In this document: piece after piece, positions 1-39,987 of the stretch
Layout of the letters: each line of letters opens with the position of its first letter
Numbering within the stretch: position 1 is the stretch's first letter
NCBI GenBank assembly: GCA_002702875.1
Contig: PACV01000072.1
Location: 51,094 to 91,080 of the forward strand
Source: Flavobacteriaceae bacterium
Lineage (GTDB): Bacteria > Bacteroidota > Bacteroidia > Flavobacteriales > Flavobacteriaceae
Direction: 5' to 3'
Length of the DNA: 39,987 nt
Made by a program: the position numbers and the translations under genes
Notes under the pieces: model-generated
Seen by the model: the letters and a program-made list of their open reading frames with translations, nothing else
Database searches by the model: none
What the model was told of the DNA's origin: nothing

Positions 1-182
1 TTTTCAATTTCAGTTGTGTAAGTTTTTTCAAGTTGTGCTAATTCTTTTTGTTTAGCTATAACCTCTGGCATTTCACTAATTAGTTGTTGTGTGTTAATGT
101 GAGCTACTTTAACTTGAGATTTTAATGATGTAATCATTAAAAATGAAATCAAAATAAATGAAAAGATATTTTTTAAATTCAT
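1..182 (-). CDS. OmpH/Skp-family periplasmic chaperone (3' part cut by window edge)
   Basis: Reading the minus strand from an ATG at 182 gives about 60 residues beginning MNLKNIFSFILISFLMITSL, a clear signal peptide, followed by VKVAHINTQQLISEMPEV and a charged, coiled-coil-like stretch that runs off the window. The mature start, with its V-A-(H/Y)-I-(N/D) strand and Q/E-rich helix, is typical of the OmpH/Skp family. These trimeric periplasmic chaperones carry unfolded outer-membrane proteins to the BAM complex. It lies 15 bp downstream of another OmpH gene and is the last visible gene of the bamA operon. Two consecutive ompH copies after bamA are usual in flavobacteria. The reading frame is open to base 1; the C-terminal part is outside the window. 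Confidence 0.85.
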   Translation of the reverse strand, partial: MNLKNIFSFILISFLMITSLKSQVKVAHINTQQLISEMPEVIAKQKELAQLEKTYTTEIE

Positions 183-197
183 AATTAAAATTTTTTA

Positions 198-764
198 TCA
201 GTTTTTGTTATTTCTTTCTTCTAAAAGCTTTTTTCTTGCTTTGTTTCTTTCTTGAATATTTATTTTTCTTAATACTAATTGGCTAATATCGTAATTTTTT
301 GTGGAATATAGCATAACTAAGTCAGAAGATCTATCAAAAATAAAGTCATACCTTTTTTCTTTTGCTATATCTCTAACTGCAGACATAACTTGATCTTGAA
401 TTGGTTTAATTAATTTTAGTCTTTCTCTGATTAAGTCACCATTTGGACCAAATCTTTTTTCTTGCAAAAAAATTATTCCTGATGCAAAATCATTTATTTC
501 AGAGTTTCTATCAGCAATTAACTCTTGGGTTAATAATACTTTTTCTGAGTTAAGTTCATCTTGATATTTTTTAAGTTGTATTTTTTGAAGTTCAATTTCT
601 TTTTTCCAAACTTCAATTTTTTTATCTATAATTTTTTTAGCAATCTTATATTCATCAATATTTTCAAGAATCAAATCCATATCGATATAACCTATCCTGG
701 CTCCTTTTTGTGCAGTTAATATTTGAGTCAGTAAAACTAAGAGAATAATTATTTTTAATTTCAT
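198..764 (-). CDS. OmpH/Skp-family periplasmic chaperone
   Basis: The open frame extends to 806, but the ATG at 764 (MKLKIIILLVLLTQILTAQ) puts the signal peptide at the very start and leaves a 5-bp gap to the bamA stop, so I choose it. The protein is 188 residues. After the signal it reads ARIGYIDMDLILENIDEYK, the conserved N-terminal strand and helix of OmpH, then about 70 charged residues forming the coiled-coil tentacle. The C-terminal strand (YDFIFDRSSDLVMLYSTKNYD) matches the family's ending, followed by a basic tail. Expected role: periplasmic holdase for outer-membrane proteins delivered to BamA, which is encoded immediately upstream in the same operon. It is distinct in sequence from the next ompH copy. 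Confidence 0.92.
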   Translation of the reverse strand: MKLKIIILLVLLTQILTAQKGARIGYIDMDLILENIDEYKIAKKIIDKKIEVWKKEIELQKIQLKKYQDELNSEKVLLTQELIADRNSEINDFASGIIFLQEKRFGPNGDLIRERLKLIKPIQDQVMSAVRDIAKEKRYDFIFDRSSDLVMLYSTKNYDISQLVLRKINIQERNKARKKLLEERNNKN

Positions 765-769
765 GAATT

Positions 770-3340
770 TTAAAATTGTTGACCAATTATAAAATGAGTT
801 TCCCATCCATTTGGTGAATTTATTAAATTATTTGGATTATCGAATCCGTATCCAAAATCTATACCAAGTAATCCGAAAGCTGGCATAAAAATTCTAACTC
901 CAAAACCTGCAGATCTTTTAGAATTAAAAGGATTAAACTCTTTAAATGAATTATATCCATTACCAGATTCTAAAAAACTTAATGCAAATATTGATGCTGC
1001 AGGTTTAAGCGATATTGGATATCTTAATTCCATGGTGAATTTGTTATAGAGCACTGATCCGTTATTTGTTGAAAGTGATTGATTTTCGTATCCTCTTAAT
1101 GAAATATTTTCTCTACCGTCTAAAGAATAATTCATCATACCATCTCCACCTAAATAAAATCTCTCAAATGGTATATTACCCCTATCATTATTATAAGCTC
1201 CAAGAAAACCAAATTCCGTCTTAGTCTTAAGCACAAGTTTATTAATTAAAGTTGTGTACCATTCTCCTAAAAACTTTATCTTATAAAATTCTAACCATCT
1301 AAATTTTTCTTGATCAATTTTAGCTTGATCTGGTGATGCTACACCGTTAATTATTTTTTGAAATTTTCTATCGTTACCTAGATTGTTATAGTCAACACCA
1401 GATATCAAAGAATACGGAGGTGTCAGTTTTGCACTAATTAGAAAATTGGAGCCACCGACTGGAAAAATTGGATTTGTATATGTATTATTTCTACTTAGAG
1501 AAATTGTATATGCAATATTATTAGATGTACCGTCACCAAATGTAAACAAGCCTGTGTAATAGTTATTTAAATTATAATATTGATATGACAGAGTTTGAGA
1601 TAAAGTAAAATAATCGTCAGGAATTTGAAGTCTTTTCGCCATACCAATTGAAATACTACTAATTTCAAAAAACTGGCTTTTATCAGCTCTTCCGGTAAAA
1701 TAGTCATATCTATATTGTGTAGTTCTTGATAATGATGTTGAAAATTGAACAGGTTGTCTTCCACCAAGCCACGGCTCAGCAAAGGAAAAACTGTAAGTGC
1801 TATAGAACTGACTAGCTTGAAGTCTAAGGGCAAGAGATTGGCCATCTCCTGCTGGGATTGGTTTGTATGCATATTTATTAAAAATATCTTTCATTGAAAA
1901 GTTATTAAATGATAATCCAAGTGTTCCTATAAAACCTCCTCCTCCGTAACCACCTTGCAATTCAATTTGACTTCCGCTAGTCTCCTCAAGCCCAAATTCT
2001 ATGTCTACTGTTCCAACATTTGGATTGACATCTTTAAAGTCTGGATTAATATTTTCAGCATCAAAAAATCCTAACTGACCTAGTTCTCTTACAGTTCTAA
2101 CAACTTTATCTTTACTGTAGAGCTCACCGGGTTTAGTTCTCAATTCTCTGTATATTACATGATCATTAGTTCTCTCATTACCTTTCACTGATATTTTATT
2201 AAAATTTGCTAATTTCCCTTCATTAATTCTGATTTCAAAATCAATTGTATCATTTTTTGCACTAACCTCAACTGCATTAATATTTGAAAACAAATATCCA
2301 TTATTTTGGTATAAGTTAGTTATGTCTTGTCCATCTGGTTTGGTTTGGTCAGCTATTCTTTTTTTTAATAGAACACCATTATAAATATCTCCTTTGTTAA
2401 TTCCAAGAACTGTTTTAAGTTGAGTACTATTAAATGCTGAGTTTCCAATAAATTTTAAATCTCCAAAAATGTATTTATTACCTTCTTCAAGTTTAATTTC
2501 AATTTCAAGGTTTTTTTTATTAGTATTAATTATGGTATCAGATATTATTCTTGCATCTCTAAAACCTTTTTCTTTAAAATAGTCAACGACTTTTTCTAAA
2601 TCCTCTAAATAATCACTTTCTATAAATTTTGATTTTTTCCAAAATCTAACAGGATTCTTGATTTTTGTATTTTTTAGTTTTTTTCTAATTTTTGATGATT
2701 TAACTTCATTATTACCAATAAATTTTATGGATTTAACCTTTACTCTTACTCCTCTGTCAATATTAATTAATAGTTTTAGAGTGTTGTCTCCAAGAGTATC
2801 TTTTTTTGTATTTAAATAAACTTTGGTATTCAAAAATCCTTCTTTTTGAAACTTATTGATTAAATAGTTTTTTGTATTAGTTAGAAAACTTTCGGATAAT
2901 TTTTTTCCTTCTTTTAGATCAGTTTCATCAATAATTTTTTCCCTTTTACTTTTTTTAATTCCAAAAATTTCAAAATTTGACAATGTTGGCAATTCCTTGA
3001 TTTCAATTTCTAAAGATATTTTATCACCGTCAATTTTAGTAGCGTAGAAATTAATGTCACTGAACAAATCTAAAGACCATAATTTTTTTAAAACATTTCC
3101 AGTCTCTTCTCCTGGTAAAAAAAGTTTTTGACCAATAGTCAATCCACTGTAGGAAATTACTGTTTGATCGTTATAACTCTTTAATCCTTTAACTGATATA
3201 GAATCAATTATATACTCTTTACCTGCAATGTAACCATCGGTTTGAGCTGAACATATTAAGTTAATATTTATAAATATTATTAAAAATAATATTTTGAAAT
3301 ATTTTTTTTTAATTTTAAACTTGTTCGCTAGTTTTTCCAA
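770..3340 (-). CDS. bamA: BamA, outer membrane protein assembly factor (Omp85 family)
   Basis: This is the catalytic core of the BAM complex that folds beta-barrel proteins into the outer membrane. After a hydrophobic export signal (FLIIFININLICSAQ) come repeated POTRA-like units, for example IDSISVKGLKSYNDQTVIS, VKSIKFIGNNEVKSSKIRK and FNKISVKGNERTNDHVIYRE. The last 400 or so residues form the Omp85 barrel, with (V/G)RIF near FGVRIFMPAFGLLGIDFGYG and a terminal phenylalanine. The start is uncertain. The frame is open to an ATG at 3436, but that would overlap uppS by 122 bp and add an implausible leader. No ATG lies nearer, so I take the TTG at 3340, giving 856 residues and a 26-bp overlap with uppS. 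It sits between uppS and ompH, the usual flavobacterial order. Confidence 0.93.
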   Translation of the reverse strand: MEKLANKFKIKKKYFKILFLIIFININLICSAQTDGYIAGKEYIIDSISVKGLKSYNDQTVISYSGLTIGQKLFLPGEETGNVLKKLWSLDLFSDINFYATKIDGDKISLEIEIKELPTLSNFEIFGIKKSKREKIIDETDLKEGKKLSESFLTNTKNYLINKFQKEGFLNTKVYLNTKKDTLGDNTLKLLINIDRGVRVKVKSIKFIGNNEVKSSKIRKKLKNTKIKNPVRFWKKSKFIESDYLEDLEKVVDYFKEKGFRDARIISDTIINTNKKNLEIEIKLEEGNKYIFGDLKFIGNSAFNSTQLKTVLGINKGDIYNGVLLKKRIADQTKPDGQDITNLYQNNGYLFSNINAVEVSAKNDTIDFEIRINEGKLANFNKISVKGNERTNDHVIYRELRTKPGELYSKDKVVRTVRELGQLGFFDAENINPDFKDVNPNVGTVDIEFGLEETSGSQIELQGGYGGGGFIGTLGLSFNNFSMKDIFNKYAYKPIPAGDGQSLALRLQASQFYSTYSFSFAEPWLGGRQPVQFSTSLSRTTQYRYDYFTGRADKSQFFEISSISIGMAKRLQIPDDYFTLSQTLSYQYYNLNNYYTGLFTFGDGTSNNIAYTISLSRNNTYTNPIFPVGGSNFLISAKLTPPYSLISGVDYNNLGNDRKFQKIINGVASPDQAKIDQEKFRWLEFYKIKFLGEWYTTLINKLVLKTKTEFGFLGAYNNDRGNIPFERFYLGGDGMMNYSLDGRENISLRGYENQSLSTNNGSVLYNKFTMELRYPISLKPAASIFALSFLESGNGYNSFKEFNPFNSKRSAGFGVRIFMPAFGLLGIDFGYGFDNPNNLINSPNGWETHFIIGQQF

Positions 3341-4040
3341 ACCTTCTTTCTCTTTTTTGATAATTAATAATTGCTTTGTAAAAATCGTTTTTACTAAACT
3401 CAGGCCATAAAATATTTGTAAAGTACAATTCAGCATAAGGAATTTTCCATAATAAGAAATTACTTATTCTTTTTTCACCACTTGTTCTTATAAGTAAATC
3501 AACATCTGGTAAATTTTTGCTGTAAAGATGCGTATTTATTAATTCTTCATCAACATTTTCTTTCAAAATTATATTTTTTTTAACTTTATTTATTATTGTT
3601 TTTAAAGCATTTGTAATTTCCTCTTTTCCTCCGTAATTTATTGCTATAGTTAGTATTAATTTCCTATTTTTTTTTGTTTTTTCAATTGTTTCTTTAAGTT
3701 TTTTTTTGACCTCCTCAGGTAAAGAATTTATGTCACCAATTGCATTTAACTTTATTTTATTTTCAATTATTGTTTTCAGTTCTTTATCTAGTGATAAAAC
3801 TATTAAATCCATTAAAGTTGATACCTCATTTTTAGGTCTTTTCCAGTTTTCAGTGGAAAAAGCAAATAATGTGAGATAAGAAATATTTATTTTAGATGCT
3901 TCTTCAACTAATTTTCTAACTGATAAGATTCCTTTTTTGTGTCCTTGAATTCTTTCCTTACCCTTTTTTTTTGCCCATCGGCCGTTTCCGTCCATAATGA
4001 CAGCTATATGATTTGGTATATTTTTCAGTTGAGTAGTCAT
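3315..4040 (-). CDS. uppS: Isoprenyl transferase (di-trans,poly-cis-undecaprenyl diphosphate synthase)
   Basis: UppS condenses farnesyl diphosphate with isopentenyl diphosphates to make undecaprenyl diphosphate, the lipid carrier for peptidoglycan and surface glycans. It acts in the cytoplasm at the membrane face. The 241-residue protein has the usual family length and all cis-prenyltransferase signatures: HIAVIMDGNGRWAKKKG near residues 11-27, with catalytic Asp17; LTLFAFSTENWKRP near 60-75; and RTSGE at about 185-189 followed by NFLLWKIPYAELYFT and WPEF. The start ATG overlaps the DUF6089 stop by one base (TAATG), pointing to translational coupling, and its end overlaps bamA. Grouping with bamA and nadK fits an envelope operon. 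Confidence 0.97.
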   Translation of the reverse strand: MTTQLKNIPNHIAVIMDGNGRWAKKKGKERIQGHKKGILSVRKLVEEASKINISYLTLFAFSTENWKRPKNEVSTLMDLIVLSLDKELKTIIENKIKLNAIGDINSLPEEVKKKLKETIEKTKKNRKLILTIAINYGGKEEITNALKTIINKVKKNIILKENVDEELINTHLYSKNLPDVDLLIRTSGEKRISNFLLWKIPYAELYFTNILWPEFSKNDFYKAIINYQKRERRFGKTSEQV

Positions 4041-4756
4041 TATTTTTCCTTACAGTAACATGGAATTCTTCCAAAGGTATAGCTAATTGTTATCCCAGAA
4101 AAAGTATACCAGTCTTTATTTCTTATATTACCAAATTTAAGATTATTATTTTGAGAATATTCCTTTATTGGATTACTTGCATCAATATTGTCAGTAAAGG
4201 AATATCTAAAACCAATTTCTACAGCAAAAATCAAGTTTGTACTTAAATTACTTTTTAACCCAAATACTATTGGCAGTGCAAAGTTAAGTTCTTTGTCATA
4301 TTCTTCAGAAATTAAGGTTGTAAAATTCATTTTTTTTAATGAATAGCTAAAATAATTAATTCCGGTAAATATATATGGAGTAAAATAAATTTGCTCATCA
4401 TGTAAATTAAAATCAAAAAAATTAAATTCAATACCTGATGAGAATTCATTGATTTTGTTTGAAAACTTATAAGCTCTTAGCGATCTGTTGAGATTTTGAC
4501 TTTTAAAATCGTCACCTTTAATATTCGAGTTAAAGTAAGAAACTCTCAGAGAATATCTAGTTGTAAGATTCCATTTATATATTAATCCAAATGAAAATGA
4601 GTTTGGTTTAATGTAAGATGAGCTTCCAATATCTCCAATAAAATTACTTCCTCCTAAAAAAGTGCCAAATTCATGCATTTGAGAATGCACAGAGTAATAT
4701 GATGAGTTTAGAATCATTAATATTATAAATGACTTTATTGAAGGTGAGATTTGCAA
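4040..4756 (-). CDS. DUF6089-family outer-membrane beta-barrel protein
   Basis: A 238-residue exported protein. The start is a TTG at 4756; an N-terminal hydrophobic segment (IILMILNSSYYSVHSQ) acts as signal. The mature part begins HEFGTFLGGSNFIGDIG and alternates short amphipathic strands ending in aromatic residues (YSLRVSYFNSNIKGDDF, FAVEIGFRYSFTDNIDA, WYTFSGITISYTFGRIP), the pattern of a small eight-strand outer-membrane barrel. The motif GGSNFIGDIG and the position between nadK and uppS match the protein annotated DUF6089 in many flavobacteria. Its function is not established to my knowledge; co-transcription with bamA suggests a role in the outer membrane or simply a client of BAM. Confidence is high for the family and low for any function. 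Confidence 0.82.
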   Translation of the reverse strand: MQISPSIKSFIILMILNSSYYSVHSQMHEFGTFLGGSNFIGDIGSSSYIKPNSFSFGLIYKWNLTTRYSLRVSYFNSNIKGDDFKSQNLNRSLRAYKFSNKINEFSSGIEFNFFDFNLHDEQIYFTPYIFTGINYFSYSLKKMNFTTLISEEYDKELNFALPIVFGLKSNLSTNLIFAVEIGFRYSFTDNIDASNPIKEYSQNNNLKFGNIRNKDWYTFSGITISYTFGRIPCYCKEK

Positions 4757-4772
4757 ATATATTATTGTTTTT

Positions 4773-4780
4773 CAAATTTA
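4773..4780 (-). promoter_or_regulatory. Possible -7 element upstream of the DUF6089-uppS-bamA-ompH genes
   Basis: On the minus strand the bases read TAAATTTG, an exact match to the Bacteroidota -7 consensus TAnnTTTG, 16 bp before the TTG start at 4756. No TTG was found at the usual 19-21 bp spacing upstream, so only half of the promoter is supported. It lies in the 64-bp gap after nadK and could serve as an internal promoter. Confidence 0.3.
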
Positions 4781-4820
4781 AATGTCAATGATTATAACTA
4801 TTTTTTTGAAAAAATATTGT

Positions 4821-5693
4821 TCAATTTCTTTTATCCAAACCCCAGAAAAGTTTTTCTCTAAGAGTATTTATAAAAAAGTTTTTATTGATTTCAATTTTTG
4901 AGATGGAAAAATCTGCTTTTTTTATAAATATGTCTGTTTTTAAAGGAACTGTTAGTATTCTTGAATCAAGAGATATAAGATGTTTATATCCTCTACCTGT
5001 TACACATAATTTAATTATAGTATTATCATTAACTATTAAAGGCCTTATATTAATATTATGGGCAGCAATTGGTGTAAGAACTAAACTGCTACTTTCCGGA
5101 GTCATAACTGGTCCTCCACTGCTTAATGAATATCCAGTTGAGCCTGTAGGTGTTGCAATAATTAATCCATCAGCCCAATATGTAGCAAGAGGAATACCAT
5201 TTAATTCTGCAGATATACTAATTAAAGAGGCAGTATTTTTTCTACTCACACTGACCTCATTTAGTGCATAATTAAATCCAAAAAAGTTTTTTTCTAATTT
5301 ATTAGAGTAAACTTCTAACAAGCACCTTTTTGAAATTTTAAATTCTGATTTTAGCAAATGATTTAAACCTAACTCAATTGATTCTTTCCCCAAGCTTGTT
5401 AAAAAACCTAGTCTTCCAGTATTTATTCCTAGAATTGGAATATTAGTATCTTTTACAACTGTTACAGCTTTTAACATTGAACCATCCCCGCCAATAGAAA
5501 TCAGAAAATCAACGTTTTCATTTAGCTCATCGAATTCCCAAAATTCTTTTCCAATATTTCTGATTAAAGTTGATTTCATTAAATCCTTGTGCAAATAAAG
5601 TTTTATTCCTTTCGATTTAAGAAAGTTAATTACTTTGATTGAGTAATCTATGGAAAGTGTATTATTAAATGGGCAAATAATCGCAATTTTCAT
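4821..5693 (-). CDS. nadK: NAD kinase (ATP/polyphosphate-NAD kinase)
   Basis: NadK phosphorylates NAD to NADP in the cytoplasm. The 290-residue protein has the normal length. It shows the GGDG motif as SIGGDGSMLKAV (residues about 66-77), the NTGRLGFL motif near 95, the substrate-binding stretch with YALNEVSVSR, and the glycine-rich YWADGLIIATPTGSTGYSLS region characteristic of the family. It begins with ATG at 5693 and heads the minus-strand set nadK, DUF6089, uppS, bamA, ompH, ompH. A well-formed promoter lies just upstream. In many flavobacteria a CBS-domain gene sits between pdxJ and nadK; here that space is only intergenic DNA. Confidence 0.97.
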   Translation of the reverse strand: MKIAIICPFNNTLSIDYSIKVINFLKSKGIKLYLHKDLMKSTLIRNIGKEFWEFDELNENVDFLISIGGDGSMLKAVTVVKDTNIPILGINTGRLGFLTSLGKESIELGLNHLLKSEFKISKRCLLEVYSNKLEKNFFGFNYALNEVSVSRKNTASLISISAELNGIPLATYWADGLIIATPTGSTGYSLSSGGPVMTPESSSLVLTPIAAHNINIRPLIVNDNTIIKLCVTGRGYKHLISLDSRILTVPLKTDIFIKKADFSISKIEINKNFFINTLREKLFWGLDKRN

Positions 5694-5713
5694 CTCTTAT
5701 TTTATTATTAAAA

Positions 5714-5745
5714 CAAAGTTACACTTTACAATGATTAATAATCAA
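5714..5745 (-). promoter_or_regulatory. Bacteroidota-type promoter for nadK
   Basis: Read on the minus strand, TTG at 5745-5743 is followed after 21 bp by TAACTTTG at 5721-5714, matching the Bacteroidota primary sigma factor pattern TTG-N(about 19-21)-TAnnTTTG. The -7 box ends 20 bp before the nadK ATG, which predicts a short leader. Both elements have consensus bases. Confidence 0.6.
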
Positions 5746-5763
5746 AAAATCAATTATAAATTA

Positions 5764-5771
5764 TAATTTTG
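5764..5771 (+). promoter_or_regulatory. Candidate -7 element for pdxJ
   Basis: TAATTTTG matches TAnnTTTG and ends 15 bp before the ATG at 5787. No clear TTG was seen 19-21 bp upstream. If this is the promoter, the in-frame TTG at 5769 would lie inside it and could not be the start codon, which supports the ATG at 5787. Confidence 0.4.
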
Positions 5772-5786
5772 AGTAAAAATTTGAAA

Positions 5787-6503
5787 ATGGTAAATTTAAG
5801 TGTTAACATCAATAAAATTGCAACCTTAAGAAATGCTCGAGGAGAAAATTTCCCCAATTTAGTAGATTTTGCAGTAGATATTGAAAATTTTGGAGCCAAC
5901 GGAATAACGGTTCACCCAAGACCGGATGAACGACATATTAAATATAAAGACGTATTTGAATTAAAAAATAAAATCAAAACTGAATTTAATATAGAGGGTA
6001 ATCCTTCCAAAAATTTCTTAAAGTTAGTGAAGTCAAATAAACCAACTCAAGTTACACTCGTTCCTGACGGTTTAAACGATATAACCTCAAATAAAGGTTG
6101 GGATACTATAAAAAACGAAAGTTTTTTAAAAGATTGTATAAAAGAACTTAAGGAATCAAATATAAGAACATCAATTTTTGTTGACCCCAATTTAAAAATG
6201 ATTGATGGTGCAAAAAAAATTGGTAGCGATAGAATAGAATTATACACAAAAAGTTATGCGGATAACTTTAATATAAATCCATCTGACGCAATTTTGCCCT
6301 ATTTGAAATCATCAAAACACGCCCAAAATATAAACATTGAAATAAATGCTGGTCATGACTTGAATCTAAAAAATATCGAATTTTTTTCTAAGTCAATAAC
6401 AAATCTAAAAGAGGTTTCAATAGGTCATGCACTAATTTGTGAGTCATTATATTTTGGGATTGAAAATACTGTGAAAAAATATATCAGTATTTTAAACCCA
6501 TGA
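5787..6503 (+). CDS. pdxJ: Pyridoxine 5'-phosphate synthase
   Basis: PdxJ condenses 3-amino-2-oxopropyl phosphate with 1-deoxyxylulose 5-phosphate to form pyridoxine 5'-phosphate, the last ring-forming step of the DXP-dependent vitamin B6 route. The sequence from ATG at 5787 (MVNLSVNINKIATLRNARG) aligns with the family's invariant N-terminus, so the longer TTG start at 5769 is rejected. Other family signatures: GANGITVHPRPDERHI, VTLVPD, the ELYTKSYA segment and INAGHDLN near the C-terminus. Length is 238 residues, as usual. The stop overlaps the next gene's start (ATGA), so the two are probably co-translated. Confidence 0.96.
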   Translation: MVNLSVNINKIATLRNARGENFPNLVDFAVDIENFGANGITVHPRPDERHIKYKDVFELKNKIKTEFNIEGNPSKNFLKLVKSNKPTQVTLVPDGLNDITSNKGWDTIKNESFLKDCIKELKESNIRTSIFVDPNLKMIDGAKKIGSDRIELYTKSYADNFNINPSDAILPYLKSSKHAQNINIEINAGHDLNLKNIEFFSKSITNLKEVSIGHALICESLYFGIENTVKKYISILNP

Positions 6504-7276
6504 ATTATATAAATTCAAGAATTATTGGCACAGGTTCTAATAACGTAATTATTTTGCATGGATTTCTAGGAATGTCGGATAATTGGGTAACAATTAGTAA
6601 AAAAATTTCTGCATATGGTTTAAAAGTTCATCTTGTGGATTTAAGAAATCATGGTAAAAGCTTTTGGAGTGAAGAATTTACTTATAAAGTCATGTCAGAT
6701 GATTTAAAATTATATGTTGACAAAAATAAAATATCAGATTTTAACTTAATAGGTCATTCAATGGGAGGTAAATCTGCAATCCAATTTGCATATAACTATC
6801 CCTCTAAAGTTAAAAAACTAATTATTTTAGATATTATGAATAAAACTTATGATCAAAATTATCTTCATTTAAAAATTTTAAATTTATTTGAAAGTATTGA
6901 TTTATCAATTTATGATAGAAGGACTGAAATTGAGGATTATTTATTTGAAAATTTAAATGATAAAATTTTGGTAAGTTTTTTAATGAAAAATATTGAGAGA
7001 GACTTTTCTAATAAATTTAAATTAAAACCCAATATCAAGGTTTTAAAAAAATATTACAAGAATATATGCCATAAAATAAATCTTTATGAAGATTTTAATA
7101 TAGAAACAATTTTTTTTAAAGGTGAAAAATCTAATTATATAAACAATATTGATATCAAAGAAAAATTTGAAAAATTCAATAATTATAAAATAATAAATAT
7201 TCCAAACGCTGGCCATTGGATTCATATTGATAACTCCAATTTATTTATTGAAAAATTAATTCCTGAAATCACATAA
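6500..7276 (+). CDS. Alpha/beta-fold hydrolase (YbfF-like esterase family)
   Basis: A 258-residue cytoplasmic alpha/beta hydrolase without a signal peptide. The oxyanion-hole segment is VIILHGFLGMSDNW, followed by VDLRNHGKSF. The nucleophile elbow is GHSMGG with Ser87, and the catalytic histidine is in NAGHWIHID (His239). These motifs, spacing and length match the YbfF-type esterase subgroup found next to pdxJ in flavobacteria. The physiological substrate is unknown; a short acyl ester or acyl-CoA is plausible from the family. It overlaps pdxJ by 4 bp (ATGA), indicating a two-gene unit. A nine-bp-stem inverted repeat follows the stop. Confidence 0.9.
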   Translation: MNYINSRIIGTGSNNVIILHGFLGMSDNWVTISKKISAYGLKVHLVDLRNHGKSFWSEEFTYKVMSDDLKLYVDKNKISDFNLIGHSMGGKSAIQFAYNYPSKVKKLIILDIMNKTYDQNYLHLKILNLFESIDLSIYDRRTEIEDYLFENLNDKILVSFLMKNIERDFSNKFKLKPNIKVLKKYYKNICHKINLYEDFNIETIFFKGEKSNYINNIDIKEKFEKFNNYKIINIPNAGHWIHIDNSNLFIEKLIPEIT

Positions 7277-7286
7277 ATTACATTTA

Positions 7287-7309
7287 TAACATTTTTAATT
7301 AAAATGTTA
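7287..7309. repeat. Inverted repeat after the hydrolase gene
   Basis: TAACATTTT (7287-7295) and AAAATGTTA (7301-7309) form a perfect 9-bp stem around the loop TAATT. It starts 10 bp after the hydrolase stop, where a terminator would be expected, but no T-run follows on either strand. It may be a weak terminator or an operator for the acetyltransferase gene 55 bp downstream. Confidence 0.4.
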
Positions 7310-7364
7310 AAGAATTAGGATAATAAAAAGATTAGTTATTTAAATATTAAATTGAATTTTAATT

Positions 7365-7847
7365 ATGAAAAACGTTAGAATAAAATTTGCTGTAAAGTCA
7401 GATATGCCGCAAGTTTTAAAATTAATAAAGGAATTAGCATTATTTGAGAAAAGTCCTGACCAAGCAATTTTAACAGTTGAAGATTTAGTCAGAGATGGAT
7501 TTGGAAAGACTAAATTATTTGAGTGTTTTGTTGCTGAAATAAAAAATGAAATTGTTGGTATCGCACTCTTTTATCCTAGATACTCTACTTGGTGTGGGAA
7601 GACTTTTCATTTGGAGGATCTTATAGTTTCAAAAAAGTGGAAATCAAAAGGCATAGGAACCTCATTATATAATAAATTTTTATCATATTCATTAAAAAAA
7701 AATGTAAACAGGGTAGAATGGGTAGTATTAGATTGGAATAAAAGCGCTATTGATTTCTATAATAAGTCAGGGGCGAGGACACTTGATGATTGGAGAGTTG
7801 TTCAAATGACAAAAGGAGAGATAAAAAAACATTTAGATGCTTTATGA
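7365..7847 (+). CDS. GNAT-family N-acetyltransferase
   Basis: A 160-residue cytoplasmic acetyltransferase of the GNAT fold. It opens with VRIKFAVKSDMPQVLKLIKE, has the acetyl-CoA-binding beta-bulge region HLEDLIVSKKWKSKGIGTSL (motif A, R/Q-x-x-G-x-G/A type, here K-S-K-G-I-G), and the NKSAIDFYNKSGA motif near residue 130. The layout, including FYPRYSTW before the LEDL strand, resembles the spermidine/spermine and thialysine N-acetyltransferase subgroup, so a polyamine or lysine-like amine is a possible substrate; this is not proven. Its stop overlaps the start of the aspartate kinase gene by 4 bp (ATGA). Confidence 0.88.
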   Translation: MKNVRIKFAVKSDMPQVLKLIKELALFEKSPDQAILTVEDLVRDGFGKTKLFECFVAEIKNEIVGIALFYPRYSTWCGKTFHLEDLIVSKKWKSKGIGTSLYNKFLSYSLKKNVNRVEWVVLDWNKSAIDFYNKSGARTLDDWRVVQMTKGEIKKHLDAL

Positions 7848-9100
7848 AAATATTTAAATTTGGAGGGGCTTCTGTAAAAGATGCTGAAAGTATTAAAAAC
7901 GTTGCCAGTGTTCTAAATTACACTGGATATGATAATACTATTATTGTAGTTTCAGCTATTGGCAAAACAACTAACTTATTAGAAAAATTAGTTAAAGATT
8001 ATGTATCTAAATCAGTAAATTTAAAAAACACTTTTCATGAACTAATTGACTCTCACTTAAAAATACTCAATGAGCTTAATTTTAATAATAACTCAAAATT
8101 GATAATTGATGTAAAAAAAATTATTCAAAAAATTAAGTTTTTTTTAGATAATAATAAATCTCCTAATTATGATTTTATTTATGACCAAGTTGTATCATTT
8201 GGTGAAATTATCTCGACTACAATTGTTAGTCAATATTTAAATTCAACAGGAATATTAAATAAACTAATTGATGCTAGAGAAATAATTAAAACAGATAGCT
8301 ATTACAGAGATTCAAATGTTGATTGGGAAACGTCACAAACTAAAATTAAAAAAACTTTTAATTCTAATGGAGTTTATGTTACTCAAGGATTTATAGGTAG
8401 TGATTACAATAACTTTACAACAACTCTAGGAAGGGAAGGGTCGGATTATACTGCAGCAATTATTGCATACTCAATTGATGCCAAAGAAGTTATTATTTGG
8501 AAGGATGTGCCTGGAGTTTTAAATGCTGATCCTAAAGAATTCAAAAAAACAAAGTTATTAAACAAAATTTCTTATCGTGAGGCAATAGAATTAGCCTATT
8601 ATGGTGCTTCAGTAATTCATCCAAAAACTCTTCAACCTCTTCAGAAAAAAGAAATCCCCTTGATTGTTAAATCTTTTATGGATCCTAAAGGAAAAGGTAC
8701 TGTTGTGTCAAAAGGTTCAGATATTGATCCTTTGATTCCATGTTACATAGTTAAAAAAAACCAAGTTTTACTCAGACTTTCTTCTTTAGATTTTTCATTC
8801 ATTGTAGAAAATAATATAAGTGAAATATTTCGTCTTTTAGATAAATTCAAAATGAAAGTTGATTTAATTCAAAATTCAGCTATAAGTTTTTCTGTTTGTA
8901 TTAATGATAAATATAACTCTTTAGACCAACTTATATCTGAGTTAAAACCGAAATTTAAAGTTCAATTATTTGAGGAAGTTTCATTATACACAATTAGACA
9001 TTTTAACTCTGACAAGTCAGGTTTATTAAGTAAAAAAAATGCTAATTTACTTTTGGAACAGAGGCTGGAGAATACTTTACAATTAGTTATTAAAAATTAA
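7844..9100 (+). CDS. Aspartate kinase (monofunctional)
   Basis: Aspartate kinase phosphorylates L-aspartate, the first step towards lysine, threonine, methionine and diaminopimelate. The start is the ATG at 7844, giving MKIFKFGGASVKDAESIKN, the family's KFGG(T/A)SV signature. Also present are a TLGREGSDYTAAIIAYS segment (nucleotide and aspartate site), IIWKDVPGVLNADPK, and YGASVIHPKTLQPL. The 418-residue protein ends with about 120 residues equivalent to the ACT regulatory region, of weak visible similarity. It has no fused homoserine dehydrogenase, unlike ThrA. It overlaps the acetyltransferase by 4 bp and meets the next gene tail to tail with a 4-bp overlap. Confidence 0.95.
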   Translation: MKIFKFGGASVKDAESIKNVASVLNYTGYDNTIIVVSAIGKTTNLLEKLVKDYVSKSVNLKNTFHELIDSHLKILNELNFNNNSKLIIDVKKIIQKIKFFLDNNKSPNYDFIYDQVVSFGEIISTTIVSQYLNSTGILNKLIDAREIIKTDSYYRDSNVDWETSQTKIKKTFNSNGVYVTQGFIGSDYNNFTTTLGREGSDYTAAIIAYSIDAKEVIIWKDVPGVLNADPKEFKKTKLLNKISYREAIELAYYGASVIHPKTLQPLQKKEIPLIVKSFMDPKGKGTVVSKGSDIDPLIPCYIVKKNQVLLRLSSLDFSFIVENNISEIFRLLDKFKMKVDLIQNSAISFSVCINDKYNSLDQLISELKPKFKVQLFEEVSLYTIRHFNSDKSGLLSKKNANLLLEQRLENTLQLVIKN

Positions 9101-10029
9101 AAATATTTAGATATTTTATTAACTATTGTTTTAGCTAGTTTGTGATGACTTTCATAAGTCCAACCAGCAATATGAGGAGTAATTATAACTTTTTCTGATT
9201 TTAAAAAAAAATTTAAAATTTTATTTTTTTCAAACGTCACTTTTTCAAATGAATAATCCTCTAGTTCAATTACATCTAAACCAGCACCAAAAATAATGTT
9301 TTTTTCAATCCCCCATTTTAAGTCCTCTAACGAAACAACTTTACCACGAGATGTATTAATGATCCAGAAGGGTTTTCTCATTTTTTTTATAAAAGATTTG
9401 TTAAACATTTTAATAGATAAATCATTTTCGTCAACATGAAAACTTATTATATCTGCATTTTTGAATATTTTTTCTAATGAGCTTTTTTCAGCATATTCAT
9501 CTGTTTTAATCTCTTTAATATCATAAAATAAAACTTTTATGTTATTGAAGCCTGACAATTTTTTTGCAAAACTTTTTCCAGTATGACCATATCCAATAAT
9601 ACCTATAATTTTATTTTCTAGTTCATATCCTCTGTATTTTTCTCTTAACCATTTAAATTGTTTTACACTTTGGTTAGATGGTATTATTTTATTTATTAAT
9701 GAAAGTAATAAACCCAGTGCATGTTCACCAACTGCATTTGAATTCCCTTCTGGTGATGTGAAAATTTTTATATTATTTCTTTTGGCGTAATCAACATCAA
9801 TATTTTCTTTTCCTGATCCAACTCTAGCAATAAATTTTAATCTTTTTGCCTTTTTGATAAATGATTTATCAATTTTAAATCTACTTCTTATAATTATACC
9901 ATCATAATTTTCAATAATTTTTTCAATTTCAATTTTTGTTGAATTATAGTATTTAAAATTTTTATAACCAAACTTACTTAAAAGTTTAATTAATATCGGA
10001 TGATTTTTGTCAACATGAATAATTTTCAT
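9097..10029 (-). CDS. D-2-hydroxyacid dehydrogenase (phosphoglycerate dehydrogenase-like)
   Basis: A 310-residue NAD-dependent dehydrogenase of the D-isomer 2-hydroxyacid family. The substrate-domain loop ARVGSGKENIDVDYAKR precedes the Rossmann motif GIIGYGHTGKSFAKKL (G-x-G-x-x-G). The catalytic arginine is in INTSRGKVV, the glutamate region is LDVIELED, and the histidine is in TPHIAGWTYES. Length matches the short form without an ACT tail, so it may be SerA-like or act on another 2-hydroxyacid; sequence alone does not decide. It lies 8 bp downstream of mgtE in the same direction, an arrangement common in flavobacteria. Confidence 0.9.
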   Translation of the reverse strand: MKIIHVDKNHPILIKLLSKFGYKNFKYYNSTKIEIEKIIENYDGIIIRSRFKIDKSFIKKAKRLKFIARVGSGKENIDVDYAKRNNIKIFTSPEGNSNAVGEHALGLLLSLINKIIPSNQSVKQFKWLREKYRGYELENKIIGIIGYGHTGKSFAKKLSGFNNIKVLFYDIKEIKTDEYAEKSSLEKIFKNADIISFHVDENDLSIKMFNKSFIKKMRKPFWIINTSRGKVVSLEDLKWGIEKNIIFGAGLDVIELEDYSFEKVTFEKNKILNFFLKSEKVIITPHIAGWTYESHHKLAKTIVNKISKYF

Positions 10030-10037
10030 TAAGATAC

Positions 10038-11396
10038 TTAGAAATTTAGAACTGATTTAGCAAAATAAAAGAATAGAAAAATACCAAATATATCGTTAGC
10101 TGTTGTTATAAAAGGGCCAGTAGCAATTGCAGGATCAATTCCTCTTTTATTTAAAATTATTGGGATAAATGTACCAACAAGAGCGGCAATAATAATAACA
10201 CCAATCATTGAAATTGATACAGTTAAGCTTAATATTAATTCTTGATTTATCACAAATCCAAATACGATGAGAATTAATGAAAGTATAATTCCATTAATCA
10301 AGCTTAAACCAGTTTCTTTGAATAATCTTAACATAAGAGATCCTTTAATATTATCATTTGCAATACCTTGAACTATAATTGCCGAAGACTGAATACCTAC
10401 ATTTCCTGCCATTGCGGCAATAAGTGGTGTATAAAAAAATAAAGTTCTTAATTCAGGTTTATTCATTATTTCTTCATAATCTTGTAGAATAAATACTGCA
10501 CCAAGTCCACCTATTAAACCTAAAATAAGCCATGGTAACCTAGCTTTTGTCAATTGTAAGATACCATCATCGGCCTCAACTACATTTGATATTCCAGCAG
10601 CTAGCTGATAATCTTTGTTTGCTTCCTCTTTTATTATATCAACTATATCATCAATTGTAATTCTTCCTAGTAGAATTTTATCTTCACTAACCACTGGAAT
10701 TGCCTCTAAATCGTATTTTGACATAATTTTAGCAGTTTCCTCAATACTTTGATTAACATAAACAAAATCAACTTTAGGAATATATATATCTTTTACTTTA
10801 GCTCTTGAATTTACGGTTAACAAGTCTTTTAAAGATAATCTTCCTAATAATTTATCACTATTGTCAACAACATAAATTGAATGGACTCTTGTAACGTTTT
10901 CTGCTTGAGCTCTCATATAATCAATACATTTCAATACACTTAAACTTTCCTTTACTTTCACAAGCTCTTTTGCCATTATTGCTCCAGCTGTATTTTCACT
11001 GTATGTCAGTAACTCTTTAATATCTTTTAAATGATTAGAGTCAGAAATCTTAGACATAACTTTTTCCTTTTTTTCAGAAGAAAGCTCTGCAATCATATCT
11101 GCAGCATCGTCTGTATCTAATTCCTCTATTTCATTTGCTATTTCAGTTGGAGAAAGTTTTTCAAGTATTTTTTCTCTTAGATCCTCATTTAATTCGGCAA
11201 GAGCATCAGCACTTTTTTCACTTTCTATATTTTTTACAAAATAAATTGCATGATCGATTGACAACTCATTTAAAATTTCGGCGATATCTGCAAAGTGAAG
11301 TTCATCAGAAATTTTAATTATTTCTTTCTTTCTTTGTTTTTCAATTAAAATTCTGATTTTATTTATTGAATTTTCATCAATTTTAAATCTTTGCAT
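10038..11396 (-). CDS. mgtE: Magnesium transporter MgtE
   Basis: MgtE is a homodimeric, Mg2+-gated inner-membrane channel. The 452-residue protein has the full architecture: the helical N domain with repeated LSP-TE-A-E and ELDTDDAADMIAEL segments (residues about 1-130), a tandem CBS pair (about 140-255, with TRVHSIYVVDNSDKLLGRLS and LEAIPVVSEDKILLGRITID), the plug helix, and five transmembrane helices from about 285 on. The pore region has PLIAAMAGNVGIQSSAIIVQG and the conserved PFITTANDIFGIFLFF with the Mg-binding aspartate. The gene starts inside the 3' end of rsmA (14-bp overlap), so translation is probably coupled. Confidence 0.96.
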   Translation of the reverse strand: MQRFKIDENSINKIRILIEKQRKKEIIKISDELHFADIAEILNELSIDHAIYFVKNIESEKSADALAELNEDLREKILEKLSPTEIANEIEELDTDDAADMIAELSSEKKEKVMSKISDSNHLKDIKELLTYSENTAGAIMAKELVKVKESLSVLKCIDYMRAQAENVTRVHSIYVVDNSDKLLGRLSLKDLLTVNSRAKVKDIYIPKVDFVYVNQSIEETAKIMSKYDLEAIPVVSEDKILLGRITIDDIVDIIKEEANKDYQLAAGISNVVEADDGILQLTKARLPWLILGLIGGLGAVFILQDYEEIMNKPELRTLFFYTPLIAAMAGNVGIQSSAIIVQGIANDNIKGSLMLRLFKETGLSLINGIILSLILIVFGFVINQELILSLTVSISMIGVIIIAALVGTFIPIILNKRGIDPAIATGPFITTANDIFGIFLFFYFAKSVLNF

Positions 11397-12156
11397 CTTG
11401 AATTATTTTAGTCAAATTAATAAATTCGTCAAATGATAATCTCTCGGGTCTTTTATCAAAGATACTATCTTCTAGAGTTTTTTTGTCTAATTCAAATTTT
11501 TTTAAACTATTTCTTAGAATTTTTCTCCGTTGATGAAATGACAATTTAACTATCTTAAAAAATAATTTCTCATCAAATAAAGTCTTAGTTTTTTTTCTTC
11601 TTTTTAAAGTGATAAAACCAGATTTAACTTTAGGTTTGGGTTTAAAAACATCTGGTTCTAAGCTAAAAATATAATTTGGTTTATAATAGACTTGAACAAG
11701 AACTGAAATAATACCATATTTTTTTGATCCTTCTTTTTCGCATATACGCTCAGCAACTTCTTTTTGGAACAATCCGCAAAAAAAAGGAATTAAATTTCTA
11801 TTTTCAATTAATTTGAAAATAATTTGTGAGGAGATATTATATGGAAAATTTCCTATGATTGCTGTTTGCCTGTTTTTTAAGATCGATTTGATATCAAATT
11901 TTAAAAAGTCAGCTAAAATTATATTATCAGAGAGATGATTAAATTTTTTCTTTAAAAATTCTACAGACTCTTCATCAATTTCAATTAAAAAAAATTTTTT
12001 TTTTATTGGAAAAAAATTAGTTAAAATACCCATTCCTGGGCCTATTTCAATAGCTTGATCATAATCATTAAATTTTAAGTAAGAAACAATTTTTCTTGCA
12101 ATATTGATATCATATAAAAAATGCTGACCATATTTTTTTTTTGGTTTAACTCGCAT
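11383..12156 (-). CDS. rsmA: 16S rRNA (adenine1518/1519-N6)-dimethyltransferase RsmA (KsgA)
   Basis: RsmA dimethylates two adjacent adenines in helix 45 of 16S rRNA during 30S maturation. The 257-residue protein begins KKKYGQHFLYDINIARKIV, the family signature, followed by the SAM-binding AIEIGPGMGILT, an acidic strand FLIEIDEESVEFL, an ADFLKFD motif, and the catalytic N-(L/F)-P-Y-x-(I/V)-S motif as GNFPYNISSQI. The C-terminal helical domain (LSFHQRRKILRNSLKK) is also typical. It lies 13 bp after serS and overlaps mgtE by 14 bp. The short DUF4286 gene often found near this position in flavobacteria is not here. Confidence 0.97.
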   Translation of the reverse strand: MRVKPKKKYGQHFLYDINIARKIVSYLKFNDYDQAIEIGPGMGILTNFFPIKKKFFLIEIDEESVEFLKKKFNHLSDNIILADFLKFDIKSILKNRQTAIIGNFPYNISSQIIFKLIENRNLIPFFCGLFQKEVAERICEKEGSKKYGIISVLVQVYYKPNYIFSLEPDVFKPKPKVKSGFITLKRRKKTKTLFDEKLFFKIVKLSFHQRRKILRNSLKKFELDKKTLEDSIFDKRPERLSFDEFINLTKIIQDAKI

Positions 12157-12169
12157 TAATTAATTTTAA

Positions 12170-13438
12170 TCAGTTAATGATATTAAATCCAGTGTAAGGG
12201 ACTAAAGATTCAGGAATTTTAATACCTTCATTTGTTTGAAAATTTTCAAGCAAAGACGCAATTAATCTGGGTAATGCAAGTGAACTTCCATTTAAAGAGT
12301 GCAAATATATTTTTTCACCATTTTGATTTTTAAATTTTAAATTAAGTCTCTCTGTTTGGAAAGTTTTAAAATTTGATACTGAACTTATTTCTAACCATTT
12401 CTTTTGTGCTGGAGAAAATAATTCAAAATCATAGGTTATTGATGAAGTAAAACCCAAATCTTTTCCACACAATCTGATAATTCTTGAAGGTAATTCTAAT
12501 TCAATTAATATATTCTTAATATGATCAATCATTTTATAAAGTGCTGCTTGAGAATCTTCAGGTTTTTCTAATCTTACAATTTCAACCTTGTCAAATTGAT
12601 GTAATCTGTTTAAACCTCTTACGTTAGAGCCATAACTTCCAGCTTCTCTTCTAAAACAAGGAGTGAATGCAGTTAGCTTTATTGGAATTCTGTTTTCATC
12701 TAAAGTTTTATCTCTAAACATATTTGTTAAAGGTACCTCTGATGTTGGAATTAAAAATAAATTCTCAACTGTCACATGATACATTTGTCCTTCTTTATCT
12801 GGAAGTTGACCTGTTCCAAATGCAGAGGACTCATTAATTAGAAGTGGAACCTGACATTCAGTGTAGCCTGCCTGCATATTTCGGTCTAAAAAAAAATTTA
12901 TCAGTGCTCTTTTTAGTTTTGCTCCTTTTCCAATATACAATGGAAACCCAGAGCCAGTTATTTTATTACCTGTTTCAAAATCAATTATGTTATATTTTTT
13001 TGACAATTCCCAATGAGTCAAAAGACTATTTAATTTCCGATTTTCTCCAAATTCGTCAATTAAAACATTATCGTTTTCATCTTTTCCTTCAGACACTTTT
13101 TCATCAGGAACATTTGGAACTTCACACCTTAAATCAATTAGGTTAGACTTAATTTTTCTGAGCCTTTCATTTAAATCCTTTGATTGTTTTTTTAAAGTCG
13201 CTGACTTCTTTTTTAATACTGAAGCCTCTTTATTTTTACCTTTTTTATACAACTCTGAAATTTCAGATGAAAGATTATTGCTCTTAAAAAGTATATCATC
13301 AAGTTTTTTTTGCGTATTTCTTCTGCTTTTATCAGTATTTATTATTTCATCAAGGATATTTAATTTTTTAAAACCTCTTTTTTTTAAGCCATTTATTACT
13401 TTATCCTTATTTTCTATTATCTCTTTTAATTGTATCAT
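12170..13438 (-). CDS. serS: Seryl-tRNA synthetase
   Basis: SerS charges tRNA-Ser (and selenocysteine tRNA where present). I choose the ATG at 13438 (MIQLKEIIENKDKVINGLKK), matching the usual N-terminus; an in-frame TTG at 13459 would add seven residues. The protein is 422 residues. Residues about 30-110 form the antiparallel coiled-coil arm that grips the tRNA long variable arm. Class II motifs are clear: motif 2 as FTPCFRREAGSYG followed by GLNRLHQFDKVE, and motif 3 as NGSSLALPRLIASLLEN. GTGQLPDKEGQMYHV is also diagnostic. Gene order ribF-serS-rsmA-mgtE is conserved in related bacteria. Confidence 0.97.
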   Translation of the reverse strand: MIQLKEIIENKDKVINGLKKRGFKKLNILDEIINTDKSRRNTQKKLDDILFKSNNLSSEISELYKKGKNKEASVLKKKSATLKKQSKDLNERLRKIKSNLIDLRCEVPNVPDEKVSEGKDENDNVLIDEFGENRKLNSLLTHWELSKKYNIIDFETGNKITGSGFPLYIGKGAKLKRALINFFLDRNMQAGYTECQVPLLINESSAFGTGQLPDKEGQMYHVTVENLFLIPTSEVPLTNMFRDKTLDENRIPIKLTAFTPCFRREAGSYGSNVRGLNRLHQFDKVEIVRLEKPEDSQAALYKMIDHIKNILIELELPSRIIRLCGKDLGFTSSITYDFELFSPAQKKWLEISSVSNFKTFQTERLNLKFKNQNGEKIYLHSLNGSSLALPRLIASLLENFQTNEGIKIPESLVPYTGFNIIN

Positions 13439-13456
13439 AATTAATTTATAATCACG

Positions 13457-13464
13457 CAAATTTA
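13457..13464 (-). promoter_or_regulatory. Possible -7 element upstream of serS
   Basis: The minus strand reads TAAATTTG, an exact TAnnTTTG match, ending 18 bp before the serS ATG at 13438. It has the same flanks (ATAAATTTGC) as the box upstream of prs. No TTG at the proper distance was found. It lies in the 42-bp ribF-serS gap and could let serS be transcribed separately from ribF. Confidence 0.35.
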
Positions 13465-13480
13465 TTAATTAAATAAATAA

Positions 13481-14410
13481 TCATAGTTTACTTAAATAAT
13501 TAATACATCTTTGTTTGTCAATAATTATTTGTTTTTGCAATTCCTTTAATGAACTAAATTTTATTTCATCTCTAATTTTAAAATTTAAAAAAACTTCTAT
13601 TTTTTCTCCATACAAATCCATATTTAAATCAAAAAAATGAATTTCTATACTTTTCTTTTTCCTGTTTAGAGTTGGTCTATTACCAATGTTCATCATTCCA
13701 AAATATTGCTTTTTTTCAATGATTGCATGAACAAAAAAAACTCCTGATTTAGGAAAAATTTTCTTATTATTTTCAATTTTAATATTAGCTGTAGGAAAAT
13801 TAAGTTTTTTACCTAAACCAAAACCTCTGACAACAATTCCACTAAAGCTAAACGACCTACCTAGATTCAAGTTAGCTTTTTTAATTTCACCATTTAGAAT
13901 ATAATTTCTAATCAAAGTGGAACTAATATTTAAATTATTAAGTTTTTTTGCTTTAACTTCAATTAATTGAAAATTCAATTCTTTACTAAATTTATTGATA
14001 TCCATTACTGTTGCTTCTCTGTTTTTTCCAAAACTGTGATTAAAACCAAGAATCAATTTTTTGATTTTAAATTTTTTAACTAAAATATCTCTTGTAAATT
14101 CTAATGAGCTAAGTTTAGAAAATGATTTAGAGAAGGGATGAATTACAACAATATCAATTTTAAATTTTTTTAATATATCTTTTTTTTCCTCAATTAAATT
14201 TATTGATTTAATGGATTTTTCATTTTTTAAAATTGTTCTTGGGTGAGGATCAAAAGTTATAATAACTGACAATAAATTATCTTTTATAGCTTCTTTTTTT
14301 AATTTTTTCAAAATTTTTTCGTGACCTAGATGAATACCATCAAAAGAACCAATCGTTACAGCGGAATTTTTATGCTCTGAGTAGTTAATTATATTTTTTA
14401 TAATTTTCAC
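13481..14410 (-). CDS. ribF: Bifunctional riboflavin kinase/FAD synthetase RibF
   Basis: RibF phosphorylates riboflavin to FMN and adenylylates FMN to FAD. The 309-residue protein has the N-terminal nucleotidyltransferase domain, with TIGSFDGIHLGHEKIL (HxGH-type motif), ITFDPHPRTIL and GFNHSFGKNRE. The C-terminal riboflavin-kinase barrel follows, with GIVVRGFGLGKKLNFPTANI and GMMNIGNRPT. The start is a GTG at 14410. It is the first gene of the minus-strand group ribF, serS, rsmA, mgtE and the hydroxyacid dehydrogenase, and it diverges from the secreted protease gene across a 111-bp intergenic region that contains a perfect palindrome. Confidence 0.96.
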   Translation of the reverse strand: MKIIKNIINYSEHKNSAVTIGSFDGIHLGHEKILKKLKKEAIKDNLLSVIITFDPHPRTILKNEKSIKSINLIEEKKDILKKFKIDIVVIHPFSKSFSKLSSLEFTRDILVKKFKIKKLILGFNHSFGKNREATVMDINKFSKELNFQLIEVKAKKLNNLNISSTLIRNYILNGEIKKANLNLGRSFSFSGIVVRGFGLGKKLNFPTANIKIENNKKIFPKSGVFFVHAIIEKKQYFGMMNIGNRPTLNRKKKSIEIHFFDLNMDLYGEKIEVFLNFKIRDEIKFSSLKELQKQIIIDKQRCINYLSKL

Positions 14411-14425
14411 AAAAAATAGGTCTAG

Positions 14426-14449
14426 CTATTTAAAATTAATTTTAAATAG
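14426..14449. repeat. Perfect 24-bp palindrome between ribF and the protease gene
   Basis: The arm CTATTTAAAATT is followed directly by its exact reverse complement, so the 24 bases are a perfect palindrome without a loop. It lies 16 bp upstream of the ribF start and 46 bp upstream of the -7 box of the protease gene. Twenty of the 24 bases are in an AT-only core, so chance or DNA-bending effects are possible; an operator for a dimeric regulator is an alternative. Confidence 0.5.
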
Positions 14450-14494
14450 AAATTTTTTCTTTGTAAAATTAATTATTAGTTTGATTTAAGCTAC

Positions 14495-14502
14495 TAACTT
14501 TG
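14495..14502 (+). promoter_or_regulatory. Candidate -7 promoter element for the secreted protease operon
   Basis: TAACTTTG matches TAnnTTTG and is identical to the nadK -7 box. It ends 19 bp before the TTG start at 14522, a distance like that at nadK. TTG triplets upstream lie 11 and 31 bp away, outside the preferred spacing, so the -33 element is unresolved. Confidence 0.45.
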
Positions 14503-14521
14503 ATTCAAAAAAAATTGATAA

Positions 14522-17500
14522 TTGAAAAAGAATTTTATCCTTAAAATATTAATAGTTTTTTTATCAAACTTTTATTTAAGTTATGGTCAGGATTATTGGC
14601 AAATTCAAAGTAAATTGAATCTTGTTGAATCAAATAGCATTTTAAATGATGATACTGATAATATTCAATTTGCTAAAATTGATTATGACTTTTTCAATAA
14701 TGAATTAAAAAACCTTAAGGCTCTCAACTCTTTTAACTTTAGTAAAAAGTCACTATTCTTCTTAAATGAAAATAAAGAATTGGAGGAGTTTTTAATCTAT
14801 AAATCAAATGTTCTATCAGAGTTAATTTCTGAAAAGTATCCAAAAATTATAAATTTCAAGGGCGAAAGTAAAAACAGAGATGGTGTTAGAATTACTGGAA
14901 CATTTTCTCCTTTAGGAATTAACGGTGTAATTACAACAAAAGAAACTAAGGTTTACATCCAGCCAAAAAAGAATTCAACAAATAATCAACATATAGTATA
15001 TACAAAAAATAGATTTTCTAAGTTTAATCATAAGCGTTTAAATTGTTTGGCCGAACCAAAAAAAGATATATCTAGCTACCTTAAGAAAAAAAAAATTCAA
15101 AGTAAAGAAACAACAACCGAATCAAGAAATTTAAAAATTTTTAGAATAGCTGTTTCAGCCACAGCCTCCTACACCTCATTTTGGGGTGATAATGATGATA
15201 CAAATGGGTCAAACAAAAATGATGCATTCATTGCAATAGTTAGTACTATAAATAGAGTAAATGAAATATTTGAGACTGACTTAGCTATCCGTCTTGAATT
15301 AGTTTCAGATGAATCATTAGTTTTTTCAGACCAAAAAAATCAACCTTATTCAAATGATTTTTCTAATGAACTTCAAGAAACATTAAATAAATCAATTGGA
15401 GTGTCAAATTATGATCTAGGTCATCTATTTGCTTATGGAAATGTACCAGATGGAAATTCTGGATGCATAGGTTGTGTTTGTGACAACGCATTAAAAGGCA
15501 GAGCCTATTCAACTCATCCATTTATTGATATATCTGGAGAAGGTTTTTTTTTAAACGATTATTTTGATGTAGATTTTGTTGCTCATGAAATTGGTCATCA
15601 ATTTGGAGCACATCACACATTTTCATACGAAAATGAGGGATTTGGTGTGAGTGTTGAACCTGGAAGTGGTTCTACTTTAATGGGATATGCAGGCTTAACA
15701 TCCAGAAATGATCTACAAAATCATACTGATGGGTATTTACATTATAAAAGTATTGAAGAAATTGAAAAATATTTAGAAAGCATAAACTGTCAAAATGAAA
15801 TTTCAGGAACAAACAATAAACCTGAGGTTAGTGCAGGAAATAATAATTATATTCCATCAGGTACACCATATGAGTTAACAGCAGTTGCAACAGCTTCTGG
15901 ACAAAATAATTTGAGTTTTAACTGGGAACAATTAGATAGTGGAACAGTAAATACATTAAATTACTCTTCAGATAAAAAAACGGGGTCATTGAACAGATCA
16001 TATCCTCCTAGTCAAAAAAAAAATAGATTTATTCCAAACCTAAATAGAATTTTAGCTAATAAATTAATAGAATCAAATCCAAGTTTAAATTCTGATTGGG
16101 AAAGTATCTCTACTATTGGAAGAATTTTGAATTGGGGAGTAACTGTTAGAGACAATATTGTTGTAAGTAATGACTCAATTTCACAAATTAATCAAGACCA
16201 AAAAAAAATATTTGTTATAGATTCTCAACCTTTTGAGATATTATCTCAAACTGTTTCAACAACAAAGTGGGGAACAGGAGATAATCAAAAAATAGTATGG
16301 CAAGTTGGTGAAACATATAACGATCCAATTAACACAAAAACTGTTTCAATTTATTTATCGACTGATGGGGGTAGAACATTTCCAATTAATCTTATTTCAA
16401 ATACTCCAAATGATGGAGAGGTTTATATTACTGTTCCTGAAAAAATAGAGACTAAAGAGGCTAGGTTGAAAATTGTTGCCGATAATTCAATATATTTTTC
16501 AATAAACAAAGTTAATTTTGAAATTGAATTAAGGGACTTTTCGTTTTCATTTGATAATGTTGAATATCAAATCTGTAACTTAGATAATATAATTGTAAAT
16601 TTTGATTTTTTAATTCACAATGAATTTAATGAGAGTGTAAATTTTACATTAAATGATCCATCAAACTCAGTTCAGTATGAAATTACACCAACTAATACAT
16701 CGTTAAATGATTCAAAAGTTAGTATAGAACTAAAAGGCTTAGATAAATTAGCATATGAAGATTATGAGTTTTCTATTTTGGGTGAATCCTCCTCCTCCTC
16801 TAATACAAACTATTTTAAATTAAAAAAGAGAAATACTGAACAAAAAAAACCAGAAAATATTAGTCCTATCAATAATTCAACAATTGATTTACTTTCGACA
16901 AATTTAATTTGGAAATCAGATGAGAATGTTGATGATTTTCAAGTTCAAGTATCAACCAATACTGAATTTGATAATTTAATAATTGATAAAAAAACAAATA
17001 AATCTGAGTTAACAATAAACAATTTAAGTAGTGAATCAACATACTATTGGCGAGTGAGGTCAATTAACTTTTGCTCAACAAGTACATTTAGTGATATTTT
17101 TAGTTTTTCGACAAAAAAAACTTCTTGTAGAAATATTAAATCAACTGAGGTTCCTAAACAACTAAATGATGCAGGTCAGTTTAATAATGGAATCACCGTC
17201 TCAAAAATTTTAGTTCCCTTTAACGAAAAAGTTCAGGACATAAATGTTAATTTGTCAATTAATCATACATATTTGTCTGATTTAACAATTTATTTAGAGT
17301 CCCCTAGCGGTGAAAGAGTTCTTTTGTCTCAAAAACAAGGTGGAGATAAAAAAAATTACATAAATACAACTTTTGACGATAATGCCGATTTTTTTGTATC
17401 AGAATCCTCACCTCCTTTTACTGGGATTTTTAAACCAGTTGAGAGTTTAAGTAAATTTATTGGAGACGAATCATACGGAAATTGGCTACTAATCGTAGAA

Positions 17501-18403
17501 GACAGTGAGATAGATGATACCGGAGAAATTATTTCATATGGGATTGAAATTTGTGTTTCAGGTGAAATTATTGATGACGACGATAATGATAAAATTCCAA
17601 ATGAAGTTGACAACTGTCCAAATGTTAGTAACCCAAACCAGTTAGATTCAAATTCAAATGGAATTGGTGATGTATGTGATATCTATAACTATGACAATTT
17701 TAAAATAATTAAAAAAGATGAATCTTGCTACGACAAAAACAATGGATCAATTCAAATAATATCAAAAATTAAAGAAAATTATTCAGTTGAAATATCATCT
17801 GATACTGGATTCAATAAATCTTACAATTTTAGTGACAACAGCATTCAAATTGAGAACTTACCAAGTGGAGATTATACAATTTGCATTACTAGTTCAAATT
17901 ATCCAGATTTTAAGAGATGTTACAGTACAATAATTGATCAACCAACAGAATTAGAAGTAGTTTCTAAAATTAATTATGATAAAGAAACAATTAGTTTAAA
18001 CATGACTGGCTCTGACATTTATAAAATAAAAATTAATGATTTAATTTTTAATTCAAACAAATCTTATGAGACATTTAAATTAAGAAAAGGCTTTAATCAT
18101 ATTGAGGTTATCTCACCAAATTCTTGTAATGAAATTTTTACTGAAAATATTTATATAAGCAAAAAATCCCTAATTAGTCCGAATCCAGTTGAAGATAAAT
18201 TAGTTATATATCCTGGTGAAAATAATATTGAGCTAAGAATTATCATTTTTGATATGAATGGAAACATTCTAAAAAATAAATTTTTTAACAACAATAATGG
18301 TTTAAAAATTGAATTAGATGTTGAAGATTTAGCTCCAAGTACTTATTTTTTGAGACTGATTTCTGAATCAAATCTTGAGAATATAAAATTTGTTAAGAAA
18401 TGA
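14522..18403 (+). CDS. Secreted reprolysin-like zinc metalloprotease with P-domain and T9SS sorting domain
   Basis: A 1293-residue multidomain exoprotein starting at TTG 14522 with a signal peptide (ILKILIVFLSNFYLSYGQ). A propeptide of about 180 residues precedes the metzincin catalytic domain: HEIGHQFGAHH at 355-365 supplies the zinc histidines 355, 359 and 365 and Glu356, with the Met-turn at Met387 (TLMGYAG). An FN3-like domain lies near 778-866 (TYYWRVRS), a proprotein-convertase P domain near 873-1014 (DLTIYLESPSGERV, GNWLLIVEDSEIDDTG), and a thrombospondin type-3 calcium repeat near 1018-1055 (PNEVDNCPNVSNPNQLD). Residues from about 1215 (SPNPVEDKLVI) form a type A T9SS C-terminal domain. 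It should be secreted by T9SS and attached to the cell surface or released. Its substrate is unknown. The stop overlaps the next gene (ATGA). Confidence 0.9.
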   Translation: MKKNFILKILIVFLSNFYLSYGQDYWQIQSKLNLVESNSILNDDTDNIQFAKIDYDFFNNELKNLKALNSFNFSKKSLFFLNENKELEEFLIYKSNVLSELISEKYPKIINFKGESKNRDGVRITGTFSPLGINGVITTKETKVYIQPKKNSTNNQHIVYTKNRFSKFNHKRLNCLAEPKKDISSYLKKKKIQSKETTTESRNLKIFRIAVSATASYTSFWGDNDDTNGSNKNDAFIAIVSTINRVNEIFETDLAIRLELVSDESLVFSDQKNQPYSNDFSNELQETLNKSIGVSNYDLGHLFAYGNVPDGNSGCIGCVCDNALKGRAYSTHPFIDISGEGFFLNDYFDVDFVAHEIGHQFGAHHTFSYENEGFGVSVEPGSGSTLMGYAGLTSRNDLQNHTDGYLHYKSIEEIEKYLESINCQNEISGTNNKPEVSAGNNNYIPSGTPYELTAVATASGQNNLSFNWEQLDSGTVNTLNYSSDKKTGSLNRSYPPSQKKNRFIPNLNRILANKLIESNPSLNSDWESISTIGRILNWGVTVRDNIVVSNDSISQINQDQKKIFVIDSQPFEILSQTVSTTKWGTGDNQKIVWQVGETYNDPINTKTVSIYLSTDGGRTFPINLISNTPNDGEVYITVPEKIETKEARLKIVADNSIYFSINKVNFEIELRDFSFSFDNVEYQICNLDNIIVNFDFLIHNEFNESVNFTLNDPSNSVQYEITPTNTSLNDSKVSIELKGLDKLAYEDYEFSILGESSSSSNTNYFKLKKRNTEQKKPENISPINNSTIDLLSTNLIWKSDENVDDFQVQVSTNTEFDNLIIDKKTNKSELTINNLSSESTYYWRVRSINFCSTSTFSDIFSFSTKKTSCRNIKSTEVPKQLNDAGQFNNGITVSKILVPFNEKVQDINVNLSINHTYLSDLTIYLESPSGERVLLSQKQGGDKKNYINTTFDDNADFFVSESSPPFTGIFKPVESLSKFIGDESYGNWLLIVEDSEIDDTGEIISYGIEICVSGEIIDDDDNDKIPNEVDNCPNVSNPNQLDSNSNGIGDVCDIYNYDNFKIIKKDESCYDKNNGSIQIISKIKENYSVEISSDTGFNKSYNFSDNSIQIENLPSGDYTICITSSNYPDFKRCYSTIIDQPTELEVVSKINYDKETISLNMTGSDIYKIKINDLIFNSNKSYETFKLRKGFNHIEVISPNSCNEIFTENIYISKKSLISPNPVEDKLVIYPGENNIELRIIIFDMNGNILKNKFFNNNNGLKIELDVEDLAPSTYFLRLISESNLENIKFVKK

Positions 18404-19071
18404 GAAATATTTTGTTATTAATTTTTACACTTTTTGTCTGTTGTTCAAAAGAAAAAGTTTTTCAACCTGAAAAGACTGTACTATTATATCCCATAAATTA
18501 TGACACATGTATTCAAATTAATGATACTATAAATTCAACATCAAACATAAATTTTGTATGGAAGAATTCTAATTATACTGATTCATATGAGTTGGTTATT
18601 AAAAATATTACAACTGAAGAAATTAAAACATACAAAACAAATTTTACAAATTTTCAAGCATCAATTAAAAATGGATTTTCTTATAATTGGTGGGTAAACT
18701 CTATATCAAATTCATTAGGTAGTAAAATTAAGAGTGATACATGGTTATTCTTCTTAGAAAAGCAGGTGGATTTAAATTATTTACCCTATTCAGCCAGGTT
18801 AGTTCAACCACAAAATAATTCAAAAGTTAACTTATTAGATAACCAAATTGAATTTAAATGGGAGGGTTATGATGTTGATAACGATATTGTGAATTATTCT
18901 TTAAATTATGGTTTTGCTATTGATAATTTGGATAAAACCATTAAAAATATTTCGGCCACATCTGTTAAAATTCAATTAAATAACAATCAGACATATTTTT
19001 GGCAAGTAGTGACAGTTGATTCAAAGGGTAACAAATCTTTTTCAACTATTTATGAATTTACAACTAACTGA
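18400..19071 (+). CDS. Probable lipoprotein with FN3-like domains
   Basis: A 223-residue protein with an N-terminal hydrophobic segment (ILLLIFTLFVCCSK) that resembles a lipoprotein signal, although the -1 position of the lipobox (Val or Cys) is atypical. Two FN3-like units follow: residues about 22-108 (NINFVWKNSNYTDSYELVI ... YNWWVNSI) and about 125-223 (IEFKWEGYDVDNDIVNYSL ... YFWQVVTVDSKGNKSF). The W-x-V aromatic pattern resembles the FN3 domain of the protease encoded just upstream. Its ATG overlaps the protease stop (ATGA), so the two are translationally coupled. Role unknown; it may anchor, assist or be a ligand of the secreted protease. It converges with pth at a 5-bp gap without a visible terminator. 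Confidence 0.78.
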   Translation: MRNILLLIFTLFVCCSKEKVFQPEKTVLLYPINYDTCIQINDTINSTSNINFVWKNSNYTDSYELVIKNITTEEIKTYKTNFTNFQASIKNGFSYNWWVNSISNSLGSKIKSDTWLFFLEKQVDLNYLPYSARLVQPQNNSKVNLLDNQIEFKWEGYDVDNDIVNYSLNYGFAIDNLDKTIKNISATSVKIQLNNNQTYFWQVVTVDSKGNKSFSTIYEFTTN

Positions 19072-19076
19072 TTAAT

Positions 19077-19679
19077 TTAATTGAATTTATTCATTGTAGA
19101 GTCAATTCCTTCACTTACAAAACACAAAATGGAATCATAAATTAATGGAAATAAATTCTTAATCGAGAGGATTTCATTTTTTTTGAACTTACCTAATACA
19201 AAATTTGATGGGTCAAGACTATTTTCTGGATATCCAATACCAATTCTTAATCTTGCAAAATCATCAGTTTGCAATTTATTGGAAATATCTTTTAAACCGT
19301 TGTGTCCCCCACTGCTTCCTTTAGGTTTAAATCGAATCTTACCTAGAGGCAAATTGTAGTCATCTGATACAATCAAAATATTTTTTAATGAAATTTTTTC
19401 CTTTTTTTTCCAATATAAAACTGGCTTGCCCGATAAATTGATATATGAAGTAGGTTTTATTAAAATAATTCTCTTATCATAAAAAGATTTTTCTGCTAAC
19501 TCAACATATCTTTTTTTTTTAAATTTTATTTTGGCTTTTTTAGTAAAATCCTCTAGTACTTTAAAACCAATATTGTGCCTTGTATTGATAAAATTATTAC
19601 CATAGTTTCCTAAACCGACAACTAAATAATTGTTCAAATTTGAATTATTATTAAAAATTGACGAAAAAAAACTTTTCAT
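19077..19679 (-). CDS. pth: Peptidyl-tRNA hydrolase
   Basis: Pth releases peptides from prematurely dissociated peptidyl-tRNA. The 200-residue protein has a short N-terminal extension (SFFSSIFNNNSN), then NYLVVGLGNYGNNFINTRHN containing the catalytic histidine, IILIKPTSYINLSGKPV, VSDDYNLPLGKIRFKPKGS followed by SGGHNGLKDI, and ARLRIGIGYP. All are diagnostic. It is the last gene of the minus-strand unit prs-rplY-pth, with a 19-bp gap to rplY. This order is common in flavobacteria and links ribosome quality control, ribosomal protein L25 and nucleotide supply. Confidence 0.97.
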   Translation of the reverse strand: MKSFFSSIFNNNSNLNNYLVVGLGNYGNNFINTRHNIGFKVLEDFTKKAKIKFKKKRYVELAEKSFYDKRIILIKPTSYINLSGKPVLYWKKKEKISLKNILIVSDDYNLPLGKIRFKPKGSSGGHNGLKDISNKLQTDDFARLRIGIGYPENSLDPSNFVLGKFKKNEILSIKNLFPLIYDSILCFVSEGIDSTMNKFN

Positions 19680-19698
19680 TTACATCAAAATGAAAAGG

Positions 19699-20385
19699 TT
19701 ACTTTTGATCTGACTCTTTATTTTCATTCTCTTTTGAAGTGTCCTTATTTTCTTCAGCAGGAGTATCTTTAGCTCCTTCTTTACTTTCATCAGTTTCAGC
19801 AGAATCAGTTTCAGCTTCTTCAATTTCAGGCATTAATGATGCTCTAGAAGTTTTAACTTGACATATAACTGTGTTTTCAGAGTGCAAAAAACTATAATCG
19901 TCATGTTTTAAATCTACTGTGTATATTTTTTGTCCAAGCTCAAGATTTGATATATCTACAATAATAGAATCTGGTAAATTTTTAGGTAGGGCTTTGACTT
20001 TCAATTTTCTTTTGTTAATAATTAGAACACCTCCGCTTATCAAAACTCCTGGAGCGGACCCTTTTATTTCAACAGGTATACTAATTGAAATTTCTTTATT
20101 CTCGGTCAACTCATAAAAGTCTATGTGGAGTATTTTTCCAGAAACAGGGTGAAATTGAATGTCTTGAATAATTGCATCAAAAGAGTTATTGTTAACGTTA
20201 AGTTTAACTGTGTATGCTTTTGAGGTATATACTAATTTTCTAAAATCAAGTTCTTTAGCACTGAAATGTAAAGGAGGGTTTTTCCCATACAATACACAAG
20301 GAACTGACTCAGCATTACGCAGGGCTTTAGTGTGTTTTTTCCCAACGCTTTCTCTTTTTAATCCGTTGATTGTTAATGATTTCAT
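19699..20385 (-). CDS. rplY: 50S ribosomal protein L25 (Ctc/TL5 type, long form)
   Basis: L25 binds 5S rRNA in the large subunit. The 228-residue protein is the long CTC/TL5 type. The N-terminal 5S-binding domain has [20 protein letters not shown] and [20 protein letters not shown]; the C-terminal beta domain has [19 protein letters not shown] and [20 protein letters not shown] low-complexity acidic tail of about 45 residues, rich in Glu, Asp, Ser and Lys ([18 protein letters not shown] and beyond), ends the protein and is usual for the Bacteroidota version. It lies between prs (6-bp gap) and pth (19-bp gap) and is probably transcribed from the prs promoter. Confidence 0.96.
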
Positions 20386-20391
20386 AATAAT

Positions 20392-21327
20392 TTAAACTAT
20401 AAATTTTGAACTAATTGATTTGTTGTTATTTACATTATACATAGTACTTGCAAATAAATCGGCGCAACTTAAAACTTTTATTTTAGAATTTCTAGTAATT
20501 GAGTGATTAATTGAATCTGTCACAATTAATTCTTTAAGTTTTGATTTTTCAATTTTGTCAATTGCATTTTTTGAAAATATGGCGTGTGTACAAATTGCTC
20601 GAACTGATAAAGCTCCTTTTTCTAGCATCAAATTTGCCGCTTGAACAAGTGTGCCTGCTGTGTCAACCATATCGTCAACTAAAACAACATTTTTGTTTTC
20701 AACATTCCCTATTAATTCCATGTTTGAAATAACATTTGCTTTTAGCCTTTGTTTGTAACAAACAACAACATCTGATTTTAAAAATTTTGAGTATGCATAT
20801 GCCCTTTTGGAACCTCCCATATCTGGAGAAGCAATAGTTAAATTGTCCAAATTCATTTTTTTAATGTGAGGGACAAAAATTGTAGATGCAAATAAGTGGT
20901 CAACAGGTTTTTCAAAAAAACCTTGGATTTGGTCAGCATGTAAATCCATGGTTATAATTCTAGTTGCACCAGCAGCCTCAATTAATTTTGCAATCATCTT
21001 TGAACCTATTGGAACTCTAGGCTTGTCTTTTCTATCTTGTCTTGCCCAACCAAAGTAAGGAATTACAGCTGTAATATGCCTTGCTGAAGCTCTTTTAGCA
21101 GCATCTAGCATGAGAAGAAGTTCCATGAGATTATCTGAGGGTTGATGAGTGGATCCTATAATAAATAGTCGGGCTCCCCTTACAGACTCTTCGAAAGAGG
21201 GCTGAAACTCACCATCGCTATATCTTGAAAATGCCACTTTACCAAGAGCAATTCCATAAGATTTAGAAATTTTATTTGCTAGAACTAAACTTTGATTGCA
21301 GCTAAAGATTTTGGCCTCTGGTGACAC
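20392..21327 (-). CDS. prs: Ribose-phosphate pyrophosphokinase (PRPP synthetase)
   Basis: Prs makes 5-phosphoribosyl 1-diphosphate for nucleotide, histidine and NAD synthesis. The 311-residue protein has all class I signatures: GKVAFSRYSDGEFQPSFEES, the RQDRKDKPRVPIGSKM flexible and ATP-binding loop, TMDLHADQIQGFF with the catalytic histidine, ASPDMGGSKRA, and the PRPP-binding VVLVDDMVDTAGTL. The start is GTG at 21327; an in-frame stop lies four codons upstream and the nearby ATG is out of frame. A good promoter lies 20 bp upstream. It heads the prs-rplY-pth unit and diverges from the tRNA-Leu gene. Confidence 0.97.
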   Translation of the reverse strand: MSPEAKIFSCNQSLVLANKISKSYGIALGKVAFSRYSDGEFQPSFEESVRGARLFIIGSTHQPSDNLMELLLMLDAAKRASARHITAVIPYFGWARQDRKDKPRVPIGSKMIAKLIEAAGATRIITMDLHADQIQGFFEKPVDHLFASTIFVPHIKKMNLDNLTIASPDMGGSKRAYAYSKFLKSDVVVCYKQRLKANVISNMELIGNVENKNVVLVDDMVDTAGTLVQAANLMLEKGALSVRAICTHAIFSKNAIDKIEKSKLKELIVTDSINHSITRNSKIKVLSCADLFASTMYNVNNNKSISSKFIV

Positions 21328-21347
21328 ATTATTGTTTTAAGACACTG

Positions 21348-21377
21348 CAAATTTATAAATTTATTTAGGTCAATCAA
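21348..21377 (-). promoter_or_regulatory. Bacteroidota-type promoter for prs-rplY-pth
   Basis: On the minus strand TTG at 21377-21375 is followed after 19 bp by TAAATTTG at 21355-21348, an exact TTG-N19-TAnnTTTG match. The -7 box ends 20 bp before the GTG start, the same spacing as at nadK. Confidence 0.6.
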
Positions 21378-21414
21378 TTATTAGTTATATAATTTTTTAA
21401 TTTAGTGATTTATT

Positions 21415-21497
21415 GCTTCGGTGGCGGAACTGGTAGACGCGCTGGATTCAAAATCCAGTTCTTTTTAAGAGTGTGGGTTCGATTCCCACCCGAAGTA
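21415..21497 (+). tRNA. tRNA-Leu (anticodon CAA)
   Basis: The 83-base sequence folds as a class II tRNA. The acceptor stem pairs GCTTCGG with CCGAAGT (one G-U), discriminator A at 21497. The D-arm contains GGTAGACGC, and the anticodon stem CTGGA/TCCAG encloses the loop TTCAAAA, giving anticodon CAA, which reads UUG. A variable arm with TTCTTTTTAAGAG follows, then the T-arm GTGGG-TTCGATT-CCCAC. The long variable arm and identity bases agree with leucine. No 3' CCA is encoded. It sits between prs and the accessory SusC locus. Confidence 0.96.
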
Positions 21498-21580
21498 CTT
21501 TTAAATTCATTGCAGATTTCTCATTAAAGTATATTTTAAAATACATATTTAAGAAAAAATACTATATGAAATAAAGAATT

Positions 21581-21598
21581 TGACAATTTTATTTGTCA
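21581..21598. promoter_or_regulatory. Inverted repeat upstream of susC (site 1)
   Basis: TGACAA (21581-21586) and TTGTCA (21593-21598) form a perfect 6-bp dyad spaced by six bases, 78 bp upstream of the susC ATG. It begins within a TTGACA that resembles a -35 box. The geometry, two 6-bp half-sites, fits an operator for a dimeric regulator. No TAnnTTTG box was found in the 178-bp leader between the tRNA gene and susC. Confidence 0.4.
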
Positions 21599-21603
21599 TA
21601 TGT

Positions 21604-21616
21604 TAACAAATTGTTA
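21604..21616. promoter_or_regulatory. Inverted repeat upstream of susC (site 2)
   Basis: TAACAA (21604-21609) and TTGTTA (21611-21616) form a dyad with a single central base, 59 bp upstream of the susC ATG and 5 bp after site 1. The half-site resembles that of site 1 (TGACAA versus TAACAA), so the two may be bound by the same protein. A further TTAACAAA lies at about 21630. AT-richness makes chance occurrence possible. Confidence 0.4.
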
Positions 21617-21675
21617 TATATTAGACAACTTAACAAAGAATCAAATTAAATAAGAACGATTAATTATATCATTTT

Positions 21676-24642
21676 ATGAAAAATCTAATGAAATTTAAGA
21701 ACTTCCTATTGGCTGTTTTTGTTTTGTTTGCGCATGCTGTTATCGCACAAACTATATCAGGTACAGTTTCTAGTGAAGATGGTCCCTTACCGGGAGCAAC
21801 TGTTATTGTCAAGGGGACAAATAATGGTACAACAACTGATTTCGATGGAAATTTCTCAATAGAAGCTAGCTCATCTGATGTGCTTGTAGTTTCTTTTGTT
21901 GGTTTTTCCTCTCAAGAAGTGAGTGTTGGAGACAATGATCAGATTACAGTTAATTTACAAGCTGATAATGAGCTTGAAGAGGTTGTAATCACTGGTTATG
22001 GTTCTCAAAAGGAAAAAGAAATTACTTCTGCTGTTACAAAAATTACAGCTGATGAATTTAACAAAGGACCTATTAATACTACTGCAGGCCTTCTAGAAGG
22101 TAAAGTTGCAGGTCTTAGTATTTATAGTAAAGGTGGTAACCCAAATGCGGGTTCAACAATCCGTTTAAGAGGTATAACTTCTTTCGGTGATAATACTTCT
22201 CCTTTATTTGTAATCGACGGTGTTCCAGGATCTTCTATTGATAACGTAGATCCTAATGATATTGAAACTATCAACGTTTTGAAAGATGGTTCAGCTGCTG
22301 CGATTTATGGATCTAGAGGATCAAGTGGTGTAATCATTGTAACTACCAAAAAAGGTTCACAAGGTAGAGTTAAATTAAGTTATAATGGACAATATGGTGT
22401 TTCTGAAAAGATGAACCAAATTAAAATTATGACACCTGCTGAGTTTAGAGCCTTTGGAGGTGCTGACCTTGGAGGAAATGTTGCTAACTATGCTGATGAG
22501 GTAACTCGTCAAGCTGCTAGCTCAATTCACAATATCTCTGCTGCAGGTGGTTTTGACAATACTACTTTTAGAGTATCTGCTAACCTAAGAGATGTTGAAG
22601 GTGTTGTTAAAAGAACTGGATTTACTCAAGCTAATTTTAGAGCTAATATTCAAACTAAAGCTTTAAATGACAAACTTACAGTTGGTATTAATACATCTTA
22701 TACTAGAAGACAAGCTGACTTAGGTAACCCTTCTGTATTAGAATTCGCTAATATATTTAATCCAACAGCTCCTATACTTTTCAAGGATGCTCCACAACAA
22801 ATTCAGGATTATTTTACTGAAGAGCAAATAAGAAGATCTGGAGGATACTTCCAGACACTTGGATTATTTAGAAGTTTTAACCCTGTTGCAATACAAGAAC
22901 AAGGGGTTTACAAACAAGATAAAAATGAGTTTGAATATGGATTCAATTTAGATTACGCACTTACTGATGACCTTACAATTTACGCTTCTGCTGCTAATTT
23001 TAGATCAAGTGCTGAAAACAGAACATCTAGATCAGTTTATGATTACAATACTCAAGCAAACTTAGGTGATAGACCTGGTAGAGTTAGTTTTAACGATTTT
23101 GAAAATTCATATGAAAACTATCAAGTTTATGGTACTTTTGCTAAACAATTAAGTGGTATTGATCTTACAGTAACTGCAGGTTACGATTACTACCAAAGTA
23201 ATTTCTTCTCTAAAGGAATCGACGCTGGAGATTTCCCTAACGAAGCAATTGATTGGTCATTTAGCCTTGGCAGTTCTGAAGACTTACTAACAGGTAACAG
23301 AATTGGACTTAGTAGCTTTAAAGCTCCAACTAGTAAACTTATTGCTGGTTTTGGTAGAGTTAACTTAGTTATTGACAATGGTATTTATGTTAATGCTGGT
23401 GTTAGAAGAGAAGGTTCTAACAAACTTGGTAAAGAAAATTATTGGGGTGTATTTCCATCAGCTGGTGTTGGTGTAGACCTTAATAAGTATTTAGGAACAA
23501 GTTTTGATAAATTAAAAGTAAGAGTTGGTTATGGTACTACAGGTAACTTACCATCTCAAAATGGTTTATCTCAAAAAATATTCACCTTTAGTAATGCAAC
23601 TCAGGCAACTACTCAAGCTAGAGCAGCTAACCCTGATCTAAAATGGGAAGAAAAAACTGAGATTAACTTCGGTGTTGAGTATAGAAACGGACCACTTGAC
23701 GCTACTTTTGATATTTATACAAGAAAAATTACTGACTTTATTAGTGAAACTGAGGTCGATGCTGCTGTTTATGGATTTAACAGAAGATTTGAAAATGCTG
23801 GTGACATAAGTGCTGAAGGTTTTGAATTATCTTTAAGCTATGAAGTAAATGATCAGTGGACTCCTAGTTTAGTATTATCATCTAATCAATCTACAATTGA
23901 TAAGTATACTACCAAAGAGGGTATTACAACTGGAAATTTAGGTTCTCCTGGACAAAACTCAACAAATATGGTTCTTGTAAAAGAAGGATATGCATTGGGT
24001 ACTATTTGGGGTCCTGTTTATGACGGTGTAGATGCTGCTACTGGTAAGCCTAAATTCAAGGATGTTAATGGAGATGGCCAAATCATTGCTGGTCAAGATA
24101 AGGCATTAGATCCACTTGGAGATTTCACTAAGTTAGGTGATGGTATTCCTACTTTAGAGATAGGTTTTAATAATAACGTAAATCTAGGTAGAATACAAGT
24201 AAATGCATTTTTCCAAGCTGCGCTAGGCCACAGCTTAGTTAATACTTGGAGAGCATTCTTTGAACCAAGAATTGGAAGCCAGTTTGCTTACAATTTTATA
24301 AATACAAAGTATGCTGACGATAATTTGAAAGCTGCTGCATTTAGTTCGCTTTATGTTGAAAAAGCTGACTATTTCAAGCTTGCAAATTTAACTGTATCAT
24401 ATGATTTAGGTATTGCAGGTAATACAATTTCTTCTGCTTCAGTTTCTCTGAACGTAAGAAATGCATTTGTAATAACTGATTATACTGGTGCTGATCCAAC
24501 ACCATCTATTGTTGACGGAGGATACGATGCTGGTGGTGGTTCACTATCTAATACTGGTAACATTCTTGCTCCTGGTATTGATAGAAGAAACAATTACTTT
24601 GATTCTAGAAGTTTTACTCTAGGACTAAACATTAACTTTTAA
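21676..24642 (+). CDS. SusC/RagA-family TonB-linked outer membrane transporter
   Basis: A 988-residue TonB-dependent importer that works with SusD as a lid-covered nutrient pump in the outer membrane. After the signal peptide (LLAVFVLFAHAVIAQ) comes a carboxypeptidase-D-like regulatory domain at about 25-105 (ISGTVSSEDGPLPGATVIVK), the TonB box and Bacteroidota SusC signature LEEVVITGYGSQKEKE, the plug (GKVAGLSIYSKGGNPNAGST, PLFVIDGVPG, LKDGSAAAIYGSRGSSGVII), then the 22-strand barrel ending in phenylalanine. There is no N-terminal STN domain, so it is not a sigma-factor-signalling transducer. Codons are rich in GCT, GGT and CTT and the GC content of sampled lines (33-37%) exceeds that of the genes downstream (about 25%), suggesting high expression. 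Substrate unknown. susD follows 18 bp downstream. Confidence 0.96.
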   Translation: MKNLMKFKNFLLAVFVLFAHAVIAQTISGTVSSEDGPLPGATVIVKGTNNGTTTDFDGNFSIEASSSDVLVVSFVGFSSQEVSVGDNDQITVNLQADNELEEVVITGYGSQKEKEITSAVTKITADEFNKGPINTTAGLLEGKVAGLSIYSKGGNPNAGSTIRLRGITSFGDNTSPLFVIDGVPGSSIDNVDPNDIETINVLKDGSAAAIYGSRGSSGVIIVTTKKGSQGRVKLSYNGQYGVSEKMNQIKIMTPAEFRAFGGADLGGNVANYADEVTRQAASSIHNISAAGGFDNTTFRVSANLRDVEGVVKRTGFTQANFRANIQTKALNDKLTVGINTSYTRRQADLGNPSVLEFANIFNPTAPILFKDAPQQIQDYFTEEQIRRSGGYFQTLGLFRSFNPVAIQEQGVYKQDKNEFEYGFNLDYALTDDLTIYASAANFRSSAENRTSRSVYDYNTQANLGDRPGRVSFNDFENSYENYQVYGTFAKQLSGIDLTVTAGYDYYQSNFFSKGIDAGDFPNEAIDWSFSLGSSEDLLTGNRIGLSSFKAPTSKLIAGFGRVNLVIDNGIYVNAGVRREGSNKLGKENYWGVFPSAGVGVDLNKYLGTSFDKLKVRVGYGTTGNLPSQNGLSQKIFTFSNATQATTQARAANPDLKWEEKTEINFGVEYRNGPLDATFDIYTRKITDFISETEVDAAVYGFNRRFENAGDISAEGFELSLSYEVNDQWTPSLVLSSNQSTIDKYTTKEGITTGNLGSPGQNSTNMVLVKEGYALGTIWGPVYDGVDAATGKPKFKDVNGDGQIIAGQDKALDPLGDFTKLGDGIPTLEIGFNNNVNLGRIQVNAFFQAALGHSLVNTWRAFFEPRIGSQFAYNFINTKYADDNLKAAAFSSLYVEKADYFKLANLTVSYDLGIAGNTISSASVSLNVRNAFVITDYTGADPTPSIVDGGYDAGGGSLSNTGNILAPGIDRRNNYFDSRSFTLGLNINF

Positions 24643-24660
24643 TTAAAAAATAAATTGATT

Positions 24661-26388
24661 ATGAAGAATTTTATTAAAATTACATTGATGTCTTTATCAC
24701 TTGTGTTTTTTACAGCTTGTGATTTAGAAGAGGAACTGGAAAGTCAGTTTACTGAGAGTTTTAGTGCTGCTGCCGGAGGTGGTGGAGGTCCTTTGTACTC
24801 TTCAGCTGAAACTGATGGTTCTAGTCAAAGAACAAGTGATGCTATCGCTGGACCGTTTGATAAACTTAGAAGCGGAACTGCCGGCCATAGTAACTACTGG
24901 TCAATGCAAAGTGTCTCTACTGACGAAATGTTAGTTGGGGTAAAAGGTGGTGACTGGTATGATGGTGGTGTTTGGGTTGTAACTCATAGACATACTGTGA
25001 GTGCTGCTCATGGACCTACAAGTAATGCTTGGAATAGTCAGTACAACGCTATTAATGAAATTAATAACGTACTTGGTACAACTCTGACTGCTAATGAAAA
25101 AGCTCAATTGAGAGTTTTAAGAGCATTTTTCTACTGGAGACTTATGGACATGTTTGGAGGTGTTAAGATTGTAACTGAATCTTCTGCAGATCCTGCACAG
25201 TCTTCTAGAAGTGAAGTTTTTGATTTTGTAGAAAGTGAAATATTAGCTGCTTTAGGTACTACACGTGCTGATATCAAAGCTGGTACTATTGATTTATCTG
25301 GTAGTGATTTAAATACTACTGACAAAAAATATAGAATTAACCAGTATGGTGCAATGGGTTTACTCTCAAGAGTATATTTAAATGCTAAAGTTTATACATC
25401 TCCAGCTCCTTACACAGGAAACAATGGAACGGCGATGTGGACTGAAGCTGCAAATGCTGCTGATTGGGTAATTACAAATGGACCTTACATATTAGTAAAT
25501 GATGCTAATTATTCACTTGCTAACATAAGTAAGAGATTAGACCCTAGTTTAGGTGATCCTGATACAATTAGCGGAGTTCTAACTATTGGTGCTCCAAATA
25601 ATCAAGATAATCCAGAGATTATTTGGTCAGTTGATTTTGAGAACGACGCTGGTAAAGGTGGAATGAACTTTGCTCAGATGAGTTTACACCAACCAAGTCA
25701 AAATACTTTCAACTTAGCTGCTCAACCATGGAATGGATACCAAACTATGGAAGACTTTTATAGAAGGTATGAAGCTGGTGATGCTCGTAGAGGATGGTTC
25801 CTTTCAGGTAACCAAAAAAGTTATACTGGAAAACAATTAGTTGATTGGGCTTATGATGACAAAGCTACAGCTGAAGCTGTTGCTGCTGATGGAGAGGGTG
25901 TTCATGGTACTCTTGAACTAAATTATTCTCCTTACATCAACGAATTAGAGCCTGATTCTTGGAGACAGAGTGGTGTTAGAATGTTTAAATTTAGACATAA
26001 GCAATTCCAACAAAACTCAATGGATAACGATTTCCCAATTATTCGTTTAGCTGAAATGTATATGAATAGAGCTGAAGGTAGATCAATGGCTGCTGGTGAT
26101 TGGAGCCAAGGTTTAGCTGATGTGAATCAAATCAGATCAAGAGCAAATGTTGCTCCATTTGCGACATTAGATGCGCAAAAATTTTCTGAGGAAAGTGGTA
26201 GAGAGTTTTATCAAGAATCACACAGAAGAACTAACTTAGTTCGTTGGGATAAATTTACTGAAGCTTGGTGGGAGAAAACTGGTGCCAAGGGTGGATCAGT
26301 TGGAGATGCGAATAAAAACTTATTCCCAATTCCACAAGCACAAATACAAGCTGCTAACGGTAGCCTAAGTCAAAACGCGGGATACTAA
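24661..26388 (+). CDS. SusD/RagB-family nutrient-binding outer membrane lipoprotein
   Basis: The surface lid of the SusC transporter. I use the ATG at 24661 (MKNFIKITLMSLSLVFFTAC); a TTG two codons earlier is unneeded. Cys20 is the lipidated residue and is followed by DLEEELES, an acidic stretch like the lipoprotein export signal that sends Bacteroidota lipoproteins to the cell surface, and then a Gly run (AAGGGGGP). The mature protein has the SusD helical (TPR-like) scaffold, including SQYNAINEINNVL, LRVLRAFFYWRLMDMFGGV, LLSRVYLNAKVYT, and the C-terminal FPIIRLAEMYMNRAEGRSM with REFYQESHRRTNLVRW and NLFPIPQAQI. The protein is 575 residues. It shares the GCT/GGT-rich codon style of susC. A strong hairpin terminator follows the stop by 25 bp. 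Confidence 0.96.
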   Translation: MKNFIKITLMSLSLVFFTACDLEEELESQFTESFSAAAGGGGGPLYSSAETDGSSQRTSDAIAGPFDKLRSGTAGHSNYWSMQSVSTDEMLVGVKGGDWYDGGVWVVTHRHTVSAAHGPTSNAWNSQYNAINEINNVLGTTLTANEKAQLRVLRAFFYWRLMDMFGGVKIVTESSADPAQSSRSEVFDFVESEILAALGTTRADIKAGTIDLSGSDLNTTDKKYRINQYGAMGLLSRVYLNAKVYTSPAPYTGNNGTAMWTEAANAADWVITNGPYILVNDANYSLANISKRLDPSLGDPDTISGVLTIGAPNNQDNPEIIWSVDFENDAGKGGMNFAQMSLHQPSQNTFNLAAQPWNGYQTMEDFYRRYEAGDARRGWFLSGNQKSYTGKQLVDWAYDDKATAEAVAADGEGVHGTLELNYSPYINELEPDSWRQSGVRMFKFRHKQFQQNSMDNDFPIIRLAEMYMNRAEGRSMAAGDWSQGLADVNQIRSRANVAPFATLDAQKFSEESGREFYQESHRRTNLVRWDKFTEAWWEKTGAKGGSVGDANKNLFPIPQAQIQAANGSLSQNAGY

Positions 26389-26413
26389 TAGTTTAATTTG
26401 AATTTTTTTAAAG

Positions 26414-26443
26414 GGGTTGATTCTTATGAATCAACCCTTTTTT
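26414..26443 (+). terminator. Rho-independent terminator after susD
   Basis: GGGTTGATTC (26414-26423) pairs perfectly with GAATCAACCC (26428-26437) around the tetraloop TTAT, and six T residues follow (26438-26443). It is the strongest hairpin in the window. It sits between susD and the first VCBS gene, only 17 bp before that gene's GTG, so it would limit read-through from the susCD promoter. Confidence 0.9.
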
Positions 26444-26460
26444 AATTTATATCTTAAATT

Positions 26461-29400
26461 GTGAGGTACTTTTTTTTGTCATATCTGCTATTATTGTTAG
26501 TTGGTTCCTGTAAAAAAGAGAACAAGCTTTTTGTTTTGCGAGATGATACTGGGATTAAATTTGAAAATACATTAGATTATACTGAGGATTTTAATCCCTA
26601 CACCTATAGGAACTTTTATAATGGTGCTGGAGTTTCGGTTGGAGACATAAACAATGATGGTCTTATTGATATATATATTACTGGAAATATTGTTCCAAAT
26701 AAGTTATATCTAAATTTAGGAAATTTTAAATTTCGTGATATAACAAATCAAGCTGGTGTAGCTTGTGAAAATGTTTGGTCTACCGGTTCAGCATTAGTTG
26801 ATATTAATGGAGATGGACTACTAGATATCTATGTTTGTAAATCTGGTAAGCCAAGTGGTAAGAAAAGACATAATGAGCTATTTATTAACAATGGAGATTT
26901 AACCTTTTCTGAGAGATCCAAAGAATACGGTTTGGATTTTACAGGTTTATCTGTCCATGCATCTTTTTTTGACTTCGACAAAGATGGAGATTTAGATTGT
27001 TATTTATTGAGTAATTCCATAAGATCTGTGGGTGGATATGACTTGATTGAAGATCAAAGAAATATACCGAGTAAAGAGGGAAATAAATTTTTAGTAAATG
27101 AAAATGGAATTTTCGTAGATAAATCAGATGAGGTAGGAATTTATACATCAGAAATTGGTTTTGGTTTAGGTATTACTATATCTGACTTTAATGGCGACAG
27201 CTGGGATGATATTTATGTGTCTAATGATTTTTTTGAGAGAGATTATTTGTATTTAAATAACAAAAATGGAGGATTTAATGAAAAATTAGAGGAAAATTTC
27301 AAGTCAATTTCTATGGGATCTATGGGAGCTGACGTAGGAGATTTAAATAATGATTTATTACCTGATCTTTTTGTCACTGAGATGTTGCCAAAATCAATTG
27401 AACGAAAAAGAACCAAAACAATTTTTGAATCTTGGGATAAATATTCAAAAGCGCTCTCCAAAGGATATTTTCATCAGTTTCCAAGAAACACTTTACAGAG
27501 AAATATGGGAAAAGATGGTTTTTTTGAGGTTGGAAGATTATCTGGAATTTCTAGTACTGAATGGAGTTGGGCTTCTCTTTTTTTTGATGCAGACAATGAT
27601 GGCCTCAAAGACATTTTTATTTCAAATGGTATTTATAAAGATTTACTTGATAGAGATTATTTAACATTTACAGCAAATGATGAAAAAATTAAAAGTATTG
27701 TAAATAATAAAACATTTTCAATTAAAGGTCTTATTGATTTAATGCCTTCAAAACCTGTTGTAAATCACATGTATAAAAATAAAGGTGATTTTAATTTCGA
27801 ATTCGTATCTAATAATTGGGGTTTAGACCATGAAACTTTTAGTAATGGCAGTGCTTATGCAGATTTTGATAATGACGGAGACCTTGATCTTGTAGTAAAT
27901 AATGTGAATATGCCATTTTATATTTATGAAAACAATTTAGATACCTTAAAAAACAGAAGTTTAAAAATCAATTTACTTTCAGATTCTAAAAATACAAGAG
28001 CACTTGGTTCAAAAATTATAGCATATATTGATAAGAAACCAATAACTTATGATAATCACATTTCAAAGGGTTTTCAAAGCTCTATCAATGGACCAATTCA
28101 TCTTGGTGTGGGAAATACAAAAATTATAGATTCAATTGAAATAACATGGCCTAATAGTTCAAGATCAATTATTAAAGGTCTCAATTCAAATCAAACTTAT
28201 AATTATTCAGAGCCTTTAATTACAAAATCAGTTAAAGAAAATGAGAATTTGGAGGATGAAATAAAAAGATCAGATAAGATTATTAATTTTAATCATAAAG
28301 AAAATAAATTCATTGATTTTAATATTGATAGGCTCATACCTGAAATGATTAGTAATGAAGGTCCTGCACTTTCACTATCAGATGTAAATAATGATGGGAT
28401 AGATGATTTTTTTGTTGGAGGTGCAAAATTTCAAAATTCCAAAATATTTATTTCACATGACAACAAATATATAGTTGACTCTTTAGTATTTTCTAAAAAT
28501 AGAAATTCTGAAGATGTTGCTTCAATTTTTTTCGATGCAGATGGTGACAGTGACAAAGATTTATATGTATGTAGTGGTGGTAGAGCGTTTTCAAATAATG
28601 ATATTGCATTAAAAGATAGGATATACATAAATGATGGTAAAGGTAATTTTAAGTATAATGATAATATTTTACCAAAAGATTTTTTTGTAAATAGTTCATC
28701 GGTAACACATTCAGATTTTAATAATGATGGTCTGCAAGATCTATTTGTTGGACAAAGAACAAAGACGAGAAATTATGGTTTACCTGGAAGTGGTTATTTA
28801 ATGTATAATAGTTCTAATGATGGATATAAAATTCAAGATCAGGACGTTTTTTTAAACATTGGCATGATAACTGATGTTAAATCTGGTGATATTAATAATG
28901 ATGGTTGGGATGATATTGTTGTTGTTGGTGAATGGATGAATATTAAAATTTTTATAAATAATAAAGGAGTATTTAAAGATGAAACCGATAAATACGGGGT
29001 TACTAACACCAGAGGTTTTTGGAAATCTGTAGATCTTGTTGATATAGATGATGATGGAGATGTCGATATTGTTGCAGGAAATCTTGGACAAAATTCATAT
29101 TTTAAAAAGGGAGATAGAATGTATGTTAGTGATTTTGACAACAACGGTACAATAGAACAAATTATTTGTCACAAAATTGATAACAAGTTTTATCCAATTG
29201 TTGACAGAAATGAGTTAATCTCCCAATTACCATCCCTTAAAAAAAAGTTTGTAAGATTTGAAAATTATTCTAGCGCAACAATTAATGATCTTTTTGAAAA
29301 TGAAAAACTAAATCAATCTTTAATATTTAATATTGATATTACTGAGTCTATAATTTTGTATAATGAGGATGGTATTTATAAAAAAGAGAACTTACCAATT

Positions 29401-29700
29401 GAGGCTCAATACACACCAATTTATTCAATTAAGATTAGTGACGTGGATAATGATAATGCTAAAGATATTTTTCTTGGCGGTAATCAATTTAATGTTAAGC
29501 CACAGTTTGGAAGACATGATGCATCAAAGGGTTTAATTATTTACGGTAAAAAAATTGGTAATAAATACTCATTTAAAAAAGTTAACACACTTGGAATTGA
29601 TGGACAAATTCGTAATTTTGCAATTCTTGAAAAAAGAAAAAAGAAAATACTTGTTAGCGCTATTAATAACGGCAAATTAGAATTTAATGAGATTAATTAG
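26461..29700 (+). CDS. VCBS/FG-GAP repeat lipoprotein with ASPIC/UnbV domain (paralogue 1)
   Basis: A 1079-residue surface or periplasmic lipoprotein: GTG start, hydrophobic signal, lipobox with Cys17 (LVGSCKKEN). The N-terminal half has seven FG-GAP/VCBS repeats with Ca2+-type D-x-(N/D)-x-D-G loops, e.g. VGDINNDGLIDIYITGN, VDINGDGLLDIYV, FFDFDKDGDLDCYL, ADFDNDGDLDLVVNN. An ASPIC/UnbV module lies at about 500-580 (SKGFQSSINGPIHLGVG, EITWPNSS). A second repeat block follows (LSDVNNDGIDDFFVGG, VDIDDDGDVDIVAGNLGQN). This predicts two beta-propellers joined by the ASPIC module. It has no T9SS domain. Family members (CRTAC1-like) are frequent next to SusCD genes, but their function is unknown; a substrate-binding or adhesion role is inference. 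Its end overlaps the next gene by 14 bp. Confidence 0.9.
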   Translation: MRYFFLSYLLLLLVGSCKKENKLFVLRDDTGIKFENTLDYTEDFNPYTYRNFYNGAGVSVGDINNDGLIDIYITGNIVPNKLYLNLGNFKFRDITNQAGVACENVWSTGSALVDINGDGLLDIYVCKSGKPSGKKRHNELFINNGDLTFSERSKEYGLDFTGLSVHASFFDFDKDGDLDCYLLSNSIRSVGGYDLIEDQRNIPSKEGNKFLVNENGIFVDKSDEVGIYTSEIGFGLGITISDFNGDSWDDIYVSNDFFERDYLYLNNKNGGFNEKLEENFKSISMGSMGADVGDLNNDLLPDLFVTEMLPKSIERKRTKTIFESWDKYSKALSKGYFHQFPRNTLQRNMGKDGFFEVGRLSGISSTEWSWASLFFDADNDGLKDIFISNGIYKDLLDRDYLTFTANDEKIKSIVNNKTFSIKGLIDLMPSKPVVNHMYKNKGDFNFEFVSNNWGLDHETFSNGSAYADFDNDGDLDLVVNNVNMPFYIYENNLDTLKNRSLKINLLSDSKNTRALGSKIIAYIDKKPITYDNHISKGFQSSINGPIHLGVGNTKIIDSIEITWPNSSRSIIKGLNSNQTYNYSEPLITKSVKENENLEDEIKRSDKIINFNHKENKFIDFNIDRLIPEMISNEGPALSLSDVNNDGIDDFFVGGAKFQNSKIFISHDNKYIVDSLVFSKNRNSEDVASIFFDADGDSDKDLYVCSGGRAFSNNDIALKDRIYINDGKGNFKYNDNILPKDFFVNSSSVTHSDFNNDGLQDLFVGQRTKTRNYGLPGSGYLMYNSSNDGYKIQDQDVFLNIGMITDVKSGDINNDGWDDIVVVGEWMNIKIFINNKGVFKDETDKYGVTNTRGFWKSVDLVDIDDDGDVDIVAGNLGQNSYFKKGDRMYVSDFDNNGTIEQIICHKIDNKFYPIVDRNELISQLPSLKKKFVRFENYSSATINDLFENEKLNQSLIFNIDITESIILYNEDGIYKKENLPIEAQYTPIYSIKISDVDNDNAKDIFLGGNQFNVKPQFGRHDASKGLIIYGKKIGNKYSFKKVNTLGIDGQIRNFAILEKRKKKILVSAINNGKLEFNEIN

Positions 29701-30253
29701 TATTTGTATAATATTAGTTCTGATTCTTACAAATTGTGAGCAATCTGAATATAAAAAGTTGGTTAGAAGTGAGCTGAAAAAAAATGTCAAAAACGATTCC
29801 CTTTTTTTAAACTTAAAGTTTGGGGAAAGAAATGAAGATTATCTTGATAAAATTTGGGAATTAAATAAAAAAGGAATAATAAGTCAAACAGATGGTGAGT
29901 ATGGATCAGTTAGATATCCTTTAAAGTTGAATGAATTAGAAAAAAAAGTTGGTGATATAAATATGGACTTTTTCCCTCGCTTTAATGATAAAAAAAGACT
30001 TGATAAGTTGACTATTAAATTTTCTCATCAAGGTTGGGCTCCTTGGAATAAAGAATTATTTTCAGATAAATTGATAATCAAGGTGTTGGATACTATTAAA
30101 AAATGGTATAAGGGAAATGATTTTTTAGAGGCTCCCAATGATATTAATAATAAAAAATCAAGTATCTTTTATAAAATTGATGGAGATAGACAATTCAAGG
30201 TCTATTTTCTGGAGGATCATGAAGTAATTGCTGAAGTTGAAAAATTAAAGTAA
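29687..30253 (+). CDS. Small lipoprotein of unknown function between VCBS genes
   Basis: A 188-residue predicted lipoprotein (signal ISICIILVLILTNC, lipidated Cys17, then EQSEYKKLVRSE). The mature domain has no motif that I can assign to an enzyme; recognisable features are VKNDSLFLNLKFGERNEDY, WELNKKGIIS, MDFFPRFNDKKRLDKLTIKF and APWNKELF, followed by a helix with IKKWYKGNDFLEA. I recall similar uncharacterised lipoproteins with an LxLxFGM-type start and an APWN motif in other Bacteroidota, so it is probably a conserved family. It overlaps the first VCBS gene by 14 bp and is 6 bp from the second, so it is firmly part of the operon. A possible role is chaperoning or anchoring a VCBS protein, but nothing here proves it. 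Confidence 0.75.
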   Translation: MRLISICIILVLILTNCEQSEYKKLVRSELKKNVKNDSLFLNLKFGERNEDYLDKIWELNKKGIISQTDGEYGSVRYPLKLNELEKKVGDINMDFFPRFNDKKRLDKLTIKFSHQGWAPWNKELFSDKLIIKVLDTIKKWYKGNDFLEAPNDINNKKSSIFYKIDGDRQFKVYFLEDHEVIAEVEKLK

Positions 30254-30259
30254 ATAATA

Positions 30260-33200
30260 ATGATAAATAAAATTTATTTTTTTCTGTTTTTAATTTTGAT
30301 ATCAGCTTGTTCAAAAACTGAAGAACAAAAATTATTTAAGTTGCTTGACCCCCAAGAATCAGGTATAAATTTTGAAAATAATCTTCCATTTGATGAAGAT
30401 TTTAATGTATACAAGTACAGAAATTTTTATAACGGAGGTGGAGTTTCAATTGGAGACATTGACAACGACGGTTTATTGGATGTTTACATGACTAATAATT
30501 TAGGTCCAAATAAGTTATATAAAAACATGGGTAATATGACTTTTAAAGACATTTCTAAAGAGGCTAGGGTTGAAGGTGAAAAGGCTTGGTCTACTGGAGT
30601 GACTATGATAGACATAAATGCTGATGGATTTTTGGATATATATGTTTGTAATTCAGGAGATATAAAGGGAGATAATAAACAAAATGAGTTTTTTATCAAT
30701 AATGGTGATGGAACTTTTACAGAAAAAGCTTCAGATTTCAATTTGGATGATTTGGGGTTTTCAACTCATTCTTCATTCTTCGATTACGACAAAGACGGTG
30801 ATTTAGATGTATATCTTTTAAATAATTCTTATCAATCAATTGAATCTTTTAATCTTAAAAAAAACGAAAGACCTATTAGAGATATTTTAGGTGGCGATAA
30901 GTTATTGGAAAATATAGATGGAAAGTTTTTTGATGTTAGTGAGAAAGCTGGTATATATGGTAGTGTTATAGGTTTTGGACTTGGTGTAACCGTAGCTGAT
31001 TTTAATAAAGATGGTTGGGAAGATATTTTTGTATCAAATGATTTTTTTGAAAGAGATTACCTATATATTAATAATAAGGACAAGACTTTTAGTGAAGTAT
31101 TAACAGATCAAATTCAGTCAATTAGTGGCGCTTCAATGGGAGCAGACGCAGCTGATATAAACAATGACGGGTATAACGATTTGTTTGTAACTGAAATGCT
31201 TCCTTATGATTATGATAGATTAAAAACTGTTACAACATTTGAAGATTGGAATAAATATAGTTATAATGTCAAAAATGGATATTATCATCAATACACTAGA
31301 AATGTACTTCAACTCAATAATAGGAATGATAGTTTCAGTGAAATCGGAAGATTTAGTGGTGTTGAGGCATCAGACTGGAGTTGGGGTGCACTATTTTTTG
31401 ACATGAACAATGATGGCTTAAAAGATCTATTCATTGCAAATGGAATATACAAGGATTTAACAAATCAGGATTATTTAAGATATATATCTAATGAGGAGGT
31501 AGTTAAATCGATTGTAACAAACAATAAAGTTAATTACAAAAAACTTGTTGATTTAATTCCATCTAATAAAGTTGAGAATCATGCCTACATTAACACCGGA
31601 AATTTAAATTTTAAAAGGGACAGCTCAACAGGACTTGAATTGCCAAGTTTCTCAAATGGTTCAGCATATGGAGATTTAGACAATGACGGTGATTTAGATT
31701 TAATTGTGAATAATGCAAATATGAAGTCTTTTGTTTATGAAAACCAAACAATGGATATTGGGTCAGGTAACTATTTAAAATTTATACTTAAAGGGACTGG
31801 CAAAAATATAGATGCAATTGGAACTCAAATTACTATTTATTCTGGTCATCAGACTTTCTATCTTGAGCATCAACCCGCAAGAGGATTTCAGTCAAGTATT
31901 GATTTTAGACCAAACTTTGGACTACCAAATAATAATCCTGTAAATATAGAAGTTTTGTGGCCCTCAGGTAAAAAAACATTTTTGAATGATATTATTCCAA
32001 ATCAGACAATTAGTTTAAGTGAGAATGATGCATCATTTGATTTTTTAAAAGAAAAAAAATCTAAATCCCCAATTTTTAAAAAATCTAAAGTAATTAAATC
32101 AGTAAAACACGAAGAAAATACATTTGTTGATTTTCATAAAAATAGACTTATGTTTCATATGTGCAGTACAGAGGGACCGACTTCTTCAATTGCTGACATA
32201 GATAATGACGGTGATAAAGAAATATTTTTAGGAGGTTCTAAAGGTATTTCTGCTTCAATTTATAATCTTAGAACTGGAAAGAAAATAAAAAAAATGTCAA
32301 TTTTTGAAGAGGCAAAAATTTCTGAAGATTCTGAAAGTATTTTTTTTGACGCTGATAATGACGGAGACCTTGATTTAATTGTAGGAAGTGGTGGTATTGA
32401 ATTTTCTGATAACTCACCTGATTTTAGAGACCGATTGTACATTAATAATGGAAAAGGAAGTTACACTATTTCCAAATTTAATTTTGATGGATTAAATGTC
32501 AGCACAGGGGCTATTGCTGTTTCAGACGTAGACAAAGACGGAAACAAAGATTTTTTTATTGGAGAAAGATTGATTCCATCAAAATATGGTATGCCAGGTT
32601 CAGGCTTTTTATTTCTAAATGAAGGAAACGCAAATTTTGTGAATTCAACAGACAAAAATTTAATTGGAGCCAGAGATATTGGGATGATCACTGACGCAAA
32701 GTTTTTTGATTTAGACGACGATGGATATGATGAATTAATCATAGTTGGAGAATTTATGGGTATTGAAATTTTTAAAAATAACAAGGGGGTCTTAAAAAGA
32801 ATTGAGAATAATAATCTTTCTGAAATTAAGGGGTGGTGGAGTAAACTAGAGGTTGGAGATTTTAATAATGATGGTTTAGTTGATTTAGTAGTTGCTAATC
32901 ATGGAACTAATTCTCGTTTTAGAGCTTCAAATGATAAACCAATAAGTATATACATGAATGATTTTGACAATAATGGTAGGCTTGACCCAATTTTAACATT
33001 TAGAGCTGAAAATGGAAAAGATTATCCATATTCTTTAAGACACGATCTAATTAATCAAATGAGGGTTTTAACAAAAAAATTCCCTAATTATGAATCTTTT
33101 AAAAACTCAGATATTCAAAAAATATTTACTCCCGAATTAATAAGTAATAGTATTATAAAGTCTGTTAATGAGCTTGAAACGTCAATGTTTATAAATAAGG

Positions 33201-33520
33201 GAGAATTTAAATTTGAAAGGATTAAGTTACCAAAGGAAGTCCAGTTTTCTCCAACTATGGCAATCCTTCCATATGATTTTGATAAAGATGGTGATCTAGA
33301 TGTTTTAATGGGAGGAAATTTATTTGGAGTTAAACCTGAAATGGGAAGGTATGATTCTACTTATGGAGTTTATATTGAAAACTTGGGTAATAATAAATTC
33401 AAATTCCATGAAGACGGTAAGGGTTTTTTTATTAAAGGTGAGATTCGAGAAATTATAAACAATGAAAGTGAATTATATGTTATCAGAAATAACAAAGAAT
33501 TAATTAAATATGAATTTTAA
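30260..33520 (+). CDS. VCBS/FG-GAP repeat lipoprotein with ASPIC/UnbV domain (paralogue 2)
   Basis: A 1086-residue lipoprotein (lipobox LISACSKTEE, Cys17) closely resembling paralogue 1. Both share the segment GINFEN..P(F)..DFN.Y.YRNFYNG(A/G)GVS(V/I)GDI after the signal. Repeats include IGDIDNDGLLDVYMTNN, IDINADGFLDIYVCNSG, YDKDGDLDVYLLNNS, VADFNKDGWEDIFVSNDFF and DLDNDGDLDLIVNNAN. ASPIC/UnbV lies at about 503-575 (ARGFQSSIDFRPNFGL, EVLWPSGK). A second block follows (IADIDNDGDKEIFLGGS, VGDFNNDGLVDLVVANHGTN), and the end has DFDKDGDLDVLMGGNLFG. The ASPIC region separates two predicted propellers. Its 3' end overlaps paralogue 3 by 11 bp. Function unknown; the C-S-K-T-E-E start may act as a surface-export signal. 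Confidence 0.9.
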   Translation: MINKIYFFLFLILISACSKTEEQKLFKLLDPQESGINFENNLPFDEDFNVYKYRNFYNGGGVSIGDIDNDGLLDVYMTNNLGPNKLYKNMGNMTFKDISKEARVEGEKAWSTGVTMIDINADGFLDIYVCNSGDIKGDNKQNEFFINNGDGTFTEKASDFNLDDLGFSTHSSFFDYDKDGDLDVYLLNNSYQSIESFNLKKNERPIRDILGGDKLLENIDGKFFDVSEKAGIYGSVIGFGLGVTVADFNKDGWEDIFVSNDFFERDYLYINNKDKTFSEVLTDQIQSISGASMGADAADINNDGYNDLFVTEMLPYDYDRLKTVTTFEDWNKYSYNVKNGYYHQYTRNVLQLNNRNDSFSEIGRFSGVEASDWSWGALFFDMNNDGLKDLFIANGIYKDLTNQDYLRYISNEEVVKSIVTNNKVNYKKLVDLIPSNKVENHAYINTGNLNFKRDSSTGLELPSFSNGSAYGDLDNDGDLDLIVNNANMKSFVYENQTMDIGSGNYLKFILKGTGKNIDAIGTQITIYSGHQTFYLEHQPARGFQSSIDFRPNFGLPNNNPVNIEVLWPSGKKTFLNDIIPNQTISLSENDASFDFLKEKKSKSPIFKKSKVIKSVKHEENTFVDFHKNRLMFHMCSTEGPTSSIADIDNDGDKEIFLGGSKGISASIYNLRTGKKIKKMSIFEEAKISEDSESIFFDADNDGDLDLIVGSGGIEFSDNSPDFRDRLYINNGKGSYTISKFNFDGLNVSTGAIAVSDVDKDGNKDFFIGERLIPSKYGMPGSGFLFLNEGNANFVNSTDKNLIGARDIGMITDAKFFDLDDDGYDELIIVGEFMGIEIFKNNKGVLKRIENNNLSEIKGWWSKLEVGDFNNDGLVDLVVANHGTNSRFRASNDKPISIYMNDFDNNGRLDPILTFRAENGKDYPYSLRHDLINQMRVLTKKFPNYESFKNSDIQKIFTPELISNSIIKSVNELETSMFINKGEFKFERIKLPKEVQFSPTMAILPYDFDKDGDLDVLMGGNLFGVKPEMGRYDSTYGVYIENLGNNKFKFHEDGKGFFIKGEIREIINNESELYVIRNNKELIKYEF

Positions 33521-36500
33521 TTTTTTTAAAGTACTTATTATATTAATTTTTTTTTCTAGTTGTAAAGAAAAAAGTGATGTAAATTTCAGTAACCTCTACA
33601 ATAAAGTTGACTCAGTATATTCAGGTGTTAATTTTTCCAACGATCTAGTTGACAACAGTGAAATGAATATTGTGGAGTATTTATATTTTTACAATGGTGG
33701 AGGTGTTGCTTTGGGTGATATAAATAACGATGGTTTAGATGATATTTATTTGACTGCAAATCAAAAACCTGATCAATTATATCTTAATCTAGGTGATTTA
33801 AAATTTAAAAATATTTCTAACAATTTAGGAATTGAAAATCAATCTTCTTGGTCAACTGGTGTATCTATGGCTGACGTTAATGGAGACGGATGGTTGGATA
33901 TTTATGTATCAAAAGTAGGTAAATTTAAAACACTAGATTCGCATAATTTATTGTACATAAATCAAAGAGATGGAACATTTAGAGAATTATCAAAAAAGTT
34001 TGGATTAGACTTCTCAGGTTTTTCAACTCAAGCTGCATTTTTTGATTATGATAGAGATGGTGATTTAGACATGTATTTATTAAATCACAATATTCACACC
34101 CCAAGAAATTACACTGATTCATCTAAAAGATTTGAGAATGACTCGTTAGCTGGGGATAAATTTTTTGAAAATAGATTAAATGAAAAAGAAGGAAGATTCG
34201 TTGATGTAACTGCTGATGTTGGTATTTTTAGTAGTTTTCTTGGATATGGATTGGCAATTACTACTGCTGATATAAATAATGATGGTTGGACTGATATCTA
34301 TGTAGGGAATGATTTTCATGAAAACGATTATGTTTATATCAATCAAAAAAATAAAACATTCAAGGAATCAGGTCAAGAATATTTATCAAACAATTCACGT
34401 TTTACCATGGGAGTAGATATTGCAGATATGAATAATGACATGTTGTATGACATATTTACTCTAGATATGATGCCATTCTATAACGACGTTTTTTTGAAAT
34501 CAGGAGGAGAGGATTCTGATCAAGTGTATAAAATAAAAAATAGCTTTGGGTATGGTGACCAGTATGCCAGAAATAATTTCCATTTAAATAGAGGAAATTC
34601 AAAGTTTTCAGATATTGCTTTATATACTGAAACATATGCTACTGACTGGAGTTGGTCAGTTTTGTTGGAGGACTTAGATAATGATGGAATGAATGATATA
34701 TTTATAACTAACGGTATATTCAAAAGACCTAATGATCTAGATTATATAAATTATGCTAGTAATATCGATTATAGATCTTTTGAGACTTCAAATAATAATG
34801 ATTTATATAAAAAACTTATAGATAAAATGCCAACACTAATGATTCCAAATATAATTTTTCGTAATCAAGGCAATTTAAATTTTAAAAAAGAATCGAAAAG
34901 TGTAGGTATGGAAAAATCATATTCAAATGGTGCAGCCTATAGTGATTTAGACAATGACGGAGACATTGATTTAGTTATAAATAATATAAATCAAGAGGTT
35001 TTTATTTTAGAAAATTTAACAGATGGAAAAAATAATTCTGTTCAAATTATTTTATCAAATAATGATAATAATTATAGTTCAATTGGGGCTAAGGTTAACT
35101 TATATTTAAAAGATAAAAAATTAACTAAACAATTAAATCCAGTCAAAGGATTTCAATCTTCCTCGTCTTACAAAATTAACTTTGGAATTGAGAGTAATTC
35201 AAAGGTTGATTCACTTAGTGTAATATGGCCTGATGGTTCAACTCAAACTAATTTTAACATTCCAATAAACCAATTAACCACAATCAAGAAAAAAAAATCA
35301 ATAGTAAAAAAAGAATTTAGAAAAGATATTGTTAGTGATCCTGAAAAATTCGACATACATATTGAAAACAGTACTTTTGATTATGACAGAGAGATTTTAA
35401 TTCCAGAGTTACTATCTACTGAAGGACCCGCTTTGGTAAAAGCAGACTTTAATGGTGATAATTTTGACGATTTATATATTGGTGGGGCAACTGATCAAAG
35501 TGGTAAGATATACATAGCAAACTCAAAAGGGGAGTTCAAATTAAAAGATATACCAATATTTAAAAAAGATTTAATGTTCGAGGACGTTGATGCCTCAGAA
35601 ATCGATTTCGATAATGATGGAGATCTAGATTTATATGTCGTCTCTGGAGGTTCTGAATTTCTAGAATCTGATTTAAGACTTTCAGATAGAATATATATTA
35701 ATGATGGTAAGGCAAATTTTTCAAAGTATCCAGTTAGATTACCAGCTTATAACGGGGGAGCAATAGCTGTATCTGATTTTAATAATGACGGTTTTGATGA
35801 TATTTTTTTAGGATCTAGGTCAATTCCAGGGTCATATGGCTTGTCTCCATTCAGTTTTATTTTACTTAATAATAAAAGAGGTGGCTTTGGAATATTGGAG
35901 AAATTTAGAATTGGAATGGTAACAGACGCTAAGTGGATAGATATTAATCAAGATAAATTTTTAGATCTTGTTATTGTTGGAGATTGGATGCCAGTAACAA
36001 TTTTAATTAACCAGGGAAATGAAACTTTTAAAAATGAAACTAACAATTATGGTTTAAAAAATACTAGTGGAATGTGGAATTCTATAACGATCCACGATAT
36101 AGACAATAACGGGAAAGATGATTTAATTATAGGAAATGCTGGAGAAAATTTAAAGTTTAAGGCAAGTAAGGATAGTCCTATCGAGGTATTTATTAAAGAT
36201 TTCGATAATAATGGAAGATTAGACCCTATTATTTTTTATAATTTTTTAGGAAACTTTGTTCCATTTGCTTCAAAGGATAAGTTAGATAAACAGATACCCG
36301 AGCTTAAAAAGAAATTTACTAATTATAAATCTTTTTCAGAAGTAAAATCTTTTTATGATTTATTTGAAATTAGTAGAGACAGCCTTGTTGAATACAAAAA
36401 AATTCAGGAATTAAGGTCAATGATTTTTTTAAATATTAAAGATTCACTCCATCAAATTCCTTTACCAAAAGAGGCACAATTAAGTCCAATTCAGGACATA

Positions 36501-36746
36501 TTAATTACTGGCAATAATCAAAAGACTCTCTATTTTGTTGGAAACTATAATAATTATGTAAATGAATTAGGTAAAAATAATTCAAATGTTGGTGGAAAAT
36601 ATAAAATAAAGGAGAATCTTAAGTTTGATGAGTTTGAGATTTTAAATCTTCCAAATCAATTAAATACAAGAAAAATTATTGAAGTCGGATCTACAGAATT
36701 ACTAATCATTTCAAACAATGACTTTAGTTACTTAATAAAGAAATAA
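33510..36746 (+). CDS. VCBS/FG-GAP repeat lipoprotein with ASPIC/UnbV domain (paralogue 3, divergent)
   Basis: A 1078-residue lipoprotein (FFSSCKEKSD, Cys18), the most divergent of the three. The architecture is the same: FG-GAP/VCBS repeats such as LGDINNDGLDDIYLTAN, ADVNGDGWLDIYVSKVG, FFDYDRDGDLDMYLLNHN and SDLDNDGDIDLVINNINQE; ASPIC/UnbV at about 508-583 (VKGFQSSSSYKINFGI, VIWPDGSTQ); and a second block (KADFNGDNFDDLYIGGA, IDFDNDGDLDLYVVSGG, DIDNNGKDDLIIGNAGEN). Where the other two have YG(L/M)PGSG, this one reads YGLSPFS, and its tail differs (LPNQLNTRKIIEVGS). The divergence points to a different ligand or place in a complex; this is inference. The gene starts inside paralogue 2 and ends 15 bp before the DUF1080 gene. 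Confidence 0.9.
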   Translation: MNFNFFKVLIILIFFSSCKEKSDVNFSNLYNKVDSVYSGVNFSNDLVDNSEMNIVEYLYFYNGGGVALGDINNDGLDDIYLTANQKPDQLYLNLGDLKFKNISNNLGIENQSSWSTGVSMADVNGDGWLDIYVSKVGKFKTLDSHNLLYINQRDGTFRELSKKFGLDFSGFSTQAAFFDYDRDGDLDMYLLNHNIHTPRNYTDSSKRFENDSLAGDKFFENRLNEKEGRFVDVTADVGIFSSFLGYGLAITTADINNDGWTDIYVGNDFHENDYVYINQKNKTFKESGQEYLSNNSRFTMGVDIADMNNDMLYDIFTLDMMPFYNDVFLKSGGEDSDQVYKIKNSFGYGDQYARNNFHLNRGNSKFSDIALYTETYATDWSWSVLLEDLDNDGMNDIFITNGIFKRPNDLDYINYASNIDYRSFETSNNNDLYKKLIDKMPTLMIPNIIFRNQGNLNFKKESKSVGMEKSYSNGAAYSDLDNDGDIDLVINNINQEVFILENLTDGKNNSVQIILSNNDNNYSSIGAKVNLYLKDKKLTKQLNPVKGFQSSSSYKINFGIESNSKVDSLSVIWPDGSTQTNFNIPINQLTTIKKKKSIVKKEFRKDIVSDPEKFDIHIENSTFDYDREILIPELLSTEGPALVKADFNGDNFDDLYIGGATDQSGKIYIANSKGEFKLKDIPIFKKDLMFEDVDASEIDFDNDGDLDLYVVSGGSEFLESDLRLSDRIYINDGKANFSKYPVRLPAYNGGAIAVSDFNNDGFDDIFLGSRSIPGSYGLSPFSFILLNNKRGGFGILEKFRIGMVTDAKWIDINQDKFLDLVIVGDWMPVTILINQGNETFKNETNNYGLKNTSGMWNSITIHDIDNNGKDDLIIGNAGENLKFKASKDSPIEVFIKDFDNNGRLDPIIFYNFLGNFVPFASKDKLDKQIPELKKKFTNYKSFSEVKSFYDLFEISRDSLVEYKKIQELRSMIFLNIKDSLHQIPLPKEAQLSPIQDILITGNNQKTLYFVGNYNNYVNELGKNNSNVGGKYKIKENLKFDEFEILNLPNQLNTRKIIEVGSTELLIISNNDFSYLIKK

Positions 36747-36761
36747 ATTACTATATTTAGT

Positions 36762-37529
36762 ATGCAAAAAAACACAATAATGAAATACATTTTTTATTTT
36801 TTAGGGACTGTATTACTATTAGGTCAGGAGAAACCAAAACCTGAAGCGACAGAGTATTGGGAACCGGAGCCAGTAGTTGTTACTCCCGCTCAAGATAATT
36901 TACCACCAAGCGATGCTATTGTCCTTTTTGACGGAAGTGATTTGTCAAAATGGAGAAATGCCAGGGGAGGTGGAGAAGCCTCTTGGATTATTAATGACAA
37001 CGGATCTATGACAGTAACAAGAAACGGGGGTATTGAGACAATTGATGAGCATGGATCAATTCAGTTGCATATTGAATGGAGGACTCCAACTAAAATGGAG
37101 GGAAAAGGTCAAGGAAGAGGTAACAGTGGAATTATCTTTCAAAGAAGATATGAGGTCCAAATTTTAGATAGCTATAATAATAGAACATACTCAAATGGCC
37201 AGGCTGCATCAATATATAAGCAATATGCTCCACTAGTAAATGCTTCCAAACCTCCTGGAGAATGGCAGACGTATGATATTATTTTTACTGAACCAGAATT
37301 TGATAAAATTGGTATCATGACTAAAAGAGGAAGATTTACAGTATTTCATAATGGCATATTAGTTCAAAATAATGTTGAGATTCTTGGAACTACTGAGTAT
37401 ATAGGTATGCCAAAGATTGGCAAAAATGAAATTTCTGGATACATGGGTAAAAACACTAAAAAAAACCTATACATACAAGATCATGGTAATCCAGTTGAAT
37501 TTAGAAATATTTGGATGAGAAAATTATAA
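36762..37529 (+). CDS. DUF1080 (3-keto-disaccharide hydrolase family) exported protein
   Basis: A 255-residue protein with a signal peptide (MKYIFYFLGTVLLLGQ; the ATG at 36780 is an alternative start) and one PF06439-type concanavalin-like domain. The diagnostic stretches are IVLFDGSDLSKWRN near residue 48, the sheet segment IQLHIEWRTP, GNSGIIFQRRYEVQILDSY, and GEWQTYDIIFTEP, followed by FTVFHNGILVQNN and EFRNIWMRKL at the end. Pfam names this family 3-keto-disaccharide hydrolase after characterised members; whether this protein does that is inferred. It probably acts in the periplasm. It is 15 bp after the VCBS genes and 4 bp before the Gfo/Idh gene, so a shared pathway in which the dehydrogenase makes the 3-keto substrate is plausible. 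Confidence 0.9.
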   Translation: MQKNTIMKYIFYFLGTVLLLGQEKPKPEATEYWEPEPVVVTPAQDNLPPSDAIVLFDGSDLSKWRNARGGGEASWIINDNGSMTVTRNGGIETIDEHGSIQLHIEWRTPTKMEGKGQGRGNSGIIFQRRYEVQILDSYNNRTYSNGQAASIYKQYAPLVNASKPPGEWQTYDIIFTEPEFDKIGIMTKRGRFTVFHNGILVQNNVEILGTTEYIGMPKIGKNEISGYMGKNTKKNLYIQDHGNPVEFRNIWMRKL

Positions 37530-37533
37530 ATTA

Positions 37534-38892
37534 ATGAATATGAAGTCGAGAAGAAAATTTTTAAGAAATACAGGGCTTATTACTGGAGGTATTATAACAT
37601 CCTCTTTTGCTAATTCGTCAATTAAACCTTATAGTAAAATTGTTGGTGCTAATGATAGAATTAAATTTGGTGTAATTGGATGCAAAGGTATGGGTTGGTC
37701 TGATATGAGGTCAATTTTAAGTCATGATGGAACTGATTGCATTGCTATATGTGATGTTGATGATAGAGTTTTAGAGCAGAGATCAAGTGATTTAAAAAAA
37801 TTAACTGGTAAAAAACCAAAAGTTTATAAGGATTATAGAAAGTTATTAGAAAATAAAGATGTTGATGCTGTTGTTATAGGTACACCTGATCATTGGCACT
37901 GCTTAATGTTGGTTCATGCACTTGAGGCTGGCAAACATATTTATTGTGAAAAGCCTATTTCAAACTCTGTAAAAGAGTCAATGATAATGTTAGACAAAGC
38001 TAAAGAACACAGTAAATATCTTATTCAAGTTGGGCAGTGGCAAAGGAGTTCACCTCATTATAGAGATGCTTTAGATTATCTTTGGTCTGGAAAGTTAGGT
38101 CAGATTCGAATGGTTAGAGTTTGGGCTTATCAAGGTTGGTACGGAATGTTGGATCCTCTCCCTGATTCTCCTGTCCCAAAAGGTGTAGATTATAAAAGTT
38201 GGTTAGGTCCAGCTCCATCAAGGCCGTTTAACACAAACAGATTTCATTTTAATTTCAGATGGTATTGGGATTATGCTGGTGGATTAATGACTGATTGGGG
38301 AGTTCATGAAATTGATATTGCATTATTTGGTATGAAAGTTAGAGAGCCTTTGTCTGTTGTTGCAAGTGGAGGAAGATTTGGATACCCAGATCAAGATACT
38401 GAAACACCAGATACATTACAAACTTTATTTCAGTATGAAAATTGGACAATGCTTTGGGAAAATGCAGTTGGGATTGATAGTGGAAATTATGGACAAGATG
38501 AGGGGATTGCATTTATCGGTAATGATGGAACTTTAGTTATTGATAGAGGTGGATGGCAAGTACGTCCTGAGTTGGATTATCAAAATAATCTGCCAAGGCA
38601 TAAAAAACCAAAGAAAATTCAACCTATTGCTTACACTAAGGCAAGAGGAAGCGGTCTTGGTTATCACACAAAAAACTTTATTGATGCTATTAGAAACAAT
38701 ACTCCTGAATCTCTTAATTGCGGAATTGATAGTGGAAGTATTGCTTGTATAAATGCTCATATGGGAAATATTTCTTACAAAGTAGGTAGAAAAATTTTCT
38801 GGGATAAAGAAAAACAAAATTTTGGAGATGATACTGAGGCTAACGATCTTATTACTCCAAAATATAATAATGGATTTAAGTTACCAACTTAA
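37534..38892 (+). CDS. Tat-exported Gfo/Idh/MocA-family oxidoreductase
   Basis: A 452-residue NAD(P)-dependent sugar oxidoreductase. The N-terminus SRRKFLRNTGLITGGIITSS is a twin-arginine signal, so it is exported folded with its cofactor. The Rossmann region is FGVIGCKGMGWSDM. The family motif EKP is at 139-141 (IYCEKPIS; Lys140 is the expected catalytic lysine), and the second motif GGLMTDWGVHEIDIA at 249-263 carries Asp254 and His258, matching the usual Asp-x-x-x-His site. TPDHWH near 117 is typical of the subfamily. Tat-exported members found next to DUF1080 genes are thought to oxidise C3 of sugars or glycosides; this one's substrate is unknown. It ends 21 bp before a strong terminator, as the last gene of the operon. 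Confidence 0.94.
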   Translation: MNMKSRRKFLRNTGLITGGIITSSFANSSIKPYSKIVGANDRIKFGVIGCKGMGWSDMRSILSHDGTDCIAICDVDDRVLEQRSSDLKKLTGKKPKVYKDYRKLLENKDVDAVVIGTPDHWHCLMLVHALEAGKHIYCEKPISNSVKESMIMLDKAKEHSKYLIQVGQWQRSSPHYRDALDYLWSGKLGQIRMVRVWAYQGWYGMLDPLPDSPVPKGVDYKSWLGPAPSRPFNTNRFHFNFRWYWDYAGGLMTDWGVHEIDIALFGMKVREPLSVVASGGRFGYPDQDTETPDTLQTLFQYENWTMLWENAVGIDSGNYGQDEGIAFIGNDGTLVIDRGGWQVRPELDYQNNLPRHKKPKKIQPIAYTKARGSGLGYHTKNFIDAIRNNTPESLNCGIDSGSIACINAHMGNISYKVGRKIFWDKEKQNFGDDTEANDLITPKYNNGFKLPT

Positions 38893-38912
38893 ATTTTAAC
38901 AATCTAAGTTTA

Positions 38913-38953
38913 AAAAAATCATCCAAATTTTTATATATTCGGGTGATTTTTTG
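38913..38953 (+). terminator. Rho-independent terminator after the Gfo/Idh gene
   Basis: Bases 38913-38924 (AAAAAATCATCC) pair with 38941-38952 (GGGTGATTTTTT wise, one T-G wobble) around a 16-base AT-rich loop. The right arm ends in a T-run, and the left arm begins with an A-run, so the hairpin could act in both directions. It follows the stop at 38892 and precedes the next gene by 12 bp, marking the end of the 21.7-38.9 kb operon region. Confidence 0.75.
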
Positions 38954-38964
38954 TTTAAAATAAT

Positions 38965-39717
38965 ATGAAAAATTTTACTACTGTTTTTAATTTTAGGGTT
39001 CTCATAGTTTTTGTTCTAACTTCAATTACTTATTACCTCTGTCTAACATATAATTTTTATCTAAAAAATGACTATAATATTATCAGTATTGCTATAGTAT
39101 TTCCGCTAGTTTTTTGTATTACAAGTGCTTTTCAAAAAAGACAGTCTGCTTTAAGATATTTTTCTGAAGTCAGATCGAATTTAGTCGGTATAATGGAATA
39201 TTTTTACTCTTTAAAAAAAATGAAAGACAGTGAAAGATTAGATTTAAAAGCTTTATTAATTGATATTTCAAATATGAATGTAAAATATTTAAGTAAAAAA
39301 GATAAGGGAATTGGTATCAATGATATAAGAATTAAGTTAGCAGCTCTTCACGACATAATTTTAAAGAGTAATTTTGATGAAAATTTATATAGGGGAATCA
39401 TGCAAACTAAACAAGAATTAAGTAGATGTATTGAAAATCTATCCTCATTAAAAAATCATAATACACCTAAATCTTTAAGAGCTTATTGTCTATTATTTAT
39501 TTACATATTTCCTTTCATATATGTTCCAGGTATACTTGGTGACACCAATGTTTCAGATATGCAACATAATGTGCTTATTTATGTCTTGTGTATTTTAATA
39601 AGTTTTGTACTAGTTGCACTATATAATATTCAAGATTTTATTGAAAATCCTTTTGATAATGAGGGATTAGACGATATTAAAATGGATGATTATTTTATGG
39701 ATAAAAAAGAATTATAA
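38965..39717 (+). CDS. Bestrophin-like membrane protein, function uncertain
   Basis: A 250-residue inner-membrane protein with four predicted transmembrane segments: two near residues 10-30 and 37-55, and two near 165-185 and 205-225. A soluble, helical middle part (about 60-160) lies between them. The closing sequence NIQDFIENPFDNEGLDDIKM contains ENPF and a following acidic stretch, which resembles the C-terminal motif of bestrophin-family anion channels and their relatives. The size and hairpin layout fit a bestrophin-like channel subunit, but similarity is short and the call is tentative. It begins 12 bp after the terminator and is followed, 16 bp downstream, by a gene for a secreted protein. 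Confidence 0.5.
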   Translation: MKNFTTVFNFRVLIVFVLTSITYYLCLTYNFYLKNDYNIISIAIVFPLVFCITSAFQKRQSALRYFSEVRSNLVGIMEYFYSLKKMKDSERLDLKALLIDISNMNVKYLSKKDKGIGINDIRIKLAALHDIILKSNFDENLYRGIMQTKQELSRCIENLSSLKNHNTPKSLRAYCLLFIYIFPFIYVPGILGDTNVSDMQHNVLIYVLCILISFVLVALYNIQDFIENPFDNEGLDDIKMDDYFMDKKEL

Positions 39718-39733
39718 CATATATAAATAGGGA

Positions 39734-39987
39734 ATGAACCATAGCTTAAAAAGCCTTTTTTTCCTCTTTTTTATTACATTGACTTCTTTATATAGTCAAA
39801 ACAATTCAATTAAATTATTTTTAAAATGCTCTTGTGATAGTAATTACATAAGAGATCAAATTAACTATATTGATTACGTTAGAGACCAAGAGGATGCTAA
39901 TATTATATTAGAGGTTTATGGTGATCCAAATGGAAATAGGGGTAAATACTCAATTTATTTTATTGGTAAAAAGAAATTTATTGGTAT
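39734..39987 (+). CDS. Secreted conserved protein of unknown function (5' part, cut by window edge)
   Basis: From ATG 39734 the frame stays open to the window end (84 complete codons). It starts with a signal peptide (SLKSLFFLFFITLTSLYSQ), then a region with KLFLKCSCDSNYIRDQINYI, DYVRDQEDANIILEV and a GKYSIYFIGKKKF strand. I recognise the pattern C..CD..YIR..I..(V/I).YVRD...A(N/D) from uncharacterised secreted Bacteroidota proteins. The remainder of the protein lies outside the window, so size and function cannot be given. It probably shares a transcript with the bestrophin-like gene, 16 bp upstream. Confidence 0.7.
   Translation, partial: MNHSLKSLFFLFFITLTSLYSQNNSIKLFLKCSCDSNYIRDQINYIDYVRDQEDANIILEVYGDPNGNRGKYSIYFIGKKKFIG

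Follow-up and report, generated by a model that had tools for sequence, protein, structure and literature searches.

A conserved SusCD importer unit of Bacteroidota, joined in one genus of Flavobacteriaceae by a putative 3-keto-glycoside enzyme pair

Do a SusC/SusD pair and the six genes packed behind it form one carbohydrate-uptake system in which oxidation and elimination take the place of glycosidases? This was the original prediction for the locus studied here, which lies in a 39,987-nucleotide stretch of DNA from a Flavobacteriaceae bacterium (the window, in what follows). The source is a small marine bacterium, with a draft genome that is 92% complete and contains only two SusD genes. 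The ORF list and the Pfam and NCBIfam scans bore out the layout, with eight ORFs on the + strand between 21676 and 38892, SusCD and six further genes, in the families claimed (Table 1). SusC and SusD are adjacent with a gap of 12 bp and both TIGR04056 and PF07980 above cut-off, the listed start of SusD being TTG with an ATG two codons further in, and the gene pairs VCBS1/LIP and VCBS2/VCBS3 overlap. Upstream of SusC lie a tRNA-Leu and a ribose-phosphate pyrophosphokinase gene on the opposite strand. The predicted lack of glycosidase, sulfatase and adjoining regulator was also found to hold for the window itself: no regulator gene adjoins the locus, and the Pfam hits of the nine proteins encoded from 21676 to the window end include no glycoside hydrolase, lyase, CE or sulfatase. 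On those hits the locus is no polysaccharide utilization locus in the strict sense, which asks for at least one GH, PL, CE or sulfatase.

Table 1. Features of the locus and its downstream flank, in positions of the window
Feature	Position	Strand	Evidence
SusC/RagA TonB-linked outer-membrane transporter	21676..24642	+	TIGR04056 581.6 bits (cut-off 368.25); TIGR04057 signature
SusD/RagB lipoprotein	24655..26388	+	PF07980 91.9 bits, PF14322; lipobox Cys then acidic DLEEEL
Terminator-like hairpin, SusD/VCBS1 junction	26410..26441	+	14-bp stem; z -5.37
VCBS1, FG-GAP/ASPIC lipoprotein, probably surface-exposed	26461..29700	+	PF13517, PF07593; lipobox pattern in 38/42
LIP, 188-aa lipoprotein, marker of the six-gene unit	29687..30253	+	No Pfam or NCBIfam match; 42-row alignment with 13 invariant columns
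VCBS2, FG-GAP/ASPIC lipoprotein, probably surface-exposed	30260..33520	+	PF13517, PF07593; AF2 model
VCBS3, FG-GAP/ASPIC lipoprotein, probably surface-exposed	33510..36746	+	PF13517, PF07593; lipobox pattern in 42/49
DUF1080, 3-keto-disaccharide hydrolase family, probably secreted	36762..37529	+	PF06439 135 bits (cut-off 26.8); nearest solved chain PDB 4qhz, E 2.6e-63
Gfo/Idh/MocA oxidoreductase with twin-arginine motif	37534..38892	+	PF01408, PF19051; NF058561 163.5 bits, sub-cut-off; PDB 8tdf, E 1.2e-35
250-aa membrane protein	38965..39717	+	No Pfam match; downstream in 4/4 genomes of the window's genus

The eight genes are two modules, a six-gene importer (module A, SusC to VCBS3) and the DUF1080 and Gfo/Idh pair (module B). 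Of 49 loci examined, 41 have the complete order SusC-SusD-VCBS1-LIP-VCBS2-VCBS3, the window included. The other 48 comprised the congener G001 and the loci of the 47 strongest matches to VCBS3 (one more VCBS3 match, at 44% and from a genome already represented, was left out), and the order was complete in 40 of them; 37 of the 41 come from outside the window's genus. In five of the eight loci without the full order the contig is short or ends there (L160, L179, L187, L188, L189), and three lack it despite 17-20 kb of sequence (L169, L181, L185). The count for the family is a lower bound, with at most two candidates scored per genome among the matches listed. In a sample of 395 Bacteroidota genomes LIP was matched in 28. 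Judging from its neighbourhood, one of these matches, L246 at E 3.4e-4, is likely spurious, which leaves probably 27 true carriers. When ORFs of up to 82 aa were ignored, VCBS, LIP and VCBS genes stood side by side in 17 of 26 LIP loci of this sample, with SusC-SusD immediately upstream in 11 of the 17. The unit with SusCD was seen in five families of Bacteroidota and VCBS-LIP-VCBS in six, and each of the window's three VCBS proteins is orthologous to the one in the same position in a locus of family f8 (L221; starred support). Module A is a conserved outer-membrane importer unit of Bacteroidota, and the prediction of a dedicated uptake locus was supported. The unit seems undescribed in the literature searched, where no paper combined VCBS with SusD or UnbV with SusD, and LIP, a family without database match, can serve as its marker. 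FG-GAP and SusD occur together in two papers, one (PMC2668756) naming FG-GAP as an adhesion domain and the other on horses.

The four proteins following SusCD in module A probably sit on the cell surface around it. The lipobox pattern recurs in LIP (39/42), VCBS2 (35/48) and SusD (33/42) as in VCBS1 and VCBS3, the pattern being a simple one that also yields false matches, for example inside Gfo/Idh. VCBS1-3 are 1078-1086 aa long, with FG-GAP repeats followed by ASPIC/UnbV and both profiles above cut-off in all three. An AF2 model of VCBS2 (pLDDT 72) had as its best fold match CRTAC1, cartilage acidic protein 1 (9etn, TMt 0.68), which is also the best PDB sequence match and likewise joins an FG-GAP propeller to an ASPIC-like region; the bacterial proteins differ in being about twice the length of the solved chain, lipoproteins by motif, and encoded two or three together with SusCD. 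The AF2 model of LIP, built from three sequences, reached a pLDDT of 54 and was set aside. Module A resembles SusCD-type polysaccharide utilization loci in having a SusC/SusD pair followed by lipoproteins, but where such loci usually have surface glycan-binding proteins it has three FG-GAP/ASPIC lipoproteins and LIP, and the window lacks the accompanying GH, lyase or sulfatase.

What does the unit import? One answer is that the VCBS array binds polysaccharide or particles, whether as an adhesin, as machinery that grips glycans or as a propeller lyase not recognised as such, while SusCD imports fragments released by other enzymes. Polysaccharide lyases with a propeller fold exist, and a propeller is the fold to which VCBS2 was matched. 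In PMC2668756, FG-GAP repeats of marine flavobacteria are read as calcium-binding adhesion domains. We nevertheless consider this answer quite unlikely, since the best fold match is CRTAC1 and no lyase, since Pfam shows no glycanase, lyase or sulfatase between 21676 and the window end, and since the neighbours identified beside the importer in other genomes are mostly di- and monosaccharide genes. In the 37 complete loci outside the genus these neighbours were LacI (22), PAP2 (20), xylose isomerase (8) and FGGY kinase (8). Some importer loci lie near GH65, beta-phosphoglucomutase, GH32, PfkB, trehalase (GH37), GH97 or GH13, and in other genomes an MGH1-like hydrolase and sucrose-, trehalose- and maltose-type genes were found close by. 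These neighbours point to several substrates, and therefore no single substrate follows from them. Nor did comparison of SusD with solved SusD chains single one out, the nearest being 3jys and the starch SusD 3ck7. The replacement of one set of catabolic genes by another beside the same importer also offers a way to infer what it takes up.

The same neighbours bear on the phrase "instead of glycosidases". It stands for the window itself, but elsewhere the importer is accompanied by GH13, GH32, trehalase, GH65, GH97 and xylose genes. Within the genus it fails as well, because a GH32 gene lies about 2.5 kb downstream of the locus in G003, the only congener with GH32 beside it. Full-length GH32 matches above cut-off were found in two of the four genus genomes (on contig C41 of G000, and in G003) and GH13 is carried by contig C30 of the window's own genome, so that a loss of hydrolases in the genus was rejected; GH65 had no match in the four genomes (completeness only about 62% in two of them). 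Using oxidation in place of glycosidases would at most be a choice of particular lineages.

Does module B belong to the importer? In all four genomes of the genus it directly follows module A, once with two DUF1080 copies, at gaps of 15-152 bp between VCBS3 and DUF1080 and 4-29 bp between DUF1080 and Gfo/Idh, and the congener proteins are 52-81% identical to those of the window. Three apparent further genomes (L013-L015) were rejected as being the same as G002, G001 and G003, leaving a genus sample of four. By contrast with these four, the pair followed none of the other 37 loci in the family with a complete importer, most of which were viewed to about 4 kb downstream of VCBS3 (less for L157, at 0.4 kb, and L172, at 1.4 kb), and recurrence of the eight genes across Flavobacteriia, as had been predicted, was not borne out. 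A profile search also found no DUF1080 in 14 longer downstream stretches (13 loci of the family and one of f8); a profile was chosen because in L226 and L229 the DUF1080 genes escape single-sequence phmmer. Gfo/Idh-like genes occur far downstream in L252 and L264.

In a distant family, f24, DUF1080 lies within 15 kb of LIP in 7 of 11 carriers. Among the carriers found first the count was six of eight against 0.49 expected (P 4e-7), by genus it was four of five (P 3e-5), and over the whole set of 25 carriers from families other than the window's it was seven against 1.56 expected (P 5e-4), P values that assume even placement and come from a test devised after the loci had been seen, with f24 singled out and its genomes related. 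A carrier found later, G776, agrees. The four f24 carriers without a nearby DUF1080 are G702 (genus g318), G440, G800, where the contig ends 1.7 kb past LIP with 20 kb before it in view, and G792, on a contig of 3.1 kb. In families f5, f8, f22 and f38 the frequency was at chance level (1 of 17 carriers within 15 kb, 1.08 expected), some of these contigs being short (12-15 kb in L234 and L238), and DUF1080 genes are common, at 1-20 in each genome examined. The whole composition is repeated in G596, in the order SusC-SusD-VCBS-LIP-VCBS-Gfo/Idh-TIM barrel-VCBS-DUF1080; its DUF1080 is 54% identical to that of the window, and its Gfo/Idh is of another subfamily (31% over 131 residues) with no obvious Tat signal at its start.

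These distributions could also mean that the oxidative pair is a mere neighbour, that is, genes of a general 3-keto network that ended up after the importer by a single event in the genus ancestor and share no substrate with it. Such a network would fit the window's own genome, which has six DUF1080 and 14 Gfo/Idh matches. It would likewise fit the absence of the pair from the 37 other loci, the chance-level proximity in four families, and the loci of one Algoriphagus, one Rhodocytophaga and two Chitinophaga in which DUF1080 and a Gfo/Idh of the window's subfamily are adjacent with no importer; in all, this DUF1080 accompanied that subfamily in 7 of 80 loci, three of them from the window's genus. 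The strong hairpin that parts SusCD from the other six genes points the same way. None of 200 dinucleotide shuffles folded as well as this hairpin (z -5.4), and its stem is by far the longest among the five terminator-like sites of the region (5.4 expected). Folding at the SusD-VCBS1 junction was strong across relatives, 35 of the 41 gaps folded giving z < -2 against mononucleotide shuffles. With junction folding conserved in this way, SusCD may be uncoupled from the remaining genes and the locus expressed as two units rather than a single operon; a promoter scan of the region gave no signal (92 sites, 98 in shuffles). Even so, the short gaps and the identity of the proteins kept in all four genomes, together with the recurrence of DUF1080 proximity in f24, argue against a mere neighbour, which we regard as rather unlikely. 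The model as first drawn, a single glycosidase-free operon of eight genes conserved across Flavobacteriia, has in its favour that all eight stand in order in the four genus genomes, but with their absence from the other 37 family loci, the GH32 gene of G003 and the hairpin it has become very improbable.

The explanation we favour, with confidence a little better than even, is a TonB-dependent importer that takes up small soluble glycosides and is combined with different cleavage partners in different lineages, in this one with 3-keto oxidation-elimination. The chemistry itself is already known. A broad 3-keto glycan pathway was reportedly described in 2024. According to PMC9007349, DUF1080 proteins have been reported or proposed to be 3-ketoglycoside hydrolases. 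Module B resembles the 3-keto-glycoside pathway (BT2157 and its neighbours in Bacteroides thetaiotaomicron; Caulobacter lacABC with CCNA_01705) in setting DUF1080, here nearest 4qhz, beside a presumed C3-oxidising enzyme, but differs in being linked directly to a SusCD importer and in that the presumed oxidant is a Tat-type Gfo/Idh (motif SRRKFLRNTG). The best NCBIfam match of this Gfo/Idh, NF058561 "glycoside 3-dehydrogenase", is far under its cut-off of 750, as is NF058563, and among solved chains it comes closest to 8tdf and 8tdh ("dehydrogenase"), at E ~1e-35. The glucose-fructose oxidoreductase of the Zymomonas periplasm is a Tat-exported Gfo/Idh with bound cofactor; PDB 1h6a-d are among the matches of the window's Gfo/Idh, but the similarity is low (E 1e-10). 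Adjacency of the same subfamily elsewhere, the nearest solved chains and DUF1080 beside the importer in a second family support the predicted 3-keto-glycoside pair, and oxidation followed by elimination is probably how the two enzymes break sugar bonds.

We propose that VCBS1-3 and LIP would capture small soluble glycosides at the surface around SusCD, which would take them up in a TonB-driven manner. In the periplasm the Tat-exported Gfo/Idh, with a tightly held cofactor, may oxidise or redox-exchange the 3-hydroxyl, and the secreted DUF1080 protein would then cleave the 3-keto-glycoside, further 3-keto chemistry probably being shared with another cluster of the genome, on contig C43, which holds a GMC oxidoreductase, a Gluconate_2-dh3 subunit, TIM barrel-like genes, Gfo/Idh and DUF1080. 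What stands beside module A in other lineages is instead a hydrolase, sugar kinase or xylose gene, or GH65 together with beta-phosphoglucomutase. If the pairing of the modules is functional, a small genome with two SusD genes could use many soluble glycosides without a hydrolase for each linkage. A broader proposal, which we hold to be unlikely, is that the unit represents an undescribed class of TonB-dependent importers for phytoplankton osmolyte glycosides, with a VCBS/LIP surface capture complex around SusCD and with open-ocean members adding broad 3-keto oxidation-elimination for many low-abundance glycosides. Candidate substrates would be sucrose, trehalose, glucosylglycerol or glucosylglycerate. 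The proposal fits the sucrose-, trehalose- and maltose-type neighbours, the MGH1-like hydrolase, the GH32 of G003 and close relatives that we read as open-ocean.

All eight genes named in the original prediction were found in the window, in a single direction and with the families as assigned (see table). The SusC, SusD, FG-GAP/ASPIC, PF06439 and Gfo/Idh assignments passed curated Pfam or TIGRFAM cut-offs; LIP, the small lipoprotein encoded between VCBS1 and VCBS2, gave no match in Pfam and NCBIfam scans. When 397 family genomes were queried with VCBS3 and the best 47 loci plus one further genus locus were fetched, SusC-SusD-VCBS1-LIP-VCBS2-VCBS3 was complete and in order in 41 of 49 loci (window counted); five of the other eight lay on short contigs or at contig ends and three were without the block. 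DUF1080 and Gfo/Idh followed this block in every genus genome (4/4, the window and three genus mates) and in none of the 37 complete loci outside it, for which the downstream view was about 4 kb in 35 and shorter in two. The eight genes are two modules and not one, and the six-gene block is a fixed unit. The whole set, whose recurrence across Flavobacteriia the original prediction took as its test, was confined to the genus in the family sample. Nor does freedom from glycosidases hold as a property of the system: the congener G003 has GH32 about 2.5 kb further downstream, beyond two ORFs. In L198, L199 and L200, three VCBS genes form paralogous sets that lack LIP. SusCD accompanies the set in L198 and L199, and in L198 SusD is separated from the VCBS genes by xylulokinase-like and xylose isomerase genes.

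Locations of the features discussed (window coordinates unless a fetched locus, L, is named)
Location	Feature	Remarks
21676-38892	SusC-SusD-VCBS1-LIP-VCBS2-VCBS3-DUF1080-Gfo/Idh	Eight genes, one strand
29687-30253	LIP	188-aa lipoprotein
38965-39717	Membrane protein, 250 aa	3' of Gfo/Idh in 4/4 genus genomes; no match in Pfam scan
14522-18403	Reprolysin-like metalloprotease, 1293 aa	P-domain, TSP3 repeat, secretion sorting tail
L143:2484-4095 (congener G002)	Tandem pair of DUF1080 genes, flanked by VCBS3 and Gfo/Idh	75% and 62% identity to the window's DUF1080
L178:15658-16998	Example PAP2 lipoprotein	No PAP2 gene in window
L194:9946-16386 (contig C43, window's own genome)	3-keto-type cluster	GMC oxidoreductase, Gluconate_2-dh3 subunit, two TIM-barrel-like genes, Gfo/Idh, DUF1080

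The block is old. A LIP profile built from 42 proteins matched 28 of the 395 Bacteroidota genomes searched, spread over six families, one weak match being probably false. Among 26 LIP loci fetched from this sample, VCBS-LIP-VCBS stood side by side in 17, with SusC-SusD immediately 5' in 11 of these; the remainder were rearranged, interrupted or incomplete. In a tree of 48 VCBS proteins, VCBS1, 2 and 3 of the window's family each joined, with starred support, the same-position protein of L221 (family f8); for VCBS3 the same held with L222 (f8). VCBS1 of L222 and of L242 (f5) grouped by position at a support of only 82, their VCBS2 proteins had no resolved placement, and in several f24 and f22 loci two VCBS copies were nearest to each other.

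In f24, DUF1080 lay within 15 kb of LIP in six of the eight first-found carriers (0.49 expected, P 4e-7), or in four of five when counted by genus (P 3e-5). The corresponding figure for f5, f8, f22 and f38 was one of 17 (1.08 expected, no enrichment), and for all 25 carriers pooled it was seven (1.56 expected, P 5e-4). The expected values assume even placement, and the P values are indicative only because f24 was singled out after the loci were seen and is made up of related genomes. Screening 92 genomes of f24 brought the carriers to 11. Of the three new ones, G776 had DUF1080 about 3.5 kb away and genes similar to those for the GMC oxidoreductase and the TIM barrel in G751; G800 had none in the 20 kb before LIP, its contig stopping soon after LIP; and the whole G792 contig was 3.1 kb. 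In G751 a TIM barrel, a GMC oxidoreductase, a Gluconate_2-dh3 subunit and DUF1080 lie near the block. G596 carries SusC-SusD-VCBS-LIP-VCBS-Gfo/Idh-TIM barrel-VCBS-DUF1080 on one strand, its DUF1080 being 54% identical to the window's and its Gfo/Idh belonging to another subfamily. The link between DUF1080 and the block is therefore lineage-bound, yet it arose, or was retained, more than once. The proposed tie of the enzyme pair to the importer stands in part: the pair is retained in 4/4 genus genomes, and a second family also has genes of 3-keto type next to the block, but the pair itself is absent from the stretches viewed of the other complete family loci.

The closest solved chains were 4qhz for the window's DUF1080 and 8tdf and 8tdh for its Gfo/Idh. 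DUF1080 proteins are reported or proposed, in one account, to be 3-ketoglycoside hydrolases (PMC9007349). The window's two subfamilies are adjacent in loci of Algoriphagus (one), Rhodocytophaga (one) and Chitinophaga (two), and can therefore form a pair of their own; the window-type DUF1080 occurred in just seven of 80 Gfo/Idh loci, three of them from the window's genus. Since Gfo/Idh has a twin-arginine motif and none of the five DUF1080 proteins of the genus has a lipobox pattern, both are probably periplasmic. The periplasm is not expected to contain free NAD, so Gfo/Idh would need either a cofactor that it holds tightly or a redox partner. Net oxidation could come from the GMC oxidoreductase and Gluconate_2-dh3 protein of the C43 cluster. 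Overall, the system appears to be a conserved importer unit that combines SusCD and propeller lipoproteins, coupled in the window to 3-keto chemistry of known type.

The simple lipobox pattern, a rough guide that also matched Gfo/Idh falsely, was found in VCBS1 (38/42), LIP (39/42), VCBS2 (35/48), VCBS3 (42/49) and SusD (33/42). The best structural match of a VCBS2 model (pLDDT 72) was CRTAC1 (TMt 0.68, TMq 0.36), to which a VCBS3 sequence search likewise points. We infer that the VCBS and LIP lipoproteins are surface capture proteins. The SusD-VCBS1 gap has a median of 72 bp, against at most 11 bp at the other block junctions, and was strongly folded (z < -2, mononucleotide shuffles) in 35 of 41 folded gaps, that of the window reaching z -5.4 against dinucleotide shuffles. 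This suggests that SusCD may be produced in excess over the rest of the block.

Neighbours were counted in the 37 complete family loci outside the genus. A divergent LacI gene was 5' of the block in 22. A PAP2 lipoprotein, which we take from its motif to resemble vanadium-haloperoxidase, was present in 20 and was the commonest first gene after VCBS3 (16/37). FGGY kinase (best match xylulokinase, under cut-off) and xylose isomerase (over cut-off) each occurred in eight. An MFS protein closest to a sucrose/proton symporter model, with a score under cut-off, occurred in 10 loci; PSCyt1/DUF1549 genes were there instead in four and an unidentified gene in three. Wider views of some loci, in which one member of each gene family was scanned, showed GH65 with beta-phosphoglucomutase plus GH13 (L249, L251). 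In L255 and L258 GH32 was accompanied by genes for a PfkB kinase and a sugar transporter, L254 and L256 had a gene of a trehalase family, and GH97 and GH13 were near the block in other loci.

At 1.7 Mb and 92% completeness, the draft genome of the host gave two matches to SusD, six to DUF1080 and 14 to Gfo/Idh. The close relatives that carry a name are uncultured genomes, metagenome-assembled or similar, whose habitat we read as open-ocean. In three of the four genus genomes a protein of about 400 aa comes next after the 250-aa membrane protein. The second SusD of the host is likewise followed 3' by a VCBS gene, here truncated at a contig end (contigs C78 and C30; L191, L192). Since C30 begins inside a VCBS gene, of which it retains the C-terminal part, C78 and C30 may adjoin. 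The neighbourhood also includes penicillin-amidase and GH13 genes.
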